This document shows positions 1 to 64,000 of a DNA stretch of 64,000 nt, piece after piece. The DNA is taken from contig NW_025942346.1 in the NCBI RefSeq assembly GCF_000764305.2, forward strand, positions 1 through 64,000, written 5' to 3'. The position numbers and the translations under genes are program-made. The DNA comes from Hyalella azteca (Eukaryota > Arthropoda > Malacostraca > Amphipoda > Hyalellidae). Numbering within the stretch: position 1 is the first letter of the stretch; each line of letters opens with the position of its first letter. The notes under the pieces are model-generated. The model was given only the letters and a program-made list of their open reading frames with translations. It was not told where the DNA came from and searched no databases.

Positions 1-945
1 ATTTACTGTAAAAATATTTCGTATTTTATTTGTTATTAAATAATATGAAACGGACAGAATATATTTTTAACTTTACTCATGACCGTATTGGAATTGCTCA
101 TTTATTAGTTATAAAATTTCTCTCGCTCAATAGGGTAAATGAGCCTTAAACCGAAGTAAAACGAATTAGGGTAACATTTCTTAACTAACATGCATCATTT
201 CCGTCTACTTTACCCCAAACTAAAACTATTATAAATTTTAGGTTGAAAGAATCAGGAAAAAAATAATTCCGTTTCTCTGATCCGTAGGAGCAGGTTCTTC
301 AAAAGTTTTTTTTTTAATTTGGAGTAATTGGAAGTTCTATTTTACGCAACTTACAGACTGTAGATTTATATTGATAATTACATAGTACGCTACCATTTGA
401 GATTTATTTCATTAAAATTATAAAAACGTCGTGTAAGAAAGTATTAGAATTATTAATTTTGTTCATCGAATATATGTGTAACATTCAACAATTCAAACAT
501 TTATATTATTTTTGCCAACTCGATCAATCTGTAGTTAATAAATGGCAGGCTTTATATTTTTTGTTGTTGCGGTGCCACAGGGAAAGCGTGGAAGAGAACA
601 AGAGGTGGCGCAGAGTGGCCAGGAAGAGGAAAGAGAAATGGAAAGGACAGTAGGAGATGAAAAGGCGCATTGCGCATGATTTGGTTGGTTAAAGGTGGTT
701 GGGGTTGTTTGTGGTTGGGGTGCTTTATAAACATTTTTGTTTTCCACTGACAAGTTGCTTACTTATGAAATACAATTTCTGGCGAAGATGAATGAAATAC
801 AATTACATGAACTAATAAACTGTACCAATGTTGTATGTCCGCAGGAAAAAAAAACGTTTCTTACATTTCATAATTGTGCATATTAAACATACAGAGATCC
901 AGTTGCCGAACTATCAAAAATTGTTAGCCTATTACTAACGGCTAT
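1..945 (+). repeat. Type-B unit, 3' part (window starts inside it)
   Basis: The sequence from the first base matches the part of other type-B units that lies downstream of the hairpin (compare 7690-8590 and 38290-39200), with nearly every block in order: the ATATGAAACGGACAGAAT block, the CCGTAGGAGCAGGTTCTTC block and the GC-richer segment at 557-729. That segment is flanked by CTTTATA on both sides (550-556 and 723-729) and is absent from type-C units, so it looks like an old insertion. No protein-coding function is supported. The hairpin and variable cassette of this copy lie outside the window. Confidence 0.8.
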
Positions 946-978
946 GAGGCTATACCCACCAATCACAGACGAGAAATT

Positions 979-1075
979 AGCCGCCGTGTACTGAGGTTGC
1001 TGCGTGTAATTGAGACGCTACTTTTACTTAAGCCTCTTCGTATAACTAAGCCGCTACGTGCACTTAGGATGTCTC
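979..1075 (+). repeat. Degenerate 18-bp tandem repeat
   Basis: About five decayed copies of the 18-mer CCGCTACGTGCACTTAGG, the clearest at about 1051-1068. The same 18-mer forms a cleaner array at 16768-16893. In both places it is followed by the same sequence (TAGTACAGTCCCTGGTCGTGG), so the array is a fixed part of a longer repeat. Confidence 0.7.
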
Positions 1076-1084
1076 GTGCAATAT

Positions 1085-1680
1085 TGCAAGCTTTTATAGT
1101 ACAGTCCCTGGTCGTGGTAAGAACTTGTGGATGTTCTAGATGACTCAAACATTACAAAGCGATTCCTGTCAGGCTTACGGCAGTGATATATTCGAATGAT
1201 ATTCGTAGCTATTCTATATATTGCCTCATCACAGTGATATGTAAGGCTATACCGTGTGTAATACAAAGTCATCGCAATGTTCACACATAGCTGAACTGTA
1301 GACACTGCAACATTGCAGCAATATATATTGATGCGCAGTACACAGTAATATTAGTAATAGTAGTATAATTGTAAATACACTGTAGTCCGTTCTATATTAA
1401 AATAATTTTGATACGAGAACTTTAAATGACTTTACAATGCATTTCGTACATGAAATGCAGAATGTAGATAGAGCCACGGTGCCAGAAAATTCGTGGAACC
1501 GTAAATTGTACGACGTAGTTGATGCCCCTCGAGGGCTCGAAGAATTTTGGGAATAAATCTGTCTGTCTCCAAATCATGCCTGTTTACTTTTATGCTCAGT
1601 GATTTCTTTTGATCATACGCACATTATGTTTTCAGGTGCGGAAGAAGTAGTCTATAATTATTTTAATCACGTACTTACGA
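1085..1680 (+). repeat. Type-A upstream segment, decayed copy
   Basis: Contains one copy of the roughly 97-bp motif found in tandem at 17014-17310 (around 1165-1275), then the segment around GATAGAGCCACGGTGC that precedes type-A units at 17500 and 25540. The frame that is open in the 25.5-kb copy is broken here, so coding is not supported. It ends before any type-A head. Confidence 0.65.
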
Positions 1681-1735
1681 GCATCTATTGAGTGTTTGTG
1701 TGAATGAAGGCAAACATTCGTCTCAATCGTCTACG

Positions 1736-1806
1736 TAGCTCGATGAAACTTAATACACATATTCATTAGGATCTAACGGTGATGTTTAGCTTGTGAAATT
1801 TTTTTT
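1736..1806 (+). mobile_element. Fragment matching the inside of the hAT-like element
   Basis: This stretch (around CTCGATGAAACTT and TAACGGTGATGTTTAGC) matches the repeated internal motif of the element at 29311-30880. No terminal repeats are visible here, so it is an internal fragment or an independent copy of that motif. Confidence 0.6.
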
Positions 1807-1814
1807 CATTTATG

Positions 1815-2485
1815 CGAATAAGTTATTCTTTCCTTAATGCAGCAACTGAGCATTCGTAGTGTTGATGTAGATGAGTTTCAGCACTCAGAGCAGTTATGTT
1901 ATTAACTCAGTTATGCTTCAAAACAATTCCATAATGTCCGTACTCAGTCATAGCTATATTGAATCCACTTGAATTCCTCCATTTGGGGATGTCGTTTTGC
2001 TTCTCATGAAATGTTGTGAATAATTCTCTGAAATTGTTGGACGAAGCGGAATGATAGGATTAAAAATATTGATATCTTTTTGAACCCTGAGTTATCCTCT
2101 GGTTGGCTAACGGGTATTGTAGCCTAAGTGCGACCTGGCTGTTGAAAATCAATGGCCTCTCAGTAAGTATTGCAAATGCTATTACACAAAGTGTACCGTT
2201 GGTAATTTACTGAATAAATATTTCTCATTTTATTTATTATTAAATAATATGAAACGGACAGAATTTATTTTTATCTTTACTCATGACGGTATTGGAATTG
2301 CTCATTTATTAGTTATAAAATTACTCTCGCTCAATATAGTAAATGAGCCTTAAACCGAAGTAAAACGAATTAGGTTAAGATTTCTTAACTAACATGCATC
2401 ATTTCCGTCTACTTTACCCCAAACTATCACTATTATAAATTTTAGGTTGGAAGAATCAGGAAAAAATAATTCCGTTTCTCTCATC
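1815..2485 (+). repeat. Type-B unit, partial, cut by adapter junction
   Basis: Starts abruptly at the GCGAATAAGTTATTC block, carries the central TGATGCAG-like block (here TTAATGCAGCAACTGAGC), a long variable cassette (about 1984-2060), and the hairpin at 2084-2115, then runs into the 3' part. It stops within TCCGTTTCTC at 2480, exactly where a Tn5 mosaic-end junction begins. The true continuation is therefore unknown. The cassette, at about 77 nt, is the longest of the set. Confidence 0.8.
2084..2115 (+). other. Conserved unit hairpin (type B)
   Basis: ACCC (2084-2087) can pair with GGGT (2112-2115) and GTTA with TAAC inside it, around a CC...GG core. It is preceded by the T-rich run and the variable cassette, as in all other units. 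Confidence 0.6.
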
Positions 2486-2523
2486 CTGTCTCTTATACAC
2501 ATCTAGATGTGTATAAGAGACAG
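2486..2523. other. Nextera mate-pair junction adapter (assembly artefact)
   Basis: CTGTCTCTTATACACATCT (2486-2504) is followed directly by its reverse complement AGATGTGTATAAGAGACAG (2505-2523). This is the Tn5 mosaic-end pair that forms the circularisation junction in Nextera mate-pair libraries. It is synthetic, so bases left and right of it were not necessarily neighbours in the genome. Confidence 0.97.
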
Positions 2524-2771
2524 GTGTATTTGTTTTTATATTATCTGTCCCAAATTTTCATGCTGCATCACCTGCATGAACATGATAGATGTTTTATTTA
2601 CTTCTCTCTGTGTATGGAGAAAATATTACAAATAGGTATAAAGCCTTGGCTTCTCTGTCACTCCTCTCCTCAACACGTTAGCTGGGCTAACACTGCCCAG
2701 CAAACGGGTTATGCTGCTGCATCCTGTCTTACAGACACCAAAGGAAGTTTGTAGATATGTACATACATGTT
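2524..2771. other. Unplaced stretch between adapter and N
   Basis: This 248-base piece has no match to the unit family or to other parts of the window. It is bounded by the synthetic adapter and by a single N at 2772, so its position is doubtful. An 81-codon open frame starts inside the adapter and is not credible. Confidence 0.5.
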
Positions 2772-2772
2772 N

Positions 2773-2990
2773 CCCCCGCGACACGGGGACCGAGGAGTTT
2801 CTGACGACGCAGCAGCGATCTCGCTGGCAAGTGTTTTCCTTCTTATATTGATTGTATATTATTTATTGTCTGGAATATTATTGCTACAAATAATTATTTC
2901 AAGGCTATTGCTTGAACTTATAGTGTTTTTGTATATTATAATCTTTAGAATAATAATATGGAAGATGTGAATATTCCTTTCAAATAATTT
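2773..2990 (+). repeat. Dispersed repeat F, copy 1
   Basis: Begins CCCCCGCGACACGGGGACC and matches 32007-32225 almost throughout with a few substitutions and indels. The first 70 bases are GC-rich, the rest AT-rich. No terminal repeats or coding frame identify it. Both copies start at a C-run next to problematic sequence (an N here, a purine tract at the other). Confidence 0.75.
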
Positions 2991-3805
2991 CGCCGGCTAT
3001 ATTGGCGCAGTGCTAACAACGTACGACTGATAGGCTTGAGTAGGAAGCGATATGATAGGAGGATTGATTTGTCATAGTCTCTCCTGGAATTAATTGATAG
3101 AAAGTTTCTGAGATGTGCTACTTCATCATGATCTTCTTACCAGGAACTTCAGTCAAAAATACTTGAGTAGGCCTCCCAAAGAATTTTGCGAGCGTTTATT
3201 CATTTCTAGCAAATCAAGATGTTGTCATTGTATATAATTCTGTAAAAATCCGTCAATATTACTTTTATCCATAAATATAAAGAGGATATAGATTTTCAAG
3301 ATGAAAATGTAAAGTTTTCAGGAGAGCCAAAAACTGAAATTTGTGACCATTGAAGGTATAGGTTTTACCCACGGCTTGGCAAGGTTCATGAACAAGCAAA
3401 TGTAAGCAAAAACATTGCTTTGGGCTCTTTATATGAGCAATTCTCGGACCTTCAGAATGAGCATAAAAACAGGCGAAGTCTTAATTTTCAATTTTTGACG
3501 AACATGCTCCCCTTAAGTTAGCCTCTGGGTAATAGGACTTAATGACGTCGTGTCACTGCAGAGGTGGAATGGATCGATATGAATGCGTTGTGCAGAAAAG
3601 AGTTGATTTACATTGAACATGAAGATTCATAGCTTTTTCCAAGAAGTCCTTTCAATGTATTCCTAATACAAATATTTTAACTTCATTTAAAATATTATAT
3701 GTCAGTCCGACAATCAACAACATTGGTATATTATTTTTATATACTTCAAAGAACTTACGCTTGCAAAATGTTTGTTATTATTGTTTAATCAAAACTAATG
3801 TGGAG
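2991..3805 (+). repeat. Possible highly diverged unit with hairpin-like site
   Basis: Mostly unrecognised AT-rich DNA. At about 3510-3537 it contains CCTTAAGTTAGCC followed by CTGGGTAATAGGAC, which resembles the conserved hairpin (CCT/AGG, GTTA/TAAT). An ATTTTTGA run lies about 20 bases upstream, as in the recognised units. Other landmarks are not clear. Confidence 0.35.
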
Positions 3806-4313
3806 TTGGCCGTAGACTATTTTCATTAACTGCGCAATCTTGATCACAGAGCATGTGGCACGCATCAAAGTAGAGGGGTAACATATCTAAACTGGCACAT
3901 CAAACATAAGTCATTTGATTTCATAACGCTGAAACTCATAGACCATTATTTATCATTTTATTAAATTATTTAAGAGTTTATCAAGCCCCTGATAACTTAA
4001 GTTAAACGTAAGCTCAATCCAACACTCATGCAGTTGCAGCTTCATGAGAAATCGCTTGAGATTGAAGTAACTGAAAAATACCAGCCTCTCTTCACTGATG
4101 ATATTAGTCAGTTTGACCTCTTAATAAAGCTGTCGTATATAACACCAATAAATATTAACATGCGAGGCCCATTGCCCAATTTTATGGATTTTCTGCTAGG
4201 CGTACAAGTTATTCATTCTTTGATGCAGCAGCTCAGCATTCGAAGTGTTGCTGTAGTGAGTTTCAGCATCAGAGCAGTTATGTTATTAGCTCAGTTATGC
4301 TTCAAAACGAGTA
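3806..4313 (+). repeat. Unit 5' half (B/C-like), truncated
   Basis: Carries the head (TCTTGATCACAGAGCATG), the GGGGTAACATATCTAAACTGG-like block and the central TTTGATGCAGCAGCTCAGC block. It ends inside GCTTCAAAACGAG, where a 16-bp tandem array begins. Cassette and hairpin are lost. The 96-codon open frame over this region is not shared by homologous units. Confidence 0.75.
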
Positions 4314-4321
4314 TATAAAGT

Positions 4322-4672
4322 TATACCTTTGCTGTGAACTACCTTTGCTGTGAACTACCTTTGCTGTGAACTACCTTTGCTGTGAACTACCTTTGCTGTG
4401 AACTACCTTTGCTGTGAACTACTATTGCTGTGAACTACCTTTGCTGTGAACTACCTTTGCTGTGAACTACCTTTGCTGTGAACTACCTTTGCTGTGAACT
4501 ACCTTTGCTGCGAACTATCTTTGCCGTGTACTATCTTTGCCGTGTACTATCTTTGCCGTGTACTATCTTTGCCGTGTACTATCTTTGCCGTGTACTATCA
4601 TTGCCGTGTACTACCATTGCCGTGTACTACCATTGCCGTGTCCTACCATTACTGCGTGTCTTTGCTGCATTG
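4322..4672 (+). repeat. 16-bp tandem array, two subtypes
   Basis: About 12 copies of TTTGCTGTGAACTACC followed, after one transitional copy, by copies of TTTGCCGTGTACTATC and then CATTGCCGTGTACTAC. The gradual change along the array is typical of unequal exchange. Open frames here only reflect the repeat period. The same 16-mer occurs at 15958-16211 next to an assembly gap. Confidence 0.95.
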
Positions 4673-4679
4673 TGCTTAG

Positions 4680-5181
4680 TTTCGTAGTTGAATTATCAAA
4701 TTAGCTTAGTCACTAGAACCGGTTTCGACCTCTCATTTATTAGTATTCAAGTAGCGTGTTTTGTTCAATAAATTATTGTTCATTATGCTTTCATTTCTCC
4801 CTTGTTGAGGATCGGTGGCAGTTTCGGGTTAATTGTCGAATCAATTTGGAGTCGTCCTTTACTTGAACCTTACAAAAATGTATAATAAACGTTCAATTGC
4901 GTGGACAGAATTCTTCAGTCATCCCCGAAAGAATATAATGTAAGCCTGAAGAGAGCATGTATAGGGCAGCGATTGGGGCGTGTCGGCTGTAAGTGAGCCG
5001 GAGCCCGGCAGGACTGATTCGTTGCAGCCGAGCGCCAGCGCCCAAATAAGGCCTTACGCAGAACACTTTGAACCCCTTAATAAGCGGACATCCTTGCTGG
5101 CTTCCTGCTTCCCTCATGCGTCTATCATGCTCTTGGTTCAGCGCCGGCCCAGCTCCTACACTGCTTCTAATTTTGACTGGG
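4680..5181. other. Unrecognised stretch, GC-richer at 4960-5160
   Basis: Between the 16-bp and 116-bp arrays lies low-copy DNA with a GC-richer centre. A 111-codon minus-strand frame (4893-5228) covers it but ends in the tandem repeat and resembles no family I recognise. I do not call it a gene. Confidence 0.4.
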
Positions 5182-5530
5182 TATGATGCTTTACTCGAGT
5201 TATCATGATGACTTGATCTTGGTATCATCTCATGTTGTCTTTAGCATCATGTTTATTTAGTATATATATGTTCTCTACCTGCCCACCTGCTGCAAGCTAT
5301 GATGCTTTACTCGAGTTATCATGATGACTTGATCTTGGTATCATCTCATGTTGTCTTTAGCATCATGTTTATTTAGTATATATATGTTCTCTACCTGCCC
5401 ACCTGCTGCAAGCTATGATGCTTTACTCGAGTTATCATGATGACTTGATCTTGGTATCATCTCATGTTGTCTTTAGCATCATGTTTATTTAGTATATACA
5501 TGTTCTCTACCTGCCCACCTGCTGCAAGTT
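5182..5530 (+). repeat. 116-bp tandem repeat, three copies
   Basis: Copies start at 5182, 5298 and 5414 (period 116) and are nearly identical: TATGATGCTTTACTCGAG at the start, a TA run in the middle, CACCTGCTGCAAGCT at the end. Single copies occur at 12285-12408 and, partially, 43932-44026, in both cases breaking into or ending unit sequences. The monomer is therefore dispersed as well as tandem. Confidence 0.95.
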
Positions 5531-5854
5531 GCTACGAGCCTTGGTCAAATTGAGGACTTTTTAACTTTCAAATAAAGTTGAGCGCAACATAAACGAGCTA
5601 AGCAGCTTGTGATTTATGCAAATAGGTACAGCATGAACAATGAAGCAGATGAAAAGTGTATCTATTTTTATCCTGTGTTAAACACGCAATAAATTCGTAA
5701 ATGAAGGAATTATTATGTATTCAAATTGTTTATTTTCTTATTCGAATATATGTTTAACATACATCAATTCATTTATCATTTATCAATTCAATATCATTTT
5801 TGCCGACTCAATCAATCTGTAGGTAATAAATAACATAAATAAATAAATTGCCAT
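5531..5854 (+). repeat. Decayed unit 3' end
   Basis: The first 190 bases are unrecognised. From about 5725 it resembles the region of type-B units before the 173-bp insert (GAATATATGTTTAACAT, TTTTTGCCGACTCAATCAAT). Confidence 0.5.
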
Positions 5855-6999
5855 GTTAATGGTCCAGTTTCAGGGACGAACACAACAGCAATGCGAGGTA
5901 ATAATGTGTGTATTTTTGACATCATAGCTTCCTCTAGTCTAGTACTTCATATATACCAGGCAACCAGTTCACTAGTGAACTTCTTTTCAAGCTCTCATTA
6001 AGACGGCAGTTCCCAGGCAACTCTCAGCATATCAAACCAGTCCTGTCAAATGTAATATAAATTTTTGAAGTTATATTCCAAGTTATTTAACGTTCATAAC
6101 TGACCCAGCATGTCCGCGACATCGAGACTCACAAATGTTTTTAAATTATTTACACTTTATTATTGGGACTGAAAGAAATATATTCAGTCAGGCAGGGTCA
6201 GATATTTTATGTGTCATTATGGCACCTTAAATTAATTAATTTTTGATTGAGATTTATTAATAAGACAGAATGTTTTATTCCAATATACAGCGTGGCCTCA
6301 TATGCTTACGTTCAAAATTATAAGAAAGTTGCTCATGGAAATAGAAAACTGAGATTGTTTGATCATAGAGCATGTAGCAGTGGAGCAAGTTCTTGGGATA
6401 ATATATTTATAAGGGAGTGTTGAATATCCAATTATTGATTCACTAACAATGAAATGAGTAAATTATTTTGCAGTTTACCGATTATGAAGAGTTGCAGATC
6501 GCAAGATGTCAACTTTAAATTGCTGCTTCTTAAGTGTTTTATGAGGTTCAAGTAATTGAAAAGATCCATACTCTTTTTATTGTTACAAATTATCTTGACG
6601 TAGTATTACAGGTGTCGTGTACAACATTGTTGAAAAATAATAAGCAAAGCTTAAAAAGCTTTTTATGCATTGCTGTGATTTTTATTTAGTGATTCATGAC
6701 AAGGCCCATGCGGGAGACCAGCGCATATATATACTGATATCATCGAACGAATTTATGAATTAACTTCTTTTCGCACTAGACCTTGCCTACTGTTAATCAT
6801 TGAATCATAAATATCATATAAACATCTAATGCTGAAACGTAAAAAGTAATCCCAAGCTCTAAATCATTGTAACTATTATTCTCATAATATTATACAAGAA
6901 CGGATTTTTTTTAAATCTTTAAGAATTAACTGCACTTCAAGAGAGCAATAGACAATTATACCAGATAAAAATAATGGTAGACTTGGTTTATTAGTTGCG
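5855..6999 (+). repeat. Type-D unit and leader, duplicated at 44.6 kb
   Basis: Positions 5855-6090 match 44579-44820, and 6386-6999 match 44826-45430; the second copy lacks the intervening 300 bases. The region around 6361-6400 keeps the head (GATCATAGAGCATGTAGCAG) but the block after it differs strongly from A, B and C. The same type-D block precedes type B at 32640-33330. It contains GACAAGGCCCATGCGGGAGA, which matches the A-type leader. Confidence 0.75.
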
Positions 7000-8595
7000 A
7001 AGTCCTGATCATATAGCATGTGGCATGCATCAGAGTACAGGGATAACATATTTAAACTGGCACATCAGAGGTATGTCATTTGATTAACACTGAAATGCGG
7101 GGACCACCATTCATCATTTTATTAAATTAAATAAGAGTTTAACCAGCACCTAATCATTGCAGTTAAACGTAAGCTTAATCCAGCATTCAATTGCAGCTTG
7201 TTCAATAAATCATTTGAGATTGATGTAACTGAAAACTGCCTTCCTCTCTTCATTGGTAATACAAGTCAGCTTGCCCTCTTAATAAAGCTGTCGTATGTAA
7301 CACCAATAAATATTAACATGTGATGCACATTGCCCAATTTTAATGATTTACCTTTAGGCGTAGAAGTTATTCATTCTTTGATGCAGCAGCTCAGCATTCG
7401 TAGTGTTGCTGTAGTGAGTTTCAGCATCAGAGCAGTTATGTTATTAGCTCAGTTATGCTTCAAAACGAGTTCATAATGTTCGTGCTCAGTGATAGCTATA
7501 TTAAATCCACTCGTATTCCACCAGTTGTGTGTGATAACCTGGCATAAAAATGCGATTATATTTTTAAGCCCTAAGTTATCCTTTGGATGGCTAACGGGGA
7601 TTGTAACTTCATTGTGACTGTTGTGTGATGAATAATGGCCTCTCAGTAAGGGATTGCAAATTCAATTACACCGAGTATACCGTTGGTAATTTACTGTATA
7701 AATATTTCGTATTTTATTTATTATTAAATAATATGAAACGGGCAGAATTTATTTTTAACTTTACTCATGACCGTATTGGAATTGCTCATTTATTAGTTAT
7801 AAAATTTCTGTCGCTCAATATGGTAAATGAGCCTTAAACCGAAGTAAAACGAATTAGGTTAAGATTTCTTAACTAACATGCATCATTTCCATCTACTTTA
7901 CCCCAAGCTATCACTATTATAAATTTTAGGTTGGAAGAATCAGGAAAAAATAATTCCGTTTCTCTGATCCGTAGGAGCAGGTTCTTCAAAAGTTTTTTTT
8001 AAGTTAGAGTAATTGGAAGTTCTATTTTACGCAACTTCCAGACTGTAGGTTTATATTGATAATTACATAGTACGCTACCATTTTAGATTTATTTCATTAA
8101 AATTATAAAAACTTCGTGTAAGAAAGTATTGAAATTATTCATTTTGTTCATCGAATATATGTGTAACATTCAACAATTCAAACATTTATATTATTTTTGC
8201 TGACTCAAGCAATCTGTAGTTAATAAATGGCAGGCTTTATATTTTTTGTTGTTGCGGTGCCACTAGGAAAGAGTGGAAGAGAACAAGAGGTGGCGCAGAG
8301 TGGCCAGGAAGAGGAAAGAGAAATGGAAAGGACAGTAGGAGATGAAAAGGCGCATTGCGCATGATTTGGTTGGTTAAAGGTGATAGGGAAGTTTGCGTTT
8401 GGGGTGCTTTATAAACATATTTGTTTTCCACTGAAAGTTGCTTACTTATGAAATATAATTTCAGGCGAAGAAAGTTCAATTGTGCTTCTGTAATTTGTAT
8501 CTGTAATTCATTACGTCAATTACCTATTACATGAACTAATAAACTGTATCAATGTTGTATGTCCGCAGGACAATAGCGATACCGAACTCAGTTGA
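7000..8595 (+). repeat. Type-B unit, full length
   Basis: A complete reference copy. The head lies at 7001-7040, the GATAACATATTTAAACTGG block follows, the central TTTGATGCAGCAGCTCAGC block lies at 7378-7396, the variable cassette at about 7521-7547, and the hairpin at 7569-7599. The 3' part carries the 173-bp insert between two CTTTATA copies (8235-8241 and 8407-8413). A 70-codon frame follows the hairpin (to 7837) and is open in several type-B copies, but differences between copies often change the residue, so selection is not evident. The copy at 45430-46990 is a recent duplicate and shares the same cassette. Confidence 0.85.
7521..7599 (+). other. Type-B cassette plus hairpin
   Basis: Cassette begins GTTGTGTGTGATAACCTGG after the conserved ATTCCACCA-like edge. 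The T-rich run and hairpin (CCC 7569-7571 with GGG 7597-7599; GTTA with TAAC inside) follow. The duplicate at 45963-46042 has the same cassette with about two changes. Confidence 0.6.
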
Positions 8596-8597
8596 TG

Positions 8598-9222
8598 GTT
8601 TTTCTGGTTTGGTTTATTCTTTATTCACGAAGGAGCATACAAAAAAGTTCATAACAAGAAAATAGCAAAAATTTGGAGAAAAAAATCCAAAATGCTTCCA
8701 TGTGAATGCCCATATAAGCTAAAAAGCTTCACAGGCGACATTAGCGGTATTAAAATCGAAAAACAATAACATATAATGACGATGGGATAAGACAAAAGGG
8801 AACAGAAAGTGACTAAACTTAAAGCATCCTGATAAAAACTAACCTTTAGTAAAACTGATACAAGAACAACTAGCATGGCGACTAAAAATGATATTCAACA
8901 AAGGCAGTAACAACCCTACCTAAAAAAATTAAATACAACTAAGACGAAAAGTCGAAACAATGTAGACTTACACCATTTTATTTCTCAAAAATATTATTGA
9001 GAAAAAGGCAATTAAGAAAATCTTACAAAACTAATCAGAGTCAGATTAATAACGAGTAAGAATAAAATCGCGGAATTTAGTCTTCAAACTGAATTTAGAA
9101 CAATCAATTTTAAAATCATCATGTAATTCATTAAAATATTTCACACAATTAAAAACTGTACCGCTTCTTTCAATTTCTAACCGAACCGGGGGTAAGTTGA
9201 AATGCATGCCCCTGGTGTCGTG
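8598..9222 (-). pseudogene. LINE 3' end, reverse-transcriptase ORF C-terminus
   Basis: On the minus strand a frame from 9222 down to the stop at 9046-9048 reads HDTRGMHFNLPPVRLE and continues to KFRDFILTRY. The pattern of a DTRG start, a V-Y-FNELHDDFK middle and a K-basic end resembles the last 60 residues of many arthropod non-LTR retrotransposon polymerase ORFs. An AT-rich 3' UTR follows to about 8598, ending with AATAAAG and an A-run. Everything upstream of the C-terminus is missing, so this is a 5'-truncated dead copy. The same truncated copy at 39211-39835 shows it was duplicated along with the flanking units. The family assignment comes from sequence style only. Confidence 0.55.
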
Positions 9223-10562
9223 GCCTCATGGGAATGTAGGGGAACAAGAGAGGCGAATGCAGAATTAAGAAGACGTTCATAGTGATATAATGGGTATTTT
9301 ATTGCTCATAACCTAAAGAAAAGAATTCTGCGAATATATCAGTTTGGCTTCAATTTATGCTCGTTTTCTTCTACACTCAGCTATTCTTTAAGGGTGAACT
9401 AACGTTCCAATTTCTTGTAAGGGAAATTATACTTGAAATTAGTACTGATCCCGTACTGTCGAGCCTTTATGTAGCCTAATGTAGGTAAGGTTGTGTAAGT
9501 CTCATTCGTATGCTGAAATAAGTATTGTAATCTGAGTTATAGGGTGTGAAGAGATTGTTACTCAGACATATTGTGACCAGAATAATGGTGCTACATCGGC
9601 CAACATTCCAGGGCTGCGGGTAATGCTGGCACGATCAGTAGCAATACCTATTATTCACCAAGTATTTTATCTACAACACAACAGCGGCTCTTAAACTGCT
9701 ACTATATGCGTATGAAGAATTTGGCTCTCAAGTATCCAGAATTATTTTTTGAAATAAATTTGGCCTGTAGTAGTAAGTTGGGCAATTGTATGTCCGAATA
9801 TTAAATTAATCCGTTAATAGTAAAACAAGCAATAATAGGTCCTGGTAGTAAATAAGTGATTCAATACAAGATCCATGCAAGAGACCGGCTCCTATAATGT
9901 CCCATATTATTCAACAAATTTATGTTGTAGATTTTTATTATACGAAGTGGGTCAGGCATTACTATAAGTTTCTATACTTTCACTTTTCTTTTTTATGTTA
10001 TTATGTGAAGTAAATAATATTTCTAATCTATAATGCTAACATGAATTAATAAACTCAATTTAGAAAAAAATGATGTTGAGGCGTTTAACTTGGAGAGAAT
10101 TGGCTGTAACATATCTGAGAAAATCTCATAAGGAGTTAGCTGTGGACTCTATTAATCTGTTGCGAACTCCTGATCATGGAGCACGCGGCAACACATTATA
10201 GTATAGGGGTAACATATCTACTCTGGCAAATAACATATCGTGCATTTGATTTACTAACGATGAAACGCGCTAACTATTTAAGAGTTTACCGAGCCCCAAA
10301 GAATTGCAGGTAAATGCAAGCGTAATTCAGCACTCAGTTCTGCTTCGTCAGAAATTATTTTGAGATTGAAGTAATTGTAAACTACCAACATTGTCGCTAC
10401 GAGTCAGCTCGACCTCTAGATAGAGATGGTGTATATAACACAGTGGGTATTTATAAAAATGTCCTATGTCGGATCGACGAGTGATGTGAATAGTTTAGTT
10501 ATACCTCGAATCAAAATCAATTCGTTAATGCTCAGTAGTGGCCATTGAGTCACCAGTGCTCG

Positions 10563-10594
10563 CACCTGAAATGCCCTGGATGCTACCTCGATAA
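10563..10594 (+). other. Variable cassette A1 (32 nt)
   Basis: Lies between conserved CCAGTGCTCG and GCTAATATATTTTT. It has GAAATGC near its start (weakly shared), then CCTGGATGCTACCTCGATAA, which is unlike any other copy. Confidence 0.75.
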
Positions 10595-10610
10595 GCTAAT
10601 ATATTTTTGG

Positions 10611-10638
10611 ACCCTAAGTTACCGTTAGGTAATAGGGT
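10611..10638 (+). other. Conserved unit hairpin (type A)
   Basis: Outer stem ACCCT/AGGGT and inner stem TTACC/GGTAA with loop GTTA. All seven type-A copies keep both stems. Confidence 0.75.
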
Positions 10639-11426
10639 ATTATGATGCACGTATATGAAGCTGTAGATATCAATTAAGTATTGAGAGCACTTATAATCTG
10701 CACTTAGTGTAAAGATTTAACTTGATTGTTAAGAGCTTCTCATGTGTTAATGATTTTTTTGCATATAAAGCGTACAGAGATTATTTGCTAGATTGTACTT
10801 CTGGCCAGTTTTAAATTTCGATAATCCGAATCATCGCAATGCATCTGGCAACTTTTCAAGGCTGCGTGTAATGCTTACACAATTAGCACTATGCTTATTA
10901 TTCAAAAAGTAATTTTTAACATCACTACAGCACGTGGATAAACTGACAATCTCCATTGAAAATATGAAATTTCTTGCTCTTATAGCAGTGTAAAAAATGC
11001 TTAGTCCATGAAATATTGAATCTTAGTCTTTGCTATGTCACTAATGCCCGCAATGTCGGACGATCTGAAAGGTTCAATTGAATTAAATCATTTACTATGA
11101 CACCGCACAACGAGTCTACCTGGACGTGGAGTACAGCTTTCTCAACCAGCAACAATTGATGGTGGGCTTTAAGTTATCATTACTAGGTTTGCGTAAAATA
11201 CTTCATGTATTCACTTAAGTAAAGACTAGTTTTCCTTCTAGTTATATGCATCGAACAAAAAATATGTCGCTTGTTCCTGTCAAACTGCTTTTAGCTCATA
11301 ACCTTAGTTGAAAATTGAGGAAATTGTCGCCAATAAATTCTATGCATAACAAATCTATCAAACGGATAAAGAAACTTTGAAAACAGAAGTTTGACAAAAA
11401 ATTTCTTTACAGTATGTAGAAAAAAA

Positions 11427-11597
11427 TATAACTCAGTACTCATTGCAGTGAGTGATAGAGAGCGCATTTTCTCGTCGACGAAAACAAGAAGTCCCGGACG
11501 GACAGACAGACGGACGGACACACGGACGGTCGGACAGACGGACATGTGGCGAGATAAATAGTGCAATTTTTTTAATCAATAAGAAAATGCGCTAAAA
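11427..11597 (-). mobile_element. DINE-1/Helentron-like non-autonomous element 1
   Basis: Minus-strand orientation. It has sub-terminal inverted repeats AGCGCATTTTCTC (11461-11473) and AGAAAATGCGCT (about 11582-11593), a central GACGGACAGACA-type microsatellite, and an end palindrome near 11438-11453. Type-A units without it (51400, 19150) read straight across the site, which shows an insertion. This layout matches DINE-1/Helentron-like elements; the class is an inference. Confidence 0.7.
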
Positions 11598-12284
11598 AGT
11601 GTCCTTTATGAAACACAATCAATATTGTCCTCAAGATTTGTTTTTTATAAAGCAATTTAAACCTTTTTATTACTGAATAAATAACAACTCACTCATTCTG
11701 TACTCGAAAAATTACAGACTTAATGTACAGCATAAGCGATTATCACGCAATGAAGGGTGCGCGTCTGAAATAAATCAACCGTGCAGCAGATTAACAAACA
11801 AATTCTGGAAATTTTTTATTCCCTATGACCAAGAACCTTCCTGTTATTATTTCAGATTTAGGGTTATTGAACTCACGAGTAATGAGTCTACAAGGAATTA
11901 ACCTAATCTGATAGTTATCCTACAGGAGTTTGGATGTAAAATATTTTAATCCAAACACGGCACACGGCTACGCTATTTAACATTGTGTGGTGAGGCATTG
12001 AACCAGGAGAGACTGCGCACTTAGGGTGCAGCGGGCAATCAAAACTCACGAGGAATTGTCCGTAGACCATATTCATTACGTGCGAAGTCTTGATCATAGA
12101 GCATGTGGCACGCATCAGAGTATAGGGGTAACATATCTAAACTGGCACAACAGACATTTGTAATATGATTTCACAACGCTGATATGCGTGGACCACTCTT
12201 CATTATTTCATTTATTTATTTACGAGTTTACCAATTCCATAATTCCATTACGAGTTTACCAATTCCATTCCCTTAATTTAAAAC
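11598..12284 (+). repeat. Type-C leader and 5' part, truncated
   Basis: Contains the shared leader (TATCACGCAATGAAGGGTGC, TTCCTGTTATTATTTCAG), the GAGGCATTGAACCAGGAGAG block, the head (TCTTGATCATAGAGCATG at 12090) and TAGGGGTAACATATCTAAAC. It ends at a short duplicated ACGAGTTTACCAATTCCATT where a single 116-bp monomer begins. Confidence 0.8.
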
Positions 12285-12408
12285 AAGCTATGATGCTTTA
12301 CTCGAGTTATCATGATGACTTGATCTTGGTATCATCTCATGTTGTCTTTAGCATCATGTTTATTTAGTATATATATATGTTCTCTACCCGCCCACCTGCT
12401 GCAAGCTA
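12285..12408 (+). repeat. Single 116-bp-type monomer
   Basis: One copy of the repeat found three times in tandem at 5182-5530, with a slightly longer TA run. It sits exactly where the type-C unit breaks off. Confidence 0.9.
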
Positions 12409-13454
12409 CCCAGTTAAATGTCGGAGACGCATTCTGCGCCGTTCACGGCAGAAGAACAGTTTAGCAGCAGCATTGCAGCAGGAATCTCAGGAAATTTTCC
12501 CTTGTTAAAAATCGAGACCGGGAGCAGCCGCATATTGGCTGGAACTTCACAGCGTCATATATATAGGCAACGGCTTGCCGTCTGTGTCGTTTCGAGGCAG
12601 GTTGAGAGCAGGATAACAATAGGGGTGAATTGGGGGTTTGGTAAGAAGTGGGAGAGCAAATGAGTTTCTATGTTGACAACTAGTTTACTTAAACGTTTTG
12701 CATACTATGTTTATTGAAATCGCAACTATACGTCATAACAATGGCGAAGCACACATTATCTTGCTCACGATTTGTATGTCATATTATACGGTGGTGACTA
12801 AATGTATTAAAAACTTTCCTGTTGAAGAATAGAAAACCAATAGATGAGTTTTTAAAAGAATTGTAACGTAAAGAAAGGTATTCCATATGGAATGATTAGC
12901 ATAAAATCCCATATTGCATATAGGTACAATCAACAATCTTCCTCCTGAAAAACTGTTTGATTTCATGAAATAAATTAAACCGTTCGTAACAGGCTATAAA
13001 CTATAAATATTGATAAGAAATATTTATCAAAAATATTTTGACATAAAGTCAGTCAAATTGATTTTCTAAATAGTGCTCGGAATATTATTATTCTTCATAA
13101 ATTGTCTAATTAACAAAAGAATGGCGATTATGGCGCAAGTCGTAATTTGAGAAAGAATTGGGGTAAAAAAATTGAAATCCACCCTAAAATTTCAGAATGC
13201 GGGAGTATATTCTAAAGATTTGTTCATACAATAAGTTAAAAAAAATTACAAAGTGTGGAAAGACGTCAGATAGTTTTTACAGTTTTTTAATTAATTGTTT
13301 AGTTTAAGAAGGAAATTCTGAAAGACTGCATTAGAAATTTGAGAGACATAATTTTTCCTTGCCCAGGGGAAAATGCTTTAAAATAGCCAGCCTGTCCTCC
13401 CCAACGGTCCGGCTTTTTGTGAGATAGCCCGTGGAAGTTACGGCAACCCGATGA
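12409..13454. other. No recognised feature
   Basis: Low-copy AT-rich DNA. An 81-codon plus-strand frame (12418-12663, starting MSETHSAPFTAEEQ) is composition-balanced but matches no family I know and has no visible gene context. I see no unit sequence here. Confidence 0.4.
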
Positions 13455-14520
13455 TGATCCTCGAGGTCTCTTTTAACCCCACTTCGCCTTCTCTCCACAC
13501 ATTGCTGTGTCATAGAGCCCGACATAGAGCCCCCTCGCGCCTCAACATCCTGAAATCAATTGCCGGAAATAGCTGGGGACAGCAGAAGAAAACCCTCCTT
13601 GTGACTTTCAAGGCCCTAAAGTCTCTCATCACCTACGATGCCCCAGTGTGGTTCTCTAACGCCTCACCTACGGCAATCTCTAAGGTACAAGCCATCCAGA
13701 ATTCTGCTCCCCGCATAGCCACGGGATCTCTTCAAATGGCCTCCGCTCCCCACCTGCACAGCGAAGTTGAGGTCTTACCCGTTGCCGGGCACCTCTCTCT
13801 GTTCTGCTCACAGTACCTTGCCAGCGCCCTGCGACCACACCATCCCAGCTACCCTATCACCCAGACATCGGGGCCCCGTCTCATGAAGCACACGCTTCAG
13901 ACCCGCTTCCTTCCTTCTGTCTCTCACTTGCTGGAGGAGGGGTCCCTCCCCCCCAACTCCTACTCCACTGCCCGCAGCATCCTGCACAGCTCGCTGTCTT
14001 CTCCTACCTGTCCTCAGCTGTTCCTAACAAGGTGCTGCTGATCCCTGCCCCCACTGTCTCATCCAGCGAGTGGTTCCTCCCCAGAGCAGCTAGAAGCGCT
14101 CTCCCAGCTCCGCTCTGGCTACTCACCGCGACTTAACTTGTACTTTGCTCGCATTCGAGCAGCAAATAGCCCTCTCTGCCCTGAGTGCAGCGCAACGGAT
14201 CATACCACCATCACCTCTTCAGCTGCTCATGACACCCCACCTCGCTAAACCCACTGGACCTCTGGTCCAACATTGGACAGACTGCGGCGTTCCTCACATC
14301 ACTACCATCCTTCTCCGACATCCTTGGAGTGGATTCCCCGCTCCATCGTCCCCCGGAGCCACCGCCTTTACTGGGGCGCCGCCGAGCAGCAGACCCCGGC
14401 AACTAACAAAAATAACAGCGACCTATCCCACCTCCCCCTCTCTCCAGAAAGTCCGGCGACATACCTCACCTCTACTACGTCTTCCACCATGCAGAGGCAC
14501 CTCTGTTCGTGCGTGACAAC
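13455..14520 (+). pseudogene. Jockey-like LINE polymerase ORF remnant
   Basis: A GC-rich block in AT-rich surroundings. The frame reads RLNILKSIAGNSWGQ, then TFKALKSLITYDAPVWF, IQNSAPRIATGS and LASALRPHHPS, the usual C-terminal region of jockey-clade reverse transcriptases after the catalytic core. The frame stops at 14039-14041. A further piece in another frame reads LSQLRSGYSPRLNLYFARI and CPECSATDHTT; after another frameshift come HHHLFSCS and LDLWSNIGQTAAFLTS. Cysteines and histidines there resemble the C-terminal zinc-like motif (C-x2-C...H...C) of this group. The catalytic part is missing and at least two frameshifts and a stop break the ORF, so it is a 5'-truncated fossil. Clade is inferred from the motifs. 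Confidence 0.85.
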
Positions 14521-15957
14521 CGGTGCCACGCAAAACCGGTGACTGCAGAATTATTATCTCTTGATAAATTACATGGTATTCAATTACGAATTGCTGGCAT
14601 GTGGTGCAAAATGACGAAGACTTCAAATCGGAAAAGTAGCATTCAATCATCGTTAATGCCAGTATTTCGTACTTGTAAGAAATTTTCCAATGTCGAGATC
14701 AAGTGACCAACATCAGTTCTTCTCGTTTGTTGAATGTAGTGTCCAGTGAACGTAATGGCTCATGCTGTATTCTTTGGTATTAGATTAATAATCTAGTATG
14801 AATTTGACCATCAGATTTTTTTTATTTATTTTATCAAATGTGTTTTTTTAAATCAACGCCTTGCTTTATTAATTTTTATGAGGATTTCTCGATTTACAAT
14901 TATTGTGTTTATAAAAATCGGCCATAGCCCACTCTTATCTTGATTAAAAAATTAATTCGAAGCTGTTGAAACGTATTACCTTAACAGATAGGACGGGTGA
15001 GGTAACGCTGAACTTGGGTTGATATTAGTTCCTCGTATACGTTTCGATTTGAATGGAAGAAAATTCCTTTCTTGCATTGAAATATAATGATATGATTTTC
15101 GCTACCTATATACTTCGGTTAATGGGGGTTTGTGAATTATGTGGTTAAGGAAGGAGATAACCCATCGTTTAATCTCGTTTATATGACTTATGATTGAAGA
15201 CTCCTGCATTATTTATGTTTATCCGATTTTTACGCGTTGCTCTGCCCTTTGTATTATTAATGTTGTATGTTTAGTGTCTCAATGTGTAAATGAGTTTTTG
15301 TCAAAAATAGTTGTACTAGAATATAGAATAATGTTCATAAATGTTATTGCAGACTATAGAGAGTGTAGATGATGCATAGAGCATAAAGCCAGTAGTATAT
15401 CATACTCTAAGCGGTGTTTATGCCAATCCATCTTTTTTTGCATAGGTTATGTAAATGTGTAAAAAATTGTAAGGGAAATTCACCCTGTATGATTTTAGTT
15501 ACTTAAATTTATTTTGTGTCGTAAGTTTTACGGCTGCTTGTAGGGTTGGCAACCGTGCTATCTGATGACGTGGCGTTACCGGACTGAAGCCCGTGTTACT
15601 GTTAGTTAGTCTCATTCGATTGCTGTCACTGGTCGGAGCGTACCTACTGTCATTATTTTCGAGTGCACCTGTAGCGTCCCTATTAGGTGGGTGTTAGTGC
15701 ATTTGCTTCAGTTTAATGTTAGAGTTTGAATATAGTGTTTAAATTCCCTGAATGTATATATGTGTTGAGTTGAATGAAATAGTTCCTTAGTATAGTATTG
15801 TTAGTAATAGTCTTGCTGACCATCATTGTTCGGCAGGACCGACTCTTTGCCCGGCCAGCAAATGCGGCTCCTAGTTAGGCCGACCTCGACGGTACTTCTG
15901 AACTCCAGTACCTGTACCAGTCCAGTCTCAACCCAAGTTTACCAGACATCTGTTATG
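14521..15957. other. No recognised feature
   Basis: AT-rich low-copy DNA up to about 15500, then a more balanced stretch to the 16-bp array. Short open frames (for example 15190-15372) are not credible. No match to the unit family or to other parts of the window was seen. Confidence 0.4.
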
Positions 15958-16211
15958 AACCACCTTTGCTGTGAACTGCCTTTGCTGTGAACTACCTTTG
16001 CTGTGAACTACCTTTGCTGTGAATTACCTTTGCTGTGAACTACCTTTGCTGTGAACTACCTTTGCTGTGAACTACCTTTGCTGTGAACTACCTTTGCTGT
16101 GAACTACCTTTGCTGCGAACTACCTTTGCTGTGAACTACTTTTGCTGTGAACTACCTTTGCTGTGAACTACCTTTGCTGTGAACTACCTTTGCTGTGAAC
16201 TACCTTTGCTG
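15958..16211 (+). repeat. 16-bp tandem array, truncated by gap
   Basis: About 16 copies of TTTGCTGTGAACTACC with single changes, running into the N gap. It matches the first subtype at 4322-4512. The array is at least as long as shown. Confidence 0.95.
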
Positions 16212-16767
16212 NNNNNNNNNNNNNNNNNNNNNNNNNNNNNNNNNNNNNNNNNNNNNNNNNNNNNNNNNNNNNNNNNNNNNNNNNNNNNNNNNNNNNNNNN
16301 NNNNNNNNNNNNNNNNNNNNNNNNNNNNNNNNNNNNNNNNNNNNNNNNNNNNNNNNNNNNNNNNNNNNNNNNNNNNNNNNNNNNNNNNNNNNNNNNNNNN
16401 NNNNNNNNNNNNNNNNNNNNNNNNNNNNNNNNNNNNNNNNNNNNNNNNNNNNNNNNNNNNNNNNNNNNNNNNNNNNNNNNNNNNNNNNNNNNNNNNNNNN
16501 NNNNNNNNNNNNNNNNNNNNNNNNNNNNNNNNNNNNNNNNNNNNNNNNNNNNNNNNNNNNNNNNNNNNNNNNNNNNNNNNNNNNNNNNNNNNNNNNNNNN
16601 NNNNNNNNNNNNNNNNNNNNNNNNNNNNNNNNNNNNNNNNNNNNNNNNNNNNNNNNNNNNNNNNNNNNNNNNNNNNNNNNNNNNNNNNNNNNNNNNNNNN
16701 NNNNNNNNNNNNNNNNNNNNNNNNNNNNNNNNNNNNNNNNNNNNNNNNNNNNNNNNNNNNNNNNNNN
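16212..16767. other. Assembly gap (556 N)
   Basis: Unknown bases, with a 16-bp array on the left and an 18-bp array on the right. The frames of 201 and 263 codons that cross it consist mostly of unknown residues and must be ignored. Confidence 0.99.
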
Positions 16768-16893
16768 CCGCTACGTGTACTTAGGCCGCTACGTGTACTT
16801 AGGCTGCTACGTGTACTTAGGCTGCTACGTGTACTTAGGCCGCTACGTGTACTTAAGCCGCTACGTGTACTTAGGCCGCTAGGTGCACTTAGG
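16768..16893 (+). repeat. 18-bp tandem array, seven copies
   Basis: Seven copies of CCGCTACGTGTACTTAGG with few changes, starting directly at the gap. The final copies drift (CCGCTAGGTGCACTTAGG) towards the decayed array at 979-1075. Confidence 0.95.
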
Positions 16894-17013
16894 ATGTTAC
16901 GTGCGATATTTCACGTAATTTTTAAATTGTACTATTTTATAGTACAGTCCCTGGTCGTGGTAAGAGCTCGTAGATGTTCTAGATGACTCAAACATCACGA
17001 AGCCATTCCTGCC

Positions 17014-17310
17014 AGACTTACGGCAGTGTTATATTCTGATGATATATGGAGCTATACAACATATTGCTTCATCGCAATGATATTTCAAGCTGTACAGTGT
17101 ATAGTACATAGACTTATGGCAAAGATATATTCTAATGATATTCGTAGCTATACTATAAATTGCTTCATCGCAATAATATTTTAATAAGCTGGACAGTGTA
17201 TAACACATAGACTTACGGCAGTGATATATTCTAACGATATTCGTAGTTATACTACATCTTGCTTCATCACAATGATATTTCAAGCTGAACAGTGGATAAT
17301 TCAAAGTCAT
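17014..17310 (+). repeat. About 97-bp tandem repeat, three copies
   Basis: Motif landmarks AGACTTACGGCAGTG, TGATATTCGTAGCTATACTA and TTGCTTCATCGCAATGATAT recur at 17014, 17110 and 17209. Related copies are at about 1165-1275 and 25175-25350. The minus-strand 93-codon frame across it is open because the periods (96 and 99) are multiples of three. Confidence 0.85.
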
Positions 17311-18296
17311 GTCAATGTTCTCACATAGCTATATTGTAGACACTGAAACATTGCATCAATATACATTGATGCGCAGTACACAGTAATATATTGAAGTGGT
17401 AATTGTAACTGCACTGTAAGCCGTTCAATATTACAATAATTTTGATACGAGAACTTTAGGCATTACAATACTTTTGTATCTGAACTGCAGAATGTAGATA
17501 GAGCCACGGTGCAGGAAAATTCTTGGAACCGTAAATTGTACGAAGTAGTTGATGCCCTCCACAAGCTAAAAGAATTCTAGGAATATATCAGTTTGGCTTC
17601 AATTCACGCTCGTTTTCTTCTACGCTCAGTAATTCTTTAAGGTTGTACAAACGTTCCAATATCTTGTAAGAGAAATTATACTTGAAATTAGTTTTGATCC
17701 CGTACTGTCGAGCCTGTATGTAGGTGTGTATAAAAGTGACTGTAACACTTATGATAAAATCTCATAAAGAGTTAGCTGTGGACTCTATTAATCAGTTGCG
17801 AACTCTTGATCATAAAGCACGCGGCAACACTTTGTAATATAGGGGTAACATATCTACTCCGGCATATAACATTTCGGTCATTTGATTTGTTAACGATGAA
17901 ACACGAAAACTATTTAAGAGCTTACAGAGCCCCGAAGAATGGCAGGTAAATGCAAGCCTCATTCAACACCCAGTTCTGCTTCGTCAGAAATTATTTTCAG
18001 ATTGAAGTAATTGTAAACTACCAACATAGTCGCTACGAGTCAGCTCGACCTCTAGATACAGATGGTGTATATAACATCATGAAATAACAGCGAGTGAGGC
18101 ATATGAAGCTCCTCAATACATTGATTTTCATATGTACAAGTTTTCTCCTCTCTGATGCAGGCACTGAAGGGTCATAGTGTGTATTTTTAAAAATGTCCTA
18201 CGTCTGATCGACGAGTGATGTGAATAACTTAGTTATACTTCGAACCGAAATCAATTCGTTAATGCTCAGTAGTGGCCGTTGAGTCACCATTGCTCT

Positions 18297-18327
18297 CCCA
18301 GTAAATATTGGGACGCCATGCTAGATA
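18297..18327 (+). other. Variable cassette A2 (31 nt)
   Basis: Flanked by CACCATTGCTCT and CTAATATATTTTT. The core includes GGGACGCCATGCTAGATA, unlike other copies. Confidence 0.75.
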
Positions 18328-18342
18328 CTAATATATTTTTGA

Positions 18343-18370
18343 ACCCTAAGTTACCGTTAGGTAATAGGGT
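18343..18370 (+). other. Conserved unit hairpin (type A)
   Basis: ACCCT/AGGGT and TTACC/GGTAA with loop GTTA. Confidence 0.75.
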
Positions 18371-19354
18371 ATTATGATGCACGTATTTGAGGCAGTTGAT
18401 ATTCATTAAGTATTGAGAGCACTTATAATCTGCACTGAGTGTAGAGATTTAACTTCATTGTTAAGAGCGTCTCATGCGTTAATGATTTTTGTGCATATAA
18501 AGCGTACAGGGATTATTTGCTAAAATGTAATTCTGGCCAGTTTTAAATTTTGATAATCGGAATCCTCGCAATGCATCTGGCAACTTTTCAAGGCTACGTG
18601 TAATGCTTACACAATTAGCACTATGCTTAATATTCAAAATGTAAATTTTTAACATCACTACAGCTCGTGGGCAAATTGACAACTCCATGAGAATATGAAA
18701 TTTCTCGCTCTTGTAGTAGTGTAAAAAATACTTAGTCCAGGAAATAGTGATTCTTAGTCTTTGCTATGTCACTAATGCTCGCAATGTCGAACGATCTGAA
18801 AGGTCCAATTGTATTAAATCATTTACTATGACACCGCACAACGTGACTATCTGGACGTGGAGTACAGCTTTCGCAACCAGCAACAATTGATGATGGGCTT
18901 TAAGTTATCATTACTAGGTAGCATAAAATAAGTTATGTATTCACTCAAGTTATGACTTTTAGATGTTTTTCTTCATGATATATTCATTGGAAAGCATATA
19001 TATTACTTTTGTATTTTCAACTGCTTTAGGTCATAACCTTTGATAAAAAGTTTGGAACTTGTCGCCAAGGAACTCCACGAATAACAAATCTATTAAACGG
19101 ATAAAGAAACTTTGAAGCCAGAATTATTATACTATAACAATTTCTAGACAGTATGCAGAGAAAAATGTCCTTTAAAGGAACACAATCAATAATGTCGTCG
19201 TAATTTCTTTTTATAAAGCAATTAAGAGTTTTTATTACTGAATAAATTCCATCTCACTTATTTTGTGTATGGGAAACTGCAGGCTTCATTTACATTATAA
19301 GTGCGAAGTACGCAATGAAGATATCACCTCTCCTATCAGCCTTGTAGCGCTTGT

Positions 19355-20970
19355 CTAATTATTAGTTACGAAGTCCTGATCATATAGCATGCGGCATGCA
19401 TCAGAGTACAGGGATAACATATGTAAACTGGCACATAAGAGGTATGTCATTTAATTAACGCTGAAATGCGTGGATCACCATTCATCATTTTATTAAATTA
19501 AATGAGAGTTTAACCAGCCCCTAATCATTGCAGTTAAACGTAAGCTTAATGCAGCATTCAATTGCAGCTTGTTCAATAAATCATCTAGGATTGATGTCAC
19601 TGAAAACTGCCTTCCTCTCTTCATTGTTAATACAAGTCAGCTTGTCCTCTTAATAAGGCTGTCGCATGTAACACCAATAAATAATAACATGTGAGGCACG
19701 TTGCCCAATTTTAATGATTTTCTGTTATGCGTACAAGTTATTCAGTCTTTGATGCAGCAGCTGAGCATTCGTAGTGTTGCTGTAGTGTTTCAGCATTCAG
19801 AGCAGTTATGTTATTATTTCAGTTATGCTTCAAAACAAGTCTATAATGTTTGTACTCAGTGATAGCTATATCGAATCCACTTGAATTCCACATTCAGACG
19901 GTGCCGCATAGAGGTATAAAAATATTGATATATTCTTCAACCCTGAGTTATCCTCTGGATGGCTAACGGGTATTGTAGCCTAAGTGCGACTTGGTAGTTG
20001 AAAATTGTTGGCCTCTCAGTAAGGTATTGCAAATGCTATTACACCGAGTGTACCGTTGGCAATTCACTGTATAAATATTTCTCATTTTATTTATTATTAA
20101 ATAATATGAAACGGACAGAATTTATTATTAACTTTACTCATGACCGTATTGGAATTGCTCATTTATTAGTTATAAAATTTCTCTCCCTCAATAGGGTATA
20201 TGAGCCTTAAACCGAAATAAAACGAATTAGGGAAAGATTTCTTAACTAACATGCATAATTTCCGTCTACTTTACCCCAAACTATTACTATTATAAATTTT
20301 AAGTTAGGAGAATCAGGAAAAAATAATTCCGTAATTCCGTTTCTCTGATCCGTAGGAGCAGGTTCTTCAAAAGTTTTTTTTTAATTTAGAGTAATTGGAA
20401 TTTCTATTTTACGCAACTTCCAGACTGTAGGTTTACATTGATAATTACATTGTACGCTACCATTTCAGATTTATTTCAATAAAATTATAAAAACGCCGTG
20501 TAAGAAAGTATTAAAATTATTCATTTTGTTCATCGAATATATGTGTAACATTCAACAATTCAAACATTTGTATTATTTTTTGCCGACTCAATCAATCTAG
20601 TTAATAAATGACAGGCTTTATATTTTTTGTTGTTGCGATGCCACTAGGAAAGAGTGGAAGAGAACAAGAGGTGGCGCAGAGTGGCCAGGAAGAGGAAAGA
20701 GAAATGGAAAGGACAGTAGGAGATGGAAAGGCGCATTGCGCATGATTTGGTCGGTTGAAGGTGATTGGGGTTGTTTGGGGTTGGGGTGCTTTATATACAT
20801 ATTTGTTTTCCACTGACAAGTTGCTTGCTTATGAAATACAATTTCAGGCGAAGATGAATGAAATACAATTACATGAACTAATAGAGGGATCAATGTTGTA
20901 TGTCCGCAGGACAATACGATACCGTACTCAGTTGATGGTTATATTGCTCATAACCCAAAGAATAACTCAG
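19355..20970 (+). repeat. Type-B unit, full length
   Basis: Head at 19368-19400, central TTTGATGCAGCAGCTGAGC at about 19756, cassette at about 19891-19917, hairpin 19940-19971. The 3' part holds the insert between CTTTATA copies at 20616-20622 and 20789-20795. A 70-codon frame downstream of the hairpin (to 20210) is open but lacks an ATG start. Confidence 0.85.
19891..19971 (+). other. Type-B cassette plus hairpin
   Basis: The cassette runs CATTCAGACGGTGCCGCATA then GAGGTAT. It shares TGCCGCAT with the copy at 33850 but differs elsewhere. Hairpin ACCC (19940-19943) with GGGT (19968-19971). Confidence 0.6.
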
Positions 20971-21519
20971 TAAATCCTGGAATTGTTCGCTATTTTTTCT
21001 TGCTCCAACTCAAATGTTCATTAATAAGATATCAGTCACTACTCGGTTTTTACGAATGTAGCAATGATAGTGAGAAGATTTATAAGTGCTAGAAGGATAT
21101 TCGCCGATTGGTGATGATCTGATAATTGGCAGTTCTCGTTGGAGAGCAGCGACTGGAGGGAAATCCTACCTGAGCCGAAATTAAGAAACTATGATAGAAG
21201 ACGATGTCTCTATCATGATGTTGCTGGTGTGTGTCCGAGGTTTGCTGTGTTCTGGCGGCAAGAGGTAATTATGTGTCCACAAATGAGTGCCCATGCAACA
21301 CATTGTGTTATCCTGCAGGAAGGTTGAGAACTTATCAGATTTGACTTAATGATCGATAAGCGTCGTGTATTCTTTATCGTTGCATTGACGAAATGCATTA
21401 CATACAAATTAAATTAAAAGGTGATTTTGAATTAAATTCAATTAAATTAATAGATGATATATGCTATTTACAATTCTAATCGATTTTAAATAGCATAATT
21501 TTTTTTCATCAATAATTTG
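20971..21519. repeat. Type-B distal 3' end and spacer
   Basis: The stretch around GGTAATTATGTGTCCACAAA (about 21267) recurs at 23620-23690 in different surroundings, including a shared TTGTGTTATCCTGCA end. Sequences just before it (21140-21230) differ strongly between the two places. The rest is AT-rich spacer. Confidence 0.55.
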
Positions 21520-21960
21520 GATGGTGAGGCGTTGAACTGGGAGAGACTGCGCACTTAGGGTGCCGCGGGCAATCAAAACTCATGAGGAGTTGTCCGTAGA
21601 CTATATTCAATAGTTGCGAAGTCTTGATCATAGAGCATGTGGCACGCATCAGATTATAGGGGTAACATATCTAAACTGACACATCAAACATACGTCATTT
21701 GATTTCATAACGTTGAAATGCGTGAAACACACTGCTTAATTTTATTTAATTATATAAGAATTTACCAAGCCCCTAATAATTGCTGTTAAATTTTTAGCTT
21801 AACCCAACACACAATTGCAGCTTCTTCCGAAAATTGCGTGAGATTGAAGGAACTGAAAATAGCCAGCCTCTCTTCATTGTCTACACAAGTCAGCTTGACC
21901 TCATAATTTAGGTGTCGTATATGGCACCAGTAAATAATAACATGCGAGACAGATTACGCT

Positions 21961-22108
21961 TATACAGGGTGTTTCAGAATTAAGTAACCCTTTTAATTTG
22001 TTAATAAATAAAAAACTAAGAACGTTATGAAGTTGAAACTTGTTTTATTTAAAAGAAGAACATTTTCATGGTAATATTGTATCATAGTTGCGTCATTATC
22101 CTGTATAG
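21961..22108. mobile_element. Small element with TATACAGG ends
   Basis: Starts TATACAGGGTGTTTCAG and ends CCTGTATA, an 8-bp inverted pair. The ACAGGGTGT motif is common at the ends of insect repeats. It interrupts a type-C unit. No target duplication could be defined. Confidence 0.4.
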
Positions 22109-22429
22109 CTTTTGTCGATACATGGACGCTTTTCCTCTCAATAGAACTGGCTAATATAACACCAAATAAATATTAACATGCGAGGCACATTACGCTTATA
22201 TAAGCATTTGCTGCTAGGCGTACAAGTTATCTATTCTCTGCTGCAGCCGCTGAGCGTTCGTAGTGTTGCTATAGATGAGGTGTTGAAGCGGTAGAAGGGG
22301 CTATATCAATAGAACAGTTATGCTTCGAAAAAAGTCAATCTCGTGCGTAATCAGTGATGGCGGTATCAAATCAGTTCGGGAATGTAGAAAGAGTGAAAGT
22401 TCGATAAATTGGTCATGTATAGTTTTTAA

Positions 22430-22455
22430 CCCTGAAATATCTCCTTGATGATAGG
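22430..22455 (+). other. Conserved unit hairpin (type C)
   Basis: CCCT (22430-22433) pairs with AGGG (22452-22455), with TATC facing GAT inside. The sequence is different from types A and B; the outer pairing is kept. Confidence 0.55.
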
Positions 22456-23280
22456 GCGAGTGTAAAAAGTATTGTTGAAATGTGGTCGACGAATAATGAT
22501 CACTGAGTTAGGAACCGCAAATGAGAATTACACGGAATGTGTCGTTAATAATTTTCTGTAAAAATTTTCTTGTTTAATAATATTTGATTATATTAAACAG
22601 ACAGAATTTATCTTTAGGCTCACTCCTGATCGCATTGAAATTGCTCATTTATTAGGTTGAAATTTCTCGCGCACTCAATTGGATAAGTAAGCCCTAATTA
22701 AACCGAAGTAAAACGAATTAGGGTAACATTTCTCAACTAACATGCATTATTTCTGCCTGCTTCACCCAAAACTATGTCTAAAATTAATTTTAGGTTAAAA
22801 GAACCATGAAAAATTATTTTGTTTCCGTGATCCGTGGGGGCAGGTTCTGGAAATGCTTCCTTAATTTAAAGTAATTAGAAGCTCTATGTTCCCCAACTTC
22901 CAGACTGTACATTAAATTGGTAATTATATAGTACAATACCATTTCAGATTTATTTCATTAATATTAAATAAAAATGTTGTATACAAAATTTTAGAAACTT
23001 TTATTTTGTTCATCAAATATATGTTCAACATACAACAATGTAAACTTATAAATCATTTTTGTGAGTTAATCAATCTGTGGTTAATAAATCGCAGATTTTC
23101 AATACAAGATTATTTTCCACTGACAAGTTGCTCATTTATGACATACAATTTCTGGAGGAGAACGTTCAATTTTTTCGTTGTAATTTGTATGTGTTATTCA
23201 TTACCTCAATAACCTATTACACCAACTCATAAACTGAACAATGTTGTCTGTACGCTGGGCAATCACGATACCAAACTTAG

Positions 23281-23740
23281 TTGATAAATAAACTGCTCCT
23301 AACCTCAGGAATAGCTTACTTAGGTACGTCAGACTCTCACTCAAGTGCTCAGTACTACGATATGGAAAATGAAAAACGACGAAGTAAATCTTATTAATAA
23401 TTTTATAATATTTATCTAAATATAATTAAAAGATTATACGCCATTCGGCGAGTAATAGTTGACTTAAAATTATTCATTGGAAATTGGCGACTCAAGGACC
23501 GCCCCTGAAATATCAACAGCGCGTCATAGTAGCGGACTCCACGTGACCGGCACTGCGTGCGTCCAAGCATCGCCGGCGCGGGAACACAGCGGGGGTTGTT
23601 CGCTGTGTTGGAGGCGGGAGGTAATTATGTGTCCACACATGGGTGCTCATACAACACTTTGTGTTATCCTGCATTGTGTTATCCTGCATCGTGTTATCCA
23701 CTCTTCTTTGTCGCAAGTTAAATCCAAGTGATTGAGATTT
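23281..23740. other. Spacer with GC-richer block
   Basis: GC-richer at 23480-23640. It carries the GGTAATTATGTGTCCACACA sequence shared with 21.3 kb, and a short tandem TTGTGTTATCCTGCA (about 23658-23700). Overlapping frames on both strands are not supported as genes. Confidence 0.5.
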
Positions 23741-24660
23741 CGTATATAACATCGTTGAATAAACTGAGACCCATTACGTTATTGTTTACATTGGCTGTTA
23801 GGCGTAGAATTTTTCTGTACTCTGGTGCAGCTACTGACATTCATGGTTTGTTTGCTGTAGATGATATCCAGCAACGGTTGAACGTGTAATGTGAATAGCT
23901 TCATCATACTTAGAATCACGCGTATGTCGTTTATTCTCAATAGTGGCGGTACGGAGGCCACTTGCCAGCGTAACCTTCGTCAACATTTCTGGCTGTTCTC
24001 CATTTATGATCCCCATATAATTCGCTGAATAATAGAGTATATATTAGAGGTAGTATTGTCTTCCTGTAAATGATATTGAATTAATCGGATTATGGAGAAG
24101 CATGATGCGCTGTACACTGAATGTGACTATTTTAGTAGACTAATAAACATCTCTAATAATTTAAAGATTGCTACACATGCCAAACATACAATGATTATTT
24201 GTTATAGTTTACCAATGGCCAATTAAAGAGCTTATATATTGAAGATAATGTTTTCTACACCCAATGATATAAATTAAACATAAACCAAAGTACTCGTAAT
24301 ACGAAGCACTGTAACATTTCTCAGCTTATATGCTTCATATCTGCCTGCTGTACTACAACCTCTTTATTGATAAAATAAATTTTAGGTTCATCGTGTTAGA
24401 AAAGAATAACATTTTTGTGATCCTTCGGTGGCCGTTCTCTAAAGGTTTTAATCTTATAGTAATTAGAAGCTCTACGGACCACATTATGCAAACTGTATAT
24501 TAACATTGGTATTTTTCAAGTATCCTGCCATGTGAAATTTCTTACCTAACATTTTGCCTATGGCGAAGTCACTATTTTGGTTCGGTGATTATCTTCGTGC
24601 ATTGGGTGCGGAAAAAAATCTTTTCCGCTGGCACACGAATTGTAAATACGGGAACTAATA
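23741..24660 (+). repeat. Type-E unit, highly diverged
   Basis: Keeps GGCTGTTAGGCGTAGAA, CTCTGGTGCAGCTACTGA, TAATGTGAATAGCTTCATC and CTCAATAGTGGCGGT, matching type A in order but with many changes. The hairpin is not recognisable at the expected site. The 3' part keeps the TGCCTGCTGTACTACAACC block. Confidence 0.6.
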
Positions 24661-24735
24661 AGTTTAAAATTAAATCTTCTACACAATAATATTTTTAGAC
24701 AATACAGACGCTTTCTATCATTTGTGTCGCTCTGT

Positions 24736-24930
24736 ACGACAGCCCGCGAGGAGAAACTACAAAGCTCCTGCCTGTTGCGTACGTCGCGCAGTGAAATATC
24801 TATACTTTTCTACCTTTCACCAGATTGACGAACCAGGTTTTCTAAGTTGGTTCACATTACCAATAATAGCGATGGGTTTAAAAATGAGAAATCATATCTG
24901 ATGACAAGTTAGTGATGTCTTAAGGTACAT
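24736..24930 (+). repeat. Dispersed repeat H, copy 1
   Basis: Matches 28417-28610 with small changes: GCCCGCGAGGAGAAACTAC, TGCGTACGTCGCGCAG, TTTTCTAAGTTGGTTCACAT. In copy 2 it runs directly into repeat G, so H may be the left part of that element. Confidence 0.75.
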
Positions 24931-25170
24931 TAAGGTTTTGACTCGGGCTAGGTTATTTGGTGCAGTCCCGCAGCACTGTTTTGATACGCGCGCTATCATT
25001 AAGAAAAACATTTCTTATGGTTTGAATTCAAACTCATTTGTATCCGTACTTCCATGTTTCGTTCCTTCGGAAGAAAATTTTGCTCACAGGCCTGTAAATT
25101 TGCAGAAATCTAGACAATGTTTTGTCATAGTTATCATGTTAAGGGAATAAATCTGAAATGGTAAGGTGTA
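24931..25170. other. No recognised feature
   Basis: Short AT-rich spacer between repeat H and the 97-bp-type repeats. A 70-codon frame (24938-25150) is not supported by any motif. Confidence 0.35.
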
Positions 25171-26915
25171 TCAAAATTAAGGTGTAGCAATATATATACT
25201 ATATATTGCTTCATCACAATGATATATCAAGCTGAACAGTGTATAATATATACAGACTTGAGGCAGTGATATATTCTAATGATATTCGAATCTATACTAT
25301 ATATTGCTTCATCGCAATGACATTTCAAGCTGAACAGTGAATAATTCAAAGTCATGTCAATGTTCTCACATAGCTGTACTGTAGACACTGAAACATTGCA
25401 TCAATATACATTGATGCGCAGTACACAGTAATATATTGCAGTGGTAATTGTAACTGCACTGTAAACCGTTCAATATTACAATAATTTTGATGCGTGAACT
25501 TTAAGCATTACAATACTTTTCTATCTGAACTACAGAATGTAGATAGAGCCACGGTGCAGAAAAATTCTTGGAACCGCAAATTGTACGACGTAGTTGATGC
25601 CCTTCGCGGGCTAAAAGAATTCTGTGAATATATCAGTTTGGCTTCAATTCACGCTCGTTTTCTTCTACGCTCAGTAATTGTTTAAGGGTGTACTATCGTT
25701 CCAATTTCTTGTAAGGGAAATTACACTTGAAATTAGTTCTGATCCCGTACTGTCGAGCCTTTATGTAGGTGTGTATAAGTAAGGTTGTGAAAGTCTCATT
25801 CGTATACTGAAATAAGTATTGAAATCTGAGTTATAGGATGTGAAGAGATTGTTACTCAGACATATTGTGACCACAATAATGGTGCTACGTCCGCCAACAT
25901 TCCAGGGCTGCGGGTAATGCTGGCACGATCAGTAGCAATACTTATTATTAATCAAGTATTTTGTCTACAACAAAACAGCGCGTCTTAAACTGCTACTATA
26001 TGCGTATGAAGATTTTGGCTCTCAAGTATCCAGAATTTTTTTTTTTTTTGAAATAAATTTGGCCTGTTGTAGTAAGTTGGGCAATTCTAAGTCCTAATAT
26101 TAAATTAGTGATTCGAGACAAGATCCATGCAGAGACCGGCTCTTATAATTACCAATATTATACGGCGAATTTATCTTATAGAATCTTGTTTTACGTAGTG
26201 GGTCAGGCATTATTATAAAAGTTTTTATCCTTTCACTTTTCTTTAGTTAGGTTATTCTGAAGAGTAAATAATATATCTAATTTATAATGCTAACAGGAAT
26301 TAATATACTCAATTTCTCGAAAAAAATGATGTTGAGGCGTTTAACTTGGAGAGAACTGGCTGTAACATTTATGAGAAAATTTCATAAAGAGTTAGCTGTG
26401 GACTCTATTAATCAGTTGCGAACTCTTGATCGTAGAGCACGTGGCAACACATTATAGTTTCGGGGTAACATATCTACTCTGGCATATAACATATCGGTCA
26501 TTTGATTTGCTAACGATGAAATGCCTTAACTATCTAAGAGCTTACAGAGCCTCGAAGAATTCCAGGTAAATGCAAGCGTAATTCAACACCCAGTTCAGCT
26601 TCGTCGGAAATTCTTTTGAGATTGAAGTAATTGTAAACTATCAAAATTGTCGCAACGAGTCAGCTCGACCTCTATATACAGATGGTGTATATAACATCAT
26701 GAAATAACAGTGAGTGAGGCATATGAAGCTTTCAATACATTGATTTTCATATGTACAAGTTTTCTCCTCTCTGATGCAGGCACTGAAGGGTCATAGTGTG
26801 TATTTTTAAAAATGTCCTATGTCTGACCGCAGGGTGATGTGAATAATTTAGTTATACCTCGAACCGAAATCAATTCGTTAATGCTCAGTAGTGGCCGTTG
26901 AGTCACCATTGCTTC

Positions 26916-26949
26916 CACAAGAATTGTCAAAGGGAAGAAAGCTTCCTAA
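26916..26949 (+). other. Variable cassette A3 (34 nt)
   Basis: Flanked by CACCATTGCTTC and AATATTTTTAAACCC. Contains GGAAGAAAGCTTCC, which could form a 5-bp hairpin of its own. Unlike other cassettes. Confidence 0.75.
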
Positions 26950-26960
26950 AATATTTTTAA

Positions 26961-26988
26961 ACCCTCAGTTACCGTTAGGTAATAGGGT
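26961..26988 (+). other. Conserved unit hairpin (type A)
   Basis: ACCCT/AGGGT and TTACC/GGTAA with loop GTTA. Confidence 0.75.
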
Positions 26989-27755
26989 ATTATGATGCAC
27001 GTATATGAAGCTGTTGATATTAATTAAGTAGTGAGAGCACTTATAATCTGCACTGAGTGTAAAGATTTAACTTGATTGCTAAGAGCGTCTCATGCGTTAA
27101 TGATTTTTGTGCATATAAAGCGTACAAAGATTATTTGCTAAAATGTACTTCTGGAAAGTTTTAAATTTTGATAATCGGAATCATCGCAATGCATCTGGCA
27201 ACTTTTCAAGGCTGCGTGTAATGCTTACACAATTAGCACTATGCTTATTATTCAAAAAGTAAATTTTTAACATCACTACAGCACGTGGACCAATTGACAA
27301 TCTCCATTGAAAATATGCAATTTCTCGCTCTTATAGCAGTGTAAAAAATCCTTAGAGCAGGAAGTAGTGAATCTTAGTCTTTGCTATGTCACTAATGCTC
27401 ACAATGTCGGACGATCTGAAAGGTTCAATTGAATTAAATCATTTACTATGATACCGCACAACGTGTCTACCTGGACGTGGAGTACAGCTTTCTCAACCAG
27501 CAACAATTGATGGTGGGCTTTGAGTTATCATTACCAGCTAGGAAGTATAAAATACTTTATGTATTTACTTAAGTTATGACTTATACATGTTTTCCTTCTA
27601 GTTATATTCATCTAACAAAAAATATGTCGCTTGTTCCTGTCAAACTGCTTTTAGCTCATAACCTTAGTTGAAAAAAAAGGAAATTGTCGTCAAGGAATCC
27701 CATGCATAACAAATCTAACAAACGGAAAAAGAAACTTTGAAACCAGAAGTAATAC

Positions 27756-28019
27756 TGTGCGGGAATAGTATACATTTATTCATATTTTTAGCAAAAATTT
27801 TTTCATTTTCATTCAGACTTTCAGTTCCGCAGTTTAGGTTTTGTATACTTTCAGGATTTTATTCAGTCATGTTTTAGACTTTAGCTGGAGTGGGCTGTAC
27901 GACACAACGCAATTGTAAATACGTGTTTTACCAAATATATTGTGAATAATCCGTGTCTTATATGTACTGAAAACCTTTCCTGACCGTTTGAGAAATTATT
28001 AAGAAGTAGTCCCCCAGCA
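27756..28019. mobile_element. Probable solo LTR
   Basis: A 264-bp insertion that begins TGTGCGGGAATAG and ends CCCCCAGCA (TG...CA) and is flanked by ATAC on both sides (27752-27755 and 28020-28023). Other type-A units read across the site without it (for example around 51377, AGTATGACAAAAAAATTC). A short TG...CA element with a 4-bp target duplication and no internal region fits a solo LTR of a gypsy-like retrotransposon. The class is inferred. Confidence 0.65.
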
Positions 28020-28416
28020 ATACAAAAAAATTCTTGACAGTATACAGAGAAAAGTGTCCTTTAAGAAACACAATCAATATTGTCCTCATTATTTGTTTTT
28101 TATAAAGCAATTAAACCTTTTTAGTATTGAATAAATACCAACTCACTCATTCTGTGTATGGGAAACTGCAGGCTTCATGTACATTATAGGTGAATATCAC
28201 GCAATGAAGGGTGCGCGTCTGAAATAAATTCACCGTGTAGCAGATTAATAAAAAAATAATTAAATAAATTGTTGTTACCTTCCCCAAGAATCTTCCTGTT
28301 AGTATCTCAGATTATGGGCTATTGAACTCCCGAATAACGAGTCTACAACGACTACGCCTAATCTGGTCTTATCCTGCCATACTTGGATGTAAAATATTTA
28401 TCCATATTTTTATTCG

Positions 28417-28610
28417 ACTGCCCGCGAGGAGAAGCTACAAAGCTCCTGACTGTTGCGTACGTCGCGCAGACAAATATCTATACTTTTCAACCTTTCGCCA
28501 GATTAGCGGAGCAGGTTTTCTAAGTTGGTTCACATTACCAATAATAGCGATGGGTTGAAAAATAAGAAATCATATCTGTTGACAAGTTAGTGATGTCTTA
28601 GTGTACATAT
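28417..28610 (+). repeat. Dispersed repeat H, copy 2
   Basis: Second copy of 24736-24930, directly followed by repeat G. Confidence 0.75.
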
Positions 28611-30960
28611 GTTTGTTAGTGTATAATATGTTTGTTTATTATAATGCCCTTATATATGCTTTTATTATAGATCCTATATACTTGCTAATTATTGCGCCCA
28701 TATTTGATCATTAATTAGTCATTAAAGGATGTACCTCTGGAAGATGGCGCCCGTCCTCCCTACCGCCCCTGCCGCCCGCGAGAAGAACAGAATGGAAGAA
28801 CGCGACGATCGACCGCGCACACCTCACCTTGCAACTGCTGGAAGCGCACTGACTCCGGAGGCGAGCTTGAGCTAGAGTGCAACTTCCTGCCAAGGCTCTA
28901 CAGACAAGAAGGCTTGAGAAGAGCATCCTATGCATGAAGGAATTTTGATCCTGCTTACAACATTTAGACTTCATCGATGCTACAGAAAGATAAAACAATT
29001 AATTTTAGTATAATTAAAAATATTCTACTTAATACAAGGAACATTTTATTTGGATGGCATGAATATTAGAGCTTTCTAAATCACCTGCAGTATCAGAGAC
29101 TCTAGAGGACCTCAAGCACCACCATATGGCAACACCGTCCTGTACATGCCAAATGTCACCAGTTGTTCGAAATAACCTGAAATTGGGCAATTGTTGACGG
29201 CCTAGCCTTAATCCTGTTATATTTTATCGAACACTAGCAATGTTTTCGTTTTTCTATTACTGAAATAGAAACCAGCAAATAGCTACTGCTATTTGCTGGC
29301 TTGTTTAATGCAGTGGTTCCCAAACTTTTTCAGGCTGGCGCCCCCTTTGGCTCCCTTGTGAATTTCTATCGCCCCCCACAGACACATATAAATACATACG
29401 CCTCTTTCTATAAAATTTCGTACGCTGCAATTTTAAAAGATAAAGGTTAAACATAAATGTGTATTTCACAAATAGAACCCCATTTAGTGAACCAATATGT
29501 TTTTCAGCTGTTTTAACTGTTTCAGCACTAGAAACCTAGGACGTTTCGGGCAAATTTACGGCCGGACTCGTAGCCGGTCTCAGGACCAATCTCCAAATTC
29601 AATTATCAAGTAATATATCCCAAACTAATGAACGCAGCTCAATGAAACTTGGAGCATGTACTCTTCAGAACCTAACGGTGATGTTTAGCATGTGAAAAAT
29701 TTTTTAATTTCACCTTCATTCGTGAGTTATATTGCTATACAGGCCGAAATTCGCAGCCAGTGATCAAAGAATTTCTTCCAAACTATTGAACAGATTTGAA
29801 CGAAATTTTGAATATACATTCCTAACTACCAAACAGTGATTTTTTTAGATATAAAACATTTTTTGATTTACCTTCGGTTGCGATTTTTTTCACCTCACCG
29901 TCATTCTTGATTTCACACTTCCTTATATTCGGCCCGTATCGCCTGGTAATTTGTCGCTTTAATTCGCGGTGATCAAAAAATTTCTTCTAAACTACCGAAC
30001 AGATTTCAACGGAACTGTGTATATAATACCTAACCTCCCAACGGTAATGTTTAGCTCGTCACAATTTTTCTATTTTGCTTTCGTTCGCGATTTATACAGA
30101 AATAGGAGAAACGACCGGCTTTTCCACCGGCCGTTTTAACCAAGAGCCGCTTACGTATAGCCGTATAACTCGCAAACGAAGGCAAAATTGAAAAAAATTG
30201 TAACGAGCTAAACATCACCGTTGCTGAGGTTAGGTATTTAAATACTAAGTTTCGTTCAAATCTATTCAGTAGTTTGGAAGAAATTTCTTGATTACTGCGA
30301 ATTTAAGCACGTATTGCTGTTTAAATTACGAATGAAGGTGAAATGAAAAAAAAAACTCGCGAACGAAGGCACAATCGAAAAAATTTTCGCTAGCTAATCA
30401 TTACTGTTGGGTAGTTATAGGATTGAAAATTCAAAAGTTCGTTCGAATATGTTCAGTAGTTTGGAAGAAATTCATTGATCTCGTTGAATTTCGGCCCGTA
30501 TTGCCATTTAACAATGGCAAAAACAAATGAAGGCAAAGTTAAAAAAAATTTTCACGAGCTAAACATTACCGTTAGGTCCTAATGAATACGTGTACCAAGT
30601 TTCATCGAGTTAAGTTAAGTCCGACCGTAAATTTGTCCGAGAAGTAAAACCAGGTGAAGTTAAAAAAAACAAATCTGGGTGAAAAAAACATCCATGGGAG
30701 TCATGATGTGCTGCACGTGTTGTGTACAAACGAACGTTGGAACGTCAAACGAACGTTGGAACTTCGACTTCATACTGCCGCCCCCCTACCGCCCCCCTAT
30801 CGCCCATTTCTTCCTTACCGCCCCCCAAAATCTTTCCATCGCCCCTAGGGGGGCGATATCGCCCACTTTGGGAACCACTGGTTTAATGGGTTTTAACATC
30901 TCAAGTTTTGGTTTGCTTGCCTGCAGGAAGAACTTGCGAAGCCTGCCGTGAATGACCGAG
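28611..30960 (+). repeat. Dispersed repeat G, copy 1, split by hAT element
   Basis: 28611-29310 plus 30881-30960 match 55418-56203 closely, with the intervening 1570 bases absent there. The GC-rich core (around AAGATGGCGCCCGTCC and GGAGGCGAGCTTGAGC) is embedded in AT-rich ends. The right end in both copies is GAGCTGGCGCTGAAAC. No terminal repeats are seen. It could be an old transposon or a duplicated gene fragment. The 95-codon minus-strand frame is nearly the same in both copies and is not credible on its own. Confidence 0.75.
29311..30880. mobile_element. Non-autonomous hAT-like element with fold-back interior
   Basis: Ends CAGTGGTTCCCAAACTTTTT and CACTTTGGGAACCACTG are inverted copies. 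The 8-bp target GTTTAATG is present on both sides (29303-29310 and 30881-30888). Repeat G at 56115-56122 shows the uninterrupted site with a single GTTTAATG. The 8-bp duplication and the CAGTGGTTCCCAAA ends are typical of hAT elements. No transposase frame is present, so it would need help from elsewhere. The interior holds several copies of a roughly 110-bp motif (around TAACGGTGATGTTTAGC), direct in the left half (29640-30080) and inverted in the right half (30150-30620), forming a large fold-back centred near 30115. Confidence 0.92.
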
Positions 30961-31735
30961 CTGGCGCTGAAACTATATTGAGAGCTATAAATAAACCTTG
31001 CTTTATACCCTTGCTGTCGATGTACTCTTATTTCTCTGGAAATTTTTGAATTAGTAACAGAAATCTAGAATTGGTGAAAATGCATAGTTATTTTCTTTCA
31101 TTTGATTTATATTTTTTGGAGATCAGAGCTCCATAGACCTACGTCTGTTCATTAATGCCTACTGACGTAACGGCCGATTTTTGGTAATAGAAACAAATTT
31201 GCCAGGCCTTAATCCGAGCGTTAATCGGTTAACTATTCCATCAAATTCTAGTGGCTTTTCAGCCGTCAAAAATAATTTTTTACAGGTCAAGCAAGATGAG
31301 TCCAATACATTTCACAGCGACTCGACTCTTGTCCGTGGACACTGCTGACGTAGGAAATTTGATGGGGTAACTGCAGAAGATTAGCGATGATGTGATGTCT
31401 GGAATTGTCTTTAAATTGTCTGGAATTTTAAAGAAATTTCAGAGTCAACGTTAAAAATTTGACCTTCATCATTCATTGTAACTTCTTATCTTTAATTTTT
31501 GAAGTGATTTCTAATGCTTTCTTCCTTTACTGGTATATTTTAGTTTTCATTACATAATATTCAAAGTTCGTTCTCATACATCAAGCCACTTGTGCACTCG
31601 TGTGCCAGCATCGCTTGCATTCCCTTTATTTAATTGAAATTCTACCGCAATAAACACAAGTGATCCTTAAAGCTATTAGGTTCCTTTAAAAATAATGTAG
31701 GTAATGTCCATGAAAAAACTATATTCAGGACTCAT
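30961..31735. other. No recognised feature
   Basis: AT-rich low-copy DNA with no unit landmarks. No coding frame of note. Confidence 0.4.
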
Positions 31736-31739
31736 TATT

Positions 31740-31997
31740 CTAAATTTTTGAAGAAAGAAAATGAAGCAAGAAAAGAAGAAGGAAAGAAAAGGAAGAGAGG
31801 AAGAAAGAAGGAATAAGAAGAAACAAAGAAAAGGAAGAAAAGAAGAAAGAAAATGTAGGCAGAAAAGAAGAAGGAAAGAAAAGGAAGAGAGGATGAAAGA
31901 AGGAATAAGAAGAAAAGAAGAAACAAAGAAAAGGAAGAAAGGAAGAAACAAGGAAAAGGAAGAAAAGAAGAAAGAAAATGAAGGAAGAAAATAAGTT
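31740..31997 (+). repeat. Purine-only tract (GAAGAAAGGAA-type)
   Basis: About 250 bases of nearly pure A and G on the plus strand with a loose repeat of AAAGAAGGAAAG. Frames of up to 93 codons on both strands are low-complexity. It could form triplex DNA in principle. Confidence 0.95.
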
Positions 31998-32004
31998 AAC
32001 TTCT

Positions 32005-32225
32005 CCCCCCCCCCGCGACACGGGGACCGAGGAGTTTCTGACGACGCAGCAGCGATCTCGCTGGCAAGTGTTTTCCTTCTTATATTGATTTTATATTATT
32101 TATTGTCAGGAATATTATTTATACAAATAATTATTTCAAGGCTATTGCTTGAACTTATAGTTTTTTGTATATTATAATCATCAGAATAATAATGTGGAAG
32201 ATGTCAATATTCCTTTCCAATAATT
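32005..32225 (+). repeat. Dispersed repeat F, copy 2
   Basis: Matches 2773-2990. It begins with a C-run just after the purine tract. Confidence 0.75.
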
Positions 32226-33335
32226 TCAAATATATTTAGCTATCGCAATGGGTATTTCCACGTACGGAAAGATACACAACCTTGAATATATCAGTCGTGT
32301 TGCAGATTAATGAATTATTTCGGGAAAGAATTCTGATGCCCTGCCCACTTATCGTCTTTGTATTATTTAAGGTTCGGTTAATGAACTCTGGAACTACGAA
32401 TATAAAAGAACTATTCCCAATCTGGTGAGAGCCTATGGGAGTTTTGTTCCTCCAAATTGTTATGTAAACATTCGCAAATTGTTATCCAAACCCTCGCCGT
32501 GCAGCTCCGCTGTATATCTTTGTGTTCACGATAGCGTCTATGTGTGTGAAGAATTATGAACCTTGTGGATAAATAAAATCGGAAAATTTATTATCCATGT
32601 ATGCACATTTTTCTAAGGGATCCAAGACTATATATCTTTATGTTTAAGATTTATTAATATGACAGAATGTCATCTTCGCACATACAGCGTGGCCTCATAT
32701 GCTCCAGTTCAAAATTATAAGAGAGTTACTCATAGAAATAGAGAATCGAGAACGTGTGATCATAGAGCATGTAGCAGTGGAGCAAGTTCTTGGGGGTAAC
32801 ATATTTATAAAGGAGTGTTGAATATCCGACTTTTGATTCACTAACAATGAAATGAGTAAATTATTTTGCAGTTTACCGATTATGAAGAGTTGCAGATTGC
32901 AAGCGGATTTCAATTTGAAATTGCTGCTTCTTAAGTGTTGTATTAGGTTCAAGTAATTGAAAACATCCATACTCTTTTTATTGTTACAAGTTATCTTGAC
33001 GTAGAATTACAGGTGTCGTGTTTAGCATTGTTGAAAAATAATAAGCGAAGCTTGAAAAGTTTTTTTATGCATTGGCTGCTTCTTTCTTTAGTGATTCAAG
33101 ACAAGATCCATGCAGAGACCAGCTCACATTTTTACTATATTATAGTACGAATTAATGAAGTAACTTCATGTTGTACAAGACCTTGCCTTCTAATGGATAT
33201 TTTATCTCTTAACTATTCTATAATACTCTATTGCTGCAGAGCAGATGATGATACCAATCATTCTACATCAACATATTATACATTTTATTTTTACAATATT
33301 AAATACGTCAATCGAGACTCATGAAGAGTTGTCCG
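32226..33335 (+). repeat. Diverged leader and type-D unit
   Basis: 32240-32500 resembles the C-type leader loosely (GTTGCAGATTAATGAATTA, GAACTCTGGAACTACGAAT). 32640-33330 is a type-D unit with head GATCATAGAGCATGTAGCAG (32758-32777), like 6361 and the deleted copy at 44826. Confidence 0.65.
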
Positions 33336-34852
33336 TAGACTACATTCTTTAGTTCCGAAATCTTGGACAAAGACATTCATCAGAGTAAATGGGTAACATA
33401 CCATAACGCTGAAATGCGTGGACCACCAGTCATCATTATATTAAATTAAATAAGAGTTTAACCAGCCCCTAATCATTGCAGTTAAATGTAAGCTTAATCC
33501 AGCATTCAATTGCAGCTAGTTCAAAAATCGTTAGAGATTGCTGTAACTGTAAACCACCTTCCTCTCTCCGTTGTCGATACAAGTCAGAGTGACCTCTTAA
33601 TAAAGGAAAGCTATGGAATATAACACCAATATATATTAAGATTTGAGGCACATTGCCCAATTTTAAGGGTCTTCTCTTAGGCGAATAAGTTATTCTTTCC
33701 TTAATGCAGCAACTGAGCATTCGTAGTGTTGATGTAGATGAGTTTCAGCACTCTGAGCAGTTATGTTATTAGCTCAGTTATGCTTCAAAACAAGTCCATA
33801 ATGTCCGTAATCAGTTATAGCTATATTGAATCCACTTGAATTCCTCCATTATGGGACGATGACGCACTGCCGCATGCTGGCATCAAAATATTGATATATT
33901 TTTGAACCCTGAGTTAGCCTCTGGATGGCTAACGGGTATTGTAGCCTAAGTGCGACTTAGCAGTTTAAAATTAATGGCCTCTCAGTAAGGTATTGCCAAT
34001 GCTATTACACCAAGTGTACCATTGGTAATTTACTGTATAAATATTTCGCATTTTATTCATTATTAAATAATATGAAACGGAAAGAATTTATTATTAACTT
34101 TACGCATGACCGTATTGGAATTGCTCATTTATTAGTTATAAAATTTCTCTCGCTCAATAGGGTAAATGAGCCTTAAACCGAAGTAAAACGAATTAGGGAA
34201 AGATTTCTTAACTAACATGCATCATTTCCGTCTACTTTACCCCAAACTATCACTATTATAAATTTTAGGTTGGAAGAATCAGGAAAAAATAATTCCGTTT
34301 CTCTGATCCGTAGGAGCAGGTTCTTCAAAAGTTTTTTTTTTAATTTAGAGTAATTGGAAGTTCTATTTTACGCAACTTCCAGACTGTAGGTTTATATTGA
34401 TAATTACATAGTACGCTACCATTTCAGATTTATTTCAATAAAATTATAAAAAGTCATGTAACAAAGTATTAAAATTATTCATTTTGTTCCTCGAATATAT
34501 GTGTAACATTCAACAATTAAAACATTTATATTATTTTTGCCGACTCAATCAATCTGTAGTTAATAAATGGCAGGCTTCATATTTTTTGTTGTTGCGGTGC
34601 CACTAAGAAAGAGTGGAAGAGAACAAGAGGTGGCGCAGAGTGGCCAGGAAGATGAAAGAGAAATGGAAAGGACAGTAGGAGATGGAAAGGCGCATTGCGC
34701 ATGATTTGGTTGGTTAAAGGTGATAGGGAAGTTTGCGGTTAGGGTGCTTTATAAACATATTTGTTTTCCACTGACAAGTTGCTTACTTATGAAATACAAT
34801 TTCAGGCGAAGAAAGTTCAATTTTGTTTCTGTAATTTGTATCTGTAATTCAT
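33336..34852 (+). repeat. Type-B unit, full length
   Basis: The head is shortened (TCTTGGACAAAGACATTC). The central CCTTAATGCAGCAACTGAGC block is at 33701, the cassette at about 33850-33884, the hairpin at 33906-33937. The insert's left flank is CTTCATA (one change), its right flank CTTTATA at 34747-34753. The downstream 70-codon frame is open but has no start codon. The unit breaks at 34855 by deletion of the LINE-containing segment present in the 8-kb and 39-kb copies. Confidence 0.8.
33850..33937 (+). other. Type-B cassette plus hairpin
   Basis: Cassette TATGGGACGATGACGCACTG then CCGCATGCTGGCATC, after conserved GAATTCCTCCAT. Hairpin ACCC (33906-33909) with GGGT (33934-33937). Confidence 0.6.
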
Positions 34853-35085
34853 TACGTGGCCTCATAGGAATGTAGGGGAACAAGAGAGGCGAATGCAGAA
34901 TTAAAAAGACGTTCATAATGGTATAATGGGTATTTTATTGCTCATAACCTAGAGAAAAGAATTCTGCGAATATATCAGTTTGGCTTCAATTCTCGCTCGT
35001 TTTCTTCTACGCTCAGTAATTATTTAAGGGTGTACTAACGTTCCAATTTCGTGTAAGGGAAATTATACTTGAAATTAGTTCTGAT
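34853..35085 (+). repeat. Type-A leader, start
   Basis: GGCCTCATAGGAATGTAGGG through AGAATTCTGCGAATATATCAG to CTGATCCCGT, as in the 9.2-kb and 39.8-kb copies. Confidence 0.8.
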
Positions 35086-35199
35086 CCCGTACTGTCGAGT
35101 CTTTATGTAGGTGTGTATAAGTAAGGTTGTGAAAGTCTCATTCGTATGAGACTTTCACAACCTTACTTATAGACACCTACATAAAGGCTCGACAGTACG
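35086..35199. repeat. Fold-back 1 (55-bp arms, 4-base loop)
   Basis: Left arm 35086-35140 and right arm 35145-35199 are inverted copies with about two mismatches, separated by TCGT. The left arm is normal leader sequence; after the loop the strand reverses. Confidence 0.95.
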
Positions 35200-36105
35200 G
35201 GGTATGATCCTTCAGTGCCTGCATCAGAGAGGAGAAAGCTTGTACATATGAAAATCAATGTATTGAGGAGCTTCATATGCCTCATTCTTTGTTATTTCTT
35301 GATGTTTTATACACCATCTGTATATAGAGGTCGAGCTGTTACACACACACGCTCTGTAAGCTCTTAAATAGTTTCCGTGTTTCATCGTTAGCAAATCAAA
35401 TGACCGAAATGTTATATGCCGGAGTAGATATGTTACCTAGATACTATAATGTGTTGCCACGTGCTCTATGATAAAGAGTTCGCAACAGAGTCCACATCTA
35501 TCTCTTTATGAGATTTTCTCATAAATGTTACAGCCAATTCTCTCCAAGTTAAACGCCTCAACATCATTTTTTTCTGAAAATTGAGTATATTAATTCATGT
35601 GCATTATAAATTAGATATATTATTTACTCTACAGAATAACCTAACTAAAGAAAAGTGAAAGGATACAAACTTTTACAGTAATGCCTGACCCACTACGTAA
35701 AACAAGATTCTATAAGGTAAATTCGCTGGATAATATTGGTAATTATAAGAGCCGGTCTCTTGCATGGATCTTGTCTTGAATCACTTATTTACTACCAGGA
35801 CCTATTATTGCTTGATTTACAATCAACAGATTAATTTATTGTTTGGACGTACAATTATCTAATTTATCTCTTCTGGCAGGACAAATTTAATTAAATAAAT
35901 GAATGTGGATACTCTATTGAGAGCCAAAATCTTCATACAATATATAATAGCAGTTTACGAGGCTTGATTTTCTATTAACGGATTAATTTAATATTAGGAC
36001 ATACAAGTGCACAACCTACTACTACAGGCCAAATTTAATTAAAAAAATAATTCTGGGTACTTGAGAGCCGAAATCTTCATACGCATGTAGTAGCAGTTCC
36101 TTTTA
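35200..36105 (-). repeat. Inverted type-A segment
   Basis: Reads as type A on the minus strand: from the central block (35205-35235) back through the head (about 35465), GAGGCGTTTAACTTGGAG (around 35545) and the leader. It begins with a jump from the leader fold-back into the unit centre and lacks about 100 bases around 35340. The cassette and hairpin are not included. Confidence 0.85.
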
Positions 36106-36162
36106 AACTGCTACTACATGCGTATGAAGATTTTGGCTCTCAAGTATCCAGAATTATTTTTT
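36042..36162. repeat. Fold-back 2 (57-bp arms)
   Basis: Arms 36042-36098 and 36106-36162 (around GCATGTAGTAGCAGTT and AACTGCTACTACATGC) restore the plus orientation. Afterwards the sequence jumps to AGCAGGTAAATGCAAGC inside type A. Confidence 0.95.
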
Positions 36163-36520
36163 AGCAGGTAAATGCAAGCATAATTAAGCACCCAGTTCTA
36201 CTTCGTCAGAAATTCTTTTGAAATTGAAGTAATTGTAAACTACCAACATTGTCGCTACAAGACAGCTCGACCTCTATATACAGATGGTGTATATAACATC
36301 AAGAAATAACAGCGAATGAGGCATATGAAGCTCCTTAATACATTGATTTTCATATGTACAAGCTTTCTCCTCTCTGATGCAGGCACTGAAGGATCATAGT
36401 GAGTATTTCTAAAAAAATGTCCTACGTCGGAGCGACGAGTGATGTGAATAGTTTAGTTATACCTCGAACCGGAATCAATTTGTTCATGCTCAGTAGTGGC
36501 GGTTGAGTAATCATTGCTCT

Positions 36521-36552
36521 CAGCTCAATTGCTTCTAGGGCACTAATAGCAC
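36521..36552 (+). other. Variable cassette A4 (32 nt)
   Basis: Flanked by TCATTGCTCT and GCTAATATATTTTT. After CAATTGC it reads TTCTAGGGCACTAATAGCAC. Confidence 0.75.
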
Positions 36553-36568
36553 GCTAATATATTTTTGA

Positions 36569-36596
36569 ACCCTCAGTTACCTTAAGGTAATAGGGT
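36569..36596 (+). other. Conserved unit hairpin (type A, loop TTAA)
   Basis: Stems ACCCT/AGGGT and TTACC/GGTAA are intact; the loop is TTAA instead of GTTA. Confidence 0.75.
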
Positions 36597-37570
36597 ATTT
36601 TGATGCACGTATTTGTTCAAGCTGTTGAGTTTTATCCACTTATAACCCGCACTATGTGTAAAGATTTAAATTGATTGTTAAGTGCGCCTCATGCTTTAAC
36701 GATTTATGTGCATATAAAGCGTACAGAGATTATTTGCTAAAATTTACTTATGGCAGTTTGAAATTTTGATAATAGGAATCATCGCAATGCATCTGGCAAC
36801 TTTTCCAGGCTGTGTGTAATGCTTGCACAATTAGCAACCATGTTTATTATTCAAAATGTACATTTTTAACATCACTACAGCACGTGGACAAATTGACAAT
36901 TGCAACTCCATGAGAATATGAAATTTCTCGCTCTTGTAGTAGTGTAAAAAATACTTAGTCCAGGAAATAGTGATTCTTAGTCTTTGCTATGTCACTAATG
37001 CTCGCAATGTCGAACGATCTGAAAGGTTCAATAGAATTAAATCATTTACTATGACACCGCACAACGCATCTACCTGGACGTGGAGTACAGCTTTCTCAAC
37101 CAGCAACAATTGATGATGGGCTTTAAGTTATCATTACTAGGTAGCATAAAATACGTTATGTATTCACTCAAGTTATGACTTTTAGATGTTTTTCTTCAAG
37201 ATATATTCATTGGAAAGCAAATATATTACTTTTTATTTTAGACTGCTTTAGGTCATAACCTTTGATAAAAAGTTTGGAAATTGTCGCCAAGGAACTCCAT
37301 GAATAACAAATCTATCAACGGATAAAGAAACTTTGAAACCAGAATTATTATACTAGAACAATTTCTCGACAGTATGCAGAGAAAAACGTCCTTTAAGGAA
37401 CACAATCAATAATGTCATCGAAATTTGTTTTTTACAAAGCAATTAAGAGTTTTTATTGCTGAATAAATACCATCGCACTCATTCTGTGTATGGGAAACTA
37501 CCGGCATCATTTACACTATAAGTGATTATCACGCAATAAAGGTCGCACGTCTAAAATAAATCAGCCTTAT

Positions 37571-39210
37571 AGTGGTTGTCTAATTATTAGTAGCGAAGTC
37601 CTGATCATATAGCATGTGGCATGCATCAGAGTACAGGGATAACATATCTAAACTGGCACATAAGAGGTATGTCATCTAATTAACGCAAAAATGCGTGGAC
37701 CATCATTCATCATTTTATTAAATTAAATGAGAGTTTAACCAGCCCCTAACCATTGCAGTTAAACGTAAGTTTAATGCAGCATTCAATTGCAGCTTGTTCA
37801 ATAAATCATTTAAGATTATTGTAACTGAAAACTACCTTCCTCTCTTCATTGTTAATACAAGTCAGCTTGACCTCTTAATAAAGCTGTCGTTTATAACACC
37901 AATATATATCAACATGTGAGGCACATTGCCCAATTTTAAGGATTTTCTTCAAGGCGTACAAGTTATTCATTCTTTGATGCAGCAACTCAGCATTCGTAGT
38001 GTTGCTGTATAGTGAGTTTCAGCTCTCAGAGCAGTTATGTTATTAGCTCAGTAATGCTTCAAAACAATTTGCTAATATTTATGCTCAGTGATAGCTATAT
38101 TGAATCCACTCGAATCCCATCTTTTGGTTTCAATAGTATATTGTTTAATTAATGAATATATTTTTAAACCCTAACGTATCCGCTGGATGGCTAAAAGGGA
38201 TATTAGCTTGCGTGTGATTTACGAGTAGATGGCGATTAATGGCCTCTCTGTAAGGGATTGCAAATGCTATTACACCGAGTGTGCCGTTGCTAATTTGCTC
38301 TATAAATATTTCGTATTTTATTTATTATTAAATAATATGAAACGGAAAGAATTTATTATTAACTTTACGCATGACCGTATTGGAATTGCTCATTTATTAG
38401 TTATAAAATTTCTTTCGCTCAATATTGTAAATGAGCCTTAAACCGAAGTAAAACGAATTAGGGTAAGATTTCTTAACTAACATGCATCATTTCCGTCTAC
38501 TTTGCCCCAAACTATCACTATTATAAATTTTAGGTTGGAAGAATCAGAAAAAATAATTCCGTTTCTCTGATCCGTAGGAGCAGGTTCTTCAAAAGTTTTT
38601 TATTTAATTTAGAGTAATTGGAAGTTCTATTTTACGCAACTTTCAGACTGTAGGTTTATATTGATAATTACATAGTACGCTACCATTTCAGATTTATTTC
38701 ATTAAAACTATGAAAAACGTCGTGTAACAAAGTATTAAAATTATTCATTTTGTTCATCGAATATATGTGTAACATTCAACAATTCAAACATTTATATTAT
38801 TTTTGCCGACTCAATCAATCTGTAGTTAATAAATGGCAGGCTTTATATTTTTTGTTGTTGCGGTGCCACTAGGAAATAGTGGAAGAGAACAAGAGGTGGC
38901 GCAGAGTGGCCAGGAAGAGGAAAGAGAAATGGAAAGGACAGTAGGAGATGAAAAGGCGCGTTGCGCATGATTTGGTTGGTTAAAGGTGATAGGGGTAGTT
39001 AGCGGTTGGGGTGCTTTATAAACATATTTCTTGTCCACTGACAATTTGCTTACTTATGAAATACAATTTCAGGCGAAGAAAGTTCAATTGTGCTTCTGTA
39101 ATTTGTATCTGTAATTCATTACGTCAATTACCTATTACATGAACTAATAAACTGTATCAATGTTGTCTGTACGCAGGACAATCGCGATACCGAACTCAGT
39201 TGATGGTTTT
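37571..39210 (+). repeat. Type-B unit, full length
   Basis: Head at 37590-37625, central TTTGATGCAGCAACTCAGC at 37974, cassette at about 38118-38153, hairpin 38168-38199. Insert flanks CTTTATA at 38841-38847 and 39014-39020. The downstream 70-codon frame (38229-38441) begins with ATG here. Confidence 0.85.
38118..38199 (+). other. Type-B cassette plus hairpin
   Basis: Cassette begins CCATCTTTTGGTTTCAATAG and is AT-rich. In the hairpin only ACCCT/AGGG-like outer pairing and TCC/GGA remain; the GTTA/TAAC pair is damaged. Confidence 0.5.
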
Positions 39211-39835
39211 TCTGGTTTGTTTTATTCTTTATTCACGCAGGAGCATACAAAAAAGTTCATAACAAGAAAATAGCAAAAATTTGGAGAAAAAATACAAAAT
39301 GCTTCCATGTGAATGCCCATATAAGCCAAAAAGCTTCACAGGCGACATTAGCGGTATTACAATCGAAAAACAATAACATATAATGACGATGGGATAAGAC
39401 AAAAGGAAACAGAAAGTGACTAAACTGAAAGCATCCTGATAAAAACTAACCTTTAGTAAAACTGATATAAGAACAACTAGCATGGCGACTAAAAATGATA
39501 TTCAACAAAGGCAGTAACAACCCTACCTAAAAAAATTAAATACAACTAAGACGAAAAGTCGAAACAATGTAGACTTACACCCTTTTTTTTAAATTTTATT
39601 GAGAAAAAGGCAATTAACAAAATCTTAAAAAACTAATCAGAGTCAGATTAATAACGAATAAGAAAAAAATCGCGGAATTTAGTCTTCAAACTGAATTTAG
39701 AACAATCAATTTTAAAATCATCATGTAATTCATTAAAATATTTCACACAATTAAAAACGGTACCGTTTCTTTCAATTTCTAACCGAACCGGGGGTAAGTT
39801 GAAATGCATGCCCCTGGTGTCGTGGCCTCATGGGA
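39211..39835 (-). pseudogene. LINE 3' end, duplicate copy
   Basis: Same truncated LINE tail as at 8598-9222, with the same boundaries, so it arose by segmental duplication rather than by a new insertion. The frame DTRGMHFNLPPVRLEIERNG to ILIRY is open up to the same stop region. Confidence 0.55.
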
Positions 39836-41267
39836 ATGTAGGGGAACAAGAGAGGCGAATGCAGAATTAAAAAGACGTTCATAGTGGTATAATGGGTATT
39901 TTATTGCTCATAACCTATAGAAAAGAATTCTGCGAATATATCAGTTTGTCTTCAATTTATGCTCGTTTTCTTCTACGCCCAGTAATTATTTAAGGGTGAA
40001 CTAACGTTCCAATTTCTTGTAAGGGAAATTATACTTGAAATTAGTTCTGATCCCGTACTGTCGAGCCTTTATGTAGGTGTGTATAAGTAAGGTTGTGAAA
40101 GTCTCATTCGTATAATGAAATAAGTATTGAAATCTGAGTTATAGGATGTGAAGAGATTGTTACTCAGACATATTGTGACCAGAATAATGGTGCTACATCG
40201 GCCAACATTCCAGGGCTGCGGGTAATGCTGGCACGATCAGTAGCAATACTTATTATTCACCAAGTATTTTATCTACAACACAACAGCGCCTCTTAAACTG
40301 CTACCACATGCGTATGAAGATTTTGGATCTCAAGTATCCAGAATTCTTTTTTGAAATAAATTTGGCCTGTAGTAGTAAGTTGGGCAATCGTATGTCCTAA
40401 TATTAAATTAATCCGTTAATAGTAAATCAAGCAATAATAGGTCCTAGTAGTAAATAAGTGATTCAAGACAAGATCCATGCAAGAGACCGGCTCTTATAAT
40501 TACCAATATTATCCAGTGAATTTACCTTATAGAATCTTATTTTACGTAGTGGGTCGGGCATTACTATAAAAGTTTGTATCCTTTCACTTTTCATTATTTA
40601 GGTTATTATGTAAAGTGAATAATATTTCTAATTTAAAATGCTAACATGAATTAATATAATCAATTTTCAGAAAAAAATGATGTTGAGGCGTTTAACTTGG
40701 AGAGAATTGGCTGTAACATTTATGAGAAAATCTCATAAAGAGATAGCTGTGGACTCTATTAATCAGTTGCGAACTCTTTATCATAGAGCACGCGGCAACA
40801 CATTATAGTATAGGGGTAACATATCTACTCCGGCATATAACATTTTGGTCATTTGATTTGCTAGCGATGAAACACGTAAACTATTTAAGAGCTTACAGAG
40901 CCCCGAAGAATTGCAGGTAAATGCAAGCGTAATTCAGCACCCAGTTCTGCTTCATCAGAAATTCTTATGAGATTGAAGTAATTGTAAACTACCAACATAG
41001 TCGCTACGAGTCAGCTCGACCTCTATATACAGATGGTGCATATAACATCATGAAATAACAACGAGTGAGGCGTATGAAGCTCCTCAATACATTGATTTTC
41101 ATATGTACAAGTTTTCTCCTCTCTGATGCAGGCACTGAAGGGTCATAGTGTGTATTTTTAAAAATGTCCTACGACGGATCGACGAGTGATGTGAATAATT
41201 TAGTTATACCTTTAACCAAAATAAATTCGTAACTGCTTAGTAGTGGCCGTTGAGTCACCATTGCTCT

Positions 41268-41298
41268 CACAACAAATGCTCCTGGTGCAAGGCATTTT
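41268..41298 (+). other. Variable cassette A5 (31 nt)
   Basis: Flanked by CACCATTGCTCT and GCTAATATATTTTT. It contains AAATGC and GCATTT around TCCTGGTGCAAG, so it can fold into its own hairpin. Confidence 0.75.
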
Positions 41299-41314
41299 GC
41301 TAATATATTTTTGA

Positions 41315-41342
41315 ACCCTCAGTTACCGTTAGGTAATAGGGT
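41315..41342 (+). other. Conserved unit hairpin (type A)
   Basis: ACCCT/AGGGT and TTACC/GGTAA with loop GTTA. Confidence 0.75.
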
Positions 41343-42097
41343 ATTATGATGGACGTATTTGAAGGTATTCATTATGTATTGAGAGCACTTATAATCTGCA
41401 CTGAGTGTAAAGATTTAACTTGATTGTTAAGAGCTTCTCATGCGTTAATGATTTTTGTGCATATAGAGCGTACAGAGATTATTTGCTAAAATGTACTTCT
41501 GGCCAGTTTTAAATTTTGATAATCGGAATCATCGCAATGAATCTGGCAACTTTTCAAGGCTGCGTGCAATGCTTACACAATTAGCACTATGCTTATTATT
41601 CAAAAAGTAAATTTTTAACATCACTACAGCACGTGGAGAAATTGACAATCTCCATTGAAAATATGCAATTTCTCGCTCTTATAGCAGTGTAAAAAATCCT
41701 TAGTCCATGAAATATTGAATCTTAGTCTTTGCTATGTCACTAATGCCCGCAATGTCGGACGATCTGAAAGGTTCAATTGAATTAAATCATTTACTATGAT
41801 ACCGCGCAACGTGTCTAGCTGGACGTGGAGTACAGCTTTCTCAACCAGCAACAATTGATGGTGGGCTTTAAGTTATCATTACCAGGTAGCATAAAAGACT
41901 TTATGTATTCACTTAAGTTCATGTATTCACTGCTTCACTCATAACCTTAGTTAATTCACTGCTTCTAGCTCATAACCTTAGTTAAAAATTAAGAAAATAG
42001 TCGCCAAGTGTCCTATGCATACTAAACCTATCAAACGGATAAAGAAACTTTGAAACCAGAAGTTTGACAAAAAATTTCTTTACAGTATGTAGAAAAA

Positions 42098-42293
42098 ATA
42101 TAACTCAGTACTTATTGCAGTGAGTGATAGAGAGCGCATTTTCTCGTCGACGAAAGCATGAAATCACGGACGGACAGACAGACAGACAGACGGACAGACA
42201 GACGGACAGACGGACGGACACACGGACGGACAGACGGACATGTGGCGAGATAAATAGTGCAATTTTTTCATAAATGAGAAAATGCGCTAAAAA
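42098..42293 (-). mobile_element. DINE-1/Helentron-like element 2
   Basis: Same insertion site and structure as 11427-11597, so inherited by duplication: inverted repeats AGCGCATTTTCTC (about 42133-42145) and GAGAAAATGCGCT (42276-42288), with a longer GACAGACGGACA array. Confidence 0.7.
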
Positions 42294-43930
42294 GTGTCCT
42301 ATATGAAACACAATCAATATTGTCCTCAAGATTTGCTCTTTATAAAGCAATTTAAACCTTTTTATTACTAAATAAATACCAACTCACTCATTCTGTACTC
42401 GAAAAATTGCAGGCTTAATGTACAGCATAAACGATTATCACGCAATGAAGGGTGCACGTCTGAAATAAATCAACCGTTCAGCAGATTAACAAACAAATTC
42501 TGGAAATTTTTTCTTCCCTTGACCAAGAATCTTCCTGTTTTTATTTCAGATTTAGGGTTATTGAACTCACGAGCAATGATTCTACAAGGAATTAACCTAA
42601 TCTGATATTTATCCTACCGGAGTTTGAATGTGAAATATTTTAATACAAGCACGGCACACGGCTAAGACACATAATGTTGTGTGGTGAGGCGTTGAACTGG
42701 TTGAGGCTGCGCACCTAGTATGAAATCGGGCAATCAAAACTCACGAGGAGTTGTCCGTAGACTATATTCATTAGTTACGAAGTCTTGATCATAGAGCATG
42801 TGACACACATCAGAGTATAGCGGTAACATGTCTAAACTGGCACATCAAACATATGTCATATGATGTAATAACGCTGAAATGCGTGGAACACTACTCATCA
42901 TTTTATTTAATTATTTAAGAGTTTATCAATTCCATAGTAATTGCAGTTAAACTCAAGCTTAATCCAACACACAGAGGCAGCTTCTGCAGAAAATTACATG
43001 AGATTGAAGTAACTGGAAATTGTCTACCTCTCATCATTGTCGATACAAGAAAGCTTGACCTTTTAATAAATTTATCGTATATAATACCAATACATATTAA
43101 CAGGCGAGGCACATTACCCTATTGCAAGTATTTTCTCTTAGGCGTACAAGTTATCTATTCTTTGCTGCAGCCTTGGAGCGTTCGTAGAGCTGCGGTAGAG
43201 TTTCTGCCCGAGGACGGATCAAATTAATAAATCAGTTATGCTTGAAAATGTATCAAGGTTGTTTATGCTCAGTAAGAGCGCTATCGAATTGACTTGAAGT
43301 TTCATTAATGGAAATGATATTAAAAAATAATATCGCTTTCTATTTTTAAACCCTTATTTTTCTCATGGATAATAGGAATAAATTCGAGTGAGGAATAATA
43401 AGTAGTCGAAGAATATAGGACCCATAAGCAGGGGCTTCCGCATATGTAATTTACTGTAAGAATATTACTTATTTTATTTATTAATAATCATATTAAACGA
43501 AAATAATTTATCTTTAAGTTTGTTCATGACCGTATTGAAATTTCTCATTTATTAGGTATAAAAAATTTCGCACTCAATAGGGTAAATAAGCCTTAAATCG
43601 AAGTAAAACGAATTAAGGTAACATAGCTTGACTATTTTGGATAATTTCTGCCCGTTTTACCACAAACTATCACTACAATGAATTTTAGGTTAAAAGAACC
43701 AGGAAATATAATTTCGTTTCCCTCATCAGTATGGGCTGGTTCTCCAAATGCTTCCTTAATTTAAAGTAATGAGAAGCTCCATGTTCCCCAATTTCCAGAC
43801 TGTACATTAATATTGGTAATTATATAGTACACTACCATTTCAGATTTATTTCCTTAACATTATAACTATGGGGAATAACTGCGCGGAAAGCTTCATGTCA
43901 ATAATATGACACACTTGCACTGCACAGCGC
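42294..43930 (+). repeat. Type-C unit with leader
   Basis: Leader ATCACGCAATGAAGGGTGCA, then GTGGTGAGGCGTTGAACTGG (42682), head TCTTGATCATAGAGCATG (42783-42800), central CTTTGCTGCAGCCTTGGAGC (about 43160), variable site around 43305-43340, hairpin about 43351-43376. The 3' part is more diverged than in other type-C copies and ends near 43930 at a partial 116-bp monomer. Confidence 0.75.
43351..43376 (+). other. Conserved unit hairpin (type C, weak)
   Basis: CCT with AGG and TATT with AATA can pair. This is the weakest copy of the hairpin. Confidence 0.4.
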
Positions 43931-43931
43931 A

Positions 43932-44026
43932 GATCTTGGTATCATCTCATGTTGTCTTTAGCATCATGTTTATTTAGTATATATATATATATGTTCTCTA
44001 CCTGCCCACCTGCTGCAAGCTATGAT
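43932..44026 (+). repeat. Partial 116-bp-type monomer
   Basis: GATCTTGGTATCATCTCATG through a longer TA run to CACCTGCTGCAAGCTATGAT. It again lies at the end of a unit. Confidence 0.9.
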
Positions 44027-44578
44027 ATTACTAAGAAATATATACGACTGACATCTATAAAAACTGATGCATTTGTCCTCAATAAATATCTATTGATGTT
44101 CAAAGGCACTCACTTCAAAACTTCTATCAGCTGGCGACCTGTAAAATGTGTTGTTATAACATCAATACAATAAACTCAACTAGTGTCATAATATACAATA
44201 ATTTACTTAAATATGTAAATTGCCATATTAATTACTGGGGACTATTCAATAAATAGGCTTTCTTTGACCCCAGTCATTTGACAAATGATCGCAAATAAAG
44301 GATGAATACAAATGATAATTTAAGAACTCTAATAATAAATGAACGATAAATACAAGAAAACAAATTATAAAACTATAAACCGTGTGTCTTGATAGCCCTT
44401 GCCCATTAATTCGTAATGGTGTTACAGGCTCGGAGCACCGCTCTGTGGTGGATCACATAGCAATGACAAGGTTCATGGCGGGTCTACACGAGGTCACGTA
44501 ATAGTTCACTCAAAAACCGAAATGACAATACATGTAACCTAACTATCGTTGATGTTATTATATTGAGAGGCGTTCCCT
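44027..44578. other. No recognised feature
   Basis: AT-rich low-copy DNA, without unit landmarks or credible frames. Confidence 0.4.
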
Positions 44579-45429
44579 AACATGATGATCCAGTTTCAGG
44601 GACAAACGCAACAGCAATGCGAGGTAATAATGTGTGTATTTTTTACATCATAGCTTCCTCTAGTCTAGTACTTCATATATACCAGGCAACCAGTTCACTA
44701 GTGAACTTCTTTTCAAGCTCTCATTAAGACGGCAGTTCACAGGCAACTCTCAGCATATCAAACCAGTCCTGTCAAATGTAATATAAATTTTTGAAGTTAT
44801 ATTCCAAGTTATTTTACGTTTATGGGATATTCTTGGGATAATATATTTATAAGGGAGTGTTGAATATCCAATTATTGATTCACTAACAATGAAATGAGTA
44901 AATTATTTTGCAGTTTACCGATTATGAAGAGTTGCAGATCGCAAGCGGATGTCAACTTTAAATTGCTGCTTCTTAAGTGTTGTATGAGGTTCAAGTAATT
45001 GAAAACATCCATACTCTTTTTATTGTTACAAATTATCTTGACGTAGTATTACAGGTGTCGTGTACAACATTGTTGAAAAATAATAAGCGAAGCCTAAAAA
45101 GCTTTTTATGCATTGCTGTGATTTTTATTTAGTTATTCAAGACAAGGCCCATGCGGGAGACCAGCGCAAATATATACTGATATTATCGAACGAATTTATG
45201 AAGTAACTTCTTTTTCGTACTAGACCTTGCCTACTGTTAATCATTCAATCATAAATATCATATAAACATCTAATGCTGAAACGTAAAAAGTTATACCAAG
45301 ATCTAAATCATTGTAACTATTAATCTCATATCATACAAGATCGGAAAGGTGTTAAAATCTTAAAGAAATAACTGCACTATTACAGAGCAGCAGACAATTA
45401 TATCACATAAATTTGTTGGTAGACTTGGT
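44579..45429 (+). repeat. Type-D unit, duplicate with deletion
   Basis: Matches 5855-6999 except that about 300 bases, including the type-D head, are missing at 44820-44826. Confidence 0.8.
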
Positions 45430-46995
45430 ATATTAGTTGCGAAGTCCTGATCATAGAGCATGTGGCATGCATCAGAGTACAGGGATAACATATTTAAACT
45501 GGCACATCAGAGGTATGTCATTTGATTAACACTGAAATGAGGGGACCACCATTCATCATTTTATTAAATTAAATAAGAGTTTAACCAGCACCTAATCATT
45601 GCAGTTAAACGTAAGCTTAATCCAGCATTCACTTGCAGCTAGTTCAATAAATCATTTGAGATTGATGTAATTGAAAACTGCCTTCCTCTCTTCATTGGTA
45701 ATACAAGTCAGCTTGCCCTCTTAATAAAGCTGTCGTATGTAACACCAATAAATATTAACATGTGATGCACATTGCCCAATTTTAATGATTTTCTTTTAGG
45801 CGTGGAAGTTATTCATTCTTTGATGCAGCAGCTGAGCATTCGTAGTGTTGTTGTAGTGAGTGTCAGCACTCAGAGCAGTTATGTTATTAGCTCAGTTATG
45901 CTTCAAAACGAGTCCATAATGTTCGTGCTCAGTGATAGCTATATTGAATCCACTCGTATTCCACCAGTTGTGTGTGATAACCTGGCATGAAAATGCAATT
46001 ATATTTTTAAACCCTAAGTTATCCTTTGGATGGCTAACGGGGATTGTAACTTCATTGTAACTTTTGAGTGATGAATAATGGCCTCTCTGTAAGGGATTGG
46101 AAATTCAATTACACCGAGTATACCGTTGGTAATTTACTGTATAAATATTTCGTATTTTATTTATTATTAAATAATATGAAACGGGCAGAATTTATTTTTA
46201 ACTTTACTCATGACCGTATTGGAATTTCTCATTTATTAGTTATAAAATTTCTGTCGCTCAATATGGTAAATGAGCCTTAAACCGAAGTAAAACGAATTAG
46301 GTTAAGATTTCTTAACTAACATGCATCATTTCCATCTACTTTACCCCAAGCTATCACTATTATAAATTTTAGGTTGGAAGAATCAGGAAAAAATAATTCC
46401 GTTTCTCTGATCCGTAGGAGCAGGTTCTTCAAAAGTTTTTTTTTTTTAATTTAGAGTAATTGGAAGTTCTATTTTACGCAACTTCCAGACTGTAGGTTTA
46501 TATCGATAATTACATAGTACGCTACCATTTCAGATTCTTTTTTATTAAAATTATAAAAAGTCGTGTAACAAAGTATTAAAATTAATCATTTTGTTCATCG
46601 AATATATGTGTAACATTCAACACATCAAACATTTATATTATTTTTGCCGACTCAATCAATCTGTAGCTAATAAATGGCAGGGTTTATATTTTTTGTTGTT
46701 GCGGTGCCACTAGGAAAGAGTGGAAGAGAACAAGAGGTGGCGCAGAGTGGCCAGGAAGAGGAAAGAGAAATGGAAAGGACAGTAGGAGATGAAAAGGCGC
46801 GTTGCACATGATTTGGTTGGTTGAAGGTGATTGGGGTTGTATGGGGTCGGGGTGCTTAATATACGTACAAGATTGTTTTCCAATGACAAGTTGCTTACTT
46901 ATGAAATACAATTTCAGGCGAAGAAAGTTCAATTTTGAATCTTTAATTTGTATCTGTACTTTATCACGTCAATAACCTATTACACGAACTAAAAA
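45430..46995 (+). repeat. Type-B unit, recent duplicate of the 7-kb copy
   Basis: Nearly the same sequence as 7000-8515, including cassette (45963-45989) and hairpin (46011-46042). The insert's target flanks are changed here (GTTTATA; CTTAATA). The 70-codon frame is also open. Confidence 0.85.
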
Positions 46996-47392
46996 ACTGT
47001 ATCAATGCTGCCTGTACGCAGGACAATCGCAGTACCGAACTCAGTTGATGAATATATTGCCTGTAACCCCAAATATAAATCAGTTAGTCCAGGACTTTTC
47101 ACTGATTTTCCGACTTCAACTCAAGTGCTCAGTAATAAGATATATGTTTCATTCCGGTCACCGCGGATGATGAAGTTTGATGATAAAGCTTTTATTAATA
47201 TAATTTGAAGAAATCGCAGTTTTGGCGCTGAATATAGATGTAGAAGTTCTCGTTAGATATAGATGTAGAAGTTCTCCAACGTTGTTTTCTGTGGCTTTAC
47301 AACGTCAACGCCTGCAGCGTTCTGACGCCAACGCCTGCAGCGTTCTAACGCCAACGCCTGCAGCGTTCTAACGCTATATCCTCCACATTCAT
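46996..47392. repeat. Type-B distal end and short duplications
   Basis: Up to about 47225 it resembles the B distal end. GATATAGATGTAGAAGTTCT occurs twice (47233-47280), and CAACGCCTGCAGCGTTCT three times (about 47309-47370). Confidence 0.65.
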
Positions 47393-47512
47393 GGAGAAAT
47401 GTGGGTCATCCTGACCTATTTTGGCCCGGCAAAAGGGGTATCAGTGCTACGAGGAGAAATGTGGGTCATCCTGACCTACTTTGGCCCGGCAAAAGGGGTA
47501 TCAGTGCTACGT
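47393..47512 (+). repeat. 60-bp tandem duplication
   Basis: GGAGAAATGTGGGTCATCC starts at 47393 and again at 47453; the two 60-bp copies differ by about one base. Confidence 0.95.
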
Positions 47513-47596
47513 GCAAAAATTTAGTCACCATTTGGACAATGTGACACATCCGGTTTTTTTTTTTTTTGAGTCATTTCCTGGTCATTTTAACATCCG

Positions 47597-47757
47597 TTTT
47601 AGCGCATTTTCTCATTTATGGAAAAAATGCACTATTGTGCTCGCCATGTCCGTCCGTCCGTCTGTCTGTCTGTCCGTCTGTCCGTGACCTCAAGTTTTTG
47701 TCGACGAGAAAATGCGCTCTCTGTCACTCACTGCAGTGAGTACTGAGTTATATTTTT
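47597..47757 (+). mobile_element. DINE-1/Helentron-like element 3
   Basis: Plus orientation: AGCGCATTTTCTC (47601-47613), a CCGTCTGTCTGT microsatellite, GAGAAAATGCGCT (47706-47718), then a perfect 16-bp palindrome ACTCACTGCAGTGAGT (47726-47741). Independent of the insertions in A1 and A5. Confidence 0.75.
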
Positions 47758-48470
47758 TTAACTTTTAAATTCCGCTTTTCTGAAAAAATTTTAGAGTCCG
47801 TGAGTTTCAGCGGACGTGAACGTGTTTGAAAAATGCTTTATTTTCAGTTGCTTTTTTTTCAAGCGATTTTTTCGTGTTTGCTTTTTGTTGACGTCGTGTG
47901 TTTGATTATAATCTTGATTTTGTCAAGCAGTATTATTTACAGAAAAATGAATATGAATAAATTGGAAGAACTTGTCACCTAATAACTGAATTATTCACGC
48001 AGCAGCGCCGCGTGCCCTGCAGTTAAGCTTTTCTGATCGTAAGGCCAAATTAAGGATGTAAAAATTTGTACCCTATTGAAATTAAATCAAATTGGTCATT
48101 TAATAAAATTTAAAAGATATTTAGTCAATATAGACGGCATGAAACACGAGGCATTTTACAGCAATCTTATAACATTACTAATCAAGAAAAATCGAATTGA
48201 ACCTGCATATTATTCCTATTCAGATGGTAAATTATTTCCATTTAGATGACATGTCTCAAAATAATGCAAATCTAGATAGGGACATCATCATAGGCATTTA
48301 AATAGAGCAGTTGCATGAATTGTAATACCGTGTTATTTGAGTCGTGCTTGAAATTTTGTAAATGTATTTTCATTAAACGACTAATTAAACCTTGAATTTT
48401 TTTTAATTAAATCTTAAAATTTATTTAGCGCGATTGTCTAAATAGAATTGATTGAGGTACAGAGCAGGTC
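47758..48470. other. No recognised feature
   Basis: AT-rich low-copy DNA. No frame or repeat match recognised. Confidence 0.4.
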
Positions 48471-50044
48471 TCAATATTAATATTAAAACTTTTGTCAGTG
48501 CCACAGTACAATAATTTACGCAAGCAAACAGTAAACAGTCACTGAATTAATTAGTGTATATGAATTGCACATGGAGCCACGGTGCAAGAATATTCCAAGT
48601 TGAACGGAAAATTGTTCTATATAACTAACGCCATGAGAGGGGTTGAGGTATTCTGCAAATAAATTAGTCTGGCTTCAAATCAGGCTCGTTTTCTTTCATG
48701 TTCAGTTATTGCTTGTTATAGTACAAACACTGAATAACAGAGTGAAGGGAAAATTTAATTGAATTAATTACCGCGTTTTGCTTTATGGAATATCTTTACA
48801 CTGCAGAAATTTAGGTGAGGAAGTTCGTGATTCAACTTATCAGAGGATAAGCCATATTGCAATATTATTTAAGTTATAGGGAATAAGTTATCAGGCTATT
48901 CCGGCCAACATTCCAGCGCTGGTGAGTAATGATTCAATGATCAGTAATAATACTTATCATTCACCATTTACATCATTTGTATACAATACAGCGGTAATAA
49001 CTAATGTTAGTCTGCCCATAAATGCTGGCCAAAGTCTCTAATATTTAATTATCTGCTGTTCATTAAATCATTAATATTTCAGGTTCGGACAATGAACTGA
49101 CGAATCTACAAGAACCAAACCTAATGTGATGTTAACCAATCGGCGGTGTAATGTGAAAAATTGTTAAACAAACATACGACAGGCAGTTCCGCTGGATCTC
49201 GCTGTGTTTGTGATAGCATCTTTGTGTTGGGGATATTTTTCGACCTTATTAATAAACAAAACCTTATTAGTAAGCAAAATCCTCATAATCAGTTATCTAC
49301 GTATGTGATTTTTTTTTAAGTTATTCAAGGCTATATCTATATAATGAGACCAGCCTCATTAATTACTAATCTTTTCGATCGTATCTATTTAGTAACTCAG
49401 GGCTTTACGCTTCTGGCAGTACATTATTCAAGTGCTCTGTACCTAACAAATAGTCTGTAATTAGTTTGTGCTGCTATGTGAGTAACACTTCTTATTGATA
49501 ATTTTTAACAGAAATCCAATTTTTCTGCTAGTTTTGGAAGAAGGATGAAGGGTGCTGTAGTGAGGCGTTCAGCTTGGAGAAACGAAATGGTAAATGCAAT
49601 TTGGGCTAAAATTCATTAAAGTTATCCGTATAATTTTTAGATTTTTCCCTCTTGATCATAGAGAATGCGGCCAGAAATGTGGCTGTGGGGGGGTAACATT
49701 TCTAAACCAGCATTCAACACATCCGCCTTCTCGAATTTATTGCGATGAAACGCGTGAACTATTGCACAGTATAGCGACTTTCAGGTAAATTTAAAAATAC
49801 TCCAATACACAGTTGCTGCTTTGTTAAATATTTGCGTGAAATTGAAGTAGGTGAAATGTCCCATGCTCACATGACAGTCGCTGTATGTCAGTTTGAATTT
49901 TTAATGCAGATACCTTTATATTATCGGTAAAGAATAACGAATGAAGCTCACTAGGCATTATATGAATATTCCAGATGTACGTTTGTCCTGCTCTCTGGTG
50001 CAGCCATTGAGCGTTTATACTGCGTTTACTGAACAAAAGGTTAG
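48471..50044 (+). repeat. Type-E unit, diverged leader and 5' part
   Basis: Keeps GGAGCCACGGTGCAAGAATA (48571), ATTAGTCTGGCTTCAA, CCGGCCAACATTCCAGCGCT (48901), GTGAGGCGTTCAGCTTGGAG (49561), head TCTTGATCATAGAGAATG (49651), and central CTCTCTGGTGCAGCCATTGA (49991). It ends at about 50044 where a type-A head begins, so cassette and hairpin are lost. Confidence 0.7.
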
Positions 50045-50555
50045 GCACTCTTTTAATCAGTTGCGAACTCTTGATCATAGAGCACGTGGCAACACATTAT
50101 AGTATCGGGGTAACATATCTACTCCGGCATATAACATTTCGGTCATTTGATTTGCTAGCGACGAAACACGGAAACTATTTAAGAGCTTACAGAGCCCCGA
50201 AGAATTGCAGGTAAACGTAATTCAGCACCCAGTTCCACTTCGTCAGAAATTCTTTTGAAATTGAAGTAATTGTAAAATACCAACATAGTCGCTACGAGAC
50301 AGCTCGACCTCTATATGCAGATGGTGAATATAACATCACGAAATAACAACGAATGAGGCATATGAAGCTTCTCAATACATTGATTTTCATTTGTACAAGA
50401 TTTTTGTTCTCTGATGCATTCACTGAAGGGTCATAGTGTGTATTTTTAAAAATGTCCGACGTCGGGGCGACGAGTGATGTGAATAATTTAGTTATACCTT
50501 GAACCGAAATCAATTCGTTCATGCTCAGTGGTAGTGGTTGAGTAACCATTGCTCT

Positions 50556-50585
50556 CATTTTATTTGCTCGCAGGGCTCCTGAATC
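50556..50585 (+). other. Variable cassette A6 (30 nt)
   Basis: Flanked by ACCATTGCTCT and GCTAATATATTTTT. After ATTTGC it reads TCGCAGGGCTCCTGAATC, with a possible CAGG/CCTG hairpin. Confidence 0.75.
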
Positions 50586-50601
50586 GCTAATATATTTTTG
50601 A

Positions 50602-50629
50602 ACCCTCAGTTACCGTAAGGTAATAGGGT
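50602..50629 (+). other. Conserved unit hairpin (type A, loop GTAA)
   Basis: ACCCT/AGGGT and TTACC/GGTAA intact; loop GTAA. Confidence 0.75.
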
Positions 50630-51790
50630 ATTGTGATGCACGTATTTGTTGAAGATGTTGAAATTTATCCACTTATAACCTGCACTGAGTGTATAGATTT
50701 AAATTGATTGTTAAGAGCGCCTCATGCTTTAATGATTTATGTGCATATAAAGCGTACATAGATTATTTGCTAAAATATACTTACGACAGTTTGAAATTTT
50801 GATAATCGCAATCATCGCAATGCATCTGGCAACTTTTCAAGGCTGCGTGTAATGCTTGCACAATTAGCAACTATGTTTATTATACAAAATGTAAATTTTT
50901 AACATCACTACAGCACGTGAACCAATTGACAATCTCCATTGAAAATATGCAATTTCTCGCTCTTATAGTAGTGTAAAAAATCCTTAGTCCAGGAAGTAGT
51001 GAATCTTAGTCTTTGCTATGTCACTAATGCCCGCAATGTCGAACGATCTGAAAGGTTCAATAGAATTAAATCATTTACTATGACACCGCACAACGTGACT
51101 ATCTGGACGTGGAGTACAGCTTTCTCAACCAGCAACAATTGATGGTGGGCTTTAAGTTATCATTACTAGGTAGCATAAAATACTTTATGTATTCACTTAA
51201 GTTATGACTTTTACATGTTTTCCTTCTAGTTAATTCATCGAATAAAAATATGTCGCTTGTTCCTGTCAAACTGATTGTAGCTCATAACCTTAGTTGAATA
51301 TTAAGGAAATTGTCGCCAAGGAATTCTATGCATAACAAATCAATCAAACGGATAAAGAAACTTTGAAAACAGAAGTATGACAAAAAAATTCTTGACAGTA
51401 TGTAGAAAAAAGTGTCCTCTATGAAACACAATCAATATTGTCCTCATGATTTATTTTTTATACAGCAATTAAACCTTTTTATTATTGAATAAATACCAAC
51501 TCACTCATTCTGTGTATGGGAAACTGCAGGCTTCATGTACATTATAGGTGATTATCACGCACTGAAGGGTGCGCGTCTGAAATAAATCCACCGTGTAGCA
51601 GATTAATAAACAAATTCTGAAAAATTTTTGTTACCTTGCCAAGAATCTTCCTGTTAGTATCTCAGATTATGGGTTATTGAACTCCCGAATAACGAGTCTA
51701 CGACTACGCCTAAACTGGTCTTATCCTGCCTTACTTGGATGTGAAATATTTATCCATATTTTTATTCAAACACAGCACGCGGCCATGCAC

Positions 51791-53015
51791 GATAACGTAG
51801 TGTGGTGAGGCGTTGAACGCGGAGAGACTGCGCCCCTAGAGTGCAGCGGGCAATCAAAACTCACGATGAGTTTACCGTAGACTATATTCATTAGTTGCTA
51901 GGTCTTGATCACAGAGCATGTGACTTGCATTAGAGAATAGGGGTAACATATCTAAACTGGCGCATCAAACATATGTCATATGATTTCATATCACTGAAAC
52001 GCGTAGACTCCTATTCATTATTTTATTTAATTATATAAAAGTTTATCAAACCCCTACGAATTGCTGTCAAAAGTAAGGTTAATCCAAGACACAGTTGCCG
52101 GTTCTTCAGAAAATCGCATGAGATCAAAGTAATTGAAAATTGTTAGCATTTCTTTATTGTCGATACATGGACGCTTTTCCTCTCAATAGAACTGGCTAAT
52201 ATAGCACCAAATAAATATTAACATGCGAGGCACATTACGCTTATATAAGCATTTGCTGTTAGGCGTACAAGTTATCTATTCTCTGCTGCAGCCGCTGAGG
52301 GTTCGTAGTGTTGCTATAGATGAGGTGTTGAAGCGGTAGAAAGGGCGATATTAATAGTACAGTTATGCTTCAAAAAAAGTCAATCTCGTGCGTAATCAGT
52401 GATAGCGGTATCAAATCAGTTCGGGAATGTATTAGGTATGAATGTTCAATAAATTGGTTTAGTATATTCTGAAACCCTGAATTTTCTCATAGATAATAGG
52501 GCGACTGTCGAGAGTACTATTAAAATTTAGTCGACGGATAATGGTCACTGAGTAAGGAATCGCAAATGAGAATTACACCGAATGTGTCGTTAATAATTTT
52601 CTGTAAAATTTTTCTTTTTAATGATATTTGATCATGTTAAACAGACAGAATTTATCTTTAAGCTCACTCCTGATCGCATTGAAATTGCTCATTTATTAGG
52701 TTGAAATTTCTCGCGCACCCAATTGGGTAAGTAAGCCCTAATTAAACCGAAGTAAAACGAATTAGGGTAACATTTCTCAACTAACATGCATTATTTCTGC
52801 CTGCTTTACCCAAAACTATCACTAAAATGAACTTTAGGTTAAAAGAACCATGTAAAATTATTTTGTTTCCATGATCCGTATGGGCTGGTTCTCCAAATGC
52901 TTCCTTAATTTAAAGTAATTAGAAGCTCTATGTTCCCTAACTTCCAGACTGCAGATAATTATTAGTAATTATATAGTACACTAATTATATAGTACACTAC
53001 CATTCAGATTTATTT
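51791..53015 (+). repeat. Type-C unit
   Basis: GTGTGGTGAGGCGTTGAACG at 51799, head TCTTGATCACAGAGCATG (51903), TAGGGGTAACATATCTAAAC, central TCTGCTGCAGCCGCTGAGG at 52283, short variable site (about 52432-52440) and hairpin 52475-52501. Lacks the 148-base insertion of the 21.5-kb copy and lacks the type-B insert. Confidence 0.85.
52475..52501 (+). other. Conserved unit hairpin (type C)
   Basis: CCCT/AGGG, ATT/AAT and TCT/AGA around CAT. Nearly every stem base differs from type A except the outer ones. Confidence 0.6.
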
Positions 53016-55022
53016 TGTTTCAGAGTCGTTGAATTTAATACTAATCTAAACGATATATTGAGCGTCATGTGGTATGAATGACTCCTGTTAGTTTACATGA
53101 GTTATCCCGCTACAGATGCGTAGCACAGCATTTTTTTTGTGATCAGCTGTGATCAACGAGTATCTGCGGATTTTTAAATGCGGATTTGTATTATGTTGAT
53201 GCGAGTATTTACGTCAGAGTTTAAATAATTCAATCTGTTCAATAATTCAACATCAATTATTGAATATGGGTAAGCTAATTTAATTAATAGCTGGCGATAT
53301 ATTAATATTGAATCATTGAACAGCTCAACATTGATAGGTCCTCAGTTCTTCCCATATTACCGCATACGATAAATAGTATTTTCTTCGGCCATATGTATAC
53401 AAATTATTCATTTTAGTAGCTTGTAGAATGATGAATTATTTAAGTGTTTTTAGTCAATTCGCACACGAAAAACGCGATAAAATAAACTTATCATGAATTT
53501 GTGTCAGCACTAAAATTTTGTTTTAATTTAAATAATGAAATATTTTTTGTTGATTTGTTAATTACTATTGATATCTGTTACTCTTTTTCCAGTTAACTGG
53601 TCATTTGTTCGAATATAGCCTGGATTGCCAAGTCTTCCATAGACAATACATATAATTACTGTGACTCTGAGAAAGCTTATCAAGCACGTCACATTTTATG
53701 CAGGGTGTGCAACTTGGACAACTCCTCCGTGAATTACCATTAAACTTTATGACTAGATTTCATGTGTTTTTGATACATTCTCCTCTATAAATAATTTTAC
53801 GCATCATAATTTAAAACAGTACAGATTTCCATATAGAGAATCCTCTCATATTCCTCAGCACCTATCTTTTCAATAAGAGGCGCAGAGAACTTCATGAATA
53901 ACAAATTAAATTCTTTTATTCATATCTTAAATAGACGCTTATGCGTGCAGACCGATTCGCCATGACTGAGTACGCGCGTTTTTTAGCTATGACTAAACTA
54001 TTCAACAACAGCAGCCAAACCATAACCGCCCATCATGTGTGTGTGTGTGTGTTTCAGCGCAGAAAATTGCTGAATAAGAATCAATTTTTTCTCTCTATCA
54101 TGTAATAATTTTCTTGTCAAGACCGCATGATAGATGAAACCCTCAGTCGGATGTGCTGCGATTCCAGCAAGCTAATGGCGGAATTATTCATAAAGTTATC
54201 CAGAGAAAAATACAGTAAGTTTCAGCTTACGGTGACCTTGAATAACAGATAAAAAATTTTCCATCATTGTTATCTTCGAATCGTTAGAGTGACTAATAAA
54301 TAATAATAATGTCACTCGATTGTTCGAATCGCAGATCAATCATGAATTCATATGCGAATTTTTGCCTCGATAATTATTTGTGTTGCCCTGACTTTGGTTT
54401 TAAATCTATGGATAATCTAAATTTTATTCAAAGATCGAAAAAAAATGGTGCCAGGGGGCATGTATGACTCCAGTATTTTCAAATGGGTTACCCCGACAAG
54501 GTCCGTGAGCAGTCCGTTCTTTATAATCAGGGGTGACGGCCAGTAAAGCCTGCGGACCAACAAACGTAAATTTTAAAATATAGATAAAGCTTCTTCACTG
54601 CAATGTACTATCATCTAAATAAGATTCAACGCTTACGCAACGAATGTCTCATTACCGTCCACGAAGAATGGATTCTGTGTAGGATTGTCTTCTTCTTTCC
54701 TATAGGCAGCCAAGAGCAGCAGGCGGAAGAATCTGCTGCACTCAAGTCATTGTTGCATCCTGAAAATGTCAATCATATTACACTTAATTAATTAAAGGAG
54801 AACAACGCTGGCCCGGGATGCGTGCGAAGATGGAGCCGAGACTGCCTTCGCAGGAACTTCTTATCATTCCGATATTTCATTGGGGGAACAATGTCATGTG
54901 GTGGTATCGAGTTGTACTGAAGAGAACGACAGACTTTTGAGGGGGAAACTTGCCTGGTATTTTGTATGGATCATCTGACGGTGGGGCGGTGGCTGGTGTT
55001 AACGCTGGCTGGCTTCTTGCGC
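53016..55022. other. Low-copy AT-rich DNA
   Basis: No unit landmarks. Holds a TG microsatellite at about 54038-54052 and scattered short inverted words (ATTGAATC/ATTCAAT-like near 53230-53330). A 62-codon frame (54603-54791) has no recognisable motif. Confidence 0.4.
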
Positions 55023-55122
55023 ATCTTATAAAACATGCTTTTATAACATCTTATAGATATATTATGATATAAATATAATATGGATATAAGATAAGATGTT
55101 ATAAAACATGGTTGTATAAGAT
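55023..55122. mobile_element. Palindromic element, possible MITE
   Basis: Arms 55023-55054 and 55091-55122 are 32-bp inverted copies (ATCTTATAAAACATGC; GCATG-like return ending TGTATAAGAT) with a few mismatches, around a 36-base AT-only-like loop. Could also be a simple cruciform-forming palindrome. Confidence 0.5.
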
Positions 55123-55268
55123 TGGCACGCGTTTGTCTGTCTCGCAAAGTTGGCCATCCCAGGCCGTGTGTTGCATGTTATTCACACAGCAAGTCCGGCA
55201 GAAACGATGCGAGACCCGCCGTGCTGCTCTACGTTGCACTTTTTAGAGGCTGGCAATATCGTCTGATG

Positions 55269-55382
55269 TCAGCTGTACCGTGTCAGCTGTGCGCAGGAGT
55301 GTCAGCTGTGCGCAGGAGTGTCAGCTGTGCGCAGGAGTGTCAGCTGTGCGCAGGAGTGTCAGCTGTGCGCAGGAGTGTCAGC
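55269..55382 (+). repeat. 19-bp tandem array, ended by gap
   Basis: About six copies of GTCAGCTGTGCGCAGGAGT, the last one running into the gap. Frames across it are not credible. Confidence 0.95.
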
Positions 55383-55417
55383 NNNNNNNNNNNNNNNNNN
55401 NNNNNNNNNNNNNNNNN
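55383..55417. other. Assembly gap (35 N)
   Basis: Unknown bases between the 19-bp array and repeat G, so the left edge of that repeat is not reliable. Confidence 0.99.
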
Positions 55418-56203
55418 TGTTTGTTAGTGTATAATATGTTTGTTTATTATAATGCCCTTATATATGCTTTTATTATAGATCCTATATATTTGTTTATTAT
55501 TGCGCCCATATTTGATCATTAATTAGTCATTAAAGGATGTACCTCTGGAAGATGGCGCCCGTCCTCCCTACCGCCCCCGCCGCCCGCGAGAAGAACAGAA
55601 TGGAAGAACGCGACGATCGACCGCGCGCACCTCACCTTGCAACTGCTGGAAGCGCACTGACTCCGGAGGCGAGCTTGAGCTAGAGTGCAACTTCCTGCCA
55701 AGGCTCTACAGACAAGAAGTCTTGAGAAAAGCATCCTATGCATGAAGGAATTTTGATCCTGCTTACAACATTTAGACTTCATCGATGCTACAGAAAGATA
55801 AAACAATTCATTTTAGTATAATTAAAAATATTCTACGCAATACAAGGAACATTTTATTTGGATGGCATGAATATTGGAGCTTTCTAAATCACCTGCAGCA
55901 TCAGATACTCTTGAGGACCTCAAGCACCACCATATGGCAACACCGTCCTGTACATGCCAAATGTCACCAGTTGCTCGAAATAACCTGGAATTTGGCAATT
56001 GTTGACGGCCTAGCCTTAATCCTGTTATATTTTATAGAACAAAAGCAATGTTTTCGTTTTTCTATTACTGAAATAGGAACCAGCAGATAGCTACTGCTAT
56101 TTGCTGGTTTGTTTAATGGGTTTTAACATCTCAAGTTTTGGTTTGCTTGCCTGCAGGAAGAACTTGCGAAGCCTGCCGTGAATGACCGAGCTGGCGCTGA
56201 AAC
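55418..56203 (+). repeat. Dispersed repeat G, copy 2 (empty hAT site)
   Basis: Matches copy 1 and continues across the hAT target site with a single GTTTAATG (56111-56118 region). The GC-rich core is nearly unchanged. Confidence 0.75.
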
Positions 56204-56969
56204 CTATTCTTCAGATATACAACTACATTTTGACATATCCTTTATCCCTCTATCTAGATTATTTTTCGAGATTTTCTTTCCTTATTTTATTTTCTTTCCT
56301 TATTTTATGCTGTAGAGTAAATAATATATCTAATTTATAATGCTATCATGAATTAATATACTCAATTTTTAGAGAAATGAATGATGTTGAGGCGTTTAAC
56401 TTGGAGAGAAGTTACTGTATCATATATGAGAAAATCTCATAAAGAGTTAGCTGTGGACTCTATTAATCTGTTGCGAACTCTTGATCATAGAGCACGCGGC
56501 AACACATTATAGTATCGGGGTAACATATCCACTCTGGCATATAACATATCTTTCATTTGATTTGCTAACGATGAAACACGGAAACTATTTAAGAGCTTAC
56601 AGAGCCCCGAAGAATTGCAGGTAAATGCAAGCGTAATTAAGCACCCAGTTCTGCTTCTTCAGAAATTATTTTCAGATTGAAGTAATTGTAAACTTCCAAC
56701 ATAGTCGCTCCGAGACAGCTCGACCTCTATATACAGATGGTGTATATAACATCATGAAATAACAACGAATGAGGCATATGAAGCTCCTCAATACATTGAT
56801 TTTCATATGTACAAGTTTTCTTCTCTCTGATGCAGGCACTGAAGGGTCATAGTGTGTATTTTTAAAAATGTCCTATGTCTGATAGACGAGTGATGTGAAT
56901 AATTTAGTTATACCTCGAACTGAAATCAATTCGTTAATGCTCAGTAGTGGCCTTTGAATAACCATTGCT

Positions 56970-57002
56970 GATGTAAGAATTGCTGCGGTTGCCCGTACCT
57001 TT
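56970..57002 (+). other. Variable cassette A7 (33 nt)
   Basis: Flanked by AACCATTGCT and GCTAATATATTTTT. After GAATTGC it reads TGCGGTTGCCCGTACCTTT. Confidence 0.75.
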
Positions 57003-57018
57003 GCTAATATATTTTTGA

Positions 57019-57046
57019 ACCCTCAGTTACCGTTAGGTAATAGGGT
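57019..57046 (+). other. Conserved unit hairpin (type A)
   Basis: ACCCT/AGGGT and TTACC/GGTAA with loop GTTA. Confidence 0.75.
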
Positions 57047-57320
57047 AATATGATGCACGTATTTGAAGCTGTTAATATTCATTAAGTATTGAGAGCACTT
57101 ATAATCTGCACTGAGTGTGAAGATTTAACTTGATTGTTAAGAGCGTCTCATGCGTTAATGATTTTTGTGCATATGAAGCGTACAGAGATTATTTGCTAAA
57201 ATGTACTTCTGGCCACATTTAAATTTTGATAATCGGAATCATCGCAATGCATCTGGCAACTTTTCAAGGCTGCGTGTAATGCTTACACAATTAGCACTAT
57301 GCTTATTATTCAAAAAGTAA

Positions 57321-57418
57321 AGTGTCTTGCTGCTAACACTTGCCTGCCTCTCAGGCCAGTGTCTTGGGTGAGAGTGTCTTGCTGCTAACACTTGCCTGCC
57401 TCTCAGTCCAGTGTGCAC
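57321..57418 (+). repeat. 53-bp direct duplication
   Basis: AGTGTCTTGCTGCTAACACT occurs twice (57321 and 57374), followed each time by TGCCTGCCTCTCAG. It begins exactly where the type-A unit ends. Confidence 0.9.
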
Positions 57419-57639
57419 TCGTTCTTTCATGGCTTTGGCTTTTATTGAAGGATTTCTCTAGCCTAAGTGTTTTTACAAACCATTAAACTTCCATCCCCTT
57501 GTTATGTTACCCCCTAGCCTCATTTAATGAAAACAATATTTGCATATACTTTTCATCAATGGAAGTTACTGTCAAGACTAGCATTATGGAGAGTTGATGG
57601 CTCTTATTCTCATAACCTCTAATCTTAGTTGACGGCTCT

Positions 57640-57880
57640 CATTTATTATCCGCTCGGGCAGGACTGACGCCGCTGTGTCCGCCGACGTCCTCCGTTACGT
57701 CTTCGGTGCTCGTGCTGCAGACTGACGCGCCCACCGCGCGCCGCGTGTGCTCGGTGCTGGAGACGGCGGTTGCCCACGCCAGAGCTCCCCACCACGCGCG
57801 CCTTGCCACCGCCTTGTCCTAGGCAGCCACCGAGGGATATAGGCCACTTGGAACGTGGCGCGTGGGGGCGCGAACCACGT
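57640..57880. other. GC- and CpG-rich island, possible exon
   Basis: An abrupt GC-rich block. After TATCCGCTCGGGCAG a plus-strand frame reads VLVLQTDAPTARRVCSVLE, then TAVAHARAPHH, to a stop near 57820. Its composition looks protein-like, and a pyrimidine-rich AG precedes it as in a splice acceptor. I do not recognise the protein, and no second exon can be seen. Longer minus-strand frames (57646-58002, 57695-58048) are rich in A, H and R and may only reflect GC content. Confidence 0.3.
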
Positions 57881-57892
57881 GTGTGGCGATCG

Positions 57893-57980
57893 TGCTGTGT
57901 GGCAAGCAGGGTGCTGGTGCTGCTGTGTGGCAAGCAGGGTGCTGGTGCTGCTGTGTGGCAAGCAGGGTGCTGGTGCAGGT
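57893..57980 (+). repeat. 27-28-bp tandem repeat, three copies
   Basis: GTGTGGCAAGCAGGGTGCTG followed by GTGCTGCT, three times, the last diverging. Confidence 0.9.
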
Positions 57981-60754
57981 AGTAGTGCTTTGGGGTGGCC
58001 ACGATTACTGGCAGTCGTTAAATGATATGCAAATGAAGAAATGTGCATTGTAATACTGAAATAGACGTTAACAGTATGTTATTGTAATAGCTAACCTGCG
58101 AGGAGTAACATTTATTTCAAATTGCTTACCAATAACTGTAGTCCTGTTAATATCATCGAGAAGCTATATATTTTTTAATATATACATGCTGTCTGTGTTT
58201 ATATACAGCTGTCGGGAAATATACAATTGCGTTTTTGGACGAAATGTGGAATTGACTGCCTGATCTTTGCCTTATGTTATTTCTCTGTTAGAATCTTGTA
58301 TCATATTGACAACTTCATCAGCTGGGGAATCGATTCTTGCAAGACCTTACACAGTTACATGAGCTGCTTTGAGGCCGGCACTGTCTGCCTTGATGTGAGG
58401 TCACTGCCGCAGGAATGATTTTGAAAGCCCAAGAATAATGACAATTGAAAAATCTGCGCTTCTGGGTCATAATGCTATGCAAGACTGCTACTATAAGCTT
58501 ACCTACATTTTTTATTCATTTTGTGAGCAGGAACTAAAGTATTAGTGATGGTGTAACTGTACTGTCGACCAATGCTAGTTCAATGTTGATTTAAATTGTG
58601 TACCAAAGATGGCAACCAAAGTAACTAGATGCAGCATTTTGGACTATTAGGTTGCAAGAACACGTCAATCGCTTCAAAATATGTGGAACATTTTTCGCAG
58701 AGCAGCCTCTGGAATCTTGAAACTTGGCTTGAATATGCCTATTAGAAATGAGCTGAAAATTGCTGGTAGGTATTCCATTATGTTTTAAATTAATTTGAAT
58801 ATGGAAGAAATATGTAGGAAGCTGTAAATATTGAATAACATGTTACATCCAACGTGCCCATTAATAGTCATCGAGCAATAAATATATTTTATACTCACAC
58901 GAGACCTAAGTAAGTCGCACACAATTCCACCATTTCATTGTAGGGATAAAATCATGCCAACTCGGTCATTCATCCAATTCTTGTTGATAAATTAGTACCC
59001 AGCTTATCCAGGATGTTTTGTAATGCAAATAAAATGTAAATAAAATAAAATAAAACCGTTCAACACGCTTCGTGGTAAATGCAATCGAGGGATCTTCGCA
59101 ACCAGCGATCTCACTCCTTCCTGTTGCTGTTTCATATCCATTGCCTGACTGATCAAAATATTGCATCGAACTTTTACAAATTGAATATTTAGACTTCATC
59201 AGCATCAGAAATTTCGATAGACTCGAATCAGCATGGACGTGTCAGCATCCATCTCACTTTCAGGGTACTAAAGCTGCATTTCAGTTAATCTTTTAGTAAA
59301 TAATATCTTCATGATTTCATCTATTTCGCTCCTTACACTTTTTCAATTTCCCCTATTCGTTAATTTCGCTTCTTCCCTTTGCTTTTCCTCTTCGCTTACC
59401 TGTCTTGACTCAGAAGAGAAGCTAAATCGTCTGCATTTGTAAGTAGATTTCCTTCTCTGTCATGCGTCACGTCATGCAAACTGTCCAAACAGCAAAGAAT
59501 AGTTATTGATAATCAACTGTTTTGCTGAGTATGAAACAGTCAATAAAATTACTATCTGTAAAATATTTTACTGAATTGAACGTGAAACATGATACTGAAA
59601 ACACTTTACAAGCATTACGTGTCTGAAATTTCATGTAGATAAATTCTGCAGATGTGTACAATCTTTAACATTAATTTTCTTTGCTCACAAATTTGTCCCT
59701 ATATTTCCTTGCAGATAGTCAAGTTATTTGCGATTCCCATGAGTGTAAAGTTGATGTTTTTTATCATTCAAAGGTGGAGTATCTGATTTAAATATTTATT
59801 AATTAATGGCACGCATACTTTCGCTGCTGCCCGCTGTCCTGGTAACTTGTGTTTGTGTGTTTTCTCTTCAACCCGCGGGAATGTTGTGTGTCGAAACCTA
59901 AGTTTATTTTTGATTGATAGCGTTTTTTATATACAAATTTGTTATATTGCATTGTTGTTATTAAATGAGTTTCTTTTTACCTAACAAAGCACGAGGTATT
60001 GACGCGCGGGGACAGGTAAGAATCATTCAAGTCTCACCATCGAAAAACTATTCTGCACTTACGAACTTTTTGGTTAAGAACGGCCGATGAGAAGCTTTTG
60101 ACAGTGATGCTTAATTGCTTATTAAAACCTAGGTATTGTGGTTCATAGGTTCACGGCTCTATTTGTTCCGCAAGTCATGATGCGAGGAACTAAGCAACTT
60201 ATTTCCTATGGAGTTGGCTCAGATAAGTTCTAGAGCGTCAATTGTGGAAAGGTTACAAAGTATGGATTAATGACCTGCGCTTCAATTACAGAACAAAAAT
60301 TATAGTTTAACAAAATTGTTAAACTATACATCCCCTGAATGCATATCAGCAAAAACTAGCCAGCTTTGAGACTGTGGTGAAATTATATTTGAAGTAGTAA
60401 AGTTCTTGTGCCGGTACCCGGTCGGGCGATGAGGTTGAGCCACGGCCGAATTCTGCAGAGCTCACGTTCTGGAGCGCAGCCGTAGGCCATAAATTTTACT
60501 CCTGAGTGAGCCCTGGAGCAAACGCCCAGCCTTAGCATGAAATTACTTTGCTCAGCCACAGAACTAAGAGTCGTAGAATACGATGGAACATTGTAATCCA
60601 GACCAGTGACATATTTTAAAGATAATAAAGTCGTAGGTTTTCAGCCAATACGTAAGCATGCTCGCTCAATAAGCAGGTAGTTTCCATCTGGCTGCACCTA
60701 AACTGGCCTAACCTCATCTGGCCTTAACTATTCACGCTGCACCGACTCAACCAC
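57981..60754. other. Low-copy AT-rich DNA
   Basis: No unit landmarks. A perfect 13-bp inverted repeat with a 2-base loop lies at 60301-60328 (TATAGTTTAACAA and its complement). A GC-richer piece is at 60410-60500. Frames such as 58227-58418 have no recognisable motif. Confidence 0.4.
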
Positions 60755-60998
60755 CGACAGGGTGGCCCAGTGGTTAAAGTTCAGAGTATCAGAATTGGCG
60801 CAGAGAGGCGCGGGTTCGATCCCAGCTCTGTGCGCCAGTTTCTGGTCAGAATCGGCGAGGAGGCCGGGCGGTTAAGCACAGCATAATTGTAGCAGCAAGT
60901 TGCGAGTTCGAGACCGCAAAATGCTGTGAATGTTCTGCGATGTTAAGAATCGGCGACAGGCCTACGGCCTAATAAACGTTGAAACCGCTATTATTAAC
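60755..60998 (+). mobile_element. SINE with two tRNA-like units
   Basis: The first unit has a good A box (TGGCCCAGTGG, from 60763) and B box (GGTTCGATCC, from 60813) at tRNA-like spacing. The second unit has GGCCGGGCGGTTAAGC (from 60862) and GAGTTCGAGAC (from 60904), a weaker A box and a good B box. These are RNA polymerase III promoter boxes. A non-tRNA tail (CCTACGGCCTAATAAACG) follows. No clear target duplication was seen. It is a tRNA-derived SINE with a dimer-like head; no cloverleaf is intact, so it is not called a tRNA gene. Confidence 0.75.
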
Positions 60999-61779
60999 TG
61001 TTTTACAGCCAATGACTGGCTCTACCAGCTAATTTAAATCGCCTCTCTAATTTCGTGCAGCCAGTTAGGTTAGGTCCGTTTGGGGTGGAGAAATGTGCAA
61101 CCTGTGTGTGTAGCTTTGGCTAGATGCAGTATGGATATGCCTTAAGCATCCTTAAGAAATGGTTGAGGACGTCCTGCGCTATGGTTTTGAGCAGTCGACT
61201 TCATAGGCTGCTGTGCTCTCCAGCGTTTATACCCGCGGAAAGGAATATTAATTGAAGTGTGAAGTATGGCAAAGTTGGTCTCCGGCCAGCGGCCCCTCAT
61301 GTTCATCTTCAGGTTCGCTAAAAGCGTTGAAATTAACAAGAATACAGCCAATGTTTCGCAAAACCTCGGTCTGCAAACGTAGCTCCGGAAGCGAGTGAAA
61401 TTGCCCAATAAATGATAGTGTGCACCAAATAAAAATGTAATTAGCCTCAGAAATATTTAACACAATTGCGTATCATTTGCATAAATACCGTATTGACTCG
61501 CTTCTAACGAATGAAGCCTTCACTGGAACCGGATGATGATACTTATTCTGTAATTTACATAGATAACTTAATACTTATACGCTTCCTCGTATTTTTAAAT
61601 CTTCAATTATGATTCAAAGCTAACTTACGGTATACCTTTTGCAGCGTCGGCATCGGGTCGCCTGCCGAAGACCACCACTGCTCTGGATGTAATGGACTAT
61701 CATGACTCCTGCCCTCCGGAACGTAGCCTTCAACACTTCTGGAAAATCATATAGGCAGCCAAAAGCCACCAGACAGAAC
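60999..61779. other. No recognised feature
   Basis: Low-copy DNA. Overlapping minus-strand frames of 71 and 88 codons (61142-61463) show no family motif. Confidence 0.4.
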
Positions 61780-62035
61780 GAATCTCACCAAAGATTGTCA
61801 TGATTGTCTCTCACCAAAGATTGTCAATTTTGTCATGATTGTGTCTCACCAAAGATTGTCATGATTGCCTCTCACCAAAGATTGTCATGATTGCCTCTCA
61901 CCAAAGATTGCCATGATTGTGTCTCACCAAAGATTGCCATGATTGTGTTTCACCAAAGATTGTCATGATTGCCTCTCACCAAAGATTGTCATGATTGCCT
62001 CTCACCAAAGATTGCCATGTTTTTGTCTCACCAAA
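61780..62035 (+). repeat. 26-27-bp tandem array, about nine copies
   Basis: Copies of CTCACCAAAGATTGTCATGA followed by TTGCCT or TTGTGT, with a TGTC/TGCC variant pattern and one shorter-spaced copy at the start. Confidence 0.95.
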
Positions 62036-62048
62036 GATACAAAAATGG

Positions 62049-62204
62049 AACTCAGTACTCACTGCAGTGAGTGACAGACAGCACATTATCTCGTTGACAA
62101 AAACATGAAGTCACGGATGGACAGACAGACGGACAGACAGAGTGACAGACATTGCAAGCACAATAGTGCATTTTTTTCATAAATGAGAAAATGCGCTAAA
62201 AATC
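62049..62204 (-). mobile_element. DINE-1/Helentron-like element 4
   Basis: Palindrome ACTCACTGCAGTGAGT (62057-62072), a decayed first inverted repeat (AGCACATTATCTC), a GACAGACGGACA array and an intact GAGAAAATGCGCT (62185-62197). It lies outside the unit array, so the element is an independent mobile family. Confidence 0.75.
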
Positions 62205-64000
62205 AAACAGCAAAAAGAAAACATGTCAAGACAACGTAATGATTATGCAAAAATAAGCAAAATGATCTTACTAAAACTTTGCGCAAGCACAATTTTAGCA
62301 CATGGCACTGAAAGTTCTATCGAACGCTTATGGCTACATCGATCTGTCTGATTTTTGGTGGAGAGATGAAGAAAAACAAAGGGAACAAATCCTGACCTTC
62401 CAAAATTTTTTAACTCTATTAGGTACTTTTCAAGTTACAGCCATTCAAAGTTGAGTATTGTTTTTTTTTTTTGGGACACCCTGTATAACTAACCACGCCA
62501 TTCACGTGTGACTGCATGATGTAATCATTGTAATGTAACATGTAAGTAACTCCGACAAACTCAATTGCTTCTCAAGTCACAATTGAGTGAAAGTGAATGA
62601 CATTCTTCTTGTCCTTCAGGAACTCTCTAAATTGTGCACCAGCCACCAGGCGACCATCCTCACATTTTTGTTATAAGAAATATATTGTAGAGAAAATATT
62701 TTTGCTTAGGTTTTCAAAAGTCCATGTTAGCCTTTGTGACTTTTTGTTCAAAATTAATCTGATCCTCATCTGTAGACTGTGAATTTAGTCTGTGGGTTTG
62801 TTGGATCTGGGCCATTGATCACAAAATTTGATCATGAAATTCATTGATCATCCAAGTTGGGTGGTTGGGCCCTCCCACCATCGCAGCCCAGGCTCCCACC
62901 AGTTTGATCTGATACTGAAGCTGGTCAGCTGGACTGCAGGCTGAGCAGCTGAGCCTAGTGAAGGAAGATCAGCTGGGTTCATCTTCCAAGACCTGTCACC
63001 TACATAACTGTTACTGACTCCAGCCAATTAGCAGCCATTATAGCATTAACTAATTTTACTTCAGATTTAAGCATGTTCTGGATCTGGCTCATTAGGATCT
63101 ATCACAATTTCAGCCAATTTCTTTGCTAGGAATTCATCAAACTTGTTTCTGTCTTTAGTTTTTTATGCATACTATAAAATATGTCATGCTGTCTACAATC
63201 ATATCTGTATGGGCTACAGCGTACGTTGTATGCACAATAACAAACAAGCATTATTTGGTAAGGGATCTTCTAAAAACAACAAATAGGGTGAAAGTCAACT
63301 GCCAAGTGCCAACTGGTTTCTTGGGTGACAGTGTTTCATCCTTTACAAGCTTCACTTGTAAAGTATGTCTTGTTTGTCTGTAACACACAGACAAAACAGC
63401 ACCGTCAACCAGGGCTACTCGGGATGGGCAGGGTAACTCGGGACAGTCCTCTGACATGGCGTAAAACTGTTTTAGTAGCAAAACTAATTGGAATATTGCA
63501 AAACTAAATATAGTGGCATAAACGTCAGCATTTTTCCTATCTATGTACTATAAAGGAAGTTCAAAAATACTACATAAACTAGCTTTGAAAAATTCCTGAA
63601 AAAAATGGTGAAAAACAATATTTTGAAAAGTTACTTCTGCCAAGGTGTTTAGTAAAAAAAATATTTGCCATATTAAAAAATTTTGCTTAGAAAAAAGTGG
63701 CAACAAGTGTCAGCATGGAAACTTTATTTGCGGAATTTACAGACCTCAATCCCCAAAAAATGGCGGCTATTTCCGCATGGCGGTGCTACTCGGGACACCC
63801 CCCAGGGCTATTCGGGACACCCCCAAAAACGCATTTACAGTAGAACCTCAGTTAGCAAAGGCTCCAGTTACAAAAAATTGATCAAAAACAAAGAATATTG
63901 ATTACATTTACCTCACTTGGCAAAAAATGTCACTTTTAGAAAAATTAGTGCATCATTGGTCATCACAAAATTGTGTATAGAATGTCATATATTTAATTGT
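62205..64000. other. Low-copy DNA with transposon-like traces
   Basis: A TTTTTTTGGGACACCCTGTA motif at about 62466-62487 is the reverse of the ACAGGGTGTCCC seen in many insect repeats. TACTCGGGA-like words recur at 63418, 63434, 63787 and (as TATTCGGGA) 63810. CAGTAGAACCTCAGTTAGC at 63838 resembles the terminal repeats of pogo/Tigger-like elements, but the partner end is not in the window. No frame here is recognised as a gene. Confidence 0.35.

Follow-up and report, generated by a model that had tools for sequence, protein, structure and literature searches.

Tandem candidate Sm-class RNA genes with a hypervariable, predicted mainly 5′-arm segment in the amphipod Hyalella azteca

Few known RNAs are as conserved as the Sm-class snRNAs. 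The U7 snRNA, expressed from an snRNA promoter, is laid out as a 5′ antisense arm, a Sm site, and a 3′ stem-loop; its single, conserved arm is complementary to the histone downstream element, its Sm site is special, and Sm-OPT is the antisense design engineered from it. The HSUR RNAs of Herpesvirus saimiri are viral, longer, and few, and SmY RNAs are small Sm-class RNAs in which we know of no hypervariable arm. In small RNAs whose guides change in parasitism or an arms race, such as dodder miRNAs, the guide evolves faster than its gene. According to published accounts, U7 snRNA is about 60 nt long and has a Sm-type protein ring (PMC7026596), and HSURs are non-coding RNAs of the Sm class whose pairing partners are miRNAs and mRNAs (PMC6763288, PMC13158664, PMC9226524). 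The small SmY RNAs of nematodes, a term used in PMC11229312, are linked to trans-splicing. Spliced-leader (SL) RNAs, placed in amphipods by two further reports (PMC7986045, PMC5111886), are snRNA-type RNAs with a donated 5′ sequence, a Sm site, and stem loops.

Herein, we compare these systems with repeat units of two types, A and B, in 64,000 nucleotides of Hyalella azteca contig NW_025942346.1 (the window). Like U7, the units are predicted to specify a short Sm-type RNA with a 5′ arm, a Sm site, and a 3′ stem-loop, but they occur in many copies with differing arms, and the A Sm sites read AUUUUUG. Identity with U7 snRNA was rejected because the arms vary among copies, the A Sm sites are AUUUUUG, and no Rfam family matched the window at the gathering cut-off. 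Matches far below that cut-off numbered seven in one A unit and two in one B unit. The lack of any match in the window at the Rfam cut-off also sets the units apart from SmY. HSURs, unlike the units, are not a family of tandem cellular genes in which the arms are hypervariable. The units share the snRNA-type layout of SL RNAs but have no fixed GT donor, little room for one, and a 5′ segment that is not conserved. They resemble dodder miRNAs in that the variable sequence outpaces the rest of the gene; the biogenesis differs, with no hairpin precursor around the variable segment (by eye and by RNAalifold).

A COI match of 99% identifies the host as Hyalella azteca. Searching the Hyalella azteca genome (519 Mb, 4890 contigs) for the type-A unit returned at least 47 matches. 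At least 19 of these span the variable region (cassette), comprising seven in the window and at least 12 on six further contigs; C1623 is one additional, distant A-type match. All seven places in the window named by the original prediction are real units. The flank strings it quoted occur exactly together at two of them (41258 and 50546), and the other five carry 1–4 mismatches over both strings. Measured from CATTGCT or CAGTGCT to TAATATAT or TAAAATAT, the hypervariable segment is 33–36 nt long in the seven window units, rather than the 30–34 nt first reported. It lies on the + strand at 10561..10596 (36 nt), 18295..18328 (34 nt), 26914..26946 (33 nt), 36519..36554 (36 nt), 41266..41300 (35 nt), 50554..50587 (34 nt), and 56970..57004 (35 nt). 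A protein-coding variable exon was rejected, as lengths of 33, 34, 35, and 36 nt do not fall in threes. Three ORFs adjoining units matched no Pfam family. The units form a tandem cluster in which rearrangements and decayed members occur, and one unit, W10, lacks about 98 nt upstream.

Alignment of the 19 A units revealed the sharp, single-site diversity peak that had been anticipated, rising beyond the flanks of the same repeats. In 24-column windows, mean pairwise difference reached 0.56 and 0.53 in the cassette, whereas it was 0.044–0.183 in 14 windows upstream and 0.061–0.288 downstream. Over all 171 A pairs, the cassette differed by 0.60 and the flank by 0.12. The four closest pairs differed at 8/31, 9/35, 10/35, and 13/35 cassette positions and at 6/420, 7/420, 9/420, and 10/420 flank positions; cassette changes were 13–18 times flank changes. 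Fisher p values were 4e-7, 2e-7, and 9e-8 for three of these pairs and 7e-5 for the C3397 pair; the pairs share members. In W26/C2748_436 and W10/W41, where homology extends 1.5 kb both ways, far flanks were about as similar as near flanks. A residual G..GC core persists in most A cassettes.

The cassettes had been described as exchangeable and replaced as a block. This did not hold: cassettes of close copies can be aligned, and those of W18/C2748_461, C2748_436/450, and W56/436 are separated by single substitutions and small indels. An exchangeable cassette system of integron-like or CRISPR-like type was therefore rejected. The assembly contains N runs and a presumed mate-pair adapter junction, which could point to cassettes made from collapsed or chimeric short-read repeats. 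We regard such an artefact as highly improbable, given that the same sharp edges, at the PSE and the Sm site, recur in 19 units on seven contigs, coincide with predicted functional borders, and enclose cassettes in which the pairs nearest in flank also rank among the nearest.

The conserved block preceding the variable site (TCAGT...) resembles one upstream of Hyalella snRNA genes. In the Hyalella upstream regions examined, a [C/T]CAGT block lies 40–42 nt before the RNA start in U2 (1), U1 (1), and 9 of 10 U5 genes; it was not found at six U6 loci inspected by eye or at one U5 locus. A units carry TGCTCAGTAGTGG...CACCATTGCT where U5 carries TGCTCAGTGGTG...CCACCAGTTGCT, and a distal YAGTYA element is common to the units, U2, and U5 (by eye). 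A PWM built from U1, U2, and U5 was applied to the 127,938 positions that the two strands of the window offer. The 15 unit sites ranked 5, 6, 8, 12, 22, 27, 28, 43, 53, 129, 203, 511, 726, 732, and 1427, placing nine within the top 53 and the lowest at 1427; non-unit sites at ranks 1, 3, 4, and 7 scored above the units. The A-unit PSE-like blocks (+ strand) lie at 10532..10560 (rank 12), 18266..18294 (28), 26885..26913 (27), 36490..36518 (43), 41237..41265 (TTAGT; 129), 50525..50553 (8), and 56941..56969 (weak, 511). Taken over its full length, the A-type block shows no greater conservation than the sequence flanking it. These similarities suggest snRNA-type genes with a PSE at a fixed distance, as in host U1, U2, and U5, from which the RNA start of the units can be predicted (about 10572–10574 in the first unit). 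The AATTGC earlier noted as weakly shared near the cassette start falls on this predicted transcription start. GC content steps there in the 19 A units, from 0.342 in the 12 nt before it to 0.557 in the arm (p 1.6e-7), while B arms are not GC-rich (0.348).

The 8–12 nt before the predicted start vary as much as the arm; for the spacer of about 8 nt between PSE and start, presumably outside the RNA, the difference is 0.31 vs 0.287 in the arm (four closest A pairs). Selection on the RNA alone is insufficient to account for this spacer variation unless transcription starts earlier. This observation favors a different reading, in which target-less Sm-class RNA genes, whose product would function solely by way of Sm site and stem-loop as a SmY-like store or carrier of Sm proteins, have a local mutation hotspot around the start. 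The near-random spectrum of cassette changes (18 transitions vs 33 transversions in five pairs) fits it as well, as does the outcome of target searches. The complementary sites expected for guides did not stand out: antisense matches of the 19 A cassettes in the 235 kb examined were near chance, with two self-matches set aside. However, seven U5 genes of the same promoter class show a spacer difference of 0.30 against flanks of 0.28–0.52, with the RNA most conserved (0.034). The U5 spacer thus differs like its flanks, and this position is not a hotspot in Hyalella snRNA genes generally. In a genome with about 36% GC, drift toward AT would also be expected at a hotspot, in contrast to the GC-rich A arm, and the segment is sharply bounded by the PSE and the Sm site. 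We therefore consider the hotspot reading unlikely, though deserving of weight.

Downstream of the variable segment, a Sm site of the form AU4-6G occurs in 17 of 20 A-type units (the 19 and C1623) and adjoins a 3′ stem-loop, the arrangement of a putative Sm-class RNA. In the window (+ strand), Sm-like site and stem-loop together occupy 10603..10638 (ATTTTTG at 10603–10609, stem-loop at 10611–10638), 18335..18370 (stem-loop 18343–18370), 26953..26988 (26961–26988), 36561..36596 (36569–36596), 41307..41342 (41315–41342), 50594..50629 (50602–50629), and 57011..57046 (57019–57046). All read ATTTTTG except the third, which has ATTTTTA; the predicted RNA of the fifth unit spans about 41278–41342. 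RNAalifold proposed the stem-loop unprompted from the 20 A-type units, in which no stem-loop pair has changes on both sides. Across 39 family members, in an alignment fitted to the structure, 6 of 11 pairs carry two-sided changes and pairing is kept in 93% of cells, and the distant members L049 and L050 rebuild the stem-loop from different pairs. No common fold was found in the cassette by eye, and RNAalifold put no pairs there.

Type-B units most likely form a second branch with the layout of A and weaker Sm sites, as judged from their sequences. On the + strand of the window they lie at 7458..7602 (distal element, PSE-like block, variable arm, Sm-like run ATTTTTA, and 3′ stem-loop), 19828..19974 (T-run broken, ATTCTTC), 22323..22463 (weak; 11.2 bits, E 2.3 with the A model), 33783..33940 (long arm, Sm-like ATTTTTG), 38057..38202, 43241..43384 (17.8 bits, E 0.098), 45901..46045, and 52368..52508 (17.6 bits, E 0.11). 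In the first B set, AU4-6G was found in 2 of 14 units, AU4-6A in 6, and neither in 6, and the stem-loop folded poorly in 6 of 14 (z between −1.6 and +0.4). Among 16 distinct B1 units, about seven have AU4-6G by eye, two of them already counted in the first set, and most others have AUUUUUA. In 69 B1 pairs with a flank difference of 0.12–0.2, the arm differed by 0.61, the flanks by 0.125–0.207, and the PSE by 0.117. The B pair 7303/45745 is a counter-example: its site differs at 1/37 against 0–20 of 150 in flanking bins and its arm at 2/30 (by eye), with no acceleration in that close pair.

Non-canonical Sm runs in several B units, the rearranged cluster with its decayed members, and the truncated W10 would suit dead or selfish repeats, in which snRNA-promoter fragments spread with a larger tandem repeat and make no working RNA. 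This is improbable, since the A Sm site and stem-loop differ less than their flanks (0.063 vs 0.111–0.128, 0.07–0.12 class), the B1 PSE is constrained (0.127 vs 0.333 downstream, most distant class), the stem-loop shows compensatory changes, and the height of the peak goes beyond neutral decay. Spliced-leader RNA genes, in which the hypervariable part would be a leader given to mRNAs by trans-splicing, also have a Sm site and stem loops. Published sources count amphipods among SL users (PMC7986045) and give at least four leader sequences in the amphipod Parhyale (PMC5111886). A GT donor 20–60 nt before the Sm site was not a shared feature, as no GT offset is common to more than 4 of the 19 A units, and SL RNA identity was rejected on this ground. 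SL-finding software defaults to a Sm motif 20–60 bp after the donor (PMC7986045); with about 30 nt between the predicted start and the Sm site, this leaves a leader at most about 10 nt. A Parhyale-leader pattern found two sites, neither with TCAGT at 40–42 nt nor with a Sm site and stem-loop, and did not lead to the SL genes of Hyalella. Variable leaders are thus very improbable.

Given the promoter block, Sm-like site, and stem-loop, the most likely identity of each unit is a gene of snRNA type, encoding a U7-like Sm-class RNA of about 65 nt with a hypervariable 5′ arm. The guide-like segment of an unfamiliar non-coding RNA family first proposed is borne out as far as an RNA-gene-like family by sequence features, and guide-like is the best, predicted reading of the segment. 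That the units are tandem Sm-class RNA genes whose hypervariable segment is mainly a 5′ arm, predicted to be a fast-changing antisense guide, seems to us an evenly balanced proposition; the arm itself probably serves as an antisense guide and evolves under diversifying selection. An snRNA-type promoter, presumably used by Pol II, would have its distal element about 78 nt and its PSE about 41 nt upstream of the start of a transcript about 65 nt long, in which the 5′ arm is followed by the Sm site AUUUUUG and the 3′ stem-loop. The Sm site would recruit Sm proteins, the stem-loop would stabilize the resulting particle, and the unpaired arm would base-pair with a target RNA, much as the U7 arm pairs with histone pre-mRNA. 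Numerous tandem copies whose arms differ would together form a repertoire; under diversifying selection the arms would go on changing, whereas the Sm site and stem-loop would be retained. An arms race against transposon, viral, or selfish RNAs is our guess at the source of selection.

More tentatively, and with somewhat less than even confidence, the family may be an evolving library of antisense snRNPs in a crustacean: dozens of tandem U7-like genes giving heritable RNA-guided recognition unlike piRNA, miRNA, or CRISPR, with guide arms diversifying about ten times faster than the surrounding DNA. The rule of snRNA conservation would be reversed by a large Sm-class family in which it is mainly the predicted pairing arm that evolves fast. 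Should the arms be guides, snRNPs would underlie one more RNA-guided system in animals, and a natural parallel would exist to the Sm-OPT antisense design engineered from U7.

All seven places named in the original prediction were read and aligned, and the segment between their conserved ends was strongly divergent among copies. This cassette occupies a fixed site, as proposed, and its length between the conserved ends is 33–36 nt rather than 30–34 nt. With the first A unit (the snRNA-gene-like repeat that carries the cassette) as the query, the whole assembly (519 Mb, 4890 contigs) yielded at least 47 matches. At least 19 of these spanned the cassette region, seven in the window and 12 on C2748 (4), C2091 (3), C3397 (2), C1367, C4303, and C4662. 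The pattern TCAGTAGTGG-N55-80-TATTTTTGAA had at least 14 matches genome-wide, comprising 12 known A units and two C2542 sites, including the distant member L049; its reversed control had none genome-wide. Because COI on contig C4890 matches Hyalella azteca at 99% identity over the whole query, the window is read as amphipod nuclear DNA.

Across the 19 A units, mean pairwise difference reached 0.56 and 0.53 in two 24-column alignment windows in the cassette. Outside the cassette, it was 0.044–0.183 in 14 windows before and 0.061–0.288 in the windows after. Rows from C4607, C886, C2542, and C1623 were excluded from these counts as too distant. Over all 171 A pairs, the cassette averaged 0.60 versus 0.12 in the flank, and this genome-wide alignment bore out the expected diversity peak. 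In the four closest pairs, which share members, flanks differed by 1.4–2.4% versus 26–37% for the cassette, a ratio of 13–18. The ratio was 5 for the C3397 pair, and W18/C2748_461 differed at 5/35 in the cassette under a slightly different cut. For W26 and C2748_436 (a window copy and a unit on C2748), homologous for 1.5 kb both ways, the difference was 18/37 in the cassette versus 2–11% in most 150-nt bins, the exceptions being two indel-rich bins (19 and 31%) and the last two (13 and 67%). Window copies W10 and W41, also homologous for 1.5 kb both ways, differed at 15/36 in the cassette versus 1–13% in most bins, with two bins at 17 and 26%. The cassette is faster than the distant flanks and therefore not simply the sole unconstrained part.

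The cassette had also been described as exchangeable and replaced as a block. Close copies argue against this, as they stay in register with scattered changes and small indels. Most A copies retain G at cassette position 18 and GC at 21–22, and transitions:transversions in the cassettes of five pairs were 18:33. We infer that saturation of the site makes distant cassettes appear unrelated.

The snRNA genes found in Hyalella were U2 (six matches, of which one served as a full gene), U6 (20), U5 (15, all on C849), and U1 (1). A [C/T]CAGT block is common to U1, U2, and nine of the ten U5 loci read, with its first base 40–42 nt before the RNA start. The block is absent from U5 locus L074 and takes a variant form in L078 and L082. 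No clear counterpart was seen by eye in six U6 loci. The A block directly before the cassette, TGCTCAGTAGTGGC...GTCACCATTGCT, resembles U5 TGCTCAGTGGTGC...GGTCCACCAGTTGCT. A U1/U2/U5 PWM ranked 15 window sites of A units and of B units, a second branch with the same layout, 5 to 1427 among 127,938 positions; nine ranked 53 or better. Some non-unit sites ranked higher. The top one, minus-strand position 53942, had the best score in the window (16.7), and no Sm site with stem-loop was seen after it. The rank 2 site (23934) belongs to another B-like stretch. Inspection by eye also showed a second element, YAGTYA, ∼78 nt ahead of the start in U5 and A and 91 nt ahead in U2. Based on the block likeness, the PWM ranks, and YAGTYA, the block before the cassette is read as a PSE. 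A stem AGUAGUGG/CCAUUGCU before the cassette, proposed by RNAalifold, was withdrawn as an RNA stem and is now read as DNA because it coincides with this PSE-like block. The TATA-like TATATAA ∼227 nt upstream was rejected as a promoter. W10 (window 10440) lacks ∼98 nt that the other six window A units carry between TATATAA and the PSE region, and the apparent 60-nt island was merely this deletion.

A third repeated block, TCAG..ATT..TTTAAGGGTG, was observed at 9375, 17623, 25668, 35010, and 39976, ∼0.7–1.5 kb before A cassettes. Three of its five copies score as PSE-like (ranks 9, 17, and 19) and none of the five has a clear Sm site; it may represent a third unit type that has decayed. The U5 cluster (G000:C849:300856-351304) holds at least 15 genes with more than one promoter class, and its 3′ stem-loops vary between genes with matching changes. 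At window 35139–36100, the upstream part of an A unit recurs in inverted and rearranged form. GGAC/GACA repeat runs occur at 11495–11543, 42166–42240, 47647–47685, and 62119–62151, of which the first two fall within an insertion in A units that is related to the latter two. A 16-nt satellite (TACCTTTGCTGTGAAC) occupies 4324–4640, where one B unit (near 4145–4324) has it in place of its downstream half, and 15956–16211, where it adjoins an N gap (∼16.2–16.77 kb).

Downstream of the cassette, UAAUAUAUUUUUGAACCC contains AUUUUUG(A/G). The pattern AT4-6G, given as the Sm pattern in an excerpt on SL-finding software (PMC7986045), was present in 17 of the 20 A-type units counted. Against simple shuffles, folding z of the 3′ stem-loop was −2.7 to −5.3 in 18 of 19 A units, −1.7 in C2091_19, and −0.3 in the distant A-type C1623. 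In B units, z was below −3 in eight of 14 and between −1.6 and +0.4 in six. RNAalifold on 20 A-type units proposed the stem-loop unprompted, with no pairs there changed on both sides. With an A-unit covariance model, ten of 14 B units reached E ≤0.05 and the remaining four had E values of 0.1–3.8; the model also found further distant members. Among 39 members, 92.6 and 93.1% of cells pair in helices 2 and 3, which form the stem-loop, and six of 11 pairs there show both-side changes. The whole structure outscored each of 500 shuffles on all five measures, with two caveats: the alignment had been fitted to that structure, and helix 1 is the PSE block, three of whose eight pairs also show double changes. 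In L050 and L049, the stem is rebuilt from different pairs. Rfam returned no window matches at the curated cut-off; at lax thresholds, one A and one B unit gave weak matches far under it.

In the second branch, the B1 set comprises 16 distinct units in which the distal element, PSE, Sm-like run, and stem-loop are retained. Loci L089 and L038 coincide, and both stayed in the computation, giving duplicate pairs. Across four flank-difference classes, the arm, the cassette part inside the predicted RNA, differed by 0.19, 0.46, 0.61, and 0.67. Corresponding ranges were 0.014–0.127 for the PSE, 0.08–0.47 for stretch 29–41, and 0.03–0.20 for the Sm run and stem-loop, the last about equal to the nearer flank in most classes. 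The arm is thus hypervariable in both branches, which elsewhere differ by about one third. The B pair 7303/45745 departs from this, with 1/37 at the variable site. A B-type query gave at least 42 matches on 12 contigs, several identical to earlier matches. With three of ten U5 genes excluded, the seven of the main promoter class differed by 0.298 in the spacer before the start, 0.275–0.521 in the flanks, and 0.034 in the RNA. Since the U5 spacer differs like its flanks, Hyalella snRNA genes have no general hotspot around the start.

Protein coding was rejected: one B frame gave no homologue, and frames are broken by 1-nt indels and stops. None of seven window ORFs exceeded the curated Pfam cut-off; ORF 63254–63547 has two weak matches. 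An ORF at 2470–2530 reads VSYTHLDVYKRQ, which we take to be a Nextera mosaic-end junction and hence adapter residue left in the assembly. Hairpins within single cassettes, judged by eye, were not general. At least four leader sequences are described for the amphipod Parhyale (PMC5111886). A pattern from the Parhyale spliced leader had two sites, neither an SL gene.

U1/U2/U5 spacing puts the predicted start 11–13 nt into the A cassette, and alignment of the PSE 3′ half would put it at about 7. The AATTGC reported as weakly shared near the cassette start lies at the RNA start predicted from U1/U2/U5 spacing. In 19 A units, GC was 0.342 (78/228 bases) before this start versus 0.557 (246/442) after; B arms are not GC-rich (0.348). 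The predicted RNA would be ∼65 nt, with an arm of ∼23 hypervariable bases, the Sm site, and the stem-loop.

The main difficulty for a guide function is that the 8-nt A spacer varies like the arm (0.31 vs 0.287, four closest pairs sharing members). The explanation would be a transcription start closer to the PSE or a contribution from a local mutational process. Complementary targets had been named as possible support; in the 235 kb of sequence searched, antisense matches of the 19 A cassettes stayed near the shuffled level. The longest was 10–14 nt for 17 cassettes (shuffled mean 10.7, maximum 14), and the 35 and 43 nt matches of the other two are taken for self, from units on minus strands. 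Relative to shuffled arms, the 19 A arms paired little better with U1 (mean z −0.35), U5 (−0.51), and U6 (−0.83), and somewhat better with U2 (−1.17), uncorrected for the shared arm core. Among the matches listed by full-text literature searches, which covered few subscription papers, none describes hypervariable arms in a cellular snRNA-like family. U7 pairs with another RNA. Excerpts describe U7 as an Sm-class RNA (PMC7026596) and HSUR1/2 as Sm-class RNAs pairing with miRNAs and mRNAs (PMC6763288, PMC13158664, PMC9226524). The units are probably snRNA-type genes, and the chances that their arm serves as an antisense guide are about even.
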